Shown piece after piece: positions 1 to 64,000 of a stretch of DNA of 64,000 bases. The first letter of the stretch is position 1, and each line of letters opens with the position of its first letter. The notes beneath the pieces were generated by a model. That model was not told where the DNA came from and ran no database searches. It saw only the letters and a list, made by a program, of their open reading frames with translations. The stretch lies in NCBI GenBank assembly GCA_009692555.1, contig SHYY01000006.1:1-64000 (forward strand). Reading direction: 5' to 3'. The stretch comes from Myxococcales bacterium (GTDB lineage: Bacteria; Myxococcota_A; Polyangia; Palsa-1104; SHYY01). The translations under genes and the position numbers were made by a program.

Positions 1-42
1 GATGGCGCGGCGATAGACGTCGAGCTTCTGGTAGGCCAGCAT
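1..42 (-). CDS. Four-helix-bundle protein (S23-like), 5' end only
   Basis: Only the first codons lie in the window; they read MLAYQKLDVYRRAI, which resembles the N-terminus of the small four-helix-bundle family first described from 23S rRNA intervening sequences (usually about 120 aa). The family's function is not well defined. An AAGGAGG Shine-Dalgarno sequence lies six bases before the second ATG (position 42) but abuts the first ATG (position 48), so I place the start at 42. The remainder of the gene is off the left edge, so nothing can be said about its completeness. Confidence 0.6.
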   Translation of the reverse strand, partial: MLAYQKLDVYRRAI

Positions 43-130
43 GGGCATCCTCCTTGGAGGCCAGGGGGGTCGGTTGGCAGGAGGAATTTGTCGCGGGAGG
101 AAGTTCGATTGCCGTCGCTGCGGACGGGAC

Positions 131-166
131 GACTACGACTACGACTACGACTACGACTACGACTAC
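131..166. repeat. Hexanucleotide microsatellite (GACTAC)6
   Basis: Six perfect copies of GACTAC lie in the gap between the left-edge gene and the UvrD-like helicase. On the other strand the unit is GTAGTC, which fits the GTNNYC form of the two other hexamer tracts in this window (near 15.5 kb and inside the E2 gene). The rest of the 43-217 gap shows nothing recognisable. Confidence 0.9.
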
Positions 167-217
167 GTGACGAGCAAGAGTCAGCAAGAGGGCCCCCTCC
201 GCTGTCAAGCACCCCGG

Positions 218-2293
218 CTACTCGACGATCTTGCGGAGGCGCGCCAGCATCTCGCGGGCGAAGGCCTCCTCGTCGGCTGCGTCGCCGGGGGTCGCCACCT
301 CGAGGTCGCGCTCCTCGCACAGCGCCTTCGGGATCTCGGCGAGGAAGCGGCTCGGCGAGCGCGGGGCGCCCCGGCTGCCGCCGCGCGCAGGTCCGGCCCG
401 CTCGCGGCAGCGGGTGAGGTAGAGGCGCTCGCGGGCGCGGGTGATCCCGACGTAGAGGAGGCGGCGGTCCTCGGAGAGGTCGAGCGCGTCGGCGCCGGTG
501 GCGACCACGTCGGGGCCGTGCGGGTAGAGCGTGCGACGGTGCGGGAGCAGCTCCTCCTCGAGGCCGACCAGGAACACCACCGGGAACTCGAGGCCCTTCG
601 CGCCGTGGAGCGTCACCAGCGTCGCCTGATCGCCTGCGCCGTCGCTGTCGTCGTCGTCGCTGGTGGAGAGGGTGAGCATGTGTAGGTAGTTCACCAGACG
701 GCCGGCGCCGGAGTCCTCGCTGCGCTTCTCCCAGGCGTCGAGGGCGAGGAAGAAGCCGGAGAGGTTCTCGAGTCGTCTTTGCGCGGCGAGCGGGGAGACG
801 GCGCCGGCGCGGAGATCTTCGGGCAGCCCGGCGGCCTCGCAGAGGCCACGCGCGGCGTCGGCGAGGTTGCGCCCACCGGAGAGCGCCGCCCGGTAGCCGT
901 CGAGGAGCGTGACGAAGTTGGCGATCGCTTCGCGCGGTCGCGGGCCGATCCCATCGACCAGATCGACGTGCCGGAGCACATCCCAGAGCAGCATCTTGCG
1001 CTGCACCGCGCGCTCGCCCAGCCTTTCGAGCGTGGTGTCGCCGATCCCGCGCGCCGGGTAGTTGATGATCCGCCGGAGCGCGATCTCGTCGCGCGGGTGG
1101 AGCACCGCTTTCAGGTAGGCGATCGCGTCCTTGACCTCCTTGCGCTCGTAGAAGGCCTGCCCGCCGATCATCCGGTAGGGGATGCGCTGGGCCCGGAGCG
1201 CCTCCTCGAACTGGCGCGACTGGATGTTCGATCGGTAGAGGATTGCGCAGTCCCGGGCCTTGAAGCCGCGCCGCTCGCGCAGGAGATCGATCTCCTCGGC
1301 GACGAAGCGCGCCTCGTGATCGGGATCGGGCGCGACCACCAGCTGGAGCTTGTCGCCCGAGGGGCGCGTGGTGAAGAGGCGCTTCGGGTGGCGCCGCGGG
1401 TTGTGGGCGATGAGGGCGTTGGCGGCGTCGAGGATCATCGGCGTGGAGCGGTAGTTCTCCTCGAGGGTGATCCGGCGCGCGCCCGGGAAGTGCTTCTCGA
1501 AGTCGAGGATGTTGCCCGACTCGGCGCCGCGCCAGCCGTAGATCGACTGGTCGTCGTCGCCCACCACGCACAGGTTGTTGTGCAATGCAGCAAGGTGGCG
1601 CACCAGCATCAGCTGGGTGCGGTTGGTGTCCTGGTACTCGTCGACCATCACGTAGCGGAAGCGCTCCTGCCAGCGCGCGCGCACCGCTTCGTCGCGGTCG
1701 AGGAGGCGGACGGTCTCGATGATCAGGTCGTCGAAGTCGAGGGCGTGGAAGCCGCGCATCGCGGCCTGGTAGCGCGGGTAGAGGGAGCGGGTGATCGCGT
1801 CGTAGTCGTGTTCGCTCTCGGGCAGCTCGTCGGGGGCGAGGAAGGCGTTCTTGGCGCGGCTGATGCGAAATAGGATCGCCTTCGGATCGAAGCGGCGGTC
1901 GTCGAGCTTGACCTCGCGCAGGCACTCGCGCACCACGCCGAGCTGGTCGGCCGTGTCGTAGATGGTGAAGCCGGTCGGGAAGCCGAGGGCGGCGCGCTCG
2001 CGCTTCAGGATCATCAGGCCGAGCGCGTGGAAGGTCGAGAGGGTGAGCTTCTTCGCACCCGCCGCGCCGACCAGGACCTCGACGCGTTCGCGCATCTCGT
2101 TCGCCGCCTTGTTGGTGAACGAGACGGCGAGGATCGCCTCCTCGGGCACACCGCGCTCGAGGAGATGGGCGACGCGGTAGGTGATCACCCGCGTCTTGCC
2201 CGACCCCGCGCCGGCCAGCACGAGCAGGGGGCCGTCGACGGTGGTGACCGCCTCGCGCTGCGGTCGGTTGAGGTCGTCGAGCTGCAGCGGCAC
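218..2293 (-). CDS. UvrD/Rep/PcrA-family ATP-dependent 3'-5' DNA helicase
   Basis: Superfamily 1A helicase that unwinds DNA in repair or replication restart. The 691-aa length is close to Rep and PcrA. Visible motifs in order are Walker A AGAGSGKT (about residues 27-34), DEYQDT (near 215), VGDDDQSIYGWRGA, the ENYRST motif, LVTLHGAKGLEF and LLYVGITRARERL. The C-terminus lacks the long basic tail of some UvrD proteins, so Rep, PcrA and UvrD cannot be told apart here. The GTG start is chosen because an extended -10 (TGCTAAGGT) ends six bases upstream, predicting a leaderless mRNA. It is divergent from the metalloprotease gene. One copy of the dispersed palindrome lies inside it (codons for LAALHNN). 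Confidence 0.93.
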   Translation of the reverse strand: MPLQLDDLNRPQREAVTTVDGPLLVLAGAGSGKTRVITYRVAHLLERGVPEEAILAVSFTNKAANEMRERVEVLVGAAGAKKLTLSTFHALGLMILKRERAALGFPTGFTIYDTADQLGVVRECLREVKLDDRRFDPKAILFRISRAKNAFLAPDELPESEHDYDAITRSLYPRYQAAMRGFHALDFDDLIIETVRLLDRDEAVRARWQERFRYVMVDEYQDTNRTQLMLVRHLAALHNNLCVVGDDDQSIYGWRGAESGNILDFEKHFPGARRITLEENYRSTPMILDAANALIAHNPRRHPKRLFTTRPSGDKLQLVVAPDPDHEARFVAEEIDLLRERRGFKARDCAILYRSNIQSRQFEEALRAQRIPYRMIGGQAFYERKEVKDAIAYLKAVLHPRDEIALRRIINYPARGIGDTTLERLGERAVQRKMLLWDVLRHVDLVDGIGPRPREAIANFVTLLDGYRAALSGGRNLADAARGLCEAAGLPEDLRAGAVSPLAAQRRLENLSGFFLALDAWEKRSEDSGAGRLVNYLHMLTLSTSDDDDSDGAGDQATLVTLHGAKGLEFPVVFLVGLEEELLPHRRTLYPHGPDVVATGADALDLSEDRRLLYVGITRARERLYLTRCRERAGPARGGSRGAPRSPSRFLAEIPKALCEERDLEVATPGDAADEEAFAREMLARLRKIVE
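1578..1593. repeat. Dispersed intragenic palindrome, copy 1
   Basis: TTGTGCAATGCAGCAA inside the helicase gene. It shares the TGC-N3-GCAGCAA core with nine other strong copies in the window. On the coding strand it specifies part of LAALHNN. Confidence 0.7.
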
Positions 2294-2299
2294 GGAGGG

Positions 2300-2305
2300 A
2301 CCTTA
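2300..2305 (-). promoter_or_regulatory. Extended -10 of the helicase gene (leaderless)
   Basis: On the minus strand TGCTAAGGT carries the hexamer TAAGGT, which ends six bases before the GTG start. No good -35 is visible, but the TG dinucleotide is typical of extended -10 promoters. A similar TGCTACGGT at 2343-2351 on the plus strand may serve the divergent metalloprotease gene with a leader of about 23 nt. Confidence 0.5.
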
Positions 2306-2380
2306 GCACCACCCGCGCCATCGGCGGGCCATCCCCCCGCCGTGCTACGGTTTGCCTCTGATCCGTCTGGAGGTCCCCTC

Positions 2381-4633
2381 ATGCGTAGTCCCCCCCTCGC
2401 CCTGCTGATCGCCCTGGCCGGCTGCGGCACCGATCTTCCGGCCGGCCTCCTCGACGGGGAGGCCCCCTTCGTGGCCATTCCGCGCGACCGGGTCGGGGTG
2501 AGCGCGCACGCTGCCCTCCTTACGCCCGGAGGGCGCGGCGTCTCGACGATCGCCGAGGCCCTCGGCACCTCGGATCTTCCCCTCACTGGCGACGGTGAGT
2601 CGGCCTTCTACCTCGCGATCCACAAGAAGGCGCTGGGGCAGCGCTGGTTCCTCTCCGCCTACCTGAAGCAGTACTTCCCCGGCGCGGTGGCCTACGGCGC
2701 GGCGCGCTCGCTCGGGACGCGCGTGGTCTCGTTCAAGGTGCAGAACGGCAAGCTGTTCGTCTTCGACGTCGACGATCGCCACAAGACCTCCGACACCTTC
2801 ACCCCCGACCTGATCGTCGACGCCTACCCGCTGGTCGATCTTGCAACTTTCCACGATCTCCCCGGATCAGACCGCTATGTCCTCTTCGACCCCGCGGCCG
2901 GCCTCAACCGCTTCGGCGTGATCGGCGACTACTTCGGCGCCAACTCGCCGATCCAGAAGTTCGCGGTGGAGCTGTCCTTCCTCCAGCGCTTCCGCCAGAT
3001 CACCGACGGGGTGACCTTCGAGCAGGTGTTCACCGGCTACGGCGATCGCGACTACTACTCGGGCAACTACGGCGAGCCGAACCAGTTCCGCGGCTCCGGC
3101 ACCCTCGGCATCGGGCTCCGTCGCTACGTCGAGAGCGCCGACTTCAAGCCGTTCCCGCTGCCGCAAAAGGAGCTCTATTTCCGCGGCCAGCCGACCCTCG
3201 TTCCGAACACCGGGCAGACCAAGCAGTTCGCGATCAAGTGGAACATCAAGCCGGGGATGAAGCCGATCCGCTGGGTGATGTCGCACCAGTTCGAGGAGAT
3301 CCAGGCGCTGCCGGTGCTCAAGGACTACGACGTGGTCGGCGCGGTCCGGCAGGGCATCGAGGGGTGGAACCAGGTGTTCGGCTTTCCGGCGCTCGAGGCG
3401 GTGCTGGGCAAGCCCGGCGACTCCTACGCCGACGACGACGTGAACTACCTGATCCTCGACAAGGATCCGAGCTACGGCGCCGCCTTCGCCAACTGGCGGC
3501 TGAACCCGAACACCAGCGAGATCCGCGGCGCGAGCGTCTACTTCAACATGGTGTGGTTCCTGAACGCGAACTCGAACTTCAAGGACGACGTGGGCCTCGG
3601 GCCGGCGCCCCCAAAGGAGCAGAAGAGGGAGCACTTGCCGCGGCCAGTGGCGCCCGGCCTGGTGTGGCAGGCGATGCCGGAGCAGCCGCTGTGCGTGCTC
3701 TTTGCGCCCGCGTTCCAGGAGGTGCTCAGCGACGGGGACGCGCCCGGAGGCGGCGGTGTGGAGCTCACCAAGAAGCAGAAGGTCGAGCGCTTCGTCACCC
3801 ACGTGATCGCGCACGAGATCGGTCACACGCTCGGGCTGCGCCACAACTTCAAGGGCTCGCTCACCCCGCCCTCCACGACGGTGATGGAGTACGTCGCCGA
3901 CGAGCTGCGCGCGCAGGTGTCCGATCCCGGCAGCTACGACACCGAGGCGATCCGCTACCTCTACGGCCTCTCCGACAAGGCGCCCGCCTCGCCCTTCTGC
4001 ACCGACGAGGAGACCTCCTACGACGTCGACTGCACGCGCTTCGACGAGACCTCCGACCCGCTGACCCAGTTCTACGGCCCGCTCTACACCGGCTTCGTCA
4101 GCGACTACCTGACCGGCAAGAGCGGCACCGCGCCCAACAGCTCGATGAACAACCTCCTCAAGTACCTTCGCGCGAGCTCGAATCCGGCGTCGCGGCTGCA
4201 GGCGTGGGCGACGGCGATCGACCCGCTGCGCGTCCCCGTGCCGGCAGCCAGGCTGGCCGCCTATCCGGGCTACGGCGCCGCGGTCGACACGCTGACGAGG
4301 AACCTCTTCGCGCGCCTCTACCTCGATTCGTCGGGCTATCGCGGCACCTTCAGCGCCGACCCACCCCAGACGGACCTTGCGCTCCAGGCGCTGATCCTCG
4401 GCGAGCTGAAGGCGAACCTCCTGAACCTCGATCAGGTGCGCAGCTTCCCGACGCGGCGGGTGTGCGTGGATGTGCTGAAGAAGCAGCAGACGCTGGTCGC
4501 CTACAGCGCGCTGGTCGAGGCGCGGGCGACGATCGCCGCTGGAAGGAACGGCCTCACCGGCACCGAAGCCGTGCTCACCGACGATCTCCTCGCCCGCATC
4601 GACGCGGCGACGCACCCCTACTTCACGAATTGA
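2381..4633 (+). CDS. Secreted zinc metalloprotease (zincin, HEIGHTLGLRH), lipoprotein
   Basis: A predicted exported peptidase of 750 aa. The N-terminus MRSPPLALLIALAGC is a lipoprotein signal with lipobox LAGC. Around residue 478 the sequence HEIGHTLGLRHNF gives the complete HExxHxxGxxH zinc site, followed by a Met-turn-like TTVMEYVADE. This is the arrangement of met-zincins such as the DUF5117/DUF4953-type proteases. The start at 2381 is preceded by TCTGGAGG; the longer ORF-track start lies inside the divergent helicase region and is rejected. The Cys-rich propeller gene follows after 13 bases, so the two are probably co-transcribed and exported together. The substrate is unknown. Confidence 0.85.
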   Translation: MRSPPLALLIALAGCGTDLPAGLLDGEAPFVAIPRDRVGVSAHAALLTPGGRGVSTIAEALGTSDLPLTGDGESAFYLAIHKKALGQRWFLSAYLKQYFPGAVAYGAARSLGTRVVSFKVQNGKLFVFDVDDRHKTSDTFTPDLIVDAYPLVDLATFHDLPGSDRYVLFDPAAGLNRFGVIGDYFGANSPIQKFAVELSFLQRFRQITDGVTFEQVFTGYGDRDYYSGNYGEPNQFRGSGTLGIGLRRYVESADFKPFPLPQKELYFRGQPTLVPNTGQTKQFAIKWNIKPGMKPIRWVMSHQFEEIQALPVLKDYDVVGAVRQGIEGWNQVFGFPALEAVLGKPGDSYADDDVNYLILDKDPSYGAAFANWRLNPNTSEIRGASVYFNMVWFLNANSNFKDDVGLGPAPPKEQKREHLPRPVAPGLVWQAMPEQPLCVLFAPAFQEVLSDGDAPGGGGVELTKKQKVERFVTHVIAHEIGHTLGLRHNFKGSLTPPSTTVMEYVADELRAQVSDPGSYDTEAIRYLYGLSDKAPASPFCTDEETSYDVDCTRFDETSDPLTQFYGPLYTGFVSDYLTGKSGTAPNSSMNNLLKYLRASSNPASRLQAWATAIDPLRVPVPAARLAAYPGYGAAVDTLTRNLFARLYLDSSGYRGTFSADPPQTDLALQALILGELKANLLNLDQVRSFPTRRVCVDVLKKQQTLVAYSALVEARATIAAGRNGLTGTEAVLTDDLLARIDAATHPYFTN

Positions 4634-4646
4634 TTTCCCCTCCCTG

Positions 4647-6326
4647 ATGCAGCGCAAGATGCAGCGGATGCTCCCGCGCGACGCGATCCTTCTCGGCCTC
4701 CTCGGGCTCTTCACCCTCCCGCTCCTGCACTGCGGTGACGACGTGATCATCCCGGATGCAGGGCCCCCCGTGGCGACCGACGCCGCGGTTGCTGCAATGC
4801 AAGATCTGGCGATCACCGATCTCGCCGCCGCACCGTCGGATCGGCGGGTCGACCTCTACAACTTCGACGGCGGCCCCTTCCTCTCCGAGTGCGCGAAGAG
4901 CGGCGACTGCAACTCGCAGCTCTGTCTCCCGACGGGGCGCTGCTCGAAGCGCTGCGCGGCGGCCGCCGAGTGTCCGCCCGGCCCGGAGTGGACCTGCGAG
5001 GCGGCGCTGGGGATCGGCGACATCTGTCTGTGCGCCCCGAGTGGCCCCGAGGTCTGCGACGGTCAGGACAACGACTGCGATGGCACCATCGACGACGGTG
5101 CGTCCTGCGATGGCGCGCGCGCCTGCCAGTCCGGGAAGTGCGTCTGCCCGCTCGACCACCTGTGCGGCAACGAGTGCGTCGACCCGCTCACCGCGAGCGC
5201 CCATTGCGGCGGCTGCGGGAAGAAGTGCGGGCCGGGGCAGGTCTGCACCGCGGGCGCGTGCGGCTGCCCGGCGAAGAACCTCTGCGGCGGGAGCTGCACC
5301 GACCTCGCCAGCGACGGAAACAACTGCGGCGGGTGCGGGATGAAGTGCCCGCAGGGCGTCCCCTGCGCGGGCGGCGCGTGCAAGTGCGCGGTGGGTCAGG
5401 CGGCGTGCGGCGGCGCTTGCATCGATGTCGCCAGCGACGGGAAGAACTGCGGCGGCTGCGGCCACTCCTGCGCGGGAGGTGCCTGCGGAGGCGGTTTCTG
5501 CCCGCTCGTGAAGCTGGCCGACGGGCTCGGCTCGCCGAACCGGATCGCCGTCGACGGCGGCAGCGTCTACTGGACCAACTACGCCGCGGGAACGGTGATG
5601 CGCACCTCGACCGGCGGCGTCAACACCAAGACGATCGCGATGGGGCAGAGCTTCCCGTTCGGCATCGCGGTCGACGCCACCTCCGTCTACTGGACCGGCA
5701 GCTTCGACGGCACGGTGCGCAAGGCCGCCCTCGACGGCGCAAACGCGATCACGCTGGTCGCCGGGCAGAGCGGGCCGCGCGCGCTCACCGTCGACGCGAG
5801 CAGCGTCTACTGGACCAGCTTCAACGACGACACCCTCCACAAGGCCGCGCTCGACGGCAAGAACGCCACCACCCTGGTGGCGATGGAGGGCGGCGCCCAG
5901 TTCCTCGCCGTCGACGGGAGCGGGATCTACTGGACCACCCCGGGCGGGAGCGTGATGCGCGCCGGATTGGACGGAACGAACGCGAAGGCGCTGGCGGTGA
6001 TGCAGACCGCGCCGACCGGGATCGCCCTCGATGGAACCCACCTCTACTGGACCGCCGGGGGCAAGGTCATGAAGCTCGCCAAGGCGGGCGGCAACGCGGT
6101 CACCCTCGCCTCGGCGCAGAACGGCCCGGGCTCGATCACCGTCGACGGCGCTGCGGTCTACTGGGTGAACCCGGGCGGGGGCACGGTGATGAAGGCCGGC
6201 CTCGACGGCGCGAACCTCACCGTGCTCGCCGCGGCGCAGGGCGGGCCGCGCGCGCTCGCCGTCGACGGTACGAGCGTCTACTGGACCAACCAGGGCAGCG
6301 GCTCGGTCATGAAGGTCGCGAAGTGA
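4647..6326 (+). CDS. Cys-rich lipoprotein with MopE-like motif and seven SVYWT propeller repeats
   Basis: 559 aa. A signal with a lipobox-like LLHC is followed by a linker, then a Cys-rich region containing EVCDGQDNDCDGTIDDG, the MopE-type putative metal-binding motif common in Myxococcota. Further Cys/Gly repeats of the form CGGSCTDLASDGNNCGGCG follow. The C-terminal half has seven repeats of about 45 aa centred on SVYWTN or variants, which suggests a beta-propeller like those of DUF5050 proteins. It probably sits on the cell surface, and the protease upstream is a plausible partner. No Shine-Dalgarno sequence stands out; ATGs at 4659 and 4668 are alternative starts. A dispersed palindrome copy encodes VAAMQ near the N-terminus. 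Confidence 0.8.
   Translation: MQRKMQRMLPRDAILLGLLGLFTLPLLHCGDDVIIPDAGPPVATDAAVAAMQDLAITDLAAAPSDRRVDLYNFDGGPFLSECAKSGDCNSQLCLPTGRCSKRCAAAAECPPGPEWTCEAALGIGDICLCAPSGPEVCDGQDNDCDGTIDDGASCDGARACQSGKCVCPLDHLCGNECVDPLTASAHCGGCGKKCGPGQVCTAGACGCPAKNLCGGSCTDLASDGNNCGGCGMKCPQGVPCAGGACKCAVGQAACGGACIDVASDGKNCGGCGHSCAGGACGGGFCPLVKLADGLGSPNRIAVDGGSVYWTNYAAGTVMRTSTGGVNTKTIAMGQSFPFGIAVDATSVYWTGSFDGTVRKAALDGANAITLVAGQSGPRALTVDASSVYWTSFNDDTLHKAALDGKNATTLVAMEGGAQFLAVDGSGIYWTTPGGSVMRAGLDGTNAKALAVMQTAPTGIALDGTHLYWTAGGKVMKLAKAGGNAVTLASAQNGPGSITVDGAAVYWVNPGGGTVMKAGLDGANLTVLAAAQGGPRALAVDGTSVYWTNQGSGSVMKVAK
4789..4802. repeat. Dispersed intragenic palindrome, copy 2
   Basis: TTGCTGCAATGCAA, in the region encoding AAVAAMQDL of the Cys-rich lipoprotein. 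Reading the opposite strand gives TTGCATTGCAGCAA, matching the consensus arm. Confidence 0.7.
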
Positions 6327-6336
6327 TCGCGCCACG

Positions 6337-6921
6337 ATGAGCCGCAACCGCGACCACGTGATCGGCGCCGAGGCCCGTTACGAGGCCCTCCTGGACGAGA
6401 TCCGCGCCGAGTTCCCGCGCTTCCTGGTGATCGACAAGCGCGACTCTCTGCTGCAACGCAGCATCCAGCACGCCCTCACCGTCGTCACCCTGGGCGGTCA
6501 GCGGCGCTACCTCGAGGGCTACGTCACGACCCTGGGCGCGCGCGTCTACGTCCCCTCCACCTGGGCCGCCCGCGCCGCCGCCGACCGCTACATCACCATG
6601 CGTCACGAGCGCGTCCACCTGCGCCAGTTCCGTCGCTGGAGCTTCCCGCTGATGGCGCTTCTCTACCTCCTCCTCCCGCTCCCGTTCGGCCTCGCGTGGT
6701 GCCGCTACCGCTTCGAGCGCGCCGCCTACGAGGAGAGCCTCCGCGCCGCGGCCGAGGTCTACGGCCCCGCCGTCTTGTGCGATGCAGCATTTCGCGATGG
6801 GATCCTGGCCCAGTTCACCTCCGGCGCCTACGGCTGGATGTGGCCCTTCCCGGGCGCCCTCGCGAGGTGGTACGAGCGGACCGCGCTCGCCCTCGGCGCG
6901 CCACCGACCCTCGCGCGCTGA
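6337..6921 (+). CDS. Small membrane protein with HERVH motif, putative metallopeptidase
   Basis: 194 aa, not recognised as a named family. Residues 90-94 read HERVH, a match to HExxH, inside ITMRHERVHLRQF. A hydrophobic helix follows at about 103-121, and then a helix with AAYEESLRAA (about 129-137) offers a possible third ligand Glu. This order (HExxH, membrane helix, Glu in a helix) is what one would expect of a gluzincin-type peptidase, but the assignment is an inference from the motif only. It begins 10 bases after the propeller gene and precedes the MFS gene on the same strand. It carries two dispersed palindrome copies, one encoding LLQRS and one encoding LCDAA. Confidence 0.65.
   Translation: MSRNRDHVIGAEARYEALLDEIRAEFPRFLVIDKRDSLLQRSIQHALTVVTLGGQRRYLEGYVTTLGARVYVPSTWAARAAADRYITMRHERVHLRQFRRWSFPLMALLYLLLPLPFGLAWCRYRFERAAYEESLRAAAEVYGPAVLCDAAFRDGILAQFTSGAYGWMWPFPGALARWYERTALALGAPPTLAR
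6449..6463. repeat. Dispersed intragenic palindrome, copy 3
   Basis: TGCTGCAACGCAGCA, with perfect six-base arms TGCTGC and GCAGCA around a three-base spacer, inside the HERVH protein gene. Confidence 0.65.
6775..6789. repeat. Dispersed intragenic palindrome, copy 4
   Basis: TTGTGCGATGCAGCA, nearly identical to the copy in plsY at 14.2 kb. Both encode LCDAA. Confidence 0.7.
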
Positions 6922-6942
6922 CATCCCACCGTCATCCACACC

Positions 6943-8190
6943 GTGCTGATGCCCACCCTCGCCCGCGAACGCAAGATTCTCTTCCTCCTCGGGGCGGTGC
7001 AGTTCGTCAACATCCTCGACTTCATGATCGTGATGCCGCTCGGGCCCGACTTCGCCCGCGACCTCGGCATCGCCCCCGAGCGCCTCGGCCTGATCGGCGG
7101 CAGCTACACCGGGGCGGCGTTCGTCTCCGGGATCATCGCCTCGCGCTTTCTCGACCGCTTCGATCGACGGCGAGCGCTCGCCGTGGCGATGCTCGGGCTG
7201 GTGGTCTCCACCGCGCTCGGCGGCTTCGCGACCGGCCTGAAAACATTGATGGTCGCGCGCATGCTGGCGGGCTCGTTCGGCGGCCCCGCCACGTCGCTGG
7301 CGCTCTCGATCGTCGCCGACGTGGTGCCGGCGGAGCGGCGCGGGAAGGCCCTCGGCGCGGTGATGGGCGCCTTCTCGGTCGCGTCGGTGGCGGGCGTTCC
7401 CGTAGCGCTTCGCCTGGCGCAGCTTGGCTCCTGGCGGACGCCGTTCTTCGCGGTGGCGGCGATGGGCCTGGTCGTCGCCGGCTCGGCGGTGCGCATCCTG
7501 CCGCCGCTGCGCGCCCACCTCGACGCGGGGCGCGCGATCCGGCCCGCCTCGGCGACGCCGCTGTGGACCCGCAAGGTGGTGCTCCTCTCCTGGACCATGA
7601 CCGCGCTGGTGATGATGAGCACCTTCTCGCTCATCCCCTACATCTCGCCCTACCTCCAGTACAACCTCGCCTACCCCCGCGACAGCCTCGATATCCTCTA
7701 CATGGTCGGCGGCGTGGGGAGCTTCGCGGCGATGCGCTTGACCGGGCGCTTGACCGATCGCTTTGGCGAGGTGGTCGTCGCTGCGGTCGGCACGACGATG
7801 ATGGCGCTGGTGGTGTTCTTCGGCTTCGTCCACTACCTCCCGGGCACGCCGATCCTGCTCATCTTCGCGAGCTTCATGATCGCCACCAGCATCCGCAACG
7901 TGCCGATGAACACGCTCACCTCGAAGGTGCCGGCGGCGTGGGAGCGCGGGCAGTTCATCTCCACGCAATCGGCGGTGTCGCACGCCTCCTCGTCGGCGGG
8001 GGCGATCCTCGCCTCGAGCTTCGTCCACTCCGCCGGGCAGACCGCGCCGCTCTCGGGGATCCCGACGGTGGCGGCGTTCACCATGACCATGGCGGCGCTG
8101 GTGCCGCTCTTCCTGTGGGCGATCTCGCGGCGCCTCAAGGCCGCGCCAGCGACGGAGAAGGCCGCGCTGCTCCCGCCGACGCTGGTGTGA
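6943..8190 (+). CDS. Major facilitator superfamily transporter
   Basis: 415 aa with about twelve hydrophobic segments, resembling AraJ/drug:H+ antiporter-type MFS proteins. The start of helix 1 reads LLGAVQFVNILDFMIVMPL. The loop between helices 2 and 3 has RFLDRFDRRRAL, a motif-A-like basic turn. A second basic loop, DVVPAERRGKALG, occurs before helix 5. The substrate cannot be inferred. The GTG at 6943 or the ATG at 6949 could be the start; neither has a strong ribosome site. The preceding gene ends 21 bases upstream on the same strand, so it is probably the last gene of the same transcription unit. Confidence 0.85.
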   Translation: MLMPTLARERKILFLLGAVQFVNILDFMIVMPLGPDFARDLGIAPERLGLIGGSYTGAAFVSGIIASRFLDRFDRRRALAVAMLGLVVSTALGGFATGLKTLMVARMLAGSFGGPATSLALSIVADVVPAERRGKALGAVMGAFSVASVAGVPVALRLAQLGSWRTPFFAVAAMGLVVAGSAVRILPPLRAHLDAGRAIRPASATPLWTRKVVLLSWTMTALVMMSTFSLIPYISPYLQYNLAYPRDSLDILYMVGGVGSFAAMRLTGRLTDRFGEVVVAAVGTTMMALVVFFGFVHYLPGTPILLIFASFMIATSIRNVPMNTLTSKVPAAWERGQFISTQSAVSHASSSAGAILASSFVHSAGQTAPLSGIPTVAAFTMTMAALVPLFLWAISRRLKAAPATEKAALLPPTLV

Positions 8191-8196
8191 GCGGCG

Positions 8197-8605
8197 CTAG
8201 CTCGCCTCCGCGTCGCCCTGGCCGATCAGCTCCCAGCCGGGCAGCCCGGCCACGGGAAAATCAAGGGCGCGCGCGAAGTGGCGGAGGAGCTCGCTCTCGG
8301 CGATGTGCAGGTCGCGGTCGGCCAGCGCGACGCGGAGCGCAGCCTCGAGGAACGCCCGACGAAAACCGGCGTCGGCGGGGGAGCGACCGATCGCCCGGGT
8401 GACCGCCTGGGCGAGCGCCTCGGGCGTCACCTCGGGCACCATCAGCAGCTTCTCCTCGTCGAGCGCGGGGCTGCCCGATCTCCTCGGCGCAGCGACGGAG
8501 GACGGACATCTCCCGATCATTGACCACGCCGTCGGCGCGCGCGACGGAGAGGAGCCCGCCCACGAAGGCGTGCGCGAGATCCTCGGAGAGGGCCAGCTTG
8601 CTCAT
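8197..8605 (-). pseudogene. TerB-like protein gene split by a one-base frameshift
   Basis: Two overlapping minus-strand frames together make one TerB-like protein of about 135 aa. The first frame gives MSKLALSEDLAHAFVGGLLSV through LRRCAEEIG. The second gives SPALDEEKLLMVPEVTPEAL through ALADRDLHIAESELLRHFARALDFP. Removing one G from the GGG of the EEIG codons (around 8474-8478) fuses them as EEIGSPALDEE. Both halves show the repeated acidic helical pattern of TerB domains (ARADGVVNDRE, ADRDLHIAES). Either the gene is broken or the base is a sequencing error. TAGACT ends six bases before the ATG, an apparent leaderless promoter, and the gene is divergent from hisB. Confidence 0.7.
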
Positions 8606-8611
8606 GGGCGC

Positions 8612-8617
8612 AGTCTA
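8612..8617 (-). promoter_or_regulatory. -10 hexamer of the TerB-like gene (leaderless)
   Basis: TAGACT on the minus strand ends six bases before the ATG at 8605. It lies back to back with the hisB promoter in the 60-bp divergent gap. Confidence 0.45.
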
Positions 8618-8629
8618 GCCGCAAATTGC

Positions 8630-8658
8630 TTGCTCCGATCGGAAGCCCTTCCTACCAT
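8630..8658 (+). promoter_or_regulatory. hisB operon promoter (leaderless)
   Basis: TTGCTC, a 17-base spacer and TACCAT form a housekeeping-sigma-like promoter. The -10 ends seven bases before the hisB ATG, so transcription should start at or next to the initiation codon. Confidence 0.55.
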
Positions 8659-8665
8659 CACGCGC

Positions 8666-9265
8666 ATGGCCCGCGCCGCCCAGGTCCGCCGCGTCACCCA
8701 GGAGACGCAGATCGAGATCGAGCTCGATCTCGACGGGGAGGGGCGCGCGCGCATCGAGACGCCGCTGCCGTTCTTCAATCACATGCTGGAGGCGTTCGCG
8801 CGCCACGGGCTGTTCGATCTCACGGTGATCGCGCGCGGCGACGTGGAGATCGACGGCCATCACACCGTCGAGGACACCGGTCTCGCGCTCGGCGAGGCGT
8901 TCAAGCAGGCGCTCGGGGAGCGGCGCGGGATCGGCCGCTACGGCGAGTGCTCGCTGCCGATGGACGAGACGCTGGCGCAGGCGGTGATCGACTTCTCAGG
9001 CCGGCCGGCGCTGGTGTGGCGGGTCGACGGCCTCGACGGAAAGTGGGTCGGCGGCTTCGACTGCATGCTCGCGCACGAGTTCTTCCAGGCGTTCGTCAAC
9101 CGGAGCGAGTGCAACCTGCACATGCTCCTCCATTACGGCGTGAACGCGCATCACATCCTCGAGGCGCTGTGGAAGGCGTGCGCGCGGGCGGCGCGGGCCG
9201 GGGTGGCGATCGATCCGCGACTGGCCGGCGCCATCCCGTCGACCAAGGGGACCTTGACCGCGTGA
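8666..9265 (+). CDS. hisB: Imidazoleglycerol-phosphate dehydratase
   Basis: Dehydrates imidazole glycerol phosphate to imidazole acetol phosphate in histidine biosynthesis. The 199-aa monofunctional form lacks the phosphatase domain of enterobacterial HisB. The metal-binding motifs are present: FFNHMLEAFARHG, DGHHTVEDTG, CMLAHEFFQAF and NAHHILEALWKA, and the tail ends in PSTKGTL, typical of the family. The ORF-track start at 8303 is too early; the ATG at 8666 follows a promoter with TACCAT seven bases upstream. Its stop overlaps the GTG of hisH by three bases. This is the head of the hisB-H-A-F-IE operon. Confidence 0.97.
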   Translation: MARAAQVRRVTQETQIEIELDLDGEGRARIETPLPFFNHMLEAFARHGLFDLTVIARGDVEIDGHHTVEDTGLALGEAFKQALGERRGIGRYGECSLPMDETLAQAVIDFSGRPALVWRVDGLDGKWVGGFDCMLAHEFFQAFVNRSECNLHMLLHYGVNAHHILEALWKACARAARAGVAIDPRLAGAIPSTKGTLTA

Positions 9266-9891
9266 TCGCGATCGTCGACGCGGGCCTCGGCAACCTGCGC
9301 TCCGTCGAGAAGGCGCTCCGCCACGTCGGGGGCGACGCGGTGGTGACAGCCGATCCGGAGGCGGTGGCGTGGGCCGAGCGGGTGGTCGTGCCGGGCCAGG
9401 GGGCGTTCGGCGACTGCGGGCGGGCGCTGGCGCGCGAGGCGCCCCTCGGCCAGGCCATTCTTGTTGCGATCGCAAAAGGGCGCCCCTACCTCGGGATCTG
9501 CCTCGGGCTGCAGATCCTGTTCGAGAGCAGCGAGGAGGCGCCGGAGTGCCGCGGGCTCGGGCTCTTTCCGGGACGCGTGGCGCGCATCCCGGGCGGGCGC
9601 GTGGACGCCGCCGGGACGCGGTTGAAGGTGCCGCACATGGGGTGGAACACCGTCGCCGCGAGCGCGCCGCACCCGCTGCTGCCCAAGGCGCCCGCGCCAT
9701 TCTACTTCGTGCATTCCTACCACGCGCTTCCGGATGCGCGCGCCGTGGTCGCAGCGACGGCGGACTACGGCGATCTGGCGATCACCGCGGCGGTGGCGCA
9801 GGACAATGTGTTCGCGGTCCAGTTCCATCCCGAGAAGAGCCAGCGGGACGGGCTGGCGCTGCTTGCGGCGTTCGTGGGGTGGCGGCCGTGA
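9262..9891 (+). CDS. hisH: Imidazole glycerol phosphate synthase, glutaminase subunit
   Basis: Class I glutamine amidotransferase that hydrolyses glutamine and channels ammonia to HisF. The 209-aa protein has the nucleophile Cys at about residue 80 (GICLGLQILFE), the conserved VPGQGAFGDC segment and the His/Glu pair in QFHPEKS. The GTG start overlaps the hisB stop (GTGA), which suggests translational coupling. The second cyclase subunit, hisF, lies two genes downstream. A near-palindromic variant of the dispersed motif (TTGTTGCGATCGCAAAA, 9461-9477) sits in the codons for LVAIAKG. Confidence 0.97.
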   Translation: MIAIVDAGLGNLRSVEKALRHVGGDAVVTADPEAVAWAERVVVPGQGAFGDCGRALAREAPLGQAILVAIAKGRPYLGICLGLQILFESSEEAPECRGLGLFPGRVARIPGGRVDAAGTRLKVPHMGWNTVAASAPHPLLPKAPAPFYFVHSYHALPDARAVVAATADYGDLAITAAVAQDNVFAVQFHPEKSQRDGLALLAAFVGWRP

Positions 9892-9900
9892 GGAACTCTC

Positions 9901-9930
9901 TCCCCCTTTCCCGCGTGCGGGAGAGGGAGA
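9901..9930 (+). repeat. Intercistronic hairpin between hisH and hisA
   Basis: TCCCGC-GT-GCGGGA forms a perfect six-base stem that extends with mostly C-rich and G-rich flanks. It sits in the only sizeable gap (46 bp) of the his operon and resembles REP-type hairpins. It could stabilise or attenuate the message, but this is inference. Its G-rich 3' arm (GAGAGGGAG) also provides the ribosome site of hisA. Confidence 0.5.
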
Positions 9931-9937
9931 CGATCCC

Positions 9938-10657
9938 ATGACGATCTTTCCGGCGATCGATCTCCTTGGCGGCAAGGTGGTGCGCCTCCGCGAGGGGAGG
10001 CGCGACCTCGCGACGGTGTATTCGGATCGGCCGGGCGAGATCGCGGCTGGCTTCGCCGCGGCGGGCGCGCGCCGGATCCATGTGGTCGACCTCGACGGCG
10101 CGTTCGCCGGGCGGCGGGAGAATCTTGATGCGGTCGCACAAATTATTGCTGCGGGTGCACCCTTGCAGCTCGGCGGCGGGGTGCGCGACCTCGCCACCTG
10201 CGCGCGCCTCTTCGAGGCCGGGATCGACCGCGTGGTGCTCGGCACGGCGATGGTGAAGTCGCGGGCGATGGTCGCCGAGGCCTGCGGGCGCTGGCCGGGG
10301 CGGATCGTGATCGCCGTCGACGCGCGTGGCGGGAAGGTGGCGGTCGAGGGGTGGGCCGAGGCGACCGAGCTCGATCCGTTCGATCTCGCCGCCGAGGCCG
10401 CCGAGGCGGGCTGCGCGGCGATCCTCTTCACCGACATCGCCCGCGACGGCACCTCGGTCGGCCCGAACCTCGAGAGCACGGCGCGCCTCGCCAGGGCGCT
10501 CCACCCGGTGGAGGTGATCGCCTCGGGCGGGATCGCCTCGCTGGCCGACCTCCGCGGCCTCGCCCTCGCCGGTGTGCCGTCCGCCGTTATCGGGCGCGCG
10601 CTCTACGAGGGCACCTTCACCCTCGCCGAGGCGTTCGTCGCCGCGGGAGCGCAGTAG
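9938..10657 (+). CDS. hisA: ProFAR isomerase
   Basis: 1-(5-phosphoribosyl)-5-[(5-phosphoribosylamino)methylideneamino]imidazole-4-carboxamide isomerase of histidine synthesis, a (beta/alpha)8 barrel of 239 aa. The catalytic Asp is in FPAIDLLGGKVVRL, with HVVDLDGAF, QLGGGVRD, the second half-barrel Asp in FTDIARDGT and the phosphate site SGGIASLADL. The ATG at 9938 has GGGAG upstream. The next gene hisF starts on the base after its stop codon. An AT-rich patch near 10130-10160 (ATTATTGCTGCG) is a weak relative of the dispersed motif. Confidence 0.97.
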   Translation: MTIFPAIDLLGGKVVRLREGRRDLATVYSDRPGEIAAGFAAAGARRIHVVDLDGAFAGRRENLDAVAQIIAAGAPLQLGGGVRDLATCARLFEAGIDRVVLGTAMVKSRAMVAEACGRWPGRIVIAVDARGGKVAVEGWAEATELDPFDLAAEAAEAGCAAILFTDIARDGTSVGPNLESTARLARALHPVEVIASGGIASLADLRGLALAGVPSAVIGRALYEGTFTLAEAFVAAGAQ

Positions 10658-11431
10658 ATGGCCTTGCTGCGTCGCATCATTCCCTGCCTCGATGTGCGCG
10701 ACGGCCGAGTGGTGAAGGGCGTGCGCTTCGTCGATCTCCGCGACGCGGGCGATCCGGTGGAGGCCGCGGCGGCCTACGACGCGGCGGGCGCCGACGAGCT
10801 CTGCTTCCTCGACATCACCGCCTCCCACGAGGGGCGCGGCACGATCCTCGACATCGTCTCCCGCACCGCTGACCGCGTGTTCCTCCCGCTCACCGTCGGT
10901 GGAGGCGTGCGCGAGGTGGAGGATGTGCGACGGCTCCTGCTCGCCGGGGCCGACAAGGTGGCGATCAACACCGCCGCCCTCGAGCGCCCCGATCTGATCC
11001 GCGAGGCGGCCGACCGCTTCGGTGCGCAGGCGATCGTGGTGGCGATTGATGCACGCGCACAAAGAAATGGCGAGAACAAGGGAGGCTGGGAGGTCTATAC
11101 CCACGGCGGGCGGCGCCCCACCGGCCGGGACGCGGTGGCCTGGGCGGAGGCCGCCGCGGGGGCGGGCGCGGGCGAGATCCTCCTCACCTCGATGGACCGC
11201 GACGGCACCCGGCAGGGCTACGACCTCGCCCTCACCCGCGCGGTGGCCGACGCGGTGCCGGTGCCGGTGATCGCCTCCGGCGGTGTCGGGACGCTCGAGC
11301 ACCTCGCCGAGGGGTTTCTCCAAGGGCACGCCGACGCGGTGCTGGCCGCCTCGATCTTCCATTTCGGCGAGCACTCCCTGGCCGAGGCGAAGCGCTTCCT
11401 GGCCGGACGCGGCGTGGCGGTGCGCCAGTGA
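10658..11431 (+). CDS. hisF: Imidazole glycerol phosphate synthase, cyclase subunit
   Basis: Uses ammonia from HisH to convert PRFAR to imidazole glycerol phosphate and AICAR. The 257-aa barrel has the catalytic Asp in [16 protein letters not shown], plus [12 protein letters not shown] and the second Asp in [13 protein letters not shown], and [10 protein letters not shown] for phosphate. The start codon follows the hisA stop directly, and its own stop overlaps the hisIE GTG (GTGA). The close packing suggests that HisH, HisA and HisF are made in step. Confidence 0.97.
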
Positions 11432-12078
11432 ACGAAGGGACGACCGCCCCGGGTGAGGCTGGCGAGCGGCGCCTGATCCCGGCGATCGTCCAGGACGCCC
11501 GCACCGGGCGGGTCCTGATGCTGGCCTGGATGGACGACGAGGCGCGCGCTCTCACCGAGACCACCCGCGAGGTGCATTTCTTTTCGCGATCGCGTCAAAA
11601 AATCTGGCGCAAGGGCGAGACCTCCGGGAACGTGCTCGACCTCGTCTCGCTGCACCCCGACTGCGACGGGGACACCCTGCTCATCCGCGCGCTCCCCCGC
11701 GGCCCCGCCTGCCACACCGGCGCACAGACCTGCTTCGGCAACGAGGGCCCCGAGCCGTCGCCCACCGCCCTCGACGAGCTGGAGGCGACCATCGCCGCCC
11801 GCGCCGCGCTCCCCCCGGGCTCGCGCTCCTATGTGCGCCAGCTGCTCGACGGTGGCTGGCCGAAGATCCTCGGCAAGCTGGCCGAGGAGAGCGCCGAGCT
11901 GGGCGCCGAGCTGCCCGAGGGTCCGCGCGGGCGCGTGGTCTCCGAGGCGGCCGACGCCCTGTTTCACCTCCTGATCGCCCTCGCCGCCCGCGGCATCCCG
12001 CTCGCAGACGTGGAAGCCGAGATCGCCCGTCGCGCCGATCTCTCCGGCCTCGACGAGAAGGCCCGCCGCCCGCGATGA
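11428..12078 (+). CDS. hisI: Bifunctional phosphoribosyl-AMP cyclohydrolase / phosphoribosyl-ATP pyrophosphatase
   Basis: HisIE fusion of 216 aa, carrying out the second and third steps of histidine synthesis. The N-terminal cyclohydrolase half has [27 protein letters not shown] and the zinc Cys residues in [10 protein letters not shown]. The C-terminal MazG-like pyrophosphatase half has [12 protein letters not shown] and [13 protein letters not shown]. The GTG start overlaps the hisF stop and its stop overlaps the ATG of the helicase downstream. hisG, hisD and hisC are not in the window. Confidence 0.96.
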
Positions 12079-14027
12079 CCCTCACCATCCCCGAGGTGCT
12101 CGGCCCCGGCGGGATCCTGGCGCGCGCCATCCCGGGATACGAGCCGCGGATCGCCCAGCTCGAAATGGCGGGCGCCGTCGCTGGCGCGCTGAAGGCCAAC
12201 CGGCCGCTGCTGGTCGAGGCGGGCACCGGGACGGGCAAGACGCTCGCCTACCTCGTGCCGGCGATTCTATCCGGGATGAAGGTGGTGATCTCCACCGGCA
12301 CCAAGAATTTGCAGGAACAGATATTAAAGAAGGAGATCCCGCTTTTGCGCGATCACCTGCCGGTGGACTTCGTGGCCGCGGGGTTGAAGGGGATCGCGAA
12401 CTACCTCTGCCTGCGCCGCTTCCACGAATACGACGCACAGCTGGTCGCGCGCGGCGATGACACTCTCGATCTGCACACCTTCCGCGAATGGGCCGCGCAG
12501 ACCGTCAGCGGCGACCGCGCGGAGCTGGCCGGGCTGCCCGACGACTCGCCGCTCTGGCGCGAGGTCTCGTCGACCACCGAGACGCGGATCGGCCCGCGCT
12601 GCCGCTACTTCGAGGACTGCTTCGTCACCCGCGCCCGAAGGGAGGCCCAGCGCGCCGACCTGCTGGTGGTCAATCACCACCTCTTCTTCGCCGACCTCAC
12701 GCTGAAATCGCAGTGGCCGCAGGCGCAGCTCCTGCCGCCCTACGAGGCGGTTATCTTCGACGAGGCGCACCAGATCGAGGATGTCGCCACCGACTATTTC
12801 GGGCTCTCGGTCTCGTCGCTGCGCACGCTCGGGCTGGTGCGCGATCTCCGGAAGGCGATCGCCGCGAAGTTTCTCGATGTGCGCACCGGCAAGACCGCCG
12901 ATCGCCTGGAGACCGTCGTCGACCTGCTGTGGACCGTTCTCCGCCCGCGCCTGCCCCGCGACGGGCGGGCCGCCGTCACCGAGGCGACCTGGCAGGGCGA
13001 GCCGACCCGCGCGTGGCACGATCTCGACACCGTGCTGGAGGAGGTGGAGAATGCCAGCGCCTCGGCGCGCGCCGACACTACGGAGGGGAACGAGGCCAAC
13101 TCGGCTCTCTCCAGGCGGTCGCGGTCCCTGCGCGACGACCTCGCGGTGATCGCCGATCGCGCCGACCGCCGCCACGTCTACTGGGCGGAGACGCGCGGCA
13201 GGACGGTGCTCCTCCACGCCTCCCCGGTCGACGTGGCGGACCCGCTGCGCGAGAAGCTCCTCGGTCACGTCGAGGCCGCGATCTTCACCTCGGCGACGCT
13301 CGCCGCGGGCGGCTCGTTCGACTACGTGCGCTCGCGCCTCGGCCTCGAGACCGCCCTCGAAGCGCGCCTCGATTCCCCGTTCGACTACGCCTCGCAGGCG
13401 CTGCTCTACCTGCCGCGCGATCTCCCCGAGCCATCCGACCGCGCCTTCCCGGAAGCGGCCGCGCGGAGGATCGCGGAGCTGCTCGCAGCCTCGGGCGGGC
13501 GCGCTTTCCTGCTCTTCACCAGCCACCGCCAGATGAGCGCGGTCCACCAGCTTATCGCGCCTTCGCTCGAATGGCCGGTGCTGCTCCAGGGCGAGAAGCC
13601 GAAGCACCTCCTGCTCGAGGAGTTCCGCGCCCGCCCGTCGGTGCTGTTCGCCACCGCGAGCTTCTGGGAGGGCGTCGACGTGGTCGGCGAAGCGCTCCGC
13701 CTGGTGGTGATCGACAAGCTCCCGTTCGCGCCTCCCGACGATCCGCTCGTTCAGGCGCGTTGCCAGCGCCTCGAGGAGCAGGGCAAGGATGCCTTCGCGA
13801 CCTACTCGGTGCCCAGGGCCGCGCTGACGCTGGCGCAGGGCTTCGGCCGCCTGATCCGCCACCGCACCGACCGCGGCGTGGTCGCCCTCCTCGACCGCCG
13901 CGCCACCACCCGCGGCTACGGTCGCAAGGTGCTCTCGTCGCTGCCCGCCGACTGCCCGCGCACCGCCGCGCTCGAGGACGTGCAGGCGTTCTTCCGGACG
14001 CACGGGGCCCGCCCGGACCGACCTTGA
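12075..14027 (+). CDS. DinG/YoaA-type superfamily 2 helicase
   Basis: 650 aa, XPD-like 5'-3' helicase family. Walker A is EAGTGTGKT, the Q-like region [11 protein letters not shown] precedes it, and the Walker B box is FDEAH. Motif V-VI segments are [30 protein letters not shown] and QGFGRLIRH. Three Cys lie where the Fe-S cluster is expected (YLCLRR and PRCRYFEDC). The usual fourth Cys, five residues before PRC's Cys, is Arg, so the cluster may be altered or lost. The ATG overlaps the hisIE stop (ATGA), placing this helicase at the end of the histidine operon although its role lies in DNA repair. Confidence 0.9.
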
Positions 14028-14052
14028 CCAATCCTCCGCCGCGCGCTTAAAC
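14024..14052 (+). promoter_or_regulatory. plsY promoter (leaderless)
   Basis: TTGACC, a 17-base spacer and TTAAAC; the -10 ends six bases before the plsY GTG. It overlaps the last codons of the helicase gene. Confidence 0.5.
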
Positions 14053-14058
14053 AACCGG

Positions 14059-14655
14059 GTGGTCCTCCTCGTCGTCGGCGCGCTCCTCGGCGCCTTCCTC
14101 CTCGGGTCGATCCCCTTCGGGGTGGTGTTCGCCCGCGCCCGCGGCGTCGATCTCCGCAAGGTCGGCTCGGGGAACATCGGCGCCACCAACGCCGCCCGCG
14201 CCCTCGGCAAGCACCTCGGCGTGATCGTCCTTTTGTGCGATGCAGCAAAGGGCTGGCTGCCGGTGCTGCTGGCCCGCCACTACCTCGAAGCGCGCGTGGT
14301 CCACGGCGAGTTTCTCGTCGCCGGCGTCGGCGTGGCGGCCTTCCTCGGACACCTCGCGCCGCCGTGGCTGGGCTTCCGCGGCGGCAAGGGGGTGGCCACC
14401 GGCCTCGGAGTGTTTCTCGCGCTCTCGGTGTGGCCGGCGCTGATCGCCGTCGCATGCTTCGTGGCGGTGTACGCGATGGCCCGTGTCTCGTCGCTCGGCT
14501 CGCTGGTCGCAGCGACGGCAGTTCTCCCGGCGCTTTTCCTGTTCGACGCCCCGACCGCCTACCTCGCGGCGGCGGGCACGATGTGGGTGCTGATCGTCTG
14601 GAAGCACCGCAGCAATATCGAGCGGCTGCTCAAGCACGCCGAGAACAAGGTGTAG
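14059..14655 (+). CDS. plsY: Acyl-phosphate:glycerol-3-phosphate acyltransferase
   Basis: Inner-membrane enzyme that transfers an acyl chain from acyl-phosphate to glycerol-3-phosphate, the first committed step of phospholipid synthesis. The 198-aa protein has several membrane helices and the three conserved cytoplasmic motifs: LLGSIPFGVV and SGNIGATNAAR, GFRGGKGVAT, and WKHRSNIERL. The GTG at 14059 is six bases after a -10 hexamer. The gene ends three bases from the convergent DUF4178 gene. It carries a dispersed palindrome copy encoding LLCDAAKG. Confidence 0.96.
   Translation: MVLLVVGALLGAFLLGSIPFGVVFARARGVDLRKVGSGNIGATNAARALGKHLGVIVLLCDAAKGWLPVLLARHYLEARVVHGEFLVAGVGVAAFLGHLAPPWLGFRGGKGVATGLGVFLALSVWPALIAVACFVAVYAMARVSSLGSLVAATAVLPALFLFDAPTAYLAAAGTMWVLIVWKHRSNIERLLKHAENKV
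14233..14250. repeat. Dispersed intragenic palindrome, copy 5
   Basis: TTGTGCGATGCAGCAAAG inside plsY, encoding LCDAAK. TTG, TGC and AAA-type codons here contrast with the G/C-ending codons around it. Confidence 0.75.
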
Positions 14656-14658
14656 CGG

Positions 14659-15267
14659 TCAGACGGTGCCGTCGCCCGGCAGGAGCTCGACGAAGTGGGG
14701 CGCCACGCGCTCGCCCGCGAACGCGTCGACTCGGCCTGCCGAGACGACCGCGAGCACCCGCGCCGCGCCCCCGCCGGCATACTCGAACAGCTGCGCCGGC
14801 CCGCCCCCTCCGCGCCCCGCACCCACCGCACCCAGGGCGGTGCAGAGCACGCTCTCGCGGTGCGCGAGACGGAATGGTAGGCCGTGGTGGAGCAGCGACT
14901 CGGGGCCGTTCGCCTCGATCGTCAGGTCTTCCGGCTCGTCGAGCACCAGCGGGCTCTCGTCGCCGGGACGCGCACCCAGCCAGCGCACCCGCGCGCCGTC
15001 GATCATCCGGTAGAGCCGCGTCACCCGCCCGTCGTCGCTCAGCGAGAGCACCCCCTCGACGAGGTAGTCGGTGCCCAGGTGGCTCACGATGTCCCCCGGC
15101 CGAAGCGTGTGGATGGTGCGCTCACCGTCGCTGAGAGCGGGGAGCGGCTGCCGCCCGCTGATCCGCGGAGGCTCCGCCGGCCCCTCCGCCGCCCCGCGCG
15201 CCTGCTTCCAGATTGCGTAGGTGGCGAAGGACAGCCCGGCGACGACGGCGAGGATCACCAGCTCCAA
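14659..15267 (-). CDS. DUF4178-like membrane-anchored protein
   Basis: About 202 aa. An N-terminal membrane helix (VILAVVAGLSFATYAIW) is followed by a soluble domain with LRPGDIVSHLGTDYLVEGVLSL and RLYRMIDGARVRWLGARPG, the pattern of DUF4178 domains. The family's function is not established; members often sit near PspA-type or membrane-stress genes, but no such gene is adjacent here. The TTG start is chosen because it is nine bases after a strong promoter (TTGACC-17-TATAGA); a GTG at 15258 is an alternative. The ORF-track start at 15654 runs through a microsatellite and is rejected. Confidence 0.7.
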   Translation of the reverse strand: MELVILAVVAGLSFATYAIWKQARGAAEGPAEPPRISGRQPLPALSDGERTIHTLRPGDIVSHLGTDYLVEGVLSLSDDGRVTRLYRMIDGARVRWLGARPGDESPLVLDEPEDLTIEANGPESLLHHGLPFRLAHRESVLCTALGAVGAGRGGGGPAQLFEYAGGGAARVLAVVSAGRVDAFAGERVAPHFVELLPGDGTV

Positions 15268-15276
15268 GACAAGCAA

Positions 15277-15305
15277 TCTATAGGCGCGGGACCCAGGGGG
15301 GTCAA
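15277..15305 (-). promoter_or_regulatory. Promoter of the DUF4178 gene
   Basis: On the minus strand TTGACC, exactly 17 bases, then TATAGA: the best consensus promoter in the window. It predicts a transcript starting close to the TTG codon at 15267. Confidence 0.65.
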
Positions 15306-15452
15306 GCGGCGTGGCCCAGGCGTGGCCCGGTTCCGCTACTTCGCGAGTCCACGGAGGAGTAGGGTGGGCTCGGGGACCTGAATGGCGATGGCAAGGCCGA
15401 CCGCGCGCTCGTAGCAAAGCAAATCGTACTCCGGTGCCCAGACCGGCGCCAC

Positions 15453-15520
15453 GGCAACAACGACACCGGCAACGGCAACGGGCAACAAACGGCAACGGCA
15501 ACGGCAACGGCAACGGGAAC
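15453..15520. repeat. Hexanucleotide microsatellite, GGCAAC family
   Basis: Within the 15277-15668 intergenic gap, eight GGCAAC units occur, four of them consecutive (15491-15514) and followed by GGGAAC. On the other strand the unit is GTTGCC, again GTNNYC, close to the GTTCCC/GTTTCC repeats in the nearby E2 gene. The remainder of the gap holds the two promoters listed and otherwise nothing recognised. Confidence 0.9.
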
Positions 15521-15608
15521 GACGACGGCCAACGGCCAGGGCACCCCCGCGACGGCGGATCGGGCGAACTCGACCCCCTCCCGTTCTCCACTCGACTCCC
15601 ACTCGCGC

Positions 15609-15637
15609 TTGACTTCCCCGTCGCACACCGCTTAGAT
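15609..15637 (+). promoter_or_regulatory. Promoter of the 2-oxoacid dehydrogenase operon
   Basis: TTGACT, a 17-base spacer and TTAGAT, about 30 bases upstream of the E1alpha ATG. GGAGG at 15661-15665 is the ribosome site. Confidence 0.5.
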
Positions 15638-15668
15638 CCGCGCCAAGCTCGCACCCTCTCGGAGGCAC

Positions 15669-16790
15669 ATGCTGGTGTCCGCCCGGCCCCCGGCCGATGA
15701 CTCGCTGTTCTCGCTGCTCGACGACGACGGTCAGGTGCGTCCGGGGAGCCGCGTGCCGGAGGTGTCCGACGAGCTGGCGCGAAAGCTCTACCGCGGGATG
15801 CTCCAGGTGCGGGTGGTCGACGAGCGGATGATGCGCCTCCAGCGTCAGGGCCGCCTCGGCTTCTACATGCTCTCGATCGGCGAGGAGGCGACCCACTTCG
15901 CCGCCGCCGCGCTAAGGCCCGCTGACTGGATCTTCCCCTCCTACCGCGAGCCGGGCGCCGCCTTCTGGCGCGGCTACAGCATGACGGACTATGTCAACCA
16001 GCTCTTCGGCAACGCCGAGGATCCGGTCAAGGGCCGCCAGATGCCGGTGCACCACTCGGCCCGCTGGCTGAACTACGTGTCGATCTCCTCGCCGGTCGGG
16101 ACGCAGATCCCGCAGGCGGTGGGGATGGCGTGGGCGGCGAAGATTTCGAAGAAGGACGACGTCGCGCTGGTCTACTTCGGCGAGGGCACCTCGTCGACGG
16201 GGCAGTTCCACGTCGGGATGAACTTCGCGGGCGTGTTCAAGGCGCCCTGCATCTTCTTCTGCCGCAACAACGGCTGGGCGATCTCCACCGATCAGAAGCA
16301 TCAGACCGCCGCCAGGAGCTTCGCGGTGAAGGCGCTCGCCTACGGCTTCCCGGGGGTGCGCGTCGACGGCAACGACCTCCTCGCGATCCTCGCGGTGATG
16401 GAGGACGCGGTGGCGCGCGCGCGGGCCGGCGAGGGGCCGACCCTGATCGAGGCGGTCACCTACCGTCGCAGCGGCCACTCCTCGTCGGATGACCCGTCGG
16501 TCTACCGCGACCCGAACGAGCCGAAGGAGTGGGAGCGCCGCGACCCGATCGATCGCTGGAAGAGGTACTTGGGCACGCGCGGGCTCTACAGCGAGGCGCT
16601 GGAGGAGCAGTACCGCAAGGAGATCAACGACGAGGTCTCCGACGCGCTCGCCCACGCCGAGCAGGTGGCGCCGCCCGCCGTCGAGACGATGTTCGACGAT
16701 GTGTTCGCCGAGCTGACCCCGGAGCTCGAGGAGCAGAAGCGCTACCTCCTTTCGTTCCCCCGCTACGTGAATCCCCACGGAGGCTCATAG
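15669..16790 (+). CDS. 2-oxoacid dehydrogenase E1 alpha subunit (branched-chain type)
   Basis: Thiamine-diphosphate subunit that decarboxylates a 2-oxoacid and passes the acyl group to E2 lipoate. 373 aa. The ThDP/Mg motif starts at about residue 174 (FGEGTSSTGQFHVGMNFA) and ends with CRNNGWAIS. The phosphorylation-loop region reads RRSGHSSSDDPSVYRD, closer to branched-chain BCKDH E1alpha than to pyruvate dehydrogenase. The gene overlaps E1beta by one base and E2 follows. A second E1alpha closes the operon, so the native substrate pairing is uncertain. E3 (lpdA) is 6 kb downstream under its own promoter. Confidence 0.93.
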   Translation: MLVSARPPADDSLFSLLDDDGQVRPGSRVPEVSDELARKLYRGMLQVRVVDERMMRLQRQGRLGFYMLSIGEEATHFAAAALRPADWIFPSYREPGAAFWRGYSMTDYVNQLFGNAEDPVKGRQMPVHHSARWLNYVSISSPVGTQIPQAVGMAWAAKISKKDDVALVYFGEGTSSTGQFHVGMNFAGVFKAPCIFFCRNNGWAISTDQKHQTAARSFAVKALAYGFPGVRVDGNDLLAILAVMEDAVARARAGEGPTLIEAVTYRRSGHSSSDDPSVYRDPNEPKEWERRDPIDRWKRYLGTRGLYSEALEEQYRKEINDEVSDALAHAEQVAPPAVETMFDDVFAELTPELEEQKRYLLSFPRYVNPHGGS

Positions 16791-17764
16791 TGCCGGTCTG
16801 GAACATCATTCAAGCGGTCAATGACGCGCTGCGAATCGAGATGCGGCGCGATCCGCGGGTGGTCGTGCTCGGCGAGGACGTGGGAAAGTTCGGCGGCGTC
16901 TTTCGCGCCACCAATGGCCTGTTCGACGAATTCGGCCCGGACCGCGTCTTCGATACGCCGCTCGCCGAGGCGGGGATCATCGGCGCCGCGATCGGCATGG
17001 CGCTGTATGGGCTGAAGCCGGTGCCGGAGATCCAGTTCGCCGATTTCATCTATCCGGCGTTCGACCAGATCGTGAATGAATTAGCCAAGTTCCGTTATCG
17101 TTCGGGCGGGCAGTATCCGGCGCCGGTGGTCATTCGCACGCCCTATGGCGGCGGTATTCGCGGCGGGCATTATCATTCGCAATCGCCCGAGGCCTACTTC
17201 GTCCATACCCCGGGATTGAAGGTGGTCATTCCTTCCAATCCGTACGACGCCAAGGGCCTTCTGCTCTCGGCGATCCGGGGCGAGGACCCGGTGATCTTCA
17301 TGGAGCCGAAGCGGATCTATCGCGCCGCGAAGGGCGAGGTGCCCGAGGGGGATTACACCGTGCCGCTCGGGCAGGCCAAGATCGTGCGCGAGGGCAGCCA
17401 GGTGACCGTGCTGTGCTACGGGGCGATGGTCCACACCGTGGTCGAGGCGGTCGAGAAGGTCGCCGCCGAGGGGTTCGATCCCGAGATCGTCGATCTCAGG
17501 ACGCTCCTCCCGCTCGACAGCGAGACCGTGCTCGCGTCGGTGCGGAAGACCGGCCGCGCGGTGATCGCCTACGAGGCGCCGAAGACCTGTGGCTACGGCG
17601 CGGAGCTGTCGGCGCTGATCTGCGAGAAGGCGCTGATGCACCTGGAGGCGCCGATCGCGCGCGTGGCGGGCTTCGACACGCCGTTCCCCTACTCGCTCGA
17701 GAACGAGTACATGCCATCGCCCGATCGCGTGGCGAAGGCGATCCGCGACACCGCGTCCTTCTAG
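16790..17764 (+). CDS. 2-oxoacid dehydrogenase E1 beta subunit
   Basis: 324 aa, the transketolase-like partner of E1alpha. Conserved segments include VLGEDVGKFGGVFRAT, DTPLAEAGIIGAAIGMA, the E2-contacting TPYGGGIRGGHYHSQSPE and FMEPKRIYR. The C-terminal domain has YEAPKTCGYGAELSA and GFDTPFPY. The GTG at 16790 overlaps the E1alpha TAG by one base and has ACGGAGG seven bases upstream; the longer ORF-track start is out of frame context. The PEAYF and RIYR segments are like branched-chain enzymes. Confidence 0.95.
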   Translation: MPVWNIIQAVNDALRIEMRRDPRVVVLGEDVGKFGGVFRATNGLFDEFGPDRVFDTPLAEAGIIGAAIGMALYGLKPVPEIQFADFIYPAFDQIVNELAKFRYRSGGQYPAPVVIRTPYGGGIRGGHYHSQSPEAYFVHTPGLKVVIPSNPYDAKGLLLSAIRGEDPVIFMEPKRIYRAAKGEVPEGDYTVPLGQAKIVREGSQVTVLCYGAMVHTVVEAVEKVAAEGFDPEIVDLRTLLPLDSETVLASVRKTGRAVIAYEAPKTCGYGAELSALICEKALMHLEAPIARVAGFDTPFPYSLENEYMPSPDRVAKAIRDTASF

Positions 17765-17789
17765 GAAAACCTCTGATCGGGAGATCCCC

Positions 17790-19118
17790 ATGGCATTCGA
17801 GTTCAGGCTCCCCGATCTAGGCGAGGGCGTCGTCGAGGGGGAGGTCGTCCGCTGGCTGGTCAAGGTGGGCGACGCGGTGCGCGAGGACCAGCCGATGGTC
17901 GAGGTGATGACCGACAAGGCGACGGTGGAGATCCCGTCGCCCAAGGCGGGACGGGTGCTCAGGATCGATGCGCCCGAGGGGAAGATGTGCGCGGTGGGGA
18001 AGGTGATGATCGCGATCGAGATCAACGGCGGAGCGTCGAGGCCCGTCGCTGCGGTCGGAACGCCGATCGCGGAGGTGCTGCGCGAGGTGACCCAGCGGAT
18101 CGCCGCCCCCGGGCCGCCGCGCGGGCTTCCCGTGGAGTTGCCGACGGTGACCGGGAAATACATCGCCACGCCGGCGACCCGTCAGCTGGCGCGCGATCTC
18201 GGGGTCGACCTCGGGCGCGTGCGCGGGTCGGGCGACAACGGCCGGATCACGTCCGACGACGTGCGCGCGGCGGGTGGACGGCCGGCGATCGCGAAGCCCC
18301 ACGGCTCCCGCCGAGACAACTCCGCTGACGCGGTAAAGGAAGTTAGCGTTTCCGTTCCCGTTCCCGTTTCCGTTCCCGTTTCCGTTTCCGTTCCCGTTTC
18401 CGTCGCTCCGGTCGAGGGGGACGAGCGGATCCCCTTCCGCGGCGTGCGCAAGAAGATCGCCGAGAACATGGCGCGCTCGACCCGCACCGCGGCCCACTTC
18501 ACCTACGTCGAAGAGGCCGATCTCACCGACCTCGTGGCCCTCCGCGCGCGCGCGAAGAAGCGCGCCGAGGAGCGCGGCGTCAAGCTGTCGTTCCTCCCGT
18601 TCATCGTCAAGGCGGTGGTCGCGGGGCTGAAGAAGTACCCGATCGTGAACTCCACCCTCGACGAGGAGCGCGGCGAGATCGTGCTCCGCAAGCGCTACAA
18701 CATCGGCGTGGCGGCCGCCTCCGACGCCGGGCTGATCGTCCCGGTGATCAAGGACGCCGACAAGAAGTCGCTGTTCGATATCGCCCGCGAGCTCGCCGAT
18801 CTCTCCGAGCGCGCCCGCACCGGCAAGGCCTCCCGCGACGAGCTGACCGGCTCCACCTTCACCATCTCGTCGCTCGGCAGCCTCGGCGGCGTACTCGCCA
18901 CGCCGATCATCAATCACCCGGAGGTGGCGATCTTGGGCGTCCACAAGATCAAGCCGGCGGCGGTGGTGCGCGAGGGACAGATCGTCATCCGCGAGATGAG
19001 CAACTTCTCGATCTCGCTCGATCACCGCGTGGTCGACGGCTACGAGGGCGCGCTGTTCCTCCAGCACGTGATCGACCTGCTCTCCGATCCGACGCTGATG
19101 TTCCTGGAGCTGGTTTGA
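17790..19118 (+). CDS. Dihydrolipoamide acyltransferase, E2 component
   Basis: 442 aa with the standard order of E2 domains. A lipoyl domain occupies residues 1-80 with the lipoylated Lys near 43 (VMTDKATVEIP). A peripheral-subunit-binding domain follows at about 129-160 (ATPATRQLARDLGVDLGRV). A linker made almost only of Val, Ser and Pro comes next (about 187-204), and then a catalytic acyltransferase domain with DHRVVDG (His near 412). The linker is written by a hexanucleotide microsatellite. There is one lipoyl domain, as in branched-chain E2. The stop overlaps the TTG of the second E1alpha. Confidence 0.95.
   Translation: MAFEFRLPDLGEGVVEGEVVRWLVKVGDAVREDQPMVEVMTDKATVEIPSPKAGRVLRIDAPEGKMCAVGKVMIAIEINGGASRPVAAVGTPIAEVLREVTQRIAAPGPPRGLPVELPTVTGKYIATPATRQLARDLGVDLGRVRGSGDNGRITSDDVRAAGGRPAIAKPHGSRRDNSADAVKEVSVSVPVPVSVPVSVSVPVSVAPVEGDERIPFRGVRKKIAENMARSTRTAAHFTYVEEADLTDLVALRARAKKRAEERGVKLSFLPFIVKAVVAGLKKYPIVNSTLDEERGEIVLRKRYNIGVAAASDAGLIVPVIKDADKKSLFDIARELADLSERARTGKASRDELTGSTFTISSLGSLGGVLATPIINHPEVAILGVHKIKPAAVVREGQIVIREMSNFSISLDHRVVDGYEGALFLQHVIDLLSDPTLMFLELV
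18348..18401. repeat. In-frame hexanucleotide repeat encoding the E2 linker
   Basis: Nine consecutive units of GTTTCC or GTTCCC translate as VSVPVPVSVPVSVSVPVS. A six-base unit keeps the frame whatever the copy number, so length change would only lengthen or shorten the flexible linker between the binding domain and the catalytic domain. Confidence 0.95.
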
Positions 19119-20290
19119 GCCATCTGCCGGGTCATTCGGGCCATCCGAGCCACCCGATCAGGGGGGCGATTCCCCCGCTCCCCGACGATCACCCGGCGCT
19201 CGCGACCTGGCGCGTGATGGACGATCACGGAGTGGCCGATCCGGACCGCGTTCCGTCGCTGACGCCCGAAGACTGGCTGCGGATCTACCGCGGGATGGTG
19301 CTCATCCGGGTGATGGACGAGCGCCTGATGGCGCTGCAGAGGCAGGGGCGGATCGGCTTCTACGGCGAGGCGCGCGGGCAGGAGGCGGCGGTGGTGGGAT
19401 CGGCGGCGGCGCTCGCTCCGCAGGACTGGATCGTGCCGGCGCTGCGCGAGGCGGGCGCGGGTCTCTACCGCGGGTTGCCGCTCCGCACCTACATCGCGCA
19501 GATCTTCGGCAATGCGAACGATCCGGCGTCGGGGCGCCAGCTCCCCTGCCACCCCGGGACGCGGGCGTCGCACTACGTGACGATGTCGTCGTGTATCGCC
19601 AGCCAGCTCCCGCACGCCGTGGGAATGGCCTGGGCGGCCAAGATCAAGAAAGACAATTCGGTCGTGCTCGGGTATCTCGGCGACGGCGCGACCAGCGAGG
19701 AGGACTTTCACGTCGCCCTCAACTTTGCCGGCGTATTCCGCCCCCCGGTCGTATTCGTCTGCCAGAACAATCAATGGGCAATCTCGGTTCCCGTCGCCCA
19801 TCAGACCGCCTCACCGACGGTGGCGATCAAGGCGCTCGCCTACGGCTTTCCGGGAATCCGTGTCGATGGCAATGACGCCCTCGCGGTCTACGGCGCGGTC
19901 AAGGAGGCGGTCGATCGCGCGCGCTCCGGCGGCGGCCCGACGCTGATCGAGGCATTGACCTACCGCGTCAGCGCGCACTCCTCCTCCGACGATCCGAGCC
20001 GCTACCGCGACGAGCGGATCACCGAGACCTGGCGCGCGCGCGACCCGATCGTCAGGATGCGCGCCTGGCTCGCCTTCCAGGGCTTTCTCGACGCCGCGGG
20101 CGACGAGCGGTTGCGCGCCGACCTCGACGCCGAGGTGCGCGACGCGGTCGCCGCCGAGGAGTCGGTGCCCGCCCCGCCCCTCCGCACGCTCGTCGAGGAC
20201 GTATTCGCCGAGGTCCCGCAATTCCTCGCCGACCAGCTCGCTGAAATTGCCACCCTGCCGCGCCAGAAGCTCGGCGGCGCGCACCAGTAG
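19115..20290 (+). CDS. Second 2-oxoacid dehydrogenase E1 alpha-like subunit
   Basis: 391 aa, a paralogue of the first gene of the operon. It keeps the ThDP motif LGDGATSEEDFHVALNFA ending in CQNNQWAIS, FPGIRVDGND and SAHSSSDDPSRYRDE. Its GDG is more canonical than the GEG of the first copy. The N-terminal 30 residues are unique. The TTG start overlaps the E2 stop (TTGA); GTG or ATG codons near 19213 are alternatives, but would remove the conserved LATWRVMDDHG stretch. No second E1beta follows, so both alpha subunits may share the single beta. Confidence 0.9.
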   Translation: MSHLPGHSGHPSHPIRGAIPPLPDDHPALATWRVMDDHGVADPDRVPSLTPEDWLRIYRGMVLIRVMDERLMALQRQGRIGFYGEARGQEAAVVGSAAALAPQDWIVPALREAGAGLYRGLPLRTYIAQIFGNANDPASGRQLPCHPGTRASHYVTMSSCIASQLPHAVGMAWAAKIKKDNSVVLGYLGDGATSEEDFHVALNFAGVFRPPVVFVCQNNQWAISVPVAHQTASPTVAIKALAYGFPGIRVDGNDALAVYGAVKEAVDRARSGGGPTLIEALTYRVSAHSSSDDPSRYRDERITETWRARDPIVRMRAWLAFQGFLDAAGDERLRADLDAEVRDAVAAEESVPAPPLRTLVEDVFAEVPQFLADQLAEIATLPRQKLGGAHQ

Positions 20291-20334
20291 CGCCGAGTAG
20301 CGCCGCTGTCTGGCTCGTCATCGTCCCTCCATGG

Positions 20335-20340
20335 TATCGT
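20335..20340 (+). promoter_or_regulatory. -10 hexamer of the small lipoprotein gene (leaderless)
   Basis: TATCGT ends six bases before the ATG at 20347. No clear -35. Confidence 0.4.
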
Positions 20341-20346
20341 GGCGGT

Positions 20347-20790
20347 ATGCTGGCTATCATCGGGTCAAGATGCGCAGCGGCGATCGTCTTTTCGAGCCTT
20401 CTCAGTGGAGGCTGCAATCGTAGCTCCTCTGACCCCGATTTTGACGAAGTGCTCCGAGACGATTCGATGCTCCGGGACTTCTCAATGCCCAAGCCTGACC
20501 TGGCCACGGGGGAAGGCCGTACGATCGATACGCTCAATTTCGAGTGCAAGAAGCAATGCCCGCAGGGGTGGGAGTGCGATTCCCTGTGCGAGGACGGCCA
20601 CTGGAAGTGCTTCTGCATTGCCTGCCCATTCGTGGGCTCCAATGTATGCGCCAACTTCTGTCCGGAAGATGCAGGCGTACCCGAGGACCTCGCGCGACCC
20701 CCCGATCTGAGCGCGTCGCCCGACGCCGCCCAGCCCCCGGATGCGGCCAGGCCCAACGACATGCCCCTCGACTCAAAATCAAAAGGATGA
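20347..20790 (+). CDS. Small Cys-rich lipoprotein of unknown function
   Basis: 147 aa. The N-terminus MLAIIGSRCAAAIVFSSLLSGGC is a lipoprotein signal with a lipobox ending in GGC. The mature part has eight Cys in about 45 residues (FECKKQCPQGWECDSLCEDG onwards), likely disulfide-bonded or metal-binding. It ends in a low-complexity Pro/Asp tail with DLARPPDLS and DAAQPPDAA repeats, a style shared with the other lipoproteins in the window. No family was recognised. Codon usage is less GC-rich at the start, a hint of different age or constraint. Confidence 0.65.
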   Translation: MLAIIGSRCAAAIVFSSLLSGGCNRSSSDPDFDEVLRDDSMLRDFSMPKPDLATGEGRTIDTLNFECKKQCPQGWECDSLCEDGHWKCFCIACPFVGSNVCANFCPEDAGVPEDLARPPDLSASPDAAQPPDAARPNDMPLDSKSKG

Positions 20791-20826
20791 CTCTCCGCGC
20801 ACCCGACGGCCGAGCGGAGGCTGGCC

Positions 20827-21213
20827 CTACCAGATCCGCGTGAGGCCGTAGTCGTCGAAGACGGTGTCGAGGGTGACGATGGGGACCGCCTCGGCGTGCG
20901 ATTGCGCGATCAGCATGCGATCAAAGGGATCGCGATGCGGCCCCGGCAGGGCCCCGGCGCGCTGGGCGTGCTCGACGGAGATCGGGAGGCTCGTGAAGCC
21001 CTGGCTCACGATGCACGCGGCCACGTCGGCGGCCACGGCGAGCGCTCCCGGAAGCTTCCCGATGCGCGCCTTGGTCGTGATCTCCCAGGCCGTCGCCGCG
21101 CTGACGAGCACGACCGTCGCGGGATCTTCGATGCGCCGTCGCACCCTCGGAGGCAGGCGCCGATCGCCGTCGAGCCACCAGAGGAATGCGTGGGTGTCGA
21201 GCAGCAGCTTCAC
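20827..21213 (-). CDS. PIN-domain toxin (VapC-like ribonuclease)
   Basis: 128 aa. The PIN acidic residues are visible: Asp6 in LLLDTHAFLWW, Glu in AWEITTK, Asp in RDPFDRMLIAQ and Asp in VTLDTVFDDY. Such proteins cleave RNA and are held in check by a partner. It overlaps the antitoxin gene by four bases (ATGA), so the two are translated as a pair. DTHAFLWW at the N-terminus marks the subgroup usually paired with Phd/YefM antitoxins instead of AbrB-type VapB. Confidence 0.9.
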   Translation of the reverse strand: MKLLLDTHAFLWWLDGDRRLPPRVRRRIEDPATVVLVSAATAWEITTKARIGKLPGALAVAADVAACIVSQGFTSLPISVEHAQRAGALPGPHRDPFDRMLIAQSHAEAVPIVTLDTVFDDYGLTRIW

Positions 21214-21455
21214 CGATCGCCGTCCCAGGCGTCCAGCTCCTCGCGTGGGAGGGATTCGAAGAACGATTCAGTGACCCGGGCCCGCCCCTTCATGGCGCCG
21301 AACTTGCGCTGCGGGGCGGGGGTGGTCACCGGGACGAGGCGGACCACCGGCTGCTTCCCGCGGGCGATCACGATCTCCTCACCGTCGAGGGCGCGCTGGA
21401 TGAGGCGGGAGAGGTGGGTCTTGGCCGCGTGGACGCTGATGGGCTTTTCACGCAT
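21210..21455 (-). CDS. Phd/YefM-family antitoxin
   Basis: 81 aa. The N-terminal dimerising and DNA-binding part reads ISVHAAKTHLSRLIQRALDGEEIVIARGKQPVVRLVPV, characteristic of Phd/YefM proteins. The acidic and aromatic C-terminus (TESFFESLPREELDAWDGD) is the part expected to wrap around the PIN toxin. It is the first gene of the pair. A perfect inverted repeat begins one base upstream of the start codon, which fits autorepression by the toxin-antitoxin complex. Confidence 0.9.
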   Translation of the reverse strand: MREKPISVHAAKTHLSRLIQRALDGEEIVIARGKQPVVRLVPVTTPAPQRKFGAMKGRARVTESFFESLPREELDAWDGDR

Positions 21456-21473
21456 GACTAAGCCAGATTAGTC
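21456..21473 (-). promoter_or_regulatory. Inverted-repeat operator of the toxin-antitoxin operon
   Basis: GACTAA-GCCAGA-TTAGTC: two perfect six-base arms. On the minus strand it includes TAATCT, a possible -10 nine bases before the antitoxin ATG, so bound protein would block transcription directly. Confidence 0.6.
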
Positions 21474-21501
21474 CATCCAGTGATCGCGGGCAAGGGAGCC
21501 G

Positions 21502-21666
21502 TCAGTCTTGCTTCTTCCCCTTCATGCGCCCGCCGTTCTTCAGCGCCTGGCGCAGCAGGAACTCGATCTGGCCGTTCAGGCTGCGCAGGTCATCGTTGGC
21601 CCAGCGCTGGAGGGCTTCGAGCACCGTGGGGTCGATGCGCAGGAGAAAGGGCTTTCGCTCGGCCAC
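21502..21666 (-). CDS. Arc-type ribbon-helix-helix DNA-binding protein
   Basis: 54 aa, too short for the ORF track. It translates as VAERKPFLLRIDPTVLEALQ followed by RWANDDLRSLNGQIEFLLRQALKNGG. The pattern of a beta strand (KPFLLRID) and two helices with SLNGQIEFLLRQAL is that of Arc/MetJ ribbon-helix-helix regulators. It follows the SPFH gene by 38 bases in the same direction; this SPFH plus small Arc-like pair is a common arrangement in other bacteria. A triple operator-like repeat lies upstream of the SPFH gene, so it probably represses its own operon. Confidence 0.85.
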   Translation of the reverse strand: MAERKPFLLRIDPTVLEALQRWANDDLRSLNGQIEFLLRQALKNGGRMKGKKQD

Positions 21667-21704
21667 GGGTCACGGCCCCGTCGTGGTCGCTGGCGTCACC
21701 GTGG

Positions 21705-22577
21705 TCACGGGTAGATCGTCCCGGCGTTCAGCACCGGCTGCGTACCGCGCTCGCCGCACAGCACCACCAGCAGGTTCGACACCATCTGCGCCTTCCGCTC
21801 CTCGTCGCGCTCGACGATCTTGTTCGCGGAGAGCATCTTCAGCGCCCTCTCCACCATCCCCACCGCGCCCTGCACGATCAGCGAGCGCGCCGCGATGATC
21901 GCGCCCGCCTGCTGCCGCTGCAGCATCGCATGGGCGATCTCCTGGGCGTAGGCGAGGGCGGTGATGCGCGACTCGATCACCTGCACCCCGGCCTGGGCGA
22001 GCCGCTCCTGGATCTCGACCTTCAGGTGATCGGCGATCACCGCGGTGTGGCCGCGCAGGGAGATCTGCGCGTCGTCGTGGAGGTCGTAGGGGTAGCGTGT
22101 GGCGAGGTTGCGCAGCGCCGCCTCCGACTGGACCCGCACGAACTTCTGGTAATCGTCGACGTGGAACATCGCCTCCGCGGTGTCGACCACGCGCCACACG
22201 ACGACCGCCGCGATCTCGATCGGGTTGCCGTCGAGATCGTTCACCTTCAGCCGCTCGGTCTCGAAGCTGCGCACGCGCAGCGAGATGCGCCCCTTGCTGT
22301 AGAACGGGTTGGTCCAGCGCAGGCCGGGCGCCTTCACGGTGCCGACGTAGCGCCCGAAGAGCTGCAGCACGCGCCCCTCGTTCGGGTTGACGATGAACAG
22401 GCCGGCGAGCGCCACCAGCGCCAGCGTCCCGAGGACCAGCATGCCGACCACTTGCCCCACATCGTGCGCCTGCGCCGCGCTCACGCCGCCAAAGGTCGCG
22501 CCGCCGAGCGTCCCCAGCACGCAGAGAAGGAACAGCCCGCCCGATACCGCCGTCCGCTCACGCTCTCGAATGATCAT
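21705..22577 (-). CDS. SPFH/band 7 membrane protein
   Basis: 290 aa. Two hydrophobic segments near the N-terminus ([16 protein letters not shown] and [21 protein letters not shown]) are followed by the SPFH domain starting at [19 protein letters not shown]. The continuation is [31 protein letters not shown], and then [31 protein letters not shown] in a coiled-coil-like helix. Stomatin/prohibitin-like proteins form membrane scaffolds. The start has GGAGG seven bases upstream. The Arc-like gene is the only obvious operon partner. Confidence 0.93.
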
Positions 22578-22596
22578 CGAAGTCCCTCCGGGTGGA

Positions 22597-22626
22597 TGAT
22601 GTCAATGTGATATCACATTGCTATCG
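22597..22626. promoter_or_regulatory. Operator array: three TGATATCA-like 8-mers at 11-bp spacing
   Basis: TGATGTCA (22597), TGATATCA (22608) and TGCTATCG (22619) start exactly 11 bases apart, one helical turn. The middle one is the centre of a perfect 18-bp palindrome (22603-22620). Tandem short boxes on one DNA face are what Arc/MetJ-type proteins bind. It lies 20 bases upstream of the SPFH start and about 45 bases from the divergent lpdA promoter. Confidence 0.65.
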
Positions 22627-22671
22627 TGTCAAGGGCCCTTCGCACCGCGGTCGCACCCCGGGGCCGGCGGC

Positions 22672-22700
22672 TTGACAGCCTCGGCGCGAGTTCCTACGGT
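22672..22700 (+). promoter_or_regulatory. lpdA promoter (leaderless)
   Basis: TTGACA, a 17-base spacer and TACGGT; the -10 ends seven bases before the lpdA ATG. A consensus -35 makes this one of the clearest promoters in the window. Confidence 0.65.
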
Positions 22701-22707
22701 CGCGGCC

Positions 22708-24129
22708 ATGGAAACGATCCAGACCGACGTGGTGGTGATCGGCTCGGGCCCGGGCGGCTACGTCGCCACGATCCGGCTCGGGCAGCTCGGCAAGCAGGTG
22801 ATCTGCGTCGAGCGCGGCGCCGCGGGCGGGGTGTGCCTGAATGTCGGGTGCATCCCCTCGAAGGCGCTGATCACCGCCGCCAAGGCGTGGGACAAGCTTC
22901 GCCACGCCGAGACGATGGGCATCGTGGTCGACGGGGCGCGGCTCGATCTCCCGCGCATGCAGGCGTGGAAGGGCGAGGTGGTCGACAAGCTGACCACCGG
23001 CGTGCGCCAGCTGATCAAGGCCTCGGGTGGCAAGCTGATGATCGGCGAGGCGACGGTGGTGGGACCGCACCGTGTCGAGGTGCGCGGCAAGACCGGCGAG
23101 ACCGCGATCGAGTGCGGATCGATCGTCGTCGCCACCGGGTCGCGGCCGGTCGCTGTCGCGGGGTTCACCGTCGACAACGAGAAGATCCTCGACTCGACTG
23201 GCGCGCTCGCCCTGGGCGCGGTGCCGCCGAGGCTCGCGGTGATCGGCGGCGGCTACATCGGCCTCGAGCTCGGGATCATGTACGCCAAGCTGGGGGCGAG
23301 GGTGACGGTGATCGAGTTCACCGATCAGCTCCTCCCGGGGAACGATCCGGAGCTGGTGCAGGTGGTCGCGCGGAAGATGAAGAAGCTCGGGATCGAGGTC
23401 TTCCTCAGCGCGCGCGCGAAGGGCTACCGCGAGCAGGCGGGCGCCCTGCATGTCACCTTCGAGAAGACCGACGGCGCGGTCGAGATTGCGTGCGACAAGG
23501 TGCTGGTCACTGTCGGAAGAAGGCCGAACTCCGACGGGCTGGGCCTGGAGAAGGTGGGCGTCGCCGTCGACCCGAAGGGCTTCGTGACTGTCGACCGGAA
23601 GCTCCGCACCAATGTGCCGTCCATCTACGCGATCGGCGATCTCGCTGGCCAGCCGATGCTGGCGCACAAGGCCTCAAAGGAGGCGGACGTGGTGGCCGAG
23701 GTGATTGCCGGCAAGGCCGCGGAGATGGACACGCAGGTCATTCCCGCGGTGATCTTCACCGATCCGGAGATCGCCACCGTCGGGCTCTCGCAGGCGGAGG
23801 CGGAGCGGCAGGGGCGAAAGGTGCGCGTCGGCAAGTACCCGTTTGGCGGTCTCGGGCGCGCGCTCACCCAGATGGAGGGCGAGGGATTCGTGAAGCTCTG
23901 CGCCGACGCCGACACCGGCGAGCTGCTCGGGGTCCACATCGTCGGGCCGGGCGCCTCCGACCTGATCAGCGAGGGCGCGCTGGCGCTCGAGATGGGCGCC
24001 CTCCTCCCCGACCTCGCGCTGACCATCCACCCCCACCCGACGCTCGGCGAGGCGATGATGGAGGCGGCCAAGGCCGCGCTCGGCGAGAGCGCCCACCTCG
24101 TCGGTGGCGGCCGCCGCGAAGCACGCTAA
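22708..24129 (+). CDS. lpdA: Dihydrolipoamide dehydrogenase (E3)
   Basis: Flavoprotein that reoxidises the dihydrolipoamide of E2 with NAD+. 473 aa. FAD site IGSGPGGYVATIRLGQLG, redox-active Cys43 and Cys48 in CLNVGCIPSK, NAD site VIGGGYIGLELG, second FAD motif YAIGDLAGQPMLAHKAS, and the active-site His-Glu in HPHPTLGE. The start is fixed by the promoter seven bases upstream; the ORF-track start at 22618 lies upstream of the promoter. It is transcribed apart from the E1/E2 operon 2.4 kb upstream, so it may serve several lipoyl complexes. Confidence 0.96.
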   Translation: METIQTDVVVIGSGPGGYVATIRLGQLGKQVICVERGAAGGVCLNVGCIPSKALITAAKAWDKLRHAETMGIVVDGARLDLPRMQAWKGEVVDKLTTGVRQLIKASGGKLMIGEATVVGPHRVEVRGKTGETAIECGSIVVATGSRPVAVAGFTVDNEKILDSTGALALGAVPPRLAVIGGGYIGLELGIMYAKLGARVTVIEFTDQLLPGNDPELVQVVARKMKKLGIEVFLSARAKGYREQAGALHVTFEKTDGAVEIACDKVLVTVGRRPNSDGLGLEKVGVAVDPKGFVTVDRKLRTNVPSIYAIGDLAGQPMLAHKASKEADVVAEVIAGKAAEMDTQVIPAVIFTDPEIATVGLSQAEAERQGRKVRVGKYPFGGLGRALTQMEGEGFVKLCADADTGELLGVHIVGPGASDLISEGALALEMGALLPDLALTIHPHPTLGEAMMEAAKAALGESAHLVGGGRREAR

Positions 24130-24517
24130 CGCCCGACTAGTTCGTCCTTTCCGTCCGTGATGGCCGCAGCGCCGAAAGCCGCTGGTCAAGGTGGATCGCG
24201 AAGCGCATGGTCTTGGGACGCGCTCGGAAGATCTTCGGCACATGCAGGGGCTAATCGGTCGATGGGAGAGAACAAGATGCCGGATCGAATGGTTCTCTCG
24301 CCGTTCGCTCGCGTGCGTACGCTCGTGCCGTTCTTGATCCGTGGCCTCTCGGGCTGCTACGCGCGCTGGGAGGTCGATCGCGGCAAGCTCCAGCTCCTCT
24401 CGGGGTACCGTGCCGAAGGTCCCGCCCGGAGCATCCCGACAACGAGCGGCGAATCGGTCGAGTTCGGCAAGGAGAGCGCGGGCGCCCTCGGTGGAAGCGC
24501 GCTAGTGTCCGGGCGGC
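24130..24517 (+). other. Gap upstream of lipB with a possible small coding remnant
   Basis: 388 bases without an assigned gene. From 24262 a frame reads MGENKMPDRMVLSPFARVRT and stays open with high third-position GC into lipB in another frame. GGGAGA precedes the ATG at 24277. It may be a truncated gene or chance; no family was recognised. Near its end, TAGTGT (24503-24508) lies nine bases before the lipB ATG and may be its -10. Confidence 0.3.
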
Positions 24518-25141
24518 ATGGGTACGCTGATCGACCTCGGGCTGTGCGATTTCCACGAAGCGTGGGAGCGGCAGTTGCGCCTCGTGGCCCAGCGCCAGGT
24601 GGGCGAGGGGGAGGACACGTTGCTGCTCGTCGAGCACCCCGAGGTGATCACCCTTGGGCGGCGCGCCTCCTCGCGATCCAACGTGCTCAGCGATGGGATT
24701 CCGGTGATCGAGATCGAGCGAGGCGGCGACGTGACGTGGCACGGACCCGGTCAGCTGGTGGGCTATCCGATCCTGCGCCTCGACGGGGAAGAGCGCGATC
24801 TTCACCGCTTCCTGCGCGCGATCGAGGAGGGGCTGATCGCGGTCTGCGCCGCCCTCGGCCTCGAAGGCGGGCGCAAGGCGGGCTGGACCGGTGTGTGGCT
24901 CGGCGAGCGCAAGATCGCCTCGATCGGCATCGCCGTCCGTCGCTGGGTGACCCTCCACGGCTGCGCGCTCAACGTCTGCAATGACCTGGCGCGCTTTCGC
25001 GCGATCCATCCCTGCGGCCTCGATGCGGGCGTCATGACCTCGCTCGCCGAGGCGCTCGGCCGGCCGATCACCGTCGACGAAGTGAAGCCGCTGGTGGCCG
25101 ATCACCTCGGCAGAGCGCTCGGCCGGGCCTTCGTCGGGTAG
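24518..25141 (+). CDS. lipB: Octanoyl-ACP:protein octanoyltransferase
   Basis: Transfers octanoate from acyl carrier protein to lipoyl domains such as that of the E2 encoded nearby; LipA (not in the window) then inserts sulfur. 207 aa. The substrate-binding motif RGGDVTWHGPGQLVGYPI is intact. The catalytic Lys is in GERKIASIGIAV and the catalytic Cys (about 166) in HPCGLDAGVMTS. Its 3' end overlaps the convergent amidase gene by 74 bases. Location near E2 and lpdA fits a shared role in lipoate-dependent metabolism. Confidence 0.96.
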   Translation: MGTLIDLGLCDFHEAWERQLRLVAQRQVGEGEDTLLLVEHPEVITLGRRASSRSNVLSDGIPVIEIERGGDVTWHGPGQLVGYPILRLDGEERDLHRFLRAIEEGLIAVCAALGLEGGRKAGWTGVWLGERKIASIGIAVRRWVTLHGCALNVCNDLARFRAIHPCGLDAGVMTSLAEALGRPITVDEVKPLVADHLGRALGRAFVG

Positions 25142-26789
25142 AGCTCCTACGCAAGCTCCCTGCGCGGAAGCGGCGGCGGCAGGCGGCGATCCCGAGCAGC
25201 ACGGCCAGGAGGGCCTGCAGGGAGGTGACGGAGCGGCGCCCACCGATGGTGCAGCGGCAACCGCCGTCGATCTCCATCGACTCGCCCCCGTCGCTGCGGT
25301 CGGCCAACGCGGCTCCGTCGAAGGGAGTGCGATCGCCCGTCGCGAGATCGATCGGCCGCGAACCAAGATCGCCCGCCGACAGATCCAGGGGCGAGGAGGC
25401 GAGATCCATCGCCTTCGCCATATCGGGCTGCGCGGCCACGTGGCACAGATCGTTGACCCCGTTCGGCTGCGATTCGCACGGCTTGCAGTCGACGATCTCC
25501 ACCTGCCCGTTCTTGCAGCGCACCGCCTGGGTCTTGTCGGTGGTGCAATTCCACAGATCCCACGCGTCGTTGCAGGAGCACTTTCCGCCGAGGAGCTGGA
25601 AATACTGGCACCACTGCCAGTAGAAGCCGGGGTCCCAGTGATTGCCCGCGCCGCCGTAGTTCGGGTGCTTCTCGCACTTGCTGATGTGGTCGCTGCACGG
25701 CGCCGAGCACTCGGCGATCTTCGTCCCGTCGGGGATCTGGTAGTGGCCGATGATGTGGGTGCGATCGAGCGGCACGTTCCAGCGGGTGCGGATGTTCTTC
25801 ACCAGCTTCACCGATACCTGGTACAGCGACGGTGAGTAGCCCTTCGGATCGGCCGCCACTCCGACGTGCTCGATGCCGATCGAGCGCTTGTTGTAGCACC
25901 AGTTGCCGGCGTGCCAGGCGGTGTCGCCCTCGTGGAGGAACTGCCCGACGCGGCTGCCGTCGCCATCGATGATGTAGTGCACCGACTTGCCCTTGTCGAA
26001 CTGCAGCGTCGCGACGGAGGCGGCCCAGCCCCCCTCGGTGTCGTGGATGACGATGGTGTTCACCGCGCCGTTGCCGTCGGGGCGGCCGGCGGTGCACTTG
26101 CCGTTGCAGTCGGTGGAGAGCCACTGCGCGCCGGGGAAATCGGCGGGCGGACCGCCGAGCTCCTGGCGGATCACGCCGATCGCCGACTCCGGCAACTCGG
26201 GGTGCGGAGCCAGGTGCACCGTCTCGCCGTCGCGCGCGGGGACGCTGCCGCCTTGGCGCAGGAGGGCGAAGATGTCCGCGAGGTAGCGGTCCAGGGTTCT
26301 GCCGTCCTGCAGGCCGGAGAGGGTCTCCACCGCCGGTCGCCAGCTCGCCAGATCGTCGCTGCGGGCTCCGCTCCTGGCGCCGAGCTCGGCCAGCACGCGG
26401 GCGCCGGCCTCGGTGCCGAGTTCGGTGTCGGCGCGGAGGTGCGCCTCGTCGTGTCCCACCATCGCCGCGCCGCGGGCGAGCGAGTCGTAGGCGCCGTGAC
26501 GGAGCTCCAGGATACCGGCGACCGGGACATCGTCGTCCTCGCGCAGCACGCGGGTGCGTGGCAGGAGGAGGCCGCCTTCGACGTGGGCGATGGCCAGGAG
26601 CAGATCGCCCGGCACTCCGTTCGCGGCCGCGACGCCGCGCGCGTGCCTTGCGAGCGGACCGTCCGGGTGGGCGGTGGCCCCGCTCTCCGGCGGCACGCAA
26701 CCGAGCGTCAGCACCGAGAGCAGTGCCGCATGGAGAGCGGGCGTCAGCCCCCGCATCAGGGGACTCAGCAGGCAACGTCGCGGGCGCAT
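25068..26789 (-). CDS. N-acetylmuramoyl-L-alanine amidase lipoprotein with MYXO-CTERM-like tail
   Basis: 573 aa. Signal MRPRRCLLSPLMRGLTPALHA... ends in lipobox LTLGC. Residues about 50-180 resemble the lysozyme-like module often found before amidase domains (LLLAIAHVEGG with a candidate catalytic Glu). The Amidase_2 domain follows: NTIVIHDTEGGWAAS, VHYIIDGDG, DTAWHAGNWCYNKRSIGIEHVG and HIIGHYQIPDG. A Cys-rich region and an Asp-rich linker lead to DGGCRCTIGGR, a hydrophobic stretch and Arg residues, like MYXO-CTERM sorting tails. The start at 26789 removes the long spurious N-terminus of the ORF track. Having both a lipobox and a C-terminal sorting tail is unusual. Confidence 0.85.
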   Translation of the reverse strand: MRPRRCLLSPLMRGLTPALHAALLSVLTLGCVPPESGATAHPDGPLARHARGVAAANGVPGDLLLAIAHVEGGLLLPRTRVLREDDDVPVAGILELRHGAYDSLARGAAMVGHDEAHLRADTELGTEAGARVLAELGARSGARSDDLASWRPAVETLSGLQDGRTLDRYLADIFALLRQGGSVPARDGETVHLAPHPELPESAIGVIRQELGGPPADFPGAQWLSTDCNGKCTAGRPDGNGAVNTIVIHDTEGGWAASVATLQFDKGKSVHYIIDGDGSRVGQFLHEGDTAWHAGNWCYNKRSIGIEHVGVAADPKGYSPSLYQVSVKLVKNIRTRWNVPLDRTHIIGHYQIPDGTKIAECSAPCSDHISKCEKHPNYGGAGNHWDPGFYWQWCQYFQLLGGKCSCNDAWDLWNCTTDKTQAVRCKNGQVEIVDCKPCESQPNGVNDLCHVAAQPDMAKAMDLASSPLDLSAGDLGSRPIDLATGDRTPFDGAALADRSDGGESMEIDGGCRCTIGGRRSVTSLQALLAVLLGIAACRRRFRAGSLRRSSTRRRPGRALCRGDRPPAASLRRR

Positions 26790-26932
26790 GGTCGGGGGCA
26801 GTATCGCAAGCCGTGAGCCGGATGGCCACCCCGCGCCGCGGGCCGACTTCCCGTCGGCGGCCTGGGACTCCTCAGCCCACATCGGAGGGCCTGGCGGGGC
26901 CTCTCCGACGGATCGGAGCGCCACCACATCCT

Positions 26933-29116
26933 TCAATCGAAGATCACCCCCAGCAGGCTCGACCGGTCGTCGCTCCAGTCCACCACTTTTCCACCGTCTT
27001 CGAGCGCCTTCCAATCCGCATGCTCCAGGGCCTCGATCGCCGCCCGGTCGCGCGAGACCGCCACCACCACGCTCGGCGTGGCGCGCTCCTTCTTCAGCTG
27101 CTCGTCCGGCTGGAAGCGCCGGATCGCCGCGCGCACACCGAGCGTCCTGGCGCCCCCGCGCAAGACCCGCGAGAGGTCCATGTAGCGATTGCTGATGTGC
27201 ACGAGCAGCACCCCGTGCGGCGTCAGCTTGTCGAGGTACAGGCGGAGCGCGTCGACGGTCAGGAGGTGCACCGGGATGGCATCGCTCGAGAAGGCGTCCA
27301 TCACCAGGAGGTCGAAGCTCTGATCGGGGACCCGGGCGAGGGTCAGGCGCGCATCGCCGAGCACCGTCTCCACCTCGCCCTTCGCGTCGGCGAGGAAGGT
27401 GAACCACCCGCGCGCCATCGGCTCGACCGCGGGATCGATCTCGAAGTAGGTCACGCGCTGCCCGGGACGGGTGAGCGCGGCGATCGATCCGGCGCCGAGG
27501 CCCACCACGCCGATCCGCGCGCCGTCTTTCTGTGCCAGCACCGCCGCGCTCATCGGCGCCTTCGGGTGGTAGTAGGCCACCGGCTTGCGCTCCAGCGGAT
27601 CGATGATCTGGATCCCGTGCAGCGTCGTGCCGTGGACCATCATCCGGCGGTCACCGTCGTCGGAGACACGCAGCACGCCGAAGAAGCTCCGCCGCGCCTC
27701 GAGCAGCCGCGAGTCGGTGGCGAAGCCGAGCACCACGAAGCCCGCCACCGTCGCGCAGGCGAGCGGAAACTGACCGGGCAGCTGCCACAGCGCCATCCCG
27801 ATCAGCAGCACCACCAGCGGGATCACGAACCAGTGATCGTGGTACTCGGGCCGCCCGTAGCGAAGCTGCAGCACCGAGAGCGCCAGCGCTGCCGCCATCG
27901 CCGCCGGGCCGAGCCAGGTGATCGGTTTTTGCAATGCAGCAAAGAGCGCGACGCCGCGATCGCGCAGCGCGAAGGCGAAGGCGAGCAGCGCGAGGGTGAT
28001 CGGGTACTCGGCGACGCTCTTGAAGAGGAGCGGCGCGACGATGTTTCCGAACAGCCCGCCGAGGAAGCCACCGACGGAGATCCACAGGTAGAACTCGGTC
28101 AGCTGCGCCGGCGGGGGGCGGTCGCGGGCGAGGTCGCCGTGGCAGATCCAGCAGCCGAGGAAGAGCGATCCGAGCGGCGGCGTGACCTCCAGCCACAGCA
28201 CCGCCCCGTGCCCCCACGGCAGCGGCGTCAGCGCGAGGGTGACGAAGAACATCGCGAAGATCTCCAGGCGGTCGCGCGGGTAGGGCGCGCGCGGGAGGAA
28301 GGCGATGATGAAGCTCGCGAGGTAGATCCCGAGCGGGACGGTCCACAAGAGCGGCACCGCGGCGAGGTCGGTCGAGATGCGCAACGACACCGCCAGGAGC
28401 AGGCCCGACGCCACCGCCGCCCGGAACACCCAGCGCCCCCGCTGCGGCCAGCCGATCGCCGGCAGCGGCACCGCCACCGACGCGCCGGCGCTCTCCTGTG
28501 ACCCCGGAAGGCCGGACGGTCCCCCCGACGCACGCCGAGCCGCGAACATGCTGGCGAAGGTGAGGGCAACGAAGAGGAGGTAGCCGGCGGCCCACAAGGT
28601 CGCCTGCGCGCGGAGGCCGATCCGCGGCTCGATCAGGAGCGGATAGGCGCCGAGCGCGCACAGCGAGGCCGCGTTCGAGGCCGCGTAGAGGAAGTAGGGA
28701 TCGTCCGGTGAGCGCAGCGTGAACCAGCGCTGCACCAGGCTGCTGTTGGTCGAGAGCACGAAGAAGGGCAGCCCCACCGACGCCAGCAGGGCCACCAGCA
28801 GCGCAGGCACCGGCCACGCTCCCGGCGTCGGCGCGAAGCGGGCCGCGATCACCGGCGGGAGCATCACCAGCGGGAGCAGCAGCAGGAGCCCGTGGACCAG
28901 CATGTGGCGCCGCGTGCCGAGCAGCCGATCGCCGAAATGGCTGTAGGCGTATCCCGCCAGCAGGAGCGTCTGGAAGAACAGCAGGCAGGTGTTCCACACT
29001 GCCGGCCCGCCGCCGAACCACGGCAGCGCCATCTTGGCGATCATCGGCTGGACGAGGAAGAGCAGGAAGGCGCTGGTCGCGATGCTGCCGACGAACGCCG
29101 GAGAGCCCGATCGCAT
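26933..29116 (-). CDS. Membrane-spermidine synthase-like fusion protein
   Basis: 727 aa. The N-terminal two-thirds carries many hydrophobic helices (LFLVQPMIAKMALPWFGGG onward), as in the fused MFS/spermidine-synthase family. The C-terminal third is an SpeE-like Rossmann domain: IGVVGLGAGSIAAL for S-adenosyl binding, VTYFEIDPAVE, VLGDARLTLA and LLVMDAFSSDAIPVHLLT. The catalytic Asp is therefore present, but the substrates are unknown for this family and need not be putrescine. TAGAAT ends six bases before the ATG. One dispersed palindrome copy encodes FAALQKP. Confidence 0.88.
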   Translation of the reverse strand: MRSGSPAFVGSIATSAFLLFLVQPMIAKMALPWFGGGPAVWNTCLLFFQTLLLAGYAYSHFGDRLLGTRRHMLVHGLLLLLPLVMLPPVIAARFAPTPGAWPVPALLVALLASVGLPFFVLSTNSSLVQRWFTLRSPDDPYFLYAASNAASLCALGAYPLLIEPRIGLRAQATLWAAGYLLFVALTFASMFAARRASGGPSGLPGSQESAGASVAVPLPAIGWPQRGRWVFRAAVASGLLLAVSLRISTDLAAVPLLWTVPLGIYLASFIIAFLPRAPYPRDRLEIFAMFFVTLALTPLPWGHGAVLWLEVTPPLGSLFLGCWICHGDLARDRPPPAQLTEFYLWISVGGFLGGLFGNIVAPLLFKSVAEYPITLALLAFAFALRDRGVALFAALQKPITWLGPAAMAAALALSVLQLRYGRPEYHDHWFVIPLVVLLIGMALWQLPGQFPLACATVAGFVVLGFATDSRLLEARRSFFGVLRVSDDGDRRMMVHGTTLHGIQIIDPLERKPVAYYHPKAPMSAAVLAQKDGARIGVVGLGAGSIAALTRPGQRVTYFEIDPAVEPMARGWFTFLADAKGEVETVLGDARLTLARVPDQSFDLLVMDAFSSDAIPVHLLTVDALRLYLDKLTPHGVLLVHISNRYMDLSRVLRGGARTLGVRAAIRRFQPDEQLKKERATPSVVVAVSRDRAAIEALEHADWKALEDGGKVVDWSDDRSSLLGVIFD
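27926..27944. repeat. Dispersed intragenic palindrome, copy 6
   Basis: TTTTTGCAATGCAGCAAAG in the membrane part of the spermidine-synthase-like gene. Codons read FAALQK. Confidence 0.75.
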
Positions 29117-29122
29117 CCGCGG

Positions 29123-29128
29123 ATTCTA
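29123..29128 (-). promoter_or_regulatory. -10 hexamer of the spermidine-synthase-like gene (leaderless)
   Basis: TAGAAT (minus strand) ends six bases before the ATG at 29116. Confidence 0.45.
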
Positions 29129-29179
29129 GAGGGAGGTGCGGCGGATAGCGAGGGTGGGGGTGCTACTCTAACAGGGAGG

Positions 29180-29785
29180 CTACTTTCCCCGCTTCGGCGG
29201 CTTCTCGGACCTCTCACTCTTCGCCTGCGCGTGCTCGGCCGGCGTGTCGATGTCCTCCACCACCCCCGCATCCTCGACGTCCACATAGACCACCGAGGCC
29301 CGGTGCTCCTCGAGCAGCCCGCGCAGCCCGGCCTCGGCCGGCAGCCCTGCGATCGCCGCGAACAGCGTCCGCGGCACGCGCACCGGGTGGCCGCCCTTGC
29401 CGGCGTGGCGCGGCACGATGATCTTGCCGGGCGCCCCGTCGAGGATCCGCCGCACCGTCTCCTGCTTGACCCGCGGCAGGTCGACCGGCCACAGCAGGAT
29501 CGCCAGCGTGTTGCTCGGCAGCGACGACACCGCCGACTGCACCGACGTCAGCATCCCCGGCGACGGATCGGGGTTCCACACCGACACCGTCCCCGGCGGC
29601 AGCTTGGCCTTGATCGCCGCACCGTCGGGTGGACCGATCACGATCATCACGCCGGCGGTCCCGGCCGCCCGCGCGGTGACCGCGATCCGGCTCATGAAGG
29701 TGGCGCCGTCGAGATCGAGCAGCGCCTTCGGGCTGCCCATCCGGGTGGAGGCACCGGCGGCGAGGACGATCGTCTGGATGCTCAT
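29180..29785 (-). CDS. MobA/MocA-like nucleotidyltransferase
   Basis: 201 aa. The nucleotide-binding signature LAAGASTRMGSPKALLDLDG and the metal-binding PVDLPRV identify the molybdenum cofactor nucleotidyltransferase family; the length and the partner XdhC point to MocA-type (molybdopterin cytidylyltransferase) rather than MobA. These enzymes complete the cofactor for molybdenum hydroxylases. AAGGAGC lies five bases before the start. It follows xdhC-like and D-aminoacylase genes on the same strand. No molybdenum hydroxylase is in the window. The C-terminus is Lys/Ser-rich. Confidence 0.85.
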   Translation of the reverse strand: MSIQTIVLAAGASTRMGSPKALLDLDGATFMSRIAVTARAAGTAGVMIVIGPPDGAAIKAKLPPGTVSVWNPDPSPGMLTSVQSAVSSLPSNTLAILLWPVDLPRVKQETVRRILDGAPGKIIVPRHAGKGGHPVRVPRTLFAAIAGLPAEAGLRGLLEEHRASVVYVDVEDAGVVEDIDTPAEHAQAKSERSEKPPKRGK

Positions 29786-29819
29786 GCGAAGCTCCTTTGT
29801 CCCGAGGCGAGGCCCGACA

Positions 29820-30662
29820 CTACCACGTCCCCGACCCCGGGGGATCCTGTGGATCCGCCGGCCTTCGCGCGGCGCGCACCTGGATCAGCTCGGCGACGAT
29901 CGCCACGGCGATCTCCTCGGGCGTCTGGGCCCCGATGGAGAGCCCGATCGGCGCATGCATCCGCTCGCAGCGCGCCGGTTCGACTCCCTTGCAGGCGAGG
30001 CGCTCCTTGAACAGCGCGATCTTCCGGCGCGATCCGATCAGCCCGAGGTAGGCCAGGTCGCGTCCGATCACCGCCTCCAGCAGACGCTGGTCGAGGGCGT
30101 GATCGCGCGTCACGATCACCACGTAGGTGCGATCGTCGAGCGGAAACGTCCAGTCGCGGGGATCGAAGCTGTCCTCGATCCGGGCGTCGGGAAAGCGCTC
30201 CCGCGAGGCGTACTCCTCGAGCTCGTCGACGACGATCGGCGCGAAGCCCACCGAGCGCGCCAGCGGCACCAGCGCCCGCGCGACGTGCCCCGCTCCGAAC
30301 ACCACCAGCGGAGGCTCCGGCACCATCGGCTCGCAGAACACCTCCATCTCGCCGCCGCAGCACATCGCCAGCTCGTGCGTCAGGTGATAGCGGAGCAGCC
30401 TCGGCCGCGCCGCCGCGCCCTCGGTCAAGAGCGCCATGCAGGCATCCACCACCTCCTTCTCGATCCGTCCACCGCCGATGGTGCCAACGATCCCGCCGCG
30501 CCCGTCGGCCCGCACCACCAGCATGCGCGCCGCGTCCTTCCGCGGCGTCGACCCCTTGGTCCTCACCACCGTCGCCAGCACACAGGGCTCGCCCGCCCTG
30601 CGCAGCCGCACCAGCTCGTCGAACACGTCGGGCGGCGCCGGACGCTTGGGGATCGCGCTCAC
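29820..30662 (-). CDS. XdhC/CoxI-family protein
   Basis: 280 aa. The N-terminal domain has VLATVVRTKGSTPRKDAARML and GTIGGGRIEKEVV, and the Cys pair in HELAMCCGGEMEVF, all typical of XdhC/CoxI. The C-terminal Rossmann-like part has LVVFGAGHVARALVPLA and YVVIVTRDHALDQRLL, then YLGLIGSRRK. XdhC inserts sulfurated molybdenum cofactor into xanthine dehydrogenase-like enzymes. The GTG start overlaps the stop of the D-aminoacylase gene (GTGA), and a MocA-like gene follows, so the three form one operon. Confidence 0.92.
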   Translation of the reverse strand: MSAIPKRPAPPDVFDELVRLRRAGEPCVLATVVRTKGSTPRKDAARMLVVRADGRGGIVGTIGGGRIEKEVVDACMALLTEGAAARPRLLRYHLTHELAMCCGGEMEVFCEPMVPEPPLVVFGAGHVARALVPLARSVGFAPIVVDELEEYASRERFPDARIEDSFDPRDWTFPLDDRTYVVIVTRDHALDQRLLEAVIGRDLAYLGLIGSRRKIALFKERLACKGVEPARCERMHAPIGLSIGAQTPEEIAVAIVAELIQVRAARRPADPQDPPGSGTW

Positions 30663-32251
30663 TGGCCGAGCCGGACCGTCCGGCCGGGCCGCGCGCGCGT
30701 CGGCCGCCCATCCGCCACCACCAGCGCCCCGTTGACAATCACATGCTGGATCCCGATCGGGTAGCGGACCGGATCCTCGAACGTCGCGGTGTCCGCCACC
30801 GTCGCCGGATCGAACACCACCAGGTCGGCGATCAGCCCCTCATCGATCGCTCCGCGATCCGGCAGGTGCATCGCCGCCGCGGCCAGCGAGGTCACCTTGC
30901 GGATCATCTGGGGCAGCGAGAGAACCTGCTGCTCGCGCACGTAGCGTCCCAGAAGTCGCGGGAAGGTCCCGTAGGCGCGTGGATGCGGCCGCCCACCCAG
31001 AAGCCCGTCGCTGCACCCGTTCACCCACGGCAGCGTCATCAGGCGCGCGACCACCTCCTCGGACTGCGAGAAGCTGATCATCGCCACCGCCATCCGCTCG
31101 CTCGCGAGGAGGTCGAGCGCGAACTCGAGCGGGTCCGGAGCGCCCGCCGCCGCCGCCGCCGCCGCCACGGTCTTCCCGAGCAGCTCCGGGCGCCTCCCCG
31201 ACGGGACATCGGCGATCACGATCCCCCCCGGCCCGGTCCACGACCAGAAATTGTCCCACGCGCCCGGCCCGTCATGCTGCATCGCAGCACGGAGCTTCGC
31301 CCGCTCCTCCGGGGAGGCGAGCCGGGCCAGCGTCTCCTCCGTTCCGCCGGCGTGCGCCCACGGCGGAAGGATCGCTCCGAACAGCGTCGACCCCGCCGCA
31401 TAGGGGTACTGATCGGCCGTCACCCGCAGCCGGTCCTCGCGCGCCGTCTCCACGCGCGCTACCACCTGCTCGACGAGCGGCCAGTTTCGCCGTCCGGCGA
31501 TCGTGAGGTGCGAGAGGTGCAGATGAACCCCCGTCTCGCGCGCCACGCCGATCATCTCATCGAGCGCCTCGAGGATGCGGTCCGACTCCCACCGGAGGTG
31601 CACCGCGAACACCCCGCCCTTGCGCGCCACCTCGCGGCCCAGCGCCACCAGCTCCTCGGTTGCTGCATAGCAGCAAGGCGGGTAGCCGAGCCCGGTCGAC
31701 ATCCCGAGCGCCCCATCCGCCATGCCGCTCCCGAGCAGGGCGACCATCAGGTGCAGCTCGTCCTCGGTCGGCGCGCGGTCCAGATCGCCCATCACATAGG
31801 TGCGGATCGCCCCGTGCGGCACGAGGTACGCGCTGTTCACCGCCGCACCGCTGCGATCGATCGTCCCGAGGTAGTCCGCCACCGAGCGCCAGTCGCGCAC
31901 CAGGAACGGATCCCCGAGCAGCCCGGCCAGCTTCCGCCGCGTGCGCTCCACGTCCGCCGCGCGCACCGGCGCCACCGAGAGCCCGTCCTGCCCCAGCACC
32001 TCCAGCGTCACCCCCTGCCGCACCTTCATCGGCAGGTCCGGGTCGGCCAGGATCTGGAGGTCCGAGCGGGAGTGGGTGTCGATGAAGCCGGGGCAGACGA
32101 CCATCCCCCCGCACTCCACCAGGTCGCCGCCCTGCGTCATATCCGGCCCCACCGACACGATCCGGTCGCGGTAGGTGATGATATCGGCTGCGTACGCCGG
32201 GGCGCCCGTACCGTCGATGACCAGGCAGTTACGGAGGTGAAGACGCTGCAT
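30659..32251 (-). CDS. N-acyl-D-amino-acid deacylase (D-aminoacylase) family protein
   Basis: 530 aa amidohydrolase. PGFIDTHSRSDLQIL stands where related enzymes have an HxH metal pair; the second His is Arg here. GVTLEVLGQDGLSVAP replaces the Cys-containing GNCG loop of the classical D-aminoacylase, as in the QDGLS subgroup. Later motifs are HLRWESDRILEAL, HLHLSHLTIAG, ADQYPYAAGSTLF and CSDGLLGGRPHPRAYGTFPR. The ATG at 32251 is preferred over the ORF-track start. It heads an operon with XdhC-like and MocA-like genes. It contains two dispersed palindromes 370 bases apart. Confidence 0.88.
   Translation of the reverse strand: MQRLHLRNCLVIDGTGAPAYAADIITYRDRIVSVGPDMTQGGDLVECGGMVVCPGFIDTHSRSDLQILADPDLPMKVRQGVTLEVLGQDGLSVAPVRAADVERTRRKLAGLLGDPFLVRDWRSVADYLGTIDRSGAAVNSAYLVPHGAIRTYVMGDLDRAPTEDELHLMVALLGSGMADGALGMSTGLGYPPCCYAATEELVALGREVARKGGVFAVHLRWESDRILEALDEMIGVARETGVHLHLSHLTIAGRRNWPLVEQVVARVETAREDRLRVTADQYPYAAGSTLFGAILPPWAHAGGTEETLARLASPEERAKLRAAMQHDGPGAWDNFWSWTGPGGIVIADVPSGRRPELLGKTVAAAAAAAGAPDPLEFALDLLASERMAVAMISFSQSEEVVARLMTLPWVNGCSDGLLGGRPHPRAYGTFPRLLGRYVREQQVLSLPQMIRKVTSLAAAAMHLPDRGAIDEGLIADLVVFDPATVADTATFEDPVRYPIGIQHVIVNGALVVADGRPTRARPGRTVRLGQ
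31274..31289. repeat. Dispersed intragenic palindrome, copy 7
   Basis: ATGCTGCATCGCAGCA, with perfect TGCTGC/GCAGCA arms. On the coding strand it gives AAMQH. Confidence 0.75.
31660..31676. repeat. Dispersed intragenic palindrome, copy 8
   Basis: TTGCTGCATAGCAGCAA: perfect seven-base arms with a three-base spacer, the most symmetric copy. The coding strand gives CCYAAT. Confidence 0.8.
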
Positions 32252-32367
32252 GGTGAGCGGTGCGAAGCCTACCACGCGCTGCGAGCATTTTAATATGCTT
32301 GCCTTTCCCCGAGATCGTGTATCGTGCGCCTCGCAGGGTAGGACATAGGCCCACAAGGAGATTTGAA

Positions 32368-34563
32368 ATGAAGCGATCGCTTGGTTGGATGGTTTCCTTT
32401 GGTTTGGCTTTCGCCGCGGTCGGTTGCGGTGGTGACAGCGCCCCCGACTTCGGGCCCAACCCCGCCGACATGGCGGTGGCCAAGACCGACGGCGGCAAGG
32501 GTGACATGGCGGGCGCCAAGCCCGACCTGACCACCGTCGAGGGCGACGATATGCCGGGCGTCGTGGAGGACCTCCTCGGCGACGAGGACCTCGGCGGCGA
32601 AGCGGACCTCACCGTCGGCGACGTCGACATGGCGATGCAGCCCGCGGCCGACATGGCGATGCAGCCCGCGGCCGACATGGCGATGCAGCCCGCGGCCGAC
32701 ATGGCGATGCAGCCCGCGGCCGACCTGGCGGTGCAGCCGGGCAAGGACATGGCGATGGCCGCGGCAGACCTGGCGATGATGGCGCCGAAGGACATGGCGA
32801 CCGCCCCCGCCGACATGGCGACCAAGCCCTGCACCTTCCCCGCGGCCGGCGTCCTCACCCCGCGCACCTGGGCCAAGGAGAGCCCGACCACGCCCGCCAA
32901 CGCCCCCTGGCGCAAGGTATGGGGCGCCAGCGCCAACGACGTCTATCTGGTCGGGCAGAACGGCCAGATCGCCCATAGCAGCGACGGCAACACCTTCACC
33001 GCGCAGGTCTCGGGCGCGCCTGGCAACATCACCTTCTACGGGGTGTGGGGCTCCTCCGCGACCGACATCTACGCGGTCGGCTCGGCGGGCGCGATCCTCC
33101 ACTCCACCGGCAACGGCGTCTGGGCGCAGCAGCTCTCGGGCGTCTTCACCGATCTGCGCGCGGTGTTCGGCGTCGCCGCGAACGACGTCTACGCCGTCGG
33201 CAACGGCGGCGTGATCCTCCACTCGATCGGCAACGGCACCTGGACCAAGGCGGTCAGCGGCACCAACCTCGATCTTTACTCGGTGTGGGCCGCCAACGGC
33301 AACAACGTCTACGTCGGCCGCAGCGACGGGCAGGCGCTCTTCTCGACCGGCAACGGCATGTGGGCCGGGCAGATGACCGGCGCCAACACCGCCATCCGCG
33401 GCATCTGGGGCGCGAACTCCAAGGACGTCTACGCGGTCAGCTACGCCGGATCGATCTTCCACTCGATCGGCGCCGGGGTGTGGACGTCGCAGCGCCAGGG
33501 CCAGACCGGTGGCCTCCTCGACATCTTCGGACGCAGCGGCTTCGACGTCTACGCCGTCGGCGAGAACGGACAGATCTTCCGTTCGCAAGGGGCTGGCCAG
33601 TGGGTCACGCAGGTCTCTAACCAGAACAACGGCATCCTCGAGGGCGTCTGGTCGGCCGGCGGAGTGAACCCGATCATCGTCGCCGGCTTCCCGGGGAACG
33701 GCGGCGGCGGGATCATCATCGGCAGCACCGGCAACGGCACCTGGACGCTGAAGAACCAGGCGCTCCCGGTCACCGAGTTCAACGGCATCGCCGCCGCCGA
33801 CGCGACGCACCTCTACGCGGTCGGCCAGGCAGGCCGGATCGTGTCCTCCAACGGCTCCGGCACCTGGAGACCGGAGACGAGCGGTCTGGCCACCGAGCTG
33901 TGGGGCACCTGGGCCGCCAGCGCCGCCGCGATCTGGGCGGTCGGCGAGGCCGGCGCGATCATCAAGTCGACCGGCAACGGCACCTGGACCAAGGAGACCA
34001 GCGGCACCAACCAGCTCCTCTACGGAGTGTGGGGCAGCGACGTCAACAACCTCTACACCGTCGGTACGGGCGGAACGATCCGCCACTCGAAGGGCAACGG
34101 CCTGTGGGCCGCCGAGCAGAGCAACACCGTGAAGAACCTCCACGCCATCTGGGGCTCGGGCCCGACCGACATCTACGCCGCCGGCGACGGCGTGATCCTC
34201 CACTCGGTCGGCGCCGGCGTGTGGACCGCGCAGGTGGTGCCGCAGAACGTCTCGTTCTGGGGCCTCGCCGGCCGCAGCGCGATGGATATCTACGCCGTCG
34301 GCCAGGTCGGCGCGATCTACCGCAGCCGTGGTGACGGCTGCTGGATCGCCATCGCGAACCCCGCCAAGAACGACCTGTGGGCCGCCTATGCCACCGCCAC
34401 CGACGTGTACGCCGCGGGCTCTGGCATCGTGCTCCACTCGGCCGGCGGCAGCTTCGCCACCGAGATGACCGGTCTCGCCGCCACCCAGCTCTTCGCCATC
34501 GGCGGGACCGGCGCCAAGGTGTACGTCGGCGGCGCCGCCTCGACCATCGCCCGCGGTCAGTAG
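32368..34563 (+). CDS. Large lipoprotein with DMAMQPAA repeats and propeller-like repeats
   Basis: 731 aa. Signal MKRSLGWMVSFGLAFAAVGC has a lipobox ending in VGC. An Asp/Met/Ala-rich linker contains four identical MAMQPAAD repeats and looser DMA and DLA repeats. From about residue 165 to the end about twelve to thirteen repeats of about 40 aa appear, of the form VWGSSATDIYAVGSAGAILHSTGNGVW, which suggests one or two beta-propellers on the cell surface. The start has AAGGAG seven bases upstream. It is divergent from the D-aminoacylase gene. Ligand and role are unknown; similar proteins are abundant in Myxococcota. Confidence 0.85.
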   Translation: MKRSLGWMVSFGLAFAAVGCGGDSAPDFGPNPADMAVAKTDGGKGDMAGAKPDLTTVEGDDMPGVVEDLLGDEDLGGEADLTVGDVDMAMQPAADMAMQPAADMAMQPAADMAMQPAADLAVQPGKDMAMAAADLAMMAPKDMATAPADMATKPCTFPAAGVLTPRTWAKESPTTPANAPWRKVWGASANDVYLVGQNGQIAHSSDGNTFTAQVSGAPGNITFYGVWGSSATDIYAVGSAGAILHSTGNGVWAQQLSGVFTDLRAVFGVAANDVYAVGNGGVILHSIGNGTWTKAVSGTNLDLYSVWAANGNNVYVGRSDGQALFSTGNGMWAGQMTGANTAIRGIWGANSKDVYAVSYAGSIFHSIGAGVWTSQRQGQTGGLLDIFGRSGFDVYAVGENGQIFRSQGAGQWVTQVSNQNNGILEGVWSAGGVNPIIVAGFPGNGGGGIIIGSTGNGTWTLKNQALPVTEFNGIAAADATHLYAVGQAGRIVSSNGSGTWRPETSGLATELWGTWAASAAAIWAVGEAGAIIKSTGNGTWTKETSGTNQLLYGVWGSDVNNLYTVGTGGTIRHSKGNGLWAAEQSNTVKNLHAIWGSGPTDIYAAGDGVILHSVGAGVWTAQVVPQNVSFWGLAGRSAMDIYAVGQVGAIYRSRGDGCWIAIANPAKNDLWAAYATATDVYAAGSGIVLHSAGGSFATEMTGLAATQLFAIGGTGAKVYVGGAASTIARGQ
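32626..32721. repeat. Four perfect 24-bp tandem repeats
   Basis: The unit begins GACATGGCGATGCAGCCC and encodes DMAMQPAA. All four copies are identical at the nucleotide level including wobble positions, and a fifth degraded copy follows, pointing to recent slippage or gene conversion. Confidence 0.95.
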
Positions 34564-34578
34564 CTCCCCGCGAAAACG

Positions 34579-34604
34579 GACGCCTCGGCCCACGCCGGGG
34601 CGTC
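34579..34604. terminator. Hairpin between convergent genes
   Basis: GACGCCTCGGC, loop CCAC, GCCGGGGCGTC: an 11-bp stem with one G-T pair. On the minus strand it is followed by CGTTTTC, so it best fits termination of the UDP-glucose dehydrogenase transcript, but it may work in both directions. Confidence 0.65.
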
Positions 34605-34622
34605 CCCTCCTCTCCCTCCCCT

Positions 34623-34641
34623 TCCCCTGGGTCTTCGGGGA
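34623..34641. repeat. 19-bp repeated hairpin, copy A
   Basis: TCCCCTGGGTCTTCGGGGA directly adjoins the stop codon of the UDP-glucose dehydrogenase gene. The identical 19-mer recurs at 51124, again just after the stop of a minus-strand gene. A TCCCC/GGGGA stem can form. Confidence 0.75.
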
Positions 34642-35943
34642 CTACCGCCGCCCGATCCCGAAGTAGACGAACCCCGCCGCGCGCAGCTCCGCCGGATCCC
34701 AGATGTTGCGGCCGTCAAAGAGCACCGGCTCGACGAGCAGCTCCTTCAACCGCTGGAAGTTCGGCCGCCGGAACTCGCGCCACTCGGTGAGCAGCGCCAG
34801 CCCGTCCGCGCCCCGCGCCGCCTCGTAGTTCCCGTCGCACAGCTCCACCCGATCGCCGAAGCGCGCCCGCACCGCCGCGTTCGCCACCGGGTCGAAAGCG
34901 CGCACCTTCACCCCCGCCGCGAGCAGCCGCTCGATCACCGTCAGCGACGGCGCCTCGCGCACATCGTCGGTCCCCGGCTTGAACGCCAGCCCCCACAAGG
35001 CGATCGTCCGCCCGCGCAGCCGCGCGCCGTAGTGCGCCGCCATCTTGTCGACCAGCACGCCCTTCTGGCGCTCGTTCACCCGATCCACCGCCGCCAGGAT
35101 CTCGAGCTGCCCACCCGCCGCCTCCGCCGTCGCCAGCGCCGCCCGGACGTCCTTCGGAAAGCACGATCCGCCGTAGCCGATCCCGGGAAAGAGGAACTTC
35201 GGCCCGATCCGCGGGTCCATCCCCATCCCGCGCCGCACGCTCTCCACGTCGGCGCCCAGCCGCTCGCACAGGTTTGCGATATCATTCATGAAAGAGATGC
35301 GCGTCGCCAGGAAGGCGTTGGACGCGTACTTGGTCAGCTCCGCCGAACGTGCCTCCATGAACAGCATCCGATCGTTGGTGCGAACGAACGGCGCGTAGAG
35401 CGCGCGCAGCACCTCGCAGGCCCGCGCGTCGTCGCTGCCGACGATCACCCGATCGGGCTTCATGAAGTCGTTGACCGCGTCGCCCTCCTTCAAAAACTCC
35501 GGATTCGAAGCCACCGCGAACGGCACCTCGCTCACCCGCGCCACCGCCTCGCGGATCTTCTCCGCCGTCCCGACCGGCACGGTGCTCTTGGTGACGATCA
35601 CCGCCCAGCCGGTGAGCGCGCGCCCGATCGCCTCGGCCGCCGCCAGCACGTACGACAGATCGGCCGACCCATCCGGCGCCGAGGGCGTCCCGACCGCGAT
35701 GATCACCACCTCGGCCCCCGCCACTGTGGCGGCAATATCCGTCGAGAACGAGAGCCGCTGCTCGCGCACGTTGTTCGCCACCAGCCGATCGAGTCCCGGC
35801 TCGAAGATCGGGATCTCCCCGCGCATGAGCCGCGCAATCTTCTCGGCGTCGACGTCGGCGCACACCACTTCGTTGCCGACATCGGCGAAGCCCGCGCCCG
35901 CCACCAGACCGACGTACCCCGTGCCAAGCACTGCCAGGCGCAT
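34642..35943 (-). CDS. UDP-glucose 6-dehydrogenase
   Basis: Oxidises UDP-glucose to UDP-glucuronate for surface polysaccharides. 433 aa. The N-terminal NAD site reads LAVLGTGYVGLVAGAGFAD. The central part has TKSTVPVGTA, ASNPEFLKEGDAVNDFMKPDRVIVG and the helix ELTKYASNAFLATRISFMNDIANLCE. The catalytic Cys is in GIGYGGSCFPKDVRAL-like GYGGSCFPKD. ALWGLAFKPGTDDVREAPS marks the third domain. GAGGG lies close to the ATG. The sugar nucleotidyltransferase two genes away may feed the same kind of pathway, though the genes are divergent. Confidence 0.96.
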   Translation of the reverse strand: MRLAVLGTGYVGLVAGAGFADVGNEVVCADVDAEKIARLMRGEIPIFEPGLDRLVANNVREQRLSFSTDIAATVAGAEVVIIAVGTPSAPDGSADLSYVLAAAEAIGRALTGWAVIVTKSTVPVGTAEKIREAVARVSEVPFAVASNPEFLKEGDAVNDFMKPDRVIVGSDDARACEVLRALYAPFVRTNDRMLFMEARSAELTKYASNAFLATRISFMNDIANLCERLGADVESVRRGMGMDPRIGPKFLFPGIGYGGSCFPKDVRAALATAEAAGGQLEILAAVDRVNERQKGVLVDKMAAHYGARLRGRTIALWGLAFKPGTDDVREAPSLTVIERLLAAGVKVRAFDPVANAAVRARFGDRVELCDGNYEAARGADGLALLTEWREFRRPNFQRLKELLVEPVLFDGRNIWDPAELRAAGFVYFGIGRR

Positions 35944-36047
35944 GAACCCTCGCGACGGGGACTCGTCCGCGCGCAGGCGGCGCGTCCCGCTGGTTTGAGC
36001 CGCGCAGCATAGCAGAGGCGAGCCGCCCTTGCGCCGGGGCGCTGTGC

Positions 36048-36053
36048 TAGAGT
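36048..36053 (+). promoter_or_regulatory. Extended -10 of the GNAT gene (leaderless)
   Basis: TGTGCTAGAGT: the hexamer TAGAGT ends six bases before the GTG start at 36060. Confidence 0.45.
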
Positions 36054-36059
36054 CCCGTC

Positions 36060-36947
36060 GTGCGAGTAGCGGCGCTCGACCGAGAGGATCTGGGAGCGAT
36101 CCGGGGGATCGTGGAGGCGGCCTTCCCCCACGATCGCGTGGCCGCGGTGCTCGAGGAGAAGCTCCTCGGACCGAACGGATCGCGCGCCGGAACGACCCTG
36201 GTGGCGTGGGACGGCGAGAGTCCGGCCGGGGTGATCGCCATGGCGGGGCGCTGGATCAAGCTGTTCGCCGTCGATCCCGGCAAGCGCGGCCACGGCGTCG
36301 GCACCGTGCTCCTCGATCTCGCCCGCACGTGGGTGCGCAACCGGGGAGGCGGGGGAAAACTACGTTTCATGGATCACCCGGGAAACTACCTCTCGCCCGG
36401 CCTCGATCTCCGCGAGGTGGCCGGCCGGAGCTGGGTCGAGAACCACGGCTTCAAGGTGGCCTCCGAGAACATCAACCTGCGCGTCTCCCTCGACGGCAAC
36501 CCGAAGGTCACCGAGGAGCGCGCCGCACTCCTCTCCGAGCGCGCCAGGAAGGCCGGCTACGAGGTGCGCCGGGTGGGCCGCGGCGAGCGCGACCTGCTCC
36601 TCCGCGTCGCCACCGAGGCCTTCGCCGCCGCTTGGGCCTTCGAGCTCGGCCGCGCGATGGAGCAGGATCCGCCCGCCGTCTTCGCCGCCTTCCAGGGCGG
36701 GATGCCGGTCGCCTTCGCCGCTCACGACGCCAACAACTCCGGCCTCGGCTGGTTCGGCCCCGCCGGGACGCTCACCGCGCACCGCGGCCACCGCCTCGGC
36801 GAGGCGCTCCTCGTGCACTGCCTGCTCGACGTGCGCGGTCGTCCCGAGGGCGGCGTGATCGCCTGGATCGGCCCGCGCGAGTTCTACGAAAAATCGGCCG
36901 GCGCCGTCGAGGACCGCCGCTTCGTGGTGTACGAGGAGGGCCCGTAG
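36060..36947 (+). CDS. Tandem GNAT-family acetyltransferase
   Basis: 295 aa with two GNAT-like halves. The acetyl-CoA loop of the first is LFAVDPGKRGHGVGTVLLDLA; the second reads AGTLTAHRGHRLGEALLVHCLLD. The substrate is unknown. The GTG start is set by an extended -10 six bases upstream. Its stop overlaps the GTG of the enoyl-CoA hydratase-like gene by one base, and a sugar nucleotidyltransferase follows, so all three probably form one mRNA. The functional link between the three is not obvious. Confidence 0.82.
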   Translation: MRVAALDREDLGAIRGIVEAAFPHDRVAAVLEEKLLGPNGSRAGTTLVAWDGESPAGVIAMAGRWIKLFAVDPGKRGHGVGTVLLDLARTWVRNRGGGGKLRFMDHPGNYLSPGLDLREVAGRSWVENHGFKVASENINLRVSLDGNPKVTEERAALLSERARKAGYEVRRVGRGERDLLLRVATEAFAAAWAFELGRAMEQDPPAVFAAFQGGMPVAFAAHDANNSGLGWFGPAGTLTAHRGHRLGEALLVHCLLDVRGRPEGGVIAWIGPREFYEKSAGAVEDRRFVVYEEGP

Positions 36948-37744
36948 TGGCCGCCGCCGGGGGCGAACTGGTGCTGGTCGAGCGTCCCGCCGAGGGTGTC
37001 GCCCGGGTGGTGATGAACCGGCCCGAGCGGCGCAACGCCCTCGACCTCGCCCTGGCCCGCGCGCTCCGCGAGGCGCTCGAGGACGCCAGCGCCGACGACA
37101 CGGTTCGCGCCGTGATTCTCGCCGGCGCCGGCCCGACCTTCAGCGCGGGCGGCGACGTGAAGATGATGGCCGAGGCGGGCTCGGCCGGCCGCGAGCCCCT
37201 CCTCCTCGACGTGACCCGCCACTTCCACGCCGCGGTCGCCGAGATTGCTGCAATGCAAAAACCGGTGATCGCCGCGGTGCAGGGCGGCGCGGGCGGCGGC
37301 GGCCTGTCCCTGATGTGCGCCTGCGACCTGGTGATCGTCGACGAAAAGGCCAAGCTGGTGTTCGCCTTCAACGCCCTCGGCCTGACCCCCGACGGCGGCT
37401 CATCCCACCACCTGCCGCAGATGATCGGCTGGCGCCGCGCGACCGAGATGGCGTTCCTCAACGAGCCACTCGACGGCCGGCGCGCCGTCGACCTCGGCCT
37501 CGCGACCCGCGCGGTGCCCACCGACCAGGTCGCCGAGGAGGCCCTCGCGCTCGCCACCCGCCTCGCCGCCGGCCCCACCGCCGTGTTCGGCAAGACCAAA
37601 GAGCTGCTCCGCGCCATGCGCCCGCTCGCCGAGACGCTGGCGATCGAGAGCACGACCATCGCCGCTGCCAGCGCCGAGGTCGATGGCGGCGAGGGGATCG
37701 ACGCCTTCATCGAGAAGCGCGCTCCCCGCTTCCGGGGACGCTGA
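36947..37744 (+). CDS. Enoyl-CoA hydratase/isomerase family protein
   Basis: 265-aa crotonase fold. Oxyanion-hole segments are FSAGGDVKMM and VQGGAGGGGLSLMCACDLVI. In place of the hydratase Glu pair the sequence gives LGLTPDGGSSHHLPQ, with Asp as in PaaG-like isomerases, so it may isomerise rather than hydrate. GTG start overlaps the GNAT stop by one base. One dispersed palindrome copy encodes IAAMQKPVIA at a position that is conserved as a K-P-V/T-I-A motif in the family, showing that the DNA motif has been fitted into an essential region. Confidence 0.9.
   Translation: MAAAGGELVLVERPAEGVARVVMNRPERRNALDLALARALREALEDASADDTVRAVILAGAGPTFSAGGDVKMMAEAGSAGREPLLLDVTRHFHAAVAEIAAMQKPVIAAVQGGAGGGGLSLMCACDLVIVDEKAKLVFAFNALGLTPDGGSSHHLPQMIGWRRATEMAFLNEPLDGRRAVDLGLATRAVPTDQVAEEALALATRLAAGPTAVFGKTKELLRAMRPLAETLAIESTTIAAASAEVDGGEGIDAFIEKRAPRFRGR
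37244..37261. repeat. Dispersed intragenic palindrome, copy 9
   Basis: ATTGCTGCAATGCAAAAA in the crotonase-family gene. The codons ATT GCT GCA ATG CAA AAA are all rare in the surrounding GC-rich genes. Confidence 0.75.
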
Positions 37745-37749
37745 GGTCG

Positions 37750-38748
37750 ATGCGCGCGCTGGTCCTCGCCGCGGGCCTCGGGACCCGCCTCGGCGCGCTC
37801 TCCGACGAGCGCCCCAAGCCCCTCCTTCCCGTCGCCGACGTCCCCCTCATCCGCTACAACCTCGCCCTGCTGGCCGCCCACGGCGTCCGCGAGGTGGCGA
37901 TCAACCTCCACCACCGCGGCGAGCTGATCGTCGGCGAGCTCGAGGGGGCCTGCGATCCGCTGGCCATCACCTGGTCGCGCGAGGAGCAGATCCTCGGCAC
38001 GGGGGGCGGCGTGAAGCGGATGGCCACTTGGCTCACCGACGGGGGACGCGACTCCTTCCTGGTCGTCAACGGCAAGCTGGTGATCGACGTCGACCTGACC
38101 CGCCTCATCGAGTGCCACCGCGGCGCCGACCCGGACGCGACGATGGTGGTGCGCGAGGTTCCCGACGCCGAGCGCTGGGGCGCGATCGACCTCGACGAGG
38201 ACGGCCGGGTGGTCAAGATCCTCGGCCAGGGTCCCCCCGCGCTGTCCGTGCACCGCACGATGTTCACCGGCGTGCATGTGCTCTCGCCCGCCTTCGCCGC
38301 CCGCCTCCCCGACGGCGAATCGTGCGCCATCCGCCAGGGCTACCTGCCCGCCCTCCACGCCGGCGCCCGCATCGAGGGCTACCTCTACAGCGGCTACTTC
38401 CAGGAGCACTCGACGCCCGAGCGCTACCTCGAGGGCAACTGGGCCGTCCTCGACGGCAGCGCCCGCCTGCGCCACCCCCCAGCAGCGCGCGACGGCATCG
38501 ATCCCACGGCGACCGTGGGCTCGGGGGCCCAGCTCATCGCGCCGTTTCGCATCGGCCCCGGCGCGGTGGTGGGCGCGGGCGCCACCGTGGGGCCCTACGT
38601 GGTCGTGGGCCGCGGCGCGCGCGTCGACGACGTCGCCCACCTGGAGCACACCGTGGTCTGGCCCGGCGCCACCGCCGAGAGCGTCCTGCGCGATGCGATC
38701 GTCACGCAAAGCGGCGTGTTCGAATTTCCCGCCCGGTTGGTGGAATGA
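37750..38748 (+). CDS. Sugar-phosphate nucleotidyltransferase with left-handed-helix tail
   Basis: 332 aa. The nucleotidyltransferase signature LVLAAGLGTRLGALSDERPKPLLPVAD opens the protein, with LGTGGGVKRM and VVNGKLVIDVDL marking the active site. The last 90 residues contain hexapeptide-like repeats (IGPGAVVGAGATVGPYVVVG), a left-handed beta-helix. This architecture suits mannose-1-phosphate guanylyltransferase or glucose-1-phosphate nucleotidyltransferases; base and sugar are not determinable here. TGAGGT is upstream of the ATG. It probably contributes precursors for surface polysaccharide. Confidence 0.9.
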   Translation: MRALVLAAGLGTRLGALSDERPKPLLPVADVPLIRYNLALLAAHGVREVAINLHHRGELIVGELEGACDPLAITWSREEQILGTGGGVKRMATWLTDGGRDSFLVVNGKLVIDVDLTRLIECHRGADPDATMVVREVPDAERWGAIDLDEDGRVVKILGQGPPALSVHRTMFTGVHVLSPAFAARLPDGESCAIRQGYLPALHAGARIEGYLYSGYFQEHSTPERYLEGNWAVLDGSARLRHPPAARDGIDPTATVGSGAQLIAPFRIGPGAVVGAGATVGPYVVVGRGARVDDVAHLEHTVVWPGATAESVLRDAIVTQSGVFEFPARLVE

Positions 38749-38768
38749 GCCCGGCCGGCGATTGACCG

Positions 38769-39539
38769 TCAGGACTCCATGCGCGCGAGGACGACGGTGA
38801 TGTTGTCGACGCCGCCGTTCTCGTTGGCGGCGCGTATCAATCGCTCGGAGGCGCGGTCGAGATCGATCTCGCCGGCCGCCAGGGCGCCCAGCTGCGAGTC
38901 ATTGATCATCCCCGAGAGCCCGTCGGAGCAGAGCAGGTAGATATCGCCCACCTTGGGGACATCGGCCTGCACGTCGACCTGCACCGCCTCCTTCATGCCG
39001 AGCGCACGCACGATCACGTTCTTGTGCTGGAAGTTGCCCATCTCGGCGGGGGTCAGGTTCTTCATCCGCATGTAGTCGTTGGCCAGCGAGTGATCTTCGG
39101 TGAGCTGCTCGATCACGCCATCACGGATCCGATAGACGCGGCTGTCGCCGACGTGGGCGACCAGCACCTTGTCGTCGAGGAACACCGCGGCGACGATGGT
39201 GGTGCCCATGCCGTGCTGGGCTTCGTTTTTTTGCGAGGTTTCCCAGATCTTGAGGTTGGCGAGCTTGACCGCCGTCGAGAGCCGATTGATGTCGCGCTGC
39301 GGGGACCGGTCGAGCTTGTAGGGCCAGGTGGTCTCCCCGTCCTCCGCGGTGGCGCGAAAGTGGGCGACCACGGTGTCGACGGCCATCCTCGAGGCGACCT
39401 CGCCGCACGCGTGGCCACCCATGCCATCGGCGACGATGGCAACGGGCTCCTCGTCGGGTAGGTGGAGGTTGTCTTCGTTGTGCGCGCGCTTCATGCCGAC
39501 GTGGGTCTGGCCGGCAAAGCGGACCCGCATGCTGCGCAT
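38769..39539 (-). CDS. PP2C-family Ser/Thr protein phosphatase
   Basis: 256 aa. Metal-binding and structural motifs of bacterial PP2C are present: GMKRAHNEDNLHL, AIVADGMGGHACGEVAS, VAHVGDSRVYRIRDG, LTEDHSL, YLLCSDGLSGMI and GVDNITVVLA. These enzymes reverse Hanks-type kinases. No kinase gene lies next to it. ATGs at 39539 and 39530 and a GTG at 39575 are all possible starts, and none has a convincing ribosome site. It converges on the sugar nucleotidyltransferase with a 20-base gap. Confidence 0.93.
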   Translation of the reverse strand: MRSMRVRFAGQTHVGMKRAHNEDNLHLPDEEPVAIVADGMGGHACGEVASRMAVDTVVAHFRATAEDGETTWPYKLDRSPQRDINRLSTAVKLANLKIWETSQKNEAQHGMGTTIVAAVFLDDKVLVAHVGDSRVYRIRDGVIEQLTEDHSLANDYMRMKNLTPAEMGNFQHKNVIVRALGMKEAVQVDVQADVPKVGDIYLLCSDGLSGMINDSQLGALAAGEIDLDRASERLIRAANENGGVDNITVVLARMES

Positions 39540-39599
39540 GGGGAAGGAGGTCGACACGGCGCGGGATGTTAACACAGCGCCGCGGACAGTGAAGGGGGG

Positions 39600-39998
39600 C
39601 TACAGGTCGTCGACGTCGAAGAGGATGGTGTCGCGGTGCTGGACGAAGCGGTGGATGGCCAGCAGCGCGTCGCGCGACATCTCCATCCATCGGATGCCGC
39701 AGCCGGGGGGCGCGCCTTCGATGCTGGCCTCGAGGTCGCGGATCCAGCAGACAACTCCTCGAACGCTGAAGGCGCGGTCGAGGCCCGGGAGGGTGAGATT
39801 CATCTCGATGACCGACCCGCGCGGGGGCGGCATCAGCGTCGCGACGAAGACGCCACCCTCGCTGATGTTGTCGGTGATGCCGGCGAAGAAGTTGTTCTCC
39901 GACTCCATGTTCACCGCGATCTCGATCGCGACGCGCTCGTGGGAGCGCAGGTCGGAGTAGTTACGGGCGGACTCCTCGGCGTTCGACTGCTTGCTCAT
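39600..39998 (-). CDS. PilZ-domain protein 1
   Basis: 132 aa. Both c-di-GMP-binding motifs are present: RSHER (RxxxR) near residue 18 and DNISEGG (D/NxSxxG) near residue 43. The rest of the barrel reads GSVIEMNLTLPGLDRAFSVRGVVCWIRD, as in the Myxococcus-type PilZ proteins. AGGAG is five bases before the ATG. A second PilZ protein is encoded immediately upstream, followed by an NtrC-type regulator and an exporter, so c-di-GMP may act on that locus or on motility. Confidence 0.9.
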   Translation of the reverse strand: MSKQSNAEESARNYSDLRSHERVAIEIAVNMESENNFFAGITDNISEGGVFVATLMPPPRGSVIEMNLTLPGLDRAFSVRGVVCWIRDLEASIEGAPPGCGIRWMEMSRDALLAIHRFVQHRDTILFDVDDL

Positions 39999-40027
39999 CT
40001 GGGCTCCTGTGTCTCGGTTGTGGGGGT

Positions 40028-40393
40028 TTAGCCGGCCTGGGCGAAGACCGCGGGGACCGGCTGCGACCTGGCCAGCAGCCCGCGGTAGTACCTCTGCCAG
40101 CGCCGCCGGTCCTGGTCAGAGACGACGTAGATCTGCACGCCGATTCCGGTGCCGGACTCGGTCCGCCCGACGAAGCGCGCGCTGACGAACATCAGCAGGG
40201 GCCGCTCGCCCGGCACCAGGGCCTCGAGTTGCATCAGCGAGCCCGGAGTCACGGTGTCGTCGGTGAGCAGGAACATGCCATCGTTGCTCACGTCGGCGGT
40301 GGTGATGTCCTGCCTGAGGCCGCGCCGGATCCAGGTGATGGGGAGCACCGCCTGCACTCGCTGCGAACGTCGCTTGTTCTTGTAGTTCGTCAT
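40028..40393 (-). CDS. PilZ-domain protein 2
   Basis: 121 aa. RRSQR (RxxxR) near residue 8 and DVSNDGMFL (DxSxxG) near residue 34 form the c-di-GMP site. It shares architecture but little identity with its neighbour, so the pair is an old duplication or independent recruitment. The upstream 114-base gap (40394-40507) contains GGAGCAAGCTCC, a short perfect palindrome close to the start, and TTACACAATT; no firm promoter. Confidence 0.88.
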   Translation of the reverse strand: MTNYKNKRRSQRVQAVLPITWIRRGLRQDITTADVSNDGMFLLTDDTVTPGSLMQLEALVPGERPLLMFVSARFVGRTESGTGIGVQIYVVSDQDRRRWQRYYRGLLARSQPVPAVFAQAG

Positions 40394-40507
40394 GGTCGTG
40401 GAGGGAGCAAGCTCCGATCCAGCGACGAAATTGTGTAATGGCGGCGACTTGCGGGCAGAAGCGGGGGTAGGTCGTCAGGCGCCTGACGGGCCCGGGGCGG
40501 GTTGACT

Positions 40508-41935
<1,428 letters not shown>

Positions 41936-41978
41936 GCGCCTGGGATCTTACTGCAATCGGGGCGCGGGCGCGCGTTCC

Positions 41979-43286
41979 TTATCCGCCGCGCGTGGCGTCG
42001 ACGATCGGCATGCGGGCGGCGCGTATGGCGGGGAGCAGGCCGCCGGCGTAGCCCATCAGCGCGCCGAAGAGCAGTGAGGCGATGGCGATTGTGGGGGTCA
42101 GGGCGAAGCGGACCGAGACCTCGGAGAAGGTGTTGAAGTTCATCGTCGAGAAGGAGAAGAAGCGCATGAAGGAGGCGAGCGCGAGGCCGACCATGCCGGA
42201 GAGCAGGCCAAGGAGGGTCGACTCGACGACGAAGGAGACCAGGACGGCGCGGCGGCGGAAGCCGAGGGCGCGCAGTGTGCCGATCTCGCGCGTTCGCGCT
42301 GCGACCTGGGAGTACATCATGATCATCGCGCAGAGGGCGGCGCCGAAGGCGAAGATAACGGCCATGAAGAGGCCGAGGAAACGGATGAATTTCGCCAGGA
42401 ATTCCGATTGTTTGGCGTAGTAGTCGTTCTCGCGCTGGACCTCGAGCTGGGCGAGCTGGGGGTCGGCGAGGAGGCGCGCTTCGAGGGCGCCGAGCATCGC
42501 CGGGTCGGCGAGGCGCAGCGTCACCGAGGAGACGCCGCCGCGGCGCTGAAAGGCGTCGGCGAACTGATCGACGTCGCCCCAGATCTCGGAGTCGAAGCCG
42601 GAGTTTCCGCTGTCGAGGATGCCGACGACGTTCCAGTCGCGGCGCGCGAAGCGGAGCTTGCCGCCTTCCGCAATGCCCTCGAACTTGCCGATTAATTTTT
42701 TGCCGACCACGACCTCGGAGGTGCCGGGGTTGAGCATCCGGCCCTCGATCTTCACCGTGGAGTGGACGTCGAGGGCGCGCGGGCCGACGCCGCGGACGAG
42801 CAGGTTCGAGCCGTCCTGGTCGGTCGTGGCGTGCTCGCGGAGGGCGAAGATGAGGACGACCATCTCCGACGAGGCGGCGGGCTGGCCGTCCGTGGCCTTG
42901 GCGACCTCGGGGGAGGCGGTGACGAGGCGCACCTGATCGGGCAGGAGCCCGCTCTGGACCTCGTTGCCGGAGCCCTTGCGGGTGACCTTGGCGTTCTCGG
43001 CGAGGCCGGTGGCGGCGAGGGTTTTTTCGATGCCCGACGAGAGCATCATCATCGCGGCGAAGGCGGCGACGACCAGCGCGAGGACGAAGCCGGCCAAAAG
43101 CGTCGAGACGCGGCGCACGAAGAGCGAGCGCAGGTTGTACTTGAGGGGGACGAAGTCGCCGCGGCCGGCGGCGATGCTGAGGGCGAAGGCGAGCAGCAAG
43201 AGCGCCGAGAGGGGGACGCCGAGGACGACGACGAGCATGCCGCCGCCGACCAGCGCACCGACGAAGATTGCGATTATCTGGCCCAT
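41979..43286 (-). CDS. ABC transporter permease (FtsX/MacB-like), second
   Basis: 435 aa. Two additional N-terminal helices (IAIFVGALVGGGMLVVVLG and ALLLLAFALSIA) precede the usual first helix of the family (STLLAGFVLALVVAAFAAMMM). A periplasmic domain of about 220 residues and three C-terminal helices follow, with AARTREIGTLRALGFRRRAVL, the conserved cytoplasmic loop that contacts the ATPase. The family moves lipoproteins, peptides or macrolides out of the inner membrane. It starts directly after the stop of the first permease. Confidence 0.9.
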   Translation of the reverse strand: MGQIIAIFVGALVGGGMLVVVLGVPLSALLLLAFALSIAAGRGDFVPLKYNLRSLFVRRVSTLLAGFVLALVVAAFAAMMMLSSGIEKTLAATGLAENAKVTRKGSGNEVQSGLLPDQVRLVTASPEVAKATDGQPAASSEMVVLIFALREHATTDQDGSNLLVRGVGPRALDVHSTVKIEGRMLNPGTSEVVVGKKLIGKFEGIAEGGKLRFARRDWNVVGILDSGNSGFDSEIWGDVDQFADAFQRRGGVSSVTLRLADPAMLGALEARLLADPQLAQLEVQRENDYYAKQSEFLAKFIRFLGLFMAVIFAFGAALCAMIMMYSQVAARTREIGTLRALGFRRRAVLVSFVVESTLLGLLSGMVGLALASFMRFFSFSTMNFNTFSEVSVRFALTPTIAIASLLFGALMGYAGGLLPAIRAARMPIVDATRGG

Positions 43287-44447
43287 CTACTCGACCCTCC
43301 GCAGGGCGTCGACGAGGCGCATGCGCCCGGCTCGCCACGCCGGCACCACCGACGCGAGCATCGCCCCGAGCATCGCCCCGAGGACGGCCAGGGCGGCGGC
43401 GGTCTTGTCGAGCTCGAAGGCGCCGAGGAACGCGCCCAGGCTGCGCTCGAGCGCGCGCGCGATGAAGCTGGTGAGCGGCGCAGTGAGGAGCACGCCCACC
43501 ATGGCGCCGAGGCCGCCGATGATCAGCCCCTCGCCCATCACGAAGCCGATCACGTGGGCGGGCTTGAAGCCGATCGCGCGCAGCACGGCGTACTCGGTGG
43601 TGCGCTCGCGCGTCGACATCGCCATCGTGTTCGCGATGATGATCATCAAGATCAGCAGCACGACGTAGGAGATGATCTCGATCGCGCTGAGGAGCGCTCC
43701 CGACATCGCGACGAACGCCATCTGGAACTGCTTCTCGCTCTCGGTGCGGGTCTCGGCGGGCGAGTTCAGGAACTCCTTGTCGATCGCCTGCGCCACCGCC
43801 ACGGATTGCGCGGGGTCGGCGACGCGGATGAGGAGGATGCTGAGCTGGCTCTTGCGCCCCTCGGGCATCTGCTCGTCGAGCAGCTTCCAGTGGAAGAACA
43901 TCGTCTGGACATCGAAGTTCTTGGTGCCGGCCTTGTAGATGCCGCGGATGGTGAACTTCCAGTCGCCCGGGTAGATGGTGCCCTTCATGGCGATGGTGTC
44001 GCCGACCTTCCATTTGTACTTCTCGGCGAGCAGCTCACCGACGATGCAGCCGCTGCGGTCGTCGAGCCACGCCTTCTTTGCCTCGGGGGTGATCACGATC
44101 TCGGGGACGACGCGGAGGTAGGACTCGGGGTCGACGGCGAACTGGGCGAAGAAGTTTCGCTCGTCGATGTAGGTGCCGCCGAACCAGTTGGCCCACGACA
44201 CGTCGGTGACGCCGGGGATCTTCTGGACCTTGCCGGTGTAGGCCATCGGCAGCGGGAAGATGATCGAGATCTTGTTGCGCACCACCATGCGATCGGCGGC
44301 GGCCGACTCGGCGCCGGCGTACCAGGCGGAGAGCAGGGTGCGGAGGAAGAGGAAGGCGACGATCGCGATCGCCACGCCGACGCCGGTGAGGCTGGCTCGG
44401 AGGCGGTTGCGGAAGGCGCTCTTGAAGACGAGGAGGAGGTATCCCAT
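43287..44447 (-). CDS. ABC transporter permease (FtsX/MacB-like), first
   Basis: 386 aa. N-terminal helix near LTGVGVAIAIVAFLFLRTLL, a periplasmic MacB-PCD-like domain, then three helices; the ATPase-contact loop is MSTRERTTEYAVLRAIGFKPAHV. With the second permease it forms a heterodimeric membrane unit, as in LolC/LolE. The ATP-binding gene lies 15 bases upstream. The periplasmic domain mentions no recognisable lipoprotein-binding hook, so the cargo is unknown. Confidence 0.9.
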   Translation of the reverse strand: MGYLLLVFKSAFRNRLRASLTGVGVAIAIVAFLFLRTLLSAWYAGAESAAADRMVVRNKISIIFPLPMAYTGKVQKIPGVTDVSWANWFGGTYIDERNFFAQFAVDPESYLRVVPEIVITPEAKKAWLDDRSGCIVGELLAEKYKWKVGDTIAMKGTIYPGDWKFTIRGIYKAGTKNFDVQTMFFHWKLLDEQMPEGRKSQLSILLIRVADPAQSVAVAQAIDKEFLNSPAETRTESEKQFQMAFVAMSGALLSAIEIISYVVLLILMIIIANTMAMSTRERTTEYAVLRAIGFKPAHVIGFVMGEGLIIGGLGAMVGVLLTAPLTSFIARALERSLGAFLGAFELDKTAAALAVLGAMLGAMLASVVPAWRAGRMRLVDALRRVE

Positions 44448-44462
44448 GGTCTACCTAGGCTC

Positions 44463-45221
44463 CTAGCGGAACGGTCCCTGCGGCTCGGTCGACGCGAGCT
44501 GGCCCTTGTCGAGCTTGCGGATGATCTCGGCGCGCTGCGCTGCGGCGGGATCGTGGGTGACCATCACGATGGTCTTCTTGAAGTCACGGTGGAGGAGGTC
44601 GAGCAGCTTCAGGACTTCCTCGGCGCTCTTGCGATCGAGGTCGCCGGTGGGCTCGTCAGCGACGAGGATGGTGGGATCGGTGACGATCGCGCGGGCGATC
44701 GCGACGCGCTGCTCCTGGCCGCCCGAGAGCTGGCGCGGGTAGTGATCCATGCGGTCGGCGAGGCCGACGACGCGGAGGGCGGTCTCGGTGCGCTTCTTCC
44801 GCTCGGCGCGGTTCAAGCTGGTGAGCAGGAGCGGCAGCTCGACGTTCTGGAACGCGGTGAGCACCGGCAGGAGGTTGTACTGCTGGAAGATGAAGCCGAT
44901 GGTGCGCGAGCGCCAGGTGGCCAGTTCACCCTCGGAGAGGCGGGTGATATCCGTGCCCGCGACCTCGACGCTGCCGCCGGTGGGGCGGTCGATTCCGCCG
45001 ATCAGGTTGAGCAGCGTGGTCTTGCCGCTCCCCGACGGGCCCATCAGCGCCTCGAAGGAGTTCTCGGGGATCTCGAGGTCGAGCCCCTCGAGCACCGGGA
45101 TCTCCTGCTTGCCGCGGGTGTAGACCTTGCGGACGCCGCGCAGCTTGATGATCGGCTTGCCGCCGGTTTTCTTTGCGCTGGCGGGCTGGTCGCCGGCCGC
45201 TGCCTGGATGTCGCTGCTCAT
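44463..45221 (-). CDS. ABC transporter ATP-binding protein (LolD/MacB type)
   Basis: 252 aa. Walker A GPSGSGKTTLLNLIGG, Q-loop in FIFQQYNLLPVLTAFQNVELPLL, signature LSGGQEQRVAIARA, Walker B ILVADEPTGDLD and the switch His in VMVTHDP. The LLPVLTAFQNVELPLL stretch is typical of the LolD/MacB/FtsE group that works with FtsX-type permeases. An N-terminal extension of about 20 residues (AAAGDQPASAKKTGGKP) is unlike E. coli LolD. Four bases separate it from the adaptor gene upstream. Confidence 0.95.
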   Translation of the reverse strand: MSSDIQAAAGDQPASAKKTGGKPIIKLRGVRKVYTRGKQEIPVLEGLDLEIPENSFEALMGPSGSGKTTLLNLIGGIDRPTGGSVEVAGTDITRLSEGELATWRSRTIGFIFQQYNLLPVLTAFQNVELPLLLTSLNRAERKKRTETALRVVGLADRMDHYPRQLSGGQEQRVAIARAIVTDPTILVADEPTGDLDRKSAEEVLKLLDLLHRDFKKTIVMVTHDPAAAQRAEIIRKLDKGQLASTEPQGPFR

Positions 45222-45225
45222 GGGG

Positions 45226-46464
45226 TCACTTGCCCTTCTCCTTCACCGACGAGCCCTCATGCAGCTTGTCCGCCGGGTGACGCACGATGCGCGTGCCGGT
45301 GGTCGGCCCACTGATGAGCTCGAGCATGGACGATGACCCGATGGCGCCGCCCGGCACCACCGGTAGTTCCTTGAGGCGCCCATCGTCGACGACGAGAACG
45401 ACTTTTCGACCGGCGCGCTCGACCACCGCGTCGGCGGGTGCGACGAGCTTCGGAGCGACCTTCAGCGCCGCGTCGTCGAGCGCCTTGGAGAGGAAGCTGA
45501 CCTTGGCCGCCATGTCGGGCAGCACGCCCTTCGGGTCGTCCTTGAAGCGCACCTTGACGGTGACGGCGGCCTTGGCGCGGTCGACGGTCTGGCGGATCTC
45601 GCGCACCTCGGCACGGAAGCGGCGATCGGGGAAGGCGTCGAGGAGGATCTCCGCCGGGGTGCCGATCTTGACCTTCGATAATTGCGCCTCGTTGACGTCG
45701 GCCTGGACCTCGAGATCGGTCAGGGTGGCGATGGTGAGGAGCCCGACGCCGCCGGGCGAGACCACCTCGCCGATCTCCGAGAGCTTGCGGATCACGGTGC
45801 CGGCGAAGGGCGCGCGAACCTTCATGTTTTCGACCGCGATGGCGGCCGCGGCGGAGCGCGCCTGGACCGCGCTGACATCGGCTTCGGCGGCGGCGAGCTG
45901 GGCCTTTGCGGTGGTGACGCGCGCGCTGGCGTCCTCGACGGCGGCCTGGGTGCCGGCGGCGGAGGCGAGGAGCTTCTGCTCGCGCGAAAGCTTGGTTTGC
46001 GCCTCGGCGAGATCGGCGCGTGCGCGCTCGACCTTGGCGCGGGCGGCGAAGATGTCGGCCTTGACCTGGGCGAGCTGCGCCTCGGGCTCGCTGGCGTCGA
46101 GGGTGGCCACGAGCTGGTTCTCCTTCACCGGGTCGCCTTCGTCGACGAACAGGCGCGAGAGGCGGCCCTGCACCTTGGGCGCGACGGTGGCCTTCTTGCG
46201 CGAGAAGACGTAGCCGGTGGCGACCAGGGTGACATCCTCCTGGGCGGGCGAGACCAGGGTGACCGCGCCGAGCTCGACCTCCTCGGGGAAGAGGCGCTGC
46301 TCGGTCTTGTTGAAGAGGAGGTAGCCGCCGGTGCCGAGGAGGCCGAGGACGAGCACGGTCACCAGCCAGCGCGGGACGCCGCCGGACTTCGCGCGCGAAC
46401 CCTCCGGCTCCCGTCGGATGTGCAGGGAGGCGAGCTCGTCGGCGAGCCGTTGGTCGTCGGACAC
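45226..46464 (-). CDS. Periplasmic adaptor (membrane fusion) subunit of the exporter
   Basis: 412 aa. One membrane helix near residue 40 (WLVTVLVLGLLGTGGYLLF), a barrel-sandwich half (ATGYVFSRKKATVAPKVQGRL), a long Ala-rich coiled-coil hairpin, the second barrel half (VRAPFAGTVIRKLSEIGEVV) and a beta-barrel domain. This is MacA/HlyD architecture and it heads the exporter operon. No outer-membrane TolC-like gene is present. The GTG at 46464 is chosen because a -10 (TACAGT) ends seven bases upstream; GTG at 46473 is inside the -10. The 895-aa ORF-track version is spurious upstream. Confidence 0.9.
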   Translation of the reverse strand: MSDDQRLADELASLHIRREPEGSRAKSGGVPRWLVTVLVLGLLGTGGYLLFNKTEQRLFPEEVELGAVTLVSPAQEDVTLVATGYVFSRKKATVAPKVQGRLSRLFVDEGDPVKENQLVATLDASEPEAQLAQVKADIFAARAKVERARADLAEAQTKLSREQKLLASAAGTQAAVEDASARVTTAKAQLAAAEADVSAVQARSAAAAIAVENMKVRAPFAGTVIRKLSEIGEVVSPGGVGLLTIATLTDLEVQADVNEAQLSKVKIGTPAEILLDAFPDRRFRAEVREIRQTVDRAKAAVTVKVRFKDDPKGVLPDMAAKVSFLSKALDDAALKVAPKLVAPADAVVERAGRKVVLVVDDGRLKELPVVPGGAIGSSSMLELISGPTTGTRIVRHPADKLHEGSSVKEKGK

Positions 46465-46471
46465 GGGGCGC

Positions 46472-46500
46472 ACTGTAATGTTGAGACCGGTCAAGTGCAA
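46472..46500 (-). promoter_or_regulatory. Exporter operon promoter (leaderless)
   Basis: Minus strand TTGCAC, 17 bases, TACAGT; the -10 ends seven bases before the GTG at 46464. Confidence 0.55.
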
Positions 46501-46595
46501 GGAGGCCAGAAAGGGGAGGAAGAGGCGGCAACGAAGGGCGTGCACGGGCCGCGCAACGTGTGTATTCTGCGCGCGCATTGACGGAGAAAACGCCC

Positions 46596-47570
46596 ATGGC
46601 CGCGATCCTCGATACGGTGCTCCTGCTGGCGCTCCCCGCCTCCGGCAAGTCGGAGGTGCGGCGCTATCTGGCGCAGCTCTCGGAAGGCGAGTGCAGGAGC
46701 GATTTTCACATGGGGCCGACGGTGCAGCTCGATGACTTCCCGTACGTGCATCTGATGCGGCGGGTGGACGAGGAGCTGGAGCGGCTCGGGGGGCCGCGGA
46801 CCTACTTCCAGGCGCCCGATCGGCCGTTCCAGAATCCGCTCGACTGGGGGACGCTGGTGGCGCTGTGCAACGAGGACCACGCCGATCTGGTGGCGTGGCG
46901 GGTGGCGACGCCGGCGTCGGCGGGCGGGCTGCTGCTCGAGCGGCTCGACGCGGCGTCGCTGGCGGTGGGGGCGAAGGCGCGCATGGCGGCGCTGGACGGG
47001 AAGACGCGGAGCGCGCTGACGGCGGCGCTGGAGCGCGAGGCGCGCGAGCTGCTCGACGAGAAGCATCGCAACTATCCGGACACGCTCGCGGGGCGCACGC
47101 TGGTGCTGGAGTTCGCGCGCGGGGGGCCAGAGGGCTCGCCGCTTCCGCTCGCCGCGCCGTATGGCTACGCCTACTCGCTGGCGCAGCTCTCGCGGGCGAT
47201 TCTCGAGCGCGCGGTGATCTTGTATGTGTGGGTGGAGCCTGAGGAATCGCGGCGGAAGAACGACGCGCGGACGAACCCGGACGATCCCGGATCGATCCTC
47301 CATCACGGGGTGCCGATCGAGGTGATGCTGAACGACTACGGGTGCGACGACATGAGCTGGCTGGAGGCGCACTCCGACCGGCCGGGCACCGTCGCGATCG
47401 CCGCCCACGGGAGCACCTTTCACCTGCCGGTGGCGCGCTTCGACAACCGGGTGGACAAGACGTCGTTTCTGCGGAATGAGCGGGAAGCGTGGAAACCGGC
47501 GGAGGTGGCGGCGATCCACGACGGGCTGAAGTCGGCGCTCGAGCGGCTGGCGCGGTTTCGCGCGGCGTAG
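46596..47570 (+). CDS. P-loop protein of unknown function (kinase-like)
   Basis: 324 aa. The N-terminus reads MAAILDTVLLLALPASGKSEVRRYL, with PASGKSE as a nucleotide-binding loop at residues 14-20. It continues with GPTVQLDDFPYVHLMRRVDEEL, where the Asp pair could bind Mg. Other stretches are RTLVLEFARGGPEGSPLPL and LYVWVEPEESRRKNDART. It resembles small-molecule or nucleoside-type kinases in overall style, but no named family was recognised. ACGGAG lies upstream of the ATG. A HAD phosphatase follows after 20 bases and an OPA-type transporter after that, so a kinase/phosphatase/uptake module is possible. Confidence 0.75.
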   Translation: MAAILDTVLLLALPASGKSEVRRYLAQLSEGECRSDFHMGPTVQLDDFPYVHLMRRVDEELERLGGPRTYFQAPDRPFQNPLDWGTLVALCNEDHADLVAWRVATPASAGGLLLERLDAASLAVGAKARMAALDGKTRSALTAALEREARELLDEKHRNYPDTLAGRTLVLEFARGGPEGSPLPLAAPYGYAYSLAQLSRAILERAVILYVWVEPEESRRKNDARTNPDDPGSILHHGVPIEVMLNDYGCDDMSWLEAHSDRPGTVAIAAHGSTFHLPVARFDNRVDKTSFLRNEREAWKPAEVAAIHDGLKSALERLARFRAA

Positions 47571-47590
47571 TCAGCGAGAGCGCCACCAGG

Positions 47591-48325
47591 ATGTACGCCA
47601 AGGGCCTTGCCATCTCGCGCGCCTTGCAGCAGCGGATCCTCGACGACGCGTCGGGGCGGGCGCGCGCGCTGGGCCGCGGCGGGGTGGTGGTGTTCGACCT
47701 CGACTCGACGCTGTTCGATAACCGGCCGCGGCAGGCGCGGATCCTGGCGGAGTTCGGCGCCCTGCGCGGCGTGGCGGCGCTCGCGGGGTGCCGCGCCGAA
47801 CATTGGACGAGCTGGTTCATCAGCGACGCGATGCGGCAAACGGGGCTCGCTGCGGAGCAGGTGAGCGCGCTTGCGCCGGCTGCGAGGGAGTTCTGGCGCG
47901 AGCGGTTCTTCACGAGCCGCTACTGCGTCGATGATGTGCCGATCGAGGGGTCGGTGGAGTACGTGGCGGAGCTGGTGGCGACGGGGACGCAGATCGCCTA
48001 CGTCACCGGGCGGCACACCGGGATGGGCGAGGGATCGATCGCGGCCTTCGCGCGCGGCGGGCTGCCGCTCCCCGACGGGAACACGGTCCATTTGCTGCTC
48101 AAACCCGACGTGGCCAAGCACGACGACGACTGGAAGCTCGAGGCCCACGGGCTGCTCGACCGCCTCGGCACGGTGGTGGCGGCGTTCGACAACGAGCCGG
48201 CCCACATCAACGGCTACCGGGCGCGCTACCCCGAGGCGCTCTCGGTGCACCTCGCCACCGACGACTCGGAGCGGCCGATCCCGATCGCGGCCGGCGTGCC
48301 CTCGATCGCCGACTTCGTGCGCTGA
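47591..48325 (+). CDS. HAD-superfamily hydrolase (acid phosphatase-like)
   Basis: 244 aa. HAD motif I VVVFDLDSTLFDNRPR gives the nucleophile Asp and the acid/base Asp; motif II is in IAYVTGRHTGMG; the Lys of motif III is in LLLKPDVAKHDDDWK; motif IV is VVAAFDNEPAHIN. It probably removes phosphate from a small molecule. It lies between the P-loop gene and the transporter and overlaps the transporter start by one base. The ATG at 47591 follows CCAGG; the longer ORF-track frame begins inside the P-loop gene. Confidence 0.85.
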   Translation: MYAKGLAISRALQQRILDDASGRARALGRGGVVVFDLDSTLFDNRPRQARILAEFGALRGVAALAGCRAEHWTSWFISDAMRQTGLAAEQVSALAPAAREFWRERFFTSRYCVDDVPIEGSVEYVAELVATGTQIAYVTGRHTGMGEGSIAAFARGGLPLPDGNTVHLLLKPDVAKHDDDWKLEAHGLLDRLGTVVAAFDNEPAHINGYRARYPEALSVHLATDDSERPIPIAAGVPSIADFVR

Positions 48326-49698
48326 TGGCGGCTTCCCAGGCAGGGTCGCGCATGCCGGTCTCGCACTCGGCGGCTTTTCGCCTCCGGCGGACGCTCAACT
48401 GGTTCCCGCTCGGCTTGACCTACGCGACGCTGTACATGGGTCGCTACAACTTCAACGTCGTCAAGAACGATATCGGCGCCTGGTACCACCTCGACAAGGC
48501 GGAGATGGGGCTGATTGCGACCGCCGGCTTCTGGACCTACGGGCTCTCGGTGGCGCTCAATGGCCCGCTGGCTGATCGGATCGGCGGGCGGAAGGCGATC
48601 CTCGTTGGTGCGGCGGGCGCGGCGGTGATGAACCTGATCATCGGGATGCTGTTCCTCGGCGGCTTCACGGCCAAGCTGCTGGTGACGATGAGCCTGCTGT
48701 GGAGCGCCAACATGTACTTCCAGAGCTTCGGCGCGCTCTCGGTGGTGAAGGTGAACTCGACCTGGTTCCATGTGCGCGAGCGCGGGGTGTTCGGCGGGAT
48801 CTTCGGGATCATGATCTCGTCGGGGTATTTTTTGGCCACGTCCGTCGGTGCGTGGCTTTTGGCGCACTACCACTGGACCGCGGTGTGGCTGGTGCCGTCG
48901 GCGGCGATCGCGGTGATGTGCGGGGTCGATTATTTCCTGGTGCGGAACCGGCCGTCGCACGCGGGTCACGGCGACTTCGACACCGGCGATGGATCGCGCG
49001 CGCACGAGGTGGACGAGACGCCACTTCCCGTCGGTGAGCTGGTCAAGAAGGTCATCCACAACCCGGTGGTGGTGGCGCTGATCGCGGCGGAGTTTTGCAC
49101 CGGGTTCGTGCGCCAGGGGGTGATGCTCTACTTCACGGAGTACCTCGACGAGATCTACCACGTGACCAAGAAGTCGCCGCTCTACTGGTGGACCGGCGTG
49201 GCGTTCATGTGTGGCGGGATCGGCGGCGGGATGCTGTGCGGGTGGATGTCGGACCGGCTGTTCCAGTCGCGGCGGCCGCCGGTGGCGTTCGTGTTCTACC
49301 TGTTCCAGGTGGTGATGCTGTGCGTCCTCGGGGCGGCGCTCGGGCGCGGGACGAGCATGGGGCAGGCGGGGGCGATCGTCGCGCTCGGGGTGACGGCGAT
49401 GTTCATCTTCGGGGTGCACGGGATGCTGTCGGGAACGGCGAGCATGGACTTCGGTGGGCGGAAGGCGGCGGCCACCGTCGCTGGCGCGCTCGATGGGATC
49501 CAGTACATCGGGTCGGGGTTGACCGGGTTCGGCCTCGGGTGGGTGCTGAAGACCTGGAGCTGGGACGGCGGGGGCGCGGGGCATCACGAGCCGGCGCACG
49601 CGTGGCTGTGGGTGGGGTGCATCATTCCGTTTTCGATCTTCGGGGCGCTGATCATGACCCGGCTGTGGAACGCGAAGCCCTCCTCGGGGGGGCATTAG
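48325..49698 (+). CDS. MFS transporter of the organophosphate:phosphate antiporter (GlpT/UhpT) type
   Basis: 457 aa with about twelve helices. The region after helix 1 reads ATLYMGRYNFNVVKNDIGAWYHLDKAEMGLIATAGFWTYGLS, strongly like the GlpT/UhpT family, including the conserved RYNF Arg that binds phosphate. NGPLADRIGGRKAILVG is the motif-A loop. Members exchange phosphate for glycerol-3-phosphate or sugar phosphates. The ATG overlaps the stop of the HAD gene (TGATG). Taken with its neighbours, it may import a phosphorylated compound that the HAD enzyme dephosphorylates. Confidence 0.88.
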   Translation: MAASQAGSRMPVSHSAAFRLRRTLNWFPLGLTYATLYMGRYNFNVVKNDIGAWYHLDKAEMGLIATAGFWTYGLSVALNGPLADRIGGRKAILVGAAGAAVMNLIIGMLFLGGFTAKLLVTMSLLWSANMYFQSFGALSVVKVNSTWFHVRERGVFGGIFGIMISSGYFLATSVGAWLLAHYHWTAVWLVPSAAIAVMCGVDYFLVRNRPSHAGHGDFDTGDGSRAHEVDETPLPVGELVKKVIHNPVVVALIAAEFCTGFVRQGVMLYFTEYLDEIYHVTKKSPLYWWTGVAFMCGGIGGGMLCGWMSDRLFQSRRPPVAFVFYLFQVVMLCVLGAALGRGTSMGQAGAIVALGVTAMFIFGVHGMLSGTASMDFGGRKAAATVAGALDGIQYIGSGLTGFGLGWVLKTWSWDGGGAGHHEPAHAWLWVGCIIPFSIFGALIMTRLWNAKPSSGGH

Positions 49699-49717
49699 CT
49701 GGCGACGCGGCGAGGCT

Positions 49718-51096
49718 TCACGGTGGCAGCGCGGCCGGGGCGCGAAAGAAGATCGGATCGAGCTGCGGGCGGGTGCGGCCGATCGATGCGCCGGTGAACA
49801 CGCCATAGAATGTCTGACCCGAGGCGGTCAGCCCCTCGTAGTCGCCCCACAGCCAGCCGCTCACCGCGTTGTCGAGGCCGCTCGGGTCCATCACCTGGAG
49901 GTAGCCATCGACGAAGGTGGCGCCGTCGTCGGCGGAGCGGGCGAAGCGGTGGCCGAAGCGGGTGTGCGGAAGGTACCAAGCGTCGTCGTAGTCGATGTAG
50001 AGCACGCCGACCATGCCGTTTTCCGCGACCGCGATCTCGGGGAAGGCGGAGTGGTTGCTGCCGTCGCTGACGCGGGTGGAGCGCCAGGTTGCGCCGCGGT
50101 CTGCCGAGCGCGCGACGTTGATCTGGGTGAAGCCCGATTCGTCGCGGCGCACATAGGCGGCGTAGACGTCGCCGTCGCTCGGGTCGACCGCGATCCATGC
50201 GTCGCTGCTGCGGGCGCGCGCCACCTTCCCGCGCCGCGGATTGCCGAAGCCGCCCGAGAGTGACGACGGGTTGCCGAAGGCGTCGCCGTCGCGGGTGAAC
50301 CAGGTCTGCACCGCCGCCTCGCCGCTCACCCGGGCCCCGCCTGCCACCGCATCCCAGGTCGCGCCGCAGTCGTCGGAGCGTCGCACCCAGTAGTTCGCGT
50401 TCTCGAAGTCGCCGTCGACAAATCCGACGCGGGTCTTGAAGACGACGTAGGCGGTGCCGCGCTTTGCGAGGGCGATGCGGGCGGTGCGCTGGTCGGGATC
50501 GGCGCGGCTCACGAGCGCGGTGGTGGTGGCGGTGGACCCGAGCAGCTGGGAGAGCGAGACGTGGGCGAGGAGCGTGGCGGCGCTCTTGTCGAGCCACGGG
50601 AGATAGACGTTGTTCGCGCAGGGGCCGCTTCCGGCGGCGACGTCGACCATCGGCTGGTCCTGGTTTTGCCCCAGCGAGGCCACCGGCAGCGACGGAGCAT
50701 CCCCGCGCAGCGCGTAGAGCCACGAGCGATTGGAGCGGTCCATCGTCACCACGCCGAGGCGGCCGTCGGCGGCGAAGGCGATCTTCTGGTCGGCGGGGCC
50801 CTCGGCGTCGGCGGCGGGGCGCTGAAGCTGGGGGACCATGCGCCAGGTGCCTCCCCCGTCGCTGGAGCGCCAGATCGGCGCGGCGCGCGTGGCGCTCCAG
50901 GTGCCGGAGAAGGCGACCACCGCCAGCTCGGCGGGGTCCTTCGGGTTGACCGCGATGCTGGGCTCCGAGTCGTCCTGGTCGTCGGGGTCGGTCCGATCGG
51001 TGGCGAGGTCGATCAGCACGGCGTCCTCGAGCATGGGCACGCAGCCGCCGCCCGAGGCGCCGCGAGCACGGCCCACAGCGCGGCTCTGAGCCTCAT
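49718..51096 (-). pseudogene. BNR/sialidase-like lipoprotein gene with a signal-peptide frameshift
   Basis: The main frame (about 450 aa) has four Asp-box-like repeats (SSDGGGTW, SDDCGATW, SADRGATW, SADDGATF) and the opening EPSIAVNPKDPAELAVVAF of the exo-alpha-sialidase-like propeller family. It has no signal peptide of its own. The ATG at 51096 gives MRLRAALWAVLAA in another frame. Deleting one G near 51065 joins it as LWAVLAASGGGCVPML, a perfect lipoprotein signal. So the gene is either broken by one base, or the base is an error. A 29-bp inverted repeat arm covers this start codon. Confidence 0.75.
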
Positions 51097-51113
51097 CGAC
51101 CCGCCGAAGGCGG
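51085..51113. repeat. 29-bp inverted repeat, left arm
   Basis: Perfectly matches the reverse complement of 52728-52756. It contains the CCGCC-TTC-GGCGG hairpin and, reading outward to the left, the start codon of the BNR-like gene. Confidence 0.85.
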
Positions 51114-51123
51114 CTCCACAGCC

Positions 51124-51142
51124 TCCCCTGGGTCTTCGGGGA
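51124..51142. repeat. 19-bp repeated hairpin, copy B
   Basis: Identical to 34623-34641. It lies one base beyond the stop of the minus-strand gene at 51144 and next to the inverted repeat arm. No T-tract follows, so it is a repeat element or an atypical terminator. Confidence 0.75.
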
Positions 51143-51143
51143 C

Positions 51144-51875
51144 TCACGGGCTGTCGGGCTCGAAGAGCTGCGCGTGGATCGTGGGGACGTCGAGGATCAC
51201 CCGGTCGATCCGCCCGGCGGCGGGCGCGTAGTTCGAGGTGGCGAAGCTGACCGCGCCGCGCGCGTAGCGGTGGAGCGTGAGGACGGTGGGCCGCCGTTCG
51301 AAGCCGTTGGAGATCACCTGGTGCTCCACCGCCTCGGGCTTGCCGAGCCCGGGCTGGAGCGTCTCCAGCGCGGCGCGCACGTCGGTGATCGTCAGATCTT
51401 CGTGGATGAATTTGCCTTCGGGGGTCGCGAGGTCGGCCGGCAGATCGATCCCGAGGTGGGGCGCGTCGTCCTCGGAGAGCAGCCACTCCCGCGGCGGTGG
51501 AGGCGGCGGATTCTGCAGGAAGACCTTGGGCAGCTTGAGCGCCTTGTGGAACGGCGGTGGCTTTTCGAATGCCCCCTTCAGCACCGCGAGATGCTTCTTC
51601 AGCGCATCCGGTGGAAGCCGCGCGTAGGACGTGGCACCGACGGCGCGCTCGGGAAACACCATCAGCCGGCGCGTCCCGGTGCTCTTCCATCCGCGCAGCG
51701 ATCCGAGCAGCCGCCCCATGCCCGTGCCGAATAGCTTTCCGTGCGACAGGATCGCGAGCAGGCGCGCGGTGTCCTCGGTGGGCGCCGCCCGCGCCGCGAC
51801 CGGGGAGGCGCACAGGAGCACGGCAGCGAGCCACGCCGCGGGCCGCCGACCGCGATGCGCGGAGGAGGCGGTCAC
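51144..51875 (-). CDS. Exported protein of unknown function
   Basis: 243 aa. A signal peptide is clear (RRPAAWLAAVLLCASPVAARAAP). The mature part contains LLAILSHGKLFGTGMGRLLGS, a PPPPPPREW segment and EDLTITDVRAALETLQPGLGKPE; no family was recognised. The GTG at 51875 is preferred over the ATG at 51890 because GAGG lies four bases before it and it overlaps the upstream stop (GTGA). It is co-transcribed with the lipoprotein gene upstream; both lie between the 29-bp inverted repeats. Confidence 0.7.
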   Translation of the reverse strand: MTASSAHRGRRPAAWLAAVLLCASPVAARAAPTEDTARLLAILSHGKLFGTGMGRLLGSLRGWKSTGTRRLMVFPERAVGATSYARLPPDALKKHLAVLKGAFEKPPPFHKALKLPKVFLQNPPPPPPREWLLSEDDAPHLGIDLPADLATPEGKFIHEDLTITDVRAALETLQPGLGKPEAVEHQVISNGFERRPTVLTLHRYARGAVSFATSNYAPAAGRIDRVILDVPTIHAQLFEPDSP

Positions 51876-52697
51876 TTGACCTCGTCCCATCCGGCGAGGG
51901 TGGTCGGGTCGCAGCCTTCGTCGCTGACGCAGAGGTAGATCTGCGTCACCGGGTGCAGCTCGAACAGGCTCATCCGCCGTGGATCGCCGGCGTGTCCATC
52001 GGTGTTGACGCGGTGCATGTTGTCGTAAAAGAGGCGTCCGACGAACATCAGGTACTCGCCCTCGAGGGCCGACAGGCGGGGCGCGGTAAAGGCCGGGTTA
52101 CGCCCCTGGGGGATGGTCTCGACGACGATCCCGTCGGTCTCGGCGTAGTCGGGGCTCTCGGCGATGGGGATGTGGACATCGTTGTTGCGGACGCCGGTGA
52201 GGGCGCAGTTGACCGACTCGCCGCTGTTGGCGTGGGGGCGGCCGACGATGAAGCCCGCGATCCGGACCGACGATCCCTCGCCGACGGTCAGCGTGCCCTC
52301 CTCGCTGGTCTCGACGCGCAGGTTCTTGAGGGGCTCGCGGGAGGGGAGCTCCTTGCGCTCCCCGACGGTGCTGGTGGCCACCTGCTGCAGCTCGAAGAGG
52401 GTCATGAAGCCGAGCAGCGTGGAGTTCGAGAACGAGGGCGTGCTGCCGTCGTCGGCGGTGGTGGCGCGCTTGGCCTGATTGTCCAGCGCGTGGGACGAGC
52501 CGGGGGCGGCGCATCCGCTGTCGGGACAGGCGGTGAGGCTCGGGAAGCAGGCCTTCCTGGCGCCGCCGCGCCCCTCGGTGGGCCGGATGCTGTCGGCCAG
52601 ATCGAACAGCGGACGCATGTAGACGTACGGGCGGACGCAGCCCGAGAGCGGCAGCGTGGAGGGCCAACGAGGCGAGCAGGCCGGGGCGAAGGATCAT
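51872..52697 (-). pseudogene. Lipoprotein gene with a signal-peptide frameshift
   Basis: AAAGGAG lies five bases before the ATG at 52697, which opens MILRPGLLASLALHAA. One base later in frame the sequence reads LPLSGCVRPYVYMRPLFDLADSIRP and on for about 245 residues. Deleting one base near 52655 would give MILRPGLLASLALPLPLSGC, an ideal lipoprotein signal. The main frame has ACPDSGCAAPGSSHALDNQA and TSEEGTLTVGEGSSVRIAGFIVG, with Cys pairs near the end; no family recognised. The ORF-track start at 52618 has no ribosome site. Frameshift or sequencing error cannot be told apart here. Confidence 0.75.
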
Positions 52698-53000
52698 GGG
52701 AACTCCTTTCCCCCGCTCGGCCTCTTTCCGCCTTCGGCGGGTCGATGAGGCTCAGAATACGCTCGCAGTTGCGGCGCTGGCAAACCCTCGGGTGGGGGCT
52801 GCCCCGACCTGTGTGGGGGCTGGCTGCCCCGGTAGCCGTGGTCGCGCGCCACGGGCCCGCGGCCTCAGGGGGGCTCGATCTGCGCGCGGGCCAATCGGTT
52901 GCGGCTGTGGCATCGTGGTTGCTGAAGTGGCGCGCTGGCTTCACAGCGTGGGGCCTGTAGACCCCATGAATTCCGAGCCCGCCGTCGCTGGAGAATTTGG
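52698..53000. other. Divergent intergenic region
   Basis: 303 bases between the frameshifted lipoprotein gene and the MYXO-CTERM protein gene. It holds the right arm of the 29-bp inverted repeat. A frame starting at its ATG (MRLRIRSQLRRWQTLGWGLP) runs for 71 codons but shows no protein-like features. GGAG lies seven bases before the ATG at 53001. No clear -35/-10 was found. Confidence 0.5.
52728..52756. repeat. 29-bp inverted repeat, right arm
   Basis: Reverse complement of 51085-51113, beginning CCGCCTTCGGCGGGTCGATG. The two arms enclose 1.6 kb with two small exported-protein genes. Confidence 0.85.
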
Positions 53001-55232
53001 ATGAAGCGCCTCGTCCTCGTGTTGATGGCTGTTTGTGGCACCGCGGAAGCGGGGAATACGCCGACCCTCGTATCGACTGATTTCAGGCCGAACCGGGACT
53101 TCCCGAGGCAGCCTGAGCCGTCGCACGCGGCGGAGGGGGCGGCGGCGGTGGAGCAGATCGGCGAGGTGGTGATCATGGAAGGCGACGCCGACCTCGTCAC
53201 CGACGACGGGCACGGAAGGTACGGCATCGTCGCCGATAACTTCGGCTCGCAGCAGTCGGAGATCACGGCGCGCTTCTATACGAAGTATGCCGATCAGTTC
53301 GACGAGGTGGTGATCTTCACGACCTTCGACGACCAGGGGGCGCAGGGCGCGCTGGCCTACGAGATCTCGACGCAGCAGGATGTGACGGGGATCGGGCAGA
53401 AGCGCTTCGATCAGTCGGGCAAGGGCGGGTGGGGAGCGCCCGATCACAAGCTGTTCGCGTTTGTGAACATGATGCGCTGGGATCAGTTCTCGGACTTCGA
53501 TGGGCTGTCGGTCACCGATCCGAACTCGGAGCTGTACCCGACGCTGGCGCAGGAGTTTGCCCATCGCTGGCTGTCGTTCCTCCGCTACCGCGACAAGGCC
53601 GGGAAGTTCTCGTCGGCGATGCTGGGGCGCGACAAGGCGCACTGGGTGGCGACGATGCAGACCGATGCCTCGGTGATGGACGGCAACCGGCTGGTCGATC
53701 ATTACGACGGCACCTTCGTCAACGTCGAGACCAACGCGCGCTACTCGGAGCTCGATCTCTACGCGATGGGGCTGATCGCGCCGGCAGAGATGAAGCCGTG
53801 GTTTCTCGTCACCAGCCCCCTCGACCGGAACGGGAACAAGATCAATCCGGCGAACACGATCCGCGTCGGGGCGCGCATCTCGGGGACGCGCGAGAACATC
53901 ACCATCGCGCAGGTGGAGGCGGCGGAGGGGGTGCGGGTGCCGTCGTCGGCGCTGTCGCCGCATGCCTTCCGGGTGGCGTTCCTCCTCGTGACGCGGCCGG
54001 GGGAGCGCGCCGGGGAGGTGATCGAGATTGCGCGGCAGATCGACGTGGTGCGGAAGGTGTGGGAGGCGAAGTTTCGGGAGTACACCGCGGGGCGCGGGAC
54101 GATGTGTACGCAGGTGTCGGCGCCGTGCGGCGCAGCGACGGCGAAGGTGGTCTCGGGGCGGTTCGTCGAGGCGGGCGGGAATGGCAACGGGGTGGTGGAG
54201 CCGGGGGAGCCGGTGGAGGTGATCTTCGCGCTCAAGAACGATGGCCCGAGGGCGGCGATGCCGGTGTCGGTGACGGCCACCAGCGACGGGATCACGGTCT
54301 CCGAAGGGGCGACGATGGTGAGCGCGATCGCGCCCGGGCAGACGGTGGAGGTGGCGATCGGGGGGATGCTGCCCCTCGATGCGGCGTGCGGGAAGGCGAT
54401 CACGGTGCGGGTGGAGACGGTGGCGGGTGGGCACACTTTCCGTGGATTCGCGGAGGTCACCCCGGGGCTGGCGGCGGCCTACAGCGCGCCGTTTGCGCAG
54501 GGCGCGGGGTACTTCGGGGTCAACCTCGACGGGAAGGATTCGACGACGACCAATGGCTGGGAGTACGGCACGCCGCGCGAGTACCGCGGGCGCTTCGGGT
54601 GGATCTTCCAGCCGGGCGGTTGCCACGACAGCGCGTCGACACGCTGCTATTTCACTGGACTTTCGCCGGGCCACCGGCCGAATACGGATTCGTCGCTCGG
54701 GGTCGGGCGCTCGACGCTGTGGTCGCCGGCGATTGACCTCGCGAAGACCTATCGCCCGACGCTGCGCTACTTCGCGTGGTTCCAGGCGATCGACTACTCC
54801 AGCGCGCAGGCGGGCGGGGAGGTGATCGAGGGGGCGGAGATGGTGCTGGAGGGCTCTGCCGACGGGGGGAGGAGCTGGAAGCGGCTCGATACGGTGGACG
54901 GAGCGGAGCCGGCGTGGCGCCTCCGCGAGGTGCCGCTCGACGGGAAGCTGCCGCTCGGCGGGCCTGTCCGGCTGCGCTTCACGGCGTCGAACGCGGCGGC
55001 GGGGGAGCTGATCGAGGCGGGGATCGATGACCTGGAGATCGTGACGCTGACCGCGGGGTGCGATCCGCGAGCGGTGGAAGTACCGATGGAGATGGAGGTG
55101 CCGATCGAGGACGGCGGTGGCTGCGCGGTCGGGGGAGGGAGGTCGCCAGCGACGGTGCTCGCGCTGATCCTGCTGCTGCTCGCGGCGGGCAGTGTCTCGC
55201 GGCGGCGGATGAGGGGTGACCGGGGAGTCTAG
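53001..55232 (+). CDS. Large exported protein with MYXO-CTERM-like tail
   Basis: 743 aa. Signal MKRLVLVLMAVCGTAEAGN. The region LYPTLAQEFAHRWLSFLRYRDK has the layout of a degenerate metallopeptidase helix (E..H without the first His). Residues about 370-390 contain a Cys pair, then NGNGVVEPGEPVEVIFALKNDG, a beta-sandwich repeat of Myxococcota surface proteins, and a later jelly-roll-like part with SLGVGRSTLWSPAIDL. The end DGGGCAVGGGRSPATVLALILLLLAAGSVSRRRM matches a MYXO-CTERM sorting tail (Cys, helix, Arg cluster). Function unknown. GGAG precedes the ATG. Confidence 0.8.
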   Translation: MKRLVLVLMAVCGTAEAGNTPTLVSTDFRPNRDFPRQPEPSHAAEGAAAVEQIGEVVIMEGDADLVTDDGHGRYGIVADNFGSQQSEITARFYTKYADQFDEVVIFTTFDDQGAQGALAYEISTQQDVTGIGQKRFDQSGKGGWGAPDHKLFAFVNMMRWDQFSDFDGLSVTDPNSELYPTLAQEFAHRWLSFLRYRDKAGKFSSAMLGRDKAHWVATMQTDASVMDGNRLVDHYDGTFVNVETNARYSELDLYAMGLIAPAEMKPWFLVTSPLDRNGNKINPANTIRVGARISGTRENITIAQVEAAEGVRVPSSALSPHAFRVAFLLVTRPGERAGEVIEIARQIDVVRKVWEAKFREYTAGRGTMCTQVSAPCGAATAKVVSGRFVEAGGNGNGVVEPGEPVEVIFALKNDGPRAAMPVSVTATSDGITVSEGATMVSAIAPGQTVEVAIGGMLPLDAACGKAITVRVETVAGGHTFRGFAEVTPGLAAAYSAPFAQGAGYFGVNLDGKDSTTTNGWEYGTPREYRGRFGWIFQPGGCHDSASTRCYFTGLSPGHRPNTDSSLGVGRSTLWSPAIDLAKTYRPTLRYFAWFQAIDYSSAQAGGEVIEGAEMVLEGSADGGRSWKRLDTVDGAEPAWRLREVPLDGKLPLGGPVRLRFTASNAAAGELIEAGIDDLEIVTLTAGCDPRAVEVPMEMEVPIEDGGGCAVGGGRSPATVLALILLLLAAGSVSRRRMRGDRGV

Positions 55233-55435
55233 CGCAGCGGGTGGGTCAGCGGTCGTTCCGGTGCCGGGGCCTCCCTGTCCACCGATCGGGCCGAGATCGA
55301 CCACCTTGCCGTGCTGCCAGAGCACCGGCTCATCTTGGTGCCGTTCTGGATGTGGCCGCCGAGGAGGCGATGCGGCCCACAACCCAGGCAGGGCGACCCG
55401 GCGGAGGTCCCAGGAATTTCGCGTTCGGGGGGAGA

Positions 55436-57070
55436 TCAGGCGAGGGGCCAGCGGAGCCAGGCGACGGCGCGGGCGAAGAGATTGAGGCGGCCGCGGGAGG
55501 TGCGGTAGGCGCGGGTGGCCGCTTCCGACATGGTGTCGAGGTCGCCGGCGTCGATGCCGAGGCCGTGGCGGGCGCGCTCGAGGATGGTGGCGCAGGTCTC
55601 CATGCCTTCGACGCCGACGCGGCGGGCGAACTGGCGCGGGGGCTCGCCGGAGGTGGGCCGCCAGCCGGCGTCGCGCAGACCGACCAGGGCGAGCTGCCAG
55701 AAGTTCGAGACGCGCTGATCGACCGACTCGGCCCAGTAGGGGCGGCGGAGGTGGCGGAGCGCGATCAGGCGGCGGAGCGGGCGAAGGGCGGTGTTCAGCG
55801 ACGAGAAGAGCAGCGCCGCGCCGGCCAGGGTGAGGAGCCAGCGGAGGAGATCGGGGCGCGCTTCGCGCGGCGGCGGGCGGCGGATCGAGCGCGGCGCGGG
55901 TGCAGGGTTCGGGTTCGTCGGAGGCGGAGCGACGGGCCGGGCGGCCGGGGCCTCGGGGAGCTTCTGCACGGCATGCGGTGCGGCGGGCGGAGGCGCGCTC
56001 GGAGGCTCTGCCGAAGACGGCGGCGGGACGATTGGATCGGGCGGAACGGGCGGCGCGGCGATCGGAGCAGCGGGGGCGGAGACCGACCGGGGGCGGAGAC
56101 CGGCAGGCGGCGACGGTGAGGCGACGAAGGGCGCCGCAGCGACGGTGGCGGTGCCGCCGCCGGCCCCTCCGAAGGCGAGCGCTCCGTCGCGATCGCAGGC
56201 CCTGCAATCGACGCCCGGGCGCACCGCGGGCGCCTCGTCGTCGTGGCCGCGCACGAGGTCGAAGTACTCGCGCACCCGCGAGCGCTCGGTCGCTACCTCG
56301 GCGGCGGGGCAGCACGGCAGTCCGCCTCCCTCGCCCGCGGGGCCGAACCCGTCGCCGGCGACCGCGACGTGGCCGCCCGGCAGCTTCTCCTGCTTCCACA
56401 GGTGCGGGGCGACCCAGGCGGTGATCCCGAAGGTGAGGCCGCCGACCATCACCAGCCAGCAGACGCGTGCGAGGGATCGCCCGGGGGCTTCGCGGAGCAC
56501 CGCCCCGGCGTGGGTCGTCGCGAGCGGCACCGCGGCGACGGCACGCCAGAGGCCCACCCGGCGGTATTCGCGCGCTCTCAGAAAGGCGAGGAAGAGCAGC
56601 GCCAGGCCCGCGAGCAGAACGCCGGCGCCGCTGTCGAGGCCATCGCGGAGACTGCTTGCTCCGGCATTGACGTGGACGTGATCAAGGATGGTCAGCATCC
56701 AGATCACCGACGGGAACCAGAAGGCGGCGAGGCCGAGGCGATCGCCCAGGCTCCAGTAGCCGCAGAAGGCCGCGGGGAGCCAGGCCATCCAGAGGTGGGC
56801 TTCGAGGGCGTAGGGGATGAAGGGCGCGACGAAGAGGGGCACCGCGACGATCAGCAGGGCGGCGATCCACAGGCGCAGGTTGCGGAGTGCCAGGATCTGG
56901 CCGAGCGCGGTGCCGGCGATCGCCCCTGCCCACAGCGGGGCCACCACCCCTGCTTCGTCCCGACGGAGGGCGGTGAAGAGGCCGAGCCCACCGACGAGGA
57001 GTAGCCAGTAGAAGAGCACGACCGGGGAGGCGAGGCGGTCGCGGGTTCGGAGGTCGCTGCGGGCGGTCAT
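55436..57070 (-). CDS. DUF4129-domain membrane protein
   Basis: 544 aa. Several N-terminal hydrophobic helices (VVLFYWLLLVGGLGLFTAL onward) are followed by a Pro/Ala-rich low-complexity linker, one further helix (LLRWLLTLAGAALLF) and a C-terminal DUF4129-like domain (YWAESVDQRVSNFWQLALVGLRDAGWRP). The usual transglutaminase core is not seen between the helices. It is the last gene of the MoxR/DUF58/DUF4129 operon and its ATG overlaps the DUF58 stop (ATGA). Such clusters are thought to act as a chaperone or envelope-assembly system. Confidence 0.8.
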   Translation of the reverse strand: MTARSDLRTRDRLASPVVLFYWLLLVGGLGLFTALRRDEAGVVAPLWAGAIAGTALGQILALRNLRLWIAALLIVAVPLFVAPFIPYALEAHLWMAWLPAAFCGYWSLGDRLGLAAFWFPSVIWMLTILDHVHVNAGASSLRDGLDSGAGVLLAGLALLFLAFLRAREYRRVGLWRAVAAVPLATTHAGAVLREAPGRSLARVCWLVMVGGLTFGITAWVAPHLWKQEKLPGGHVAVAGDGFGPAGEGGGLPCCPAAEVATERSRVREYFDLVRGHDDEAPAVRPGVDCRACDRDGALAFGGAGGGTATVAAAPFVASPSPPAGLRPRSVSAPAAPIAAPPVPPDPIVPPPSSAEPPSAPPPAAPHAVQKLPEAPAARPVAPPPTNPNPAPAPRSIRRPPPREARPDLLRWLLTLAGAALLFSSLNTALRPLRRLIALRHLRRPYWAESVDQRVSNFWQLALVGLRDAGWRPTSGEPPRQFARRVGVEGMETCATILERARHGLGIDAGDLDTMSEAATRAYRTSRGRLNLFARAVAWLRWPLA

Positions 57071-58686
57071 GCGATCACCTCGAGGGCCACGCGATCGCTG
57101 CGCGTGCCATCCTTGGCCGGGGCCGGACGGGCCAGGAAGGCGCCTCGGAGGGCGCTCCAGTCGGTCCAGCACAGGAGGTCGTTGAAGATGGCGCCGTCGT
57201 GGTGGGCGCGCAGGATGGCGGTGCGGGCCCGGGCGCGCTCGCCGAAGCGGTTCTCGGGAGAGCCGATCGGGAAGGGCAGCGTCACCGCGGAGCCGAAGTC
57301 GGGCCATGGCTCGGGCGCGGTCCACACCGCCTCGGGGACGACCAGCCACAGGACATCGGCGGGCGACTCCTGGGGACGCGGACGGCTGGAGACGACGACC
57401 TGACGGGCTTTGTCGTTGCTCGCCTTGAGCAACGCGCGGAGCGGGAGCGACTGCTGCCAGGTGACGCGCGAGCCGAGGACGAGGGCCTCCTGGAGCGCGC
57501 GCGAACGCATCGGGCGCTCGACGGAGACGTGCGCGCCACCCTTCGGGACGGCGGCGACGAGGTTGACCCGCACCCCCTGATCGGCGAGCGATCGGCCGAC
57601 GCCGAGCCACACCTTGACCAGCGCGTCGAGCAGCTCGCCGGGCGCCTTGCACGAGAGCGAGGCGATGCCCACGAGGTGATTGTCGAGGATCAGGCGGACG
57701 GCGGGCTCGGCGGGCGGGATCTCGTCGGGGAGGCGCACCACCAGCTTCTGCGCCTGGAGCGAGCGCAGCCAGTGGATGCGGCGGCTATCGTCGCCCGGGG
57801 CGTACTCGCGCAGGCGGAACCAGCCTTCGGTGGGAAGGCGCTGGGCCGGGAGCACCTCGGCGCTGTCGCCACCGCGGCCGAGGAGCTTCTTCGCGCCGTC
57901 GACGAGGCCGGGACGCGGGAGAACGCTGTAGCGGGTGGCGCCGAAGCGCGCGACGGGCGTCTGGCAGAGACCGAGCACGTCCTGCAGCCACATCGCCATC
58001 GGCTCGATGGCGTGCTCGCCGCGCGGGGCGGGGCCGAGCGCGCTCTCGAGGAGTACCTCGGCGCCGGCAGCGCCTGCGCCGACCACGTAGCGGCTGGTGA
58101 CGCCGAGGCGGCCCGTCTCGCCGCTGGCGAAGAGGCGGAAGCCGGAGGGGATGCGGATGCCGCGGAGCTTCACCTCCTCGCGGATCGGGTCGCCCTCGGC
58201 GGCCACCTCGGGGAGGATCGCGCGGGCCACCCGGGCGGCGCGCCACGGCTCGTCGCCGCCCGCCATCAGCGCGGTCCAGGTGGCGGTGACGTACACCACG
58301 CCGAGGCCGAGCATGCCGACGACGGCGAGGCTGGCCCAGCCGGTGAGCACCGACGCGATCACCGCGCCCGCGCCGCACCACATCACCGCGCGACCGGTGG
58401 CGGTGAGGACATCGAGGTGATCCAACATCGAAGGCAACGAAGGGGCCAGGGAGGGATCGTCGCCTGCGCCGCTCCGTCGTCGCTGCGCGGCCCCTTCGAT
58501 GCAGCGAACGGCGAGCGCGCCGGCCATCACCAGCCAGAGCGGCAGGAGCGCCTGGGCGACCGCCCGGGCCAGGTCGTTCGACTCCGGCGCCGCGGAGGCC
58601 ACCGCCCACGCCCACAGCGACGGGGCGAACAGGGTGCCGATGCGAAAGCCGCGCGTGAAGAATCCCCTCGGCGATCGGTGGCTCAT
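57067..58686 (-). CDS. DUF58-domain membrane protein
   Basis: 539 aa. Two pairs of hydrophobic segments at the N-terminus. The DUF58 signature is in WFRLREYAPGDDSRRIHWLRSLQAQKLVVR, followed by a von Willebrand-like half (RLILDNHLVGIASL). It overlaps MoxR upstream and DUF4129 downstream by four bases each, so all three proteins are made together. DUF58 proteins usually pair with MoxR ATPases; the biochemical role is unproven. An alternative reading extends the N-terminus to 58983, but that enters MoxR and is rejected. Confidence 0.87.
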   Translation of the reverse strand: MSHRSPRGFFTRGFRIGTLFAPSLWAWAVASAAPESNDLARAVAQALLPLWLVMAGALAVRCIEGAAQRRRSGAGDDPSLAPSLPSMLDHLDVLTATGRAVMWCGAGAVIASVLTGWASLAVVGMLGLGVVYVTATWTALMAGGDEPWRAARVARAILPEVAAEGDPIREEVKLRGIRIPSGFRLFASGETGRLGVTSRYVVGAGAAGAEVLLESALGPAPRGEHAIEPMAMWLQDVLGLCQTPVARFGATRYSVLPRPGLVDGAKKLLGRGGDSAEVLPAQRLPTEGWFRLREYAPGDDSRRIHWLRSLQAQKLVVRLPDEIPPAEPAVRLILDNHLVGIASLSCKAPGELLDALVKVWLGVGRSLADQGVRVNLVAAVPKGGAHVSVERPMRSRALQEALVLGSRVTWQQSLPLRALLKASNDKARQVVVSSRPRPQESPADVLWLVVPEAVWTAPEPWPDFGSAVTLPFPIGSPENRFGERARARTAILRAHHDGAIFNDLLCWTDWSALRGAFLARPAPAKDGTRSDRVALEVIA

Positions 58687-60164
58687 TGCGTTCCTCCGGC
58701 GATCTTGACAGCGACCGCGCGCAAACGTTCCCGCACCGTCGCACCGTCGGTCCACAGGCGGTGGCGGAGCACATCCGGGGCGACATCGAGGAGGTCCTCG
58801 ATGGTCACGAACTCCCGTCCGGCGAGCATGGCTCGCGACTGGGATGCCCGCACCCACGCCAGCGTCGCGCGGGGGCTGACGGCGTGGCCCTCCTCGGCCT
58901 CGCGGCGCAGGCCGTTGACGTAGTCGACCGCGGCGCGCTTCACGCCCGGGCTGACGTGGATCTGCGGCACCGTGCCCTGCCACTCGAGGAACGCCTCGCG
59001 CGAGATCACCGGGGTGACCAGCGACAGCGCGGGCTCGGCGCCGAGGTGGCGATCGAGCACCTTCACCTCGTCATCGGGCGACGGGTAGCCGAGCTCGAGC
59101 ATCACCATGAAGCGGTCGATCTGCGCCGCAGGGAGCGCGTAGGTGCCCTGGTGATCGATCGGGTTCATCGTCGCCAGGACCTGGAACGGCTCCTCGAGCT
59201 TGTGGGTGCAGCCGTCGACGGTGACCGAGCGCTCCTCCATCACCTCGAGCAGCGCCGACTGCGTCTTCGGGGTGGCGCGGTTGATCTCGTCGGCGAGCAG
59301 GATGTGGGCGAAGATCGGGCCGGGGCGGAACTGGAACTGCCGGGTGCGCACGTCGAAGACGCTCGCGCCGGTGATGTCCATCGGCAGGAGATCGGGGGTG
59401 AACTGGACGCGCCCGAAGCGGGTGGCGATGGCGGCGGAGATCGCCTTGCAGAGCTGGGTCTTGCCGACGCCCGGGACGTCGACCAGCAGGACGTGGCCGC
59501 GCGCGGCCATCGCGGTGAGGACGCGCTCGATCACGTCGCGCTTGCCGATGATCACCTGCTCGACGGCCTCGATCACCTGGTGGTACTCGTCGCGGATCCG
59601 CTCGACCCGGTAGCGGAGCGGCGCGCGCTCGAGCGGGGCGATGCGGGGGGCGCTGAGCTCGGCGCCGCGGTAGGGGCCTTCCGACATGATGTCCTCCAGG
59701 GGGGCAGAGCCGGCGTGGTGGCGCGGGAGCTTTCCTATCAACCAGCGAATGACCGCCGGCCCGCGCGAGGGCTCGGGCTCCGAAGGGACCGGGGTTTCGT
59801 CGCGCCACAGCGCCGCGTAGGACTCGGCGAGGCGGCGGCGGATCGGTTCGTCGCCGGCGAGCTCGCGGAGCAGGGCGAGCAGGCCGGGGCGGGCCGGTGC
59901 GGGGATCAGCGGCGCGAGCACTTCGGGTGTCTCGGCCACGAAGTCGCGCTCGTCGAGCGTCCGCAGGCCGAGGCGGCGGAGGCCCTGGTTGGCGGCGACG
60001 ATCTCGTCGGCGCTCGGAGTGCCGGTGGCGAGCAGCAGACCCGCGACCGCGCGACCGGAGCGATGGAGATCGGTGCGCGCCACGGGCGGCGGCTCGGGAG
60101 GCGGAGCGGGGCCCGGCACGGACGGTGCGAGCCCGAACAGGTCCTCATCGCCTGCTTCGCCCAT
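58683..60164 (-). CDS. MoxR-family AAA+ ATPase with N-terminal extension
   Basis: 493 aa. The AAA+ core spans the last 310 residues: VIIGKRDVIERVLTAM, Walker A DVPGVGKTQLCKAI, Walker B LLADEINRATPKTQSALLEVMEE, sensor 1 VLATMNPIDHQGTYALP and the arginine-finger region. About 175 residues precede it, rich in Pro/Ala and with a possible helical domain (LLALLRELAGDEPIRRRLAESYAALW), which canonical MoxR proteins lack. A perfect TATAAT ends five bases before the ATG. It heads the operon and probably drives chaperone-like remodelling with the DUF58 partner. Confidence 0.9.
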   Translation of the reverse strand: MGEAGDEDLFGLAPSVPGPAPPPEPPPVARTDLHRSGRAVAGLLLATGTPSADEIVAANQGLRRLGLRTLDERDFVAETPEVLAPLIPAPARPGLLALLRELAGDEPIRRRLAESYAALWRDETPVPSEPEPSRGPAVIRWLIGKLPRHHAGSAPLEDIMSEGPYRGAELSAPRIAPLERAPLRYRVERIRDEYHQVIEAVEQVIIGKRDVIERVLTAMAARGHVLLVDVPGVGKTQLCKAISAAIATRFGRVQFTPDLLPMDITGASVFDVRTRQFQFRPGPIFAHILLADEINRATPKTQSALLEVMEERSVTVDGCTHKLEEPFQVLATMNPIDHQGTYALPAAQIDRFMVMLELGYPSPDDEVKVLDRHLGAEPALSLVTPVISREAFLEWQGTVPQIHVSPGVKRAAVDYVNGLRREAEEGHAVSPRATLAWVRASQSRAMLAGREFVTIEDLLDVAPDVLRHRLWTDGATVRERLRAVAVKIAGGTQ

Positions 60165-60169
60165 GCACG

Positions 60170-60175
60170 ATTATA
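60170..60175 (-). promoter_or_regulatory. -10 of the MoxR operon (leaderless)
   Basis: TATAAT on the minus strand, five bases before the ATG at 60164. It is the only perfect consensus -10 in the window. Confidence 0.6.
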
Positions 60176-60697
60176 CTACGCGAGAGGGCCCGGCATTCCC
60201 TTCCCCGAGGACCCGATCAGCAGGGGACGACGTTGTCGTGGGGCATGGTGCAGGCGCCCGATCTCGCGGAGCCACGCGAGTTGCCGGAGCGCATCGTGTC
60301 CGATGCCGGACGCCGAAACGACGGCGACGCCATAGCGTTTATTCCCGCCCGGCGGATCGGTATCAACCCAAAGCGCCGCCCGCAAAGGAAACGGGGCTCT
60401 TGGCATCGGTTGATCGTCGTTGACGGTGCGGAAGACGCGGTATGAGTAAGACATCCCGAGTTCCGCCGTAGGCTCCCATTGTAGCAAGACGTTCCGATAG
60501 GAGAACGCGTCCTCGACGGTCGCTGTGAACCACTTCGTCGGTCGACGTGATCGCGGCCACCGCGTTGGTCGTCCCGAGCGTACCGGAAGTTGCCATGTGA
60601 GATCTGCACCAAGAATGGTGAGGTGGTCACTCCAGCAGAAGCTCCAGAGCGAGTCAAGCTCGTAGGACGCACGCGCACGTGACGCGCACGCACGCAC
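60176..60697 (-). pseudogene. Atypical ORF with an FN3-like stretch, possible gene remnant
   Basis: The 173-aa minus-strand frame has lower third-position GC than all neighbours. Its middle reads ATVEDAFSYRNVLLQWEPTAELGMSYSYRVFRTVND, a fibronectin type III-like beta-sandwich pattern (LLQW...YSYRVFR). The N-terminus is Arg/Cys-rich and comes from a purine-pyrimidine tract, so the start is doubtful. It may be a decayed gene or a horizontally acquired fragment between the MoxR operon and the TPR gene. The 60698-60772 stretch holds nothing recognised apart from the repeat listed. Confidence 0.35.
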
Positions 60698-60702
60698 GCG
60701 CG
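60668..60702. repeat. Alternating purine-pyrimidine tract
   Basis: About 35 bases of alternating CA/CG steps (GCACGCGCACGTGACGCGCA and on), broken once. Such tracts can adopt Z-DNA and are prone to slippage. Confidence 0.6.
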
Positions 60703-60772
60703 CTACTGACGCGCTACGTGGATCCTACGCCCGCCAGGCGGTGGAGGGCGGGTCTACGCCATCGTGAACCCG

Positions 60773-63700
60773 CTACCTGCGAAACTGGCGGATGCCGCGC
60801 CTTGCGTCGTCGGCGTAGGCGCCGCGAGGCTCGAGCCGCAGGTAGGCCTCGAAGGAGTCGGCGGCGGCCTGGTCCCCGGCCTGGGAGCGGAGGCGGCCGA
60901 GCTCGTAGTGGGCGTCGGCGAAGGAGGGATCGGCAGCGACCGCCTCCTCCATGAGCTTGCGGGCGACATCGCGCGCCTTCCGCTCCTCGTGGAGGATCGC
61001 CATCTGGTAGCAGGCGCGGGCGTTGCGGCGGTCGAGCTTCAGCGCCGCGTCGAGGTAGCGCGCGGCGTTCTTCGCCGAGCCCTGGTCGTAGTGGGCGCGG
61101 CCGAGGACGGCGTAGGCCTCGGCGCGTACCATCGCCGGGACGCGCGCGCGCTCGCCACGCTTGAGTGCGCCGAGCGCGAGTGACTCGGCGGCCGACGAGC
61201 GCCCCGCCTCGGCGAGGCCGCGCGCCTCGGCCACCAGGACCTCCGGGGTGCCCTGGAGCCGCGGCGGGATGGCGCGGGCGACGTAGTTTGGCGGCAGGGG
61301 TCGCCCGCTATGCTGCAATGCAGTAAGATAGAGCCCCGCCGTCTCGGCGCGCTGCGCGGTGGTGACCAGATCGCGCAGCACCGCCGCCGCGTCGTCGGCG
61401 CGGCCCGATCGCAGCAGCGCCAGCGCCCGCAGATCGGCCACCTCTTCCCCCGCGGCGCCCACCTTTTCGGCACGCGTGAGACGCTCCTCGGCGCCGATCA
61501 GATCGCCCAGCAGCGCCCGGGCGCGCGCTGCACCGAGGAGCGCGGCGCTGTCCATCGGCACCTTCTCCGCCAGGGCGTCGTACTCCTCGCGCGCCACCTG
61601 GAGGTCGCCCGACTCGAGCGAGAGCGCCGCCAGCTCGCGCCACGCCGGCATGAACTCGGCGTTTGCCTGCACCGCGCGCTTGAGCTCCGAGCGCGCCTCC
61701 TCGACCCGGTTGTCGTCGAGGAACAGGCGCGCCAGCTGGACCCGCGCATCGAGCGCGAGCGGATTTCGCTCGACCGCCTTTGCGAACCAGAAGCGTGCGC
61801 GATCGGGTTGCCGCTGGGCGGCGAGGGCCTCGGCGAGCCCCTCGGCCACCATCGCCGGGGCGAGCCGCGATCGCTCCATCCGTTCCAGCTCGTGCTGCGC
61901 CTGCGCGGACCGCCCCTCGGCGATGTCGACCCGCGCGCGCGCCACCCGCGCCTCGACCAGATCGGGCGCCAGGCGGATCGCCTCGTCGAGATCGGCCCCC
62001 GCCCGTGCGGTGTCGCCGAGCGCGAAGTGGGCCCGCCCGCGCACCAGCAGCGCCTCCGGCCGCGTTGCGCCCGCCTCCTCCACGTCGCTCAGCGCCTCCT
62101 TGGCGCGCCCGCGCAGGAGCGCCACCTGGGCCAGCACGAGGTAGCCGGCGCTGCGCCCGCGCGGGCTCTCGATCGCCCGGCGTGCCTCGGTCTCGGCCGC
62201 GTCGAGCTCGAACGCCTTCAGGTAGGCGACGGCCAGCCCGGCCACCAACGCGGGGTCGCCGGTTGCGCCCGGGTCCTTGGGACGCTTCGCCGAGGCCCGC
62301 ACCAGCAGCCCGCGGCCGCCTTCCAGATCCCCGCGGGCGAGGTGCAGCTCGCCCAGTGCGAGGTAGGCGCGGCCGAGCTCCGACGGGGAGGCCTCTGCCG
62401 CCAGCTTCGAGACCACGCCTTCGAGAAACGACTCTGCCGCGCCGAGGTCGCGGCCGCGCTGGATCTGGAGCGACGCGCGGTCGATGATCGTGGCGACGTG
62501 ATTCGGCGACAGGGCGAGGGCGCGCGCGAAGGCTTCCATCGCGGCGGCGTCGTGGCGCCGGCCCGCTTCGGCGAGGCCGAGCCCGTGGAGGAGCAGCGGG
62601 TCGTGGGGATCGCGCTCGACGGCGGAGGAGATCGCCCGCGCGGCTTCGTCGGGGTGATCCTGGAGCAGCTCCACCCGTCCGACGAGGTAGCGCGGGATCG
62701 CTCCGCCGTAGGCGGACTGGAGCTGGGCAGCCAGACGGCGTGCGCGTGGGAGGTCGCCGCGGGCCAGCGCGACCAGGGTGCGCGCGACCTGGGCGTCCTC
62801 GGAGGCATCGTCGCCGAGGGCCGAGAGCGCGTACCCGGCCGACTCGATCGGCTCGCCGAACTCGAAGGACATCGTCGCGAGAGCCCTCGCCCGCGAGGCC
62901 CGCACCGCGTCGTCCGACGGGTGATCGAGCAGGATCCGCCGGTACTCGTCGGCGGCCGCCTGGTAGCCGGCGAAGGTGCCCGAGGCGATCCGTCGCTGCG
63001 CCGATTCGCGGTGCCGATCGACGCGCGCGCCGACGCGGTACTCGCGGAGCGCGAAGGCGGTCACTCCGGCGACCACGCTCACCGCGGCGGCGCTCGCGAC
63101 CACCAGCAACACCACGCGCCGCGACACGCTCGACAGCGGACTGCGGGTGATCGCCGTGTGCACCTCACGCATCCCGCGGCGGCGGGGACGAGGCGCGGCG
63201 GGTACGGGCCTGCTCCGCGCGGGGACGGAGACCGACATGGCCGTCGCATGCGGATCGCGGGGCACCGGAATCGTGGTGGCGGTGGCGAGCGGATCGCGGG
63301 GCACGGGAGAGGTCGTTGCGGCCGAGGGATCGCGCTTGTGCGGTGTGGTCGGCACCGACGGTGGATCTTGCGACAGCTGGGGGAGTGGCCGGGAGCCGCG
63401 GCGCGCGGCGGGTCCGTCGCGCGACACCACGCGAAGCGGCGCTGGCGCCTGCTGCCGCCGCGGGGGCGCCGCGGGCCATTCATTCTCCGGCTCGGCCGGC
63501 TCTTGATCGGGCCGCTCCGAAGGGGGAGCGCGGGGCACCGGCGTCTCCTCGAGCGCGGAGCGTCGCGACGGTTGGCGCTGTCCCTCCTCGCCGGAGCCGG
63601 AGCGCCACGCCGTGGGCCTCGGGGACGGCGACTCGTCTGCGGCAGGCGGGGAGCGCCCGGGCAACGGCCGCGGCGACACCTCGAGCGACCGCCTCGCCAT

Positions 63701-64000
63701 CCGGGAGGAGCGCCGCGGCGACGGGGGGCGCTCCTCCGGCGGGTCCACGTGCGCGTCCGGCCGCCCCACGTGGACCTCCTCCTCCGGGGATCCGGCGTGG
63801 CGCGACGGTGCCCGCGGCGGCGGGGAATCGTCCACCAGCGAATCGCGCCGGCGTGACGGTGGCAGGTGGTGCAGGAGCACGCCGTCGTCCTCCCGATCCC
63901 GATCCGTTTGGCGCGCCGAAGCCGGAGCGTCGTCCAGATCGTCCTCGATCTCGTCCTCCCCGCCATCGTCCCAGGCCGTCTGCCGCGCTGAGGGCTCGCC
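60773..64000 (-). CDS. Giant TPR protein, 5' end outside the window
   Basis: At least 1,076 residues. The first 250 visible residues are low-complexity and charged (acidic EDEIEDDLDDAPASARQ, then Pro/Arg-rich). One membrane helix follows (VVLLVVASAAAVSVVAGVTAFAL) and then about 700 residues of tetratricopeptide repeats such as AARAISSAVERDPHDPLLLHGLGLAEAGR, presumably on the outer face. The ORF-track GTG at 63880 is only the first in-frame start codon; the frame stays open to the window edge, so the gene is partial. The role is unknown; it may scaffold envelope complexes with the adjacent MoxR/DUF58 cluster. It contains one dispersed palindrome encoding LTALQHSG. Confidence 0.88.
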   Translation of the reverse strand, partial: GEPSARQTAWDDGGEDEIEDDLDDAPASARQTDRDREDDGVLLHHLPPSRRRDSLVDDSPPPRAPSRHAGSPEEEVHVGRPDAHVDPPEERPPSPRRSSRMARRSLEVSPRPLPGRSPPAADESPSPRPTAWRSGSGEEGQRQPSRRSALEETPVPRAPPSERPDQEPAEPENEWPAAPPRRQQAPAPLRVVSRDGPAARRGSRPLPQLSQDPPSVPTTPHKRDPSAATTSPVPRDPLATATTIPVPRDPHATAMSVSVPARSRPVPAAPRPRRRGMREVHTAITRSPLSSVSRRVVLLVVASAAAVSVVAGVTAFALREYRVGARVDRHRESAQRRIASGTFAGYQAAADEYRRILLDHPSDDAVRASRARALATMSFEFGEPIESAGYALSALGDDASEDAQVARTLVALARGDLPRARRLAAQLQSAYGGAIPRYLVGRVELLQDHPDEAARAISSAVERDPHDPLLLHGLGLAEAGRRHDAAAMEAFARALALSPNHVATIIDRASLQIQRGRDLGAAESFLEGVVSKLAAEASPSELGRAYLALGELHLARGDLEGGRGLLVRASAKRPKDPGATGDPALVAGLAVAYLKAFELDAAETEARRAIESPRGRSAGYLVLAQVALLRGRAKEALSDVEEAGATRPEALLVRGRAHFALGDTARAGADLDEAIRLAPDLVEARVARARVDIAEGRSAQAQHELERMERSRLAPAMVAEGLAEALAAQRQPDRARFWFAKAVERNPLALDARVQLARLFLDDNRVEEARSELKRAVQANAEFMPAWRELAALSLESGDLQVAREEYDALAEKVPMDSAALLGAARARALLGDLIGAEERLTRAEKVGAAGEEVADLRALALLRSGRADDAAAVLRDLVTTAQRAETAGLYLTALQHSGRPLPPNYVARAIPPRLQGTPEVLVAEARGLAEAGRSSAAESLALGALKRGERARVPAMVRAEAYAVLGRAHYDQGSAKNAARYLDAALKLDRRNARACYQMAILHEERKARDVARKLMEEAVAADPSFADAHYELGRLRSQAGDQAAADSFEAYLRLEPRGAYADDARRGIRQFRR
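61309..61326. repeat. Dispersed intragenic palindrome, copy 10
   Basis: TATGCTGCAATGCAGTAA in the TPR gene. Codons on the minus strand read LTALQHS, one of several occurrences of an A-[AL]-[ML]-Q peptide written by this motif. Confidence 0.75.

What the first reader, a model, noticed from the sequence alone, without database searches (positions are those of the whole stretch)
1578..61326. A dispersed 15-18 bp imperfect palindrome recurs inside genes
Ten strong copies of a TGCTGC-N3-GCAGCA-like element (consensus near TTGYTGCRATGCAGCAAA) occur at 1578, 4789, 6449, 6775, 14233, 27926, 31274, 31660, 37244 and 61309. All lie inside coding sequence of unrelated genes on both strands and in different frames, and use AT-rich codons (GCA, TTG, AAA, TTT) rare in this genome. 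They yield peptides such as AAMQ, AALQ and LCDAA; the shadow ORFs repeat CCIA or QCSK. A near variant is at 9461. Repetition of so long a motif in GC-rich DNA is not chance. Candidates: a protein-binding site for chromosome organisation, a methyltransferase or uptake signal, or a palindrome under HIP1-like selection.
Basis: seen in the sequence. Interest (0 to 1): 0.72.

Follow-up and report, generated by a model that had tools for sequence, protein, structure and literature searches.

The report
PhaR-type binding sites scattered inside genes
A 15-letter DNA palindrome that normally marks where the carbon-storage regulator PhaR binds has multiplied into roughly 200 copies, mostly inside protein-coding genes, in one genus of Myxococcota bacteria, and evolution preserves the DNA letters themselves, which suggests that a storage regulator has been turned into a chromosome-wide system.

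Summary
All ten sites are present, plus an eleventh at 10665; the 9461 "variant" fails. The de novo motif is W-TGCTGC-RNY-GCAGCA-W. Exact copies of TGCTGCN3GCAGCA number 69 in the genome against 0 for the reversed pattern, and only one other searched genome, a member of the same genus, shows this (63). Intragenic sites exceed a protein-preserving codon shuffle 93 to 6.5. The genome holds about 170-240 strong sites, 89% inside genes, as chance placement would give. In the sister species 12 of 18 comparable sites keep all twelve bases while flanking sequence drifts (control 9%); in the next genus none of ten are kept. The motif matches the PhaR operator (CTGCN3GCAG). It occurs as a tandem pair before a short PhaR paralogue in both genus members and the next genus. 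It also lies before 55 of 78 related PhaR genes in other Myxococcota and Acidobacteriota, against 0 of 20 genes of a sister paralogue clade. Another lineage carries dense islands, one spanning its PHA synthase locus. I conclude that these are PhaR-family binding sites under DNA-level selection, probably architectural or roadblock sites; which role is unproven, and binding is inferred, not measured.

The parts
1578..1592 (.). site TTGTGCAATGCAGCA, inside the UvrD-like helicase gene (218-2293, - strand)
   Evidence: 24.0 bits; conserved in the sister species with one change; gene by Pfam
4790..4804 (.). site TGCTGCAATGCAAGA, inside a predicted surface/lipoprotein gene (4647-6326)
   Evidence: 20.5 bits; no alignable sister sequence found
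6449..6463 (.). site TGCTGCAACGCAGCA, inside gene 6337-6921
   Evidence: 24.2 bits; all 12 specified bases conserved in the sister species, lost in the next genus
6775..6789 (.). site TTGTGCGATGCAGCA, inside gene 6337-6921, 326 bp from its partner site
   Evidence: 20.3 bits; all 12 bases conserved in the sister species
   Evidence: 21.9 bits; HisF by Pfam
14233..14247 (.). site TTGTGCGATGCAGCA, inside plsY-like glycerol-3-phosphate acyltransferase gene (14059-14655)
   Evidence: 24.5 bits; sister keeps the whole core with diverged flanks; next genus codes the same peptide LCDAAK with other codons
27927..27941 (.). site TTTTGCAATGCAGCA, inside gene 26933-29116 (- strand)
   Evidence: 25.9 bits
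31275..31289 (.). site TGCTGCATCGCAGCA, inside amidohydrolase gene (30659-32275, - strand)
   Evidence: 23.7 bits; all 12 bases conserved in the sister species
31661..31675 (.). site TGCTGCATAGCAGCA, same gene, 386 bp from its partner
   Evidence: 21.9 bits; all 12 bases conserved in the sister species
37246..37260 (.). site TGCTGCAATGCAAAA, inside enoyl-CoA hydratase gene (36947-37744)
   Evidence: 25.5 bits; all 12 bases conserved in the sister species
61311..61325 (.). site TGCTGCAATGCAGTA, inside TPR-protein gene (- strand)
   Evidence: 25.3 bits; TPR by Pfam

Best explanation
The element is the binding site (operator) of a PhaR-family protein with the PHB_acc_N DNA-binding domain (PF07879). 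The most likely binder is the short 152-residue paralogue P0001 at G000:C34, which carries the same site twice in its own promoter. In this genus the site has multiplied to roughly 200 copies, about nine in ten of them inside genes, and is held by selection on the DNA itself. Shown here: motif, enrichment, genus restriction, conservation beyond protein need, and the tie between the motif and PhaR genes. Inferred: that PhaR binds the intragenic copies. Proposed mechanism: dimers bind each palindrome and co-operate between sites in pairs and clusters, bridging DNA. The sites therefore act as chromosome-wide architectural or roadblock sites that link the carbon-storage state to the nucleoid and to growth operons, rather than as ordinary promoter operators. 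Within that mechanism I rate nucleoid architecture or tethering (about 0.4) slightly above transcriptional roadblock and looping (about 0.35).
For: Published PhaR-type sites are CTGCN3GCAG (R. sphaeroides), TGNTGCN3GCAA (PhbF) and NYGCRNYGCRN with AT-rich arms (S. meliloti) (PMC12542648, PMC3206438). The motif found de novo has the same core, RNY centre and AT arms. Two sites 20 bp apart sit 29 and 49 bp before the short PhaR gene; the pair recurs in the sister species and in the next genus. A matrix learned on the dispersed sites finds sites at -250..+30 of 55/78 KYGNRRLY-type PhaR genes, 3.9/kb against 0.07/kb farther away, and 0/20 in the KRYANRKLYD paralogue clade. Conservation: 12/18 sites keep all 12 bases in the sister against 8.7-9.3% of control windows, p about 2e-9. 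Protein sequence and codon usage alone do not explain them: 93 against 6.5. Some G000-only sites coincide with protein changes, such as QWNP to QLNP. Placement ignores genes: 88.7% inside, 88.8% expected, no promoter excess. Pairs are close: 15 of 78 gaps are under 400 bp, about 2 expected from density. Another lineage has an island of about 24 kb across its phaC-phaR locus.
Against: No binding data were found for any Myxococcota PhaR. The genome's own PHA synthase locus (C91) carries no site, so a simple PHA operator role is not supported here. P0001 lacks the PHB_acc domain, so granule contact is unproven. The next genus has the same protein and promoter pair but no expansion, so the protein alone does not explain the spread. 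Conservation rests on 18 sites, some in the same gene, and on one sister species.
Confidence: 0.72

Rival explanations
1. The sites are ordinary regulatory operators of a large PhaR regulon. Intragenic copies are auxiliary operators or roadblocks (as with the lac operator inside lacZ) that repress biosynthetic operons such as the dcw cell-wall cluster, his, aro and surface-polysaccharide genes when carbon is stored.
For: Nine sites lie in the 16.6-kb contig with the dcw cluster, one 39 bp before a gene and eight inside mur/ftsW genes. Intergenic sites mostly sit 8-150 bp before a start codon. Close pairs, and shared fate of the pairs at 6456/6782 and 31282/31668, suit looping. In G144 about 28% of sites are intergenic.
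Against: In G000 there is no excess near promoters and no bias to the 5' part of genes. Site-bearing genes share no single pathway.
Confidence: 0.33
2. A different DNA-binding protein, unrelated to PhaR but with a similar palindrome, binds the sites.
For: TGC-N3-GCA palindromes are simple, and no direct binding was measured.
Against: Tandem sites before the short PhaR gene are kept across two genera; 55/78 against 0/20 PhaR-clade specificity; published PhaR consensus.
Confidence: 0.1
3. A HIP1-like, methyltransferase, uptake or recombination signal that is maintained without a regulator.
For: Dispersed, intragenic and lineage-specific, like HIP1 (PMC4390886, abstract only).
Against: The motif has a variable 3-base centre and the layout of a dimeric-protein operator, and it sits in PhaR promoters in another phylum.
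Confidence: 0.06
4. An artefact of codon bias, amino-acid repeats (AAxQ) or low complexity.
For: Frame bias 53/25/16 towards Ala-Ala-x-Gln readings.
Against: Codon-shuffled genes with the same proteins give 6.5 sites against 93; the reversed pattern gives 0 against 69; conserved sites occur in all three frames.
Confidence: 0.01

Closest known systems
PhaR / PhbF / AniA operator (CTGCN3GCAG; TGNTGCN3GCAA)
   Same: Same TGC-N3-GCA core, RNY centre and AT-rich arms; lies before PhaR-family genes, often as two sites, consistent with autoregulation
   Different: Known sites are in promoters (50 promoter regions in S. meliloti, PMC12542648); here about 200 sites, about 89% inside genes, with no promoter excess, and none at this genome's own PHA synthase locus
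Noc (about 70 sites) and SlmA (24-52 sites) nucleoid-occlusion systems; MatP/matS (from memory)
   Same: Dispersed palindromes bound by a dedicated dimeric protein
   Different: Candidate protein belongs to an unrelated family; depletion near the terminus could not be tested; more sites; occurs in clusters
HIP1 (GCGATCGC) of cyanobacteria
   Same: Lineage-specific, highly repeated palindrome
   Different: HIP1 is associated with orphan methyltransferases (PMC4390886, abstract); this one has a candidate regulator, is longer and far less frequent
PhaM nucleoid tether of Ralstonia eutropha
   Same: Storage-granule protein that links PHB granules to DNA; its authors suggest that PhaR may also do so (PMC3556143)
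   Different: No dispersed sequence-specific sites were seen in the passages read; granule contact is untested here

Membership tests
PhaR-type operator | TGC-N3-GCA palindromic core | tested here: met
   T 0.98, G 0.99, C 0.98 on each side of a 3-base RNY centre
PhaR-type operator | AT-rich arms outside the core | tested here: met
   T 0.91 at -7 and T/A 0.75 at -8 in 70% GC DNA
PhaR-type operator | present before PhaR-family genes (autoregulation) | tested here: met
   tandem pair in G000, G001, G002; 55/78 related loci; 0/20 in the sister paralogue clade
PhaR-type operator | present at phasin/PHA synthesis genes | tested here: inconclusive
   none on C91, which carries phaC-phaR-phaC of G000; abundant at the phaC-phaR locus of G144
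PhaR-type operator | bound by PhaR in vitro | not testable with these tools
   needs EMSA, footprint or ChIP
PhaR regulator family (P0001) | PHB_acc_N DNA-binding domain PF07879 | tested here: met
   1.4e-21, 76.7 bits, cut-off 25
PhaR regulator family (P0001) | PHB_acc domain PF05233 | tested here: not met
   absent in P0001; weak, below cut-off, in P0003. P0001 is therefore called a PhaR-family (PHB_acc_N) protein, not a full PhaR
Noc/SlmA-like nucleoid occlusion sites | dispersed palindromes | tested here: met
Noc/SlmA-like nucleoid occlusion sites | depletion around the replication terminus | not testable with these tools
   genome is 283 unordered contigs
Noc/SlmA-like nucleoid occlusion sites | bound by a ParB- or TetR-family protein | tested here: not met
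   candidate is PHB_acc_N
HIP1 | GCGATCGC octamer | tested here: not met
   motif is TGCTGC-RNY-GCAGCA; of the listed places only the rejected 9461 variant resembles it (TTGCGATCGCAA)

The most novel reading that the evidence does not exclude
In some Myxococcota a PhaR-family protein has become a sequence-specific nucleoid-architecture or granule-tethering factor. About 200 mostly intragenic sites spread over the chromosome (this genus), or dense islands including one around the PHA locus (G144), form its scaffold, and selection for the sites has altered coding sequences.
Probability: 0.35. Interest if true: 0.82.

Novelty: new variant of a known kind. Interest (0 to 1): 0.64.

Why it matters
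Dispersed intragenic palindromes such as HIP1 lack an agreed function and binder. Here a repeated palindrome is tied by several independent lines to a named DNA-binding family, and two sister genomes show DNA-level selection within protein-coding sequence. That makes a direct test possible: does a carbon-storage regulator organise the chromosome or throttle growth genes? It also offers a way to read how a transcription factor's sites multiply in one lineage.

Tried and rejected
k-mer over-representation (8-10-mers) missed the motif because it is too long and gapped. Spacers other than 3 in TGCTGC-Nx-GCAGCA show no comparable excess. Promoter-operator placement in G000 was tested and not supported. 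Helical phasing of close pairs is weak (Rayleigh p 0.006-0.03, with different phases in different groups) and is not relied on. Fold search of the modelled PhaR domain found no solved relative (best E 2.2), and sequence search found none either, so the DNA-binding mode could not be modelled. One Pfam batch failed on a malformed entry.

Full report
Observation. Against a matrix refined on 1.22 Mb of the same genome they score 20-26 bits. One more site lies at 10665-10679 in hisF, and the 9461 variant (TTGCGATCGCAA) fails. All eleven lie inside called genes: a UvrD helicase, hisF, a plsY-like acyltransferase, an amidohydrolase, an enoyl-CoA hydratase, a TPR protein and others.

Is it more than chance? 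The whole genome (6.1 Mb, 283 contigs, 80% complete; the window is contig C12) holds 69 exact TGCTGCN3GCAGCA and none of the reversed control. Of 96 genomes searched, among them members of the same genus, family, order and class, only the sister species in the same genus (63) shares this; the same-family genome has 4. With the relaxed pattern TGNTGCRNYGCANCA the counts are 133 and 82 for the two genus members, 7 for the same-family genome and 3-16 for the others tested. De novo refinement gives W-TGCTGC-RNY-GCAGCA-W. In 1.22 Mb there are 85 sites above 18 bits against 0.7 in order-5 Markov sequence. With proteins held fixed and synonymous codons shuffled, genes carry 6.5 such sites (above 15 bits) on average; the real genes carry 93. 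The matrix was trained on these data, but the exact-pattern counts and the tests in other genomes are independent of that. Contigs taken without regard to sites suggest about 170 strong sites in the genome; scaling from exact copies gives about 244. Sites cluster: variance-to-mean ratio 1.5 in 5-kb bins, in a sample partly chosen for sites. The window is a rich region.

Placement. 88.7% of sites lie wholly inside genes, where 88.8% is expected, and there is no excess close upstream of starts. Frames are 53/25/16, favouring the reading Ala-Ala-x-Gln, the cheapest in this Ala-rich proteome (my inference). The codons used are rare (GCA 5.1 and TTG 3.7 per 1000). Close pairs are frequent: 15 of 78 gaps are under 400 bp, where overall density predicts about two.

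Selection on DNA. Eighteen sites could be aligned to the sister species (average DNA identity 75%). In 12 all twelve specified bases are identical and in 14 at most one differs, against 8.7-9.3% of control windows with all twelve identical (p about 2e-9; sites in one gene are not fully independent). At 14233-14247 the core is intact while flanks are scrambled; the next genus codes the same peptide LCDAAK with different codons. The four lost sites differ at 5-7 of the twelve positions, and some coincide with amino-acid differences in G000, such as QWNP to QLNP. Sites in one gene share their fate: 6456/6782 and 31282/31668 both kept, 36295/36555 of contig C113 both lost. None of ten alignable sites is kept in the next genus, so the expansion is most simply a gain within this genus.

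The protein. The published binding site of PhaR, the polyhydroxyalkanoate (PHA) regulator, is CTGCN3GCAG in R. sphaeroides; PhbF uses TGNTGCN3GCAA; S. meliloti shows NYGCRNYGCRN with AT arms. This genome has three PF07879 proteins. One, P0001 (152 residues, PHB_acc_N plus a C-terminal predicted helix, with the sister orthologue modelled), has two motif copies 20 bp apart, 29 and 49 bp before its start codon. The pair recurs in the sister species and the next genus. Across 78 further loci encoding KYGNRRLY-type PhaR proteins in Myxococcota and Acidobacteriota, 55 have a site between -250 and +30 of the gene, 3.9 sites per kb against 0.07 per kb more than 2 kb away. Twenty loci of the KRYANRKLYD clade, a separate branch of the same domain family, have none. 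This negative control argues that the motif belongs to the KYGNRRLY clade. That PhaR binds the intragenic copies is inferred.

Another lineage. In G144 (JAEUKH01, 'Myxococcales bacterium new MAG-90') sites form islands. One of about 24 kb has some 27 sites across phaC and phaR genes; other islands lie on contigs C2, C47 and C25; 12 other contigs sampled (about 215 kb) have none. In G000, by contrast, the contig carrying phaC-phaR-phaC (C91) has none, while the contig with the dcw cell-wall cluster (C53) has nine.

Interpretation. Best supported: a PhaR-family protein's operator has multiplied inside genes and is kept by selection on DNA. The lack of promoter bias and the spread over unrelated genes favour an architectural or tethering role, as for Noc and SlmA sites (about 70 and 24-52 sites, PMC4726725). 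Pairs, clusters and the dcw case leave room for looping or roadblock control. A PHB-nucleoid link has precedent in PhaM of Ralstonia, whose authors suggest that PhaR may contribute (PMC3556143). P0001 lacks the PHB_acc domain, so granule contact is not shown.

Limits. No binding data; one sister genome; unordered contigs, so no origin-terminus plot; about a quarter of the genome read in full, partly chosen for sites. The genus is unnamed here. The sister genome matches JAJXSP01 (Myxococcales bacterium BP4.bin10). The class appears to contain Nannocystis: a 'same class' PhaR hit falls at the coordinates of the Nannocystis poenicansa record.

Noticed in passing
L278 (G000 contig C53) 3714-15452: Nine sites in the contig carrying the dcw cluster (mraW, ftsI, murE, murF, mraY, murD, ftsW, murG, murC; some names by eye); murE, murF and murD carry two each.
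   Followed up: partly
L238-L242 (G144 contigs C8, C2, C47, C25): Dense islands of the same motif, one spanning phaC-phaR, with no sites in about 215 kb of other contigs of that genome.
   Followed up: partly
L165-L236 (Acidobacteriota and Myxococcota phaR promoters): Pairs of sites near phaR genes recur at set spacings, notably 65-69 bp and 83-85 bp, which suggests a conserved multi-dimer operator.
   Followed up: partly
L054-L073: A second, widespread PF07879 clade (KRYANRKLYD) never has the motif upstream in 20 loci; its target site is unknown.
   Followed up: partly
L174 (CANJUR010000108) and L189 (JAQBQI010000184): Two further Myxococcota lineages show many motif copies within a few kb of phaR.
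   Followed up: no
window 20827-21455: Adjacent small genes resembling a PIN-domain toxin and a Phd-like antitoxin, judged by eye from the protein sequence only.
   Followed up: no
window 18347-18403: Short stretch in a dehydrogenase E2-like gene that matches dozens of places in the sister genome.
   Followed up: no
PF07879 domain (P0001, L158 protein): No solved structure relative was found by sequence or by fold, so this DNA-binding domain appears structurally uncharacterised.
   Followed up: yes
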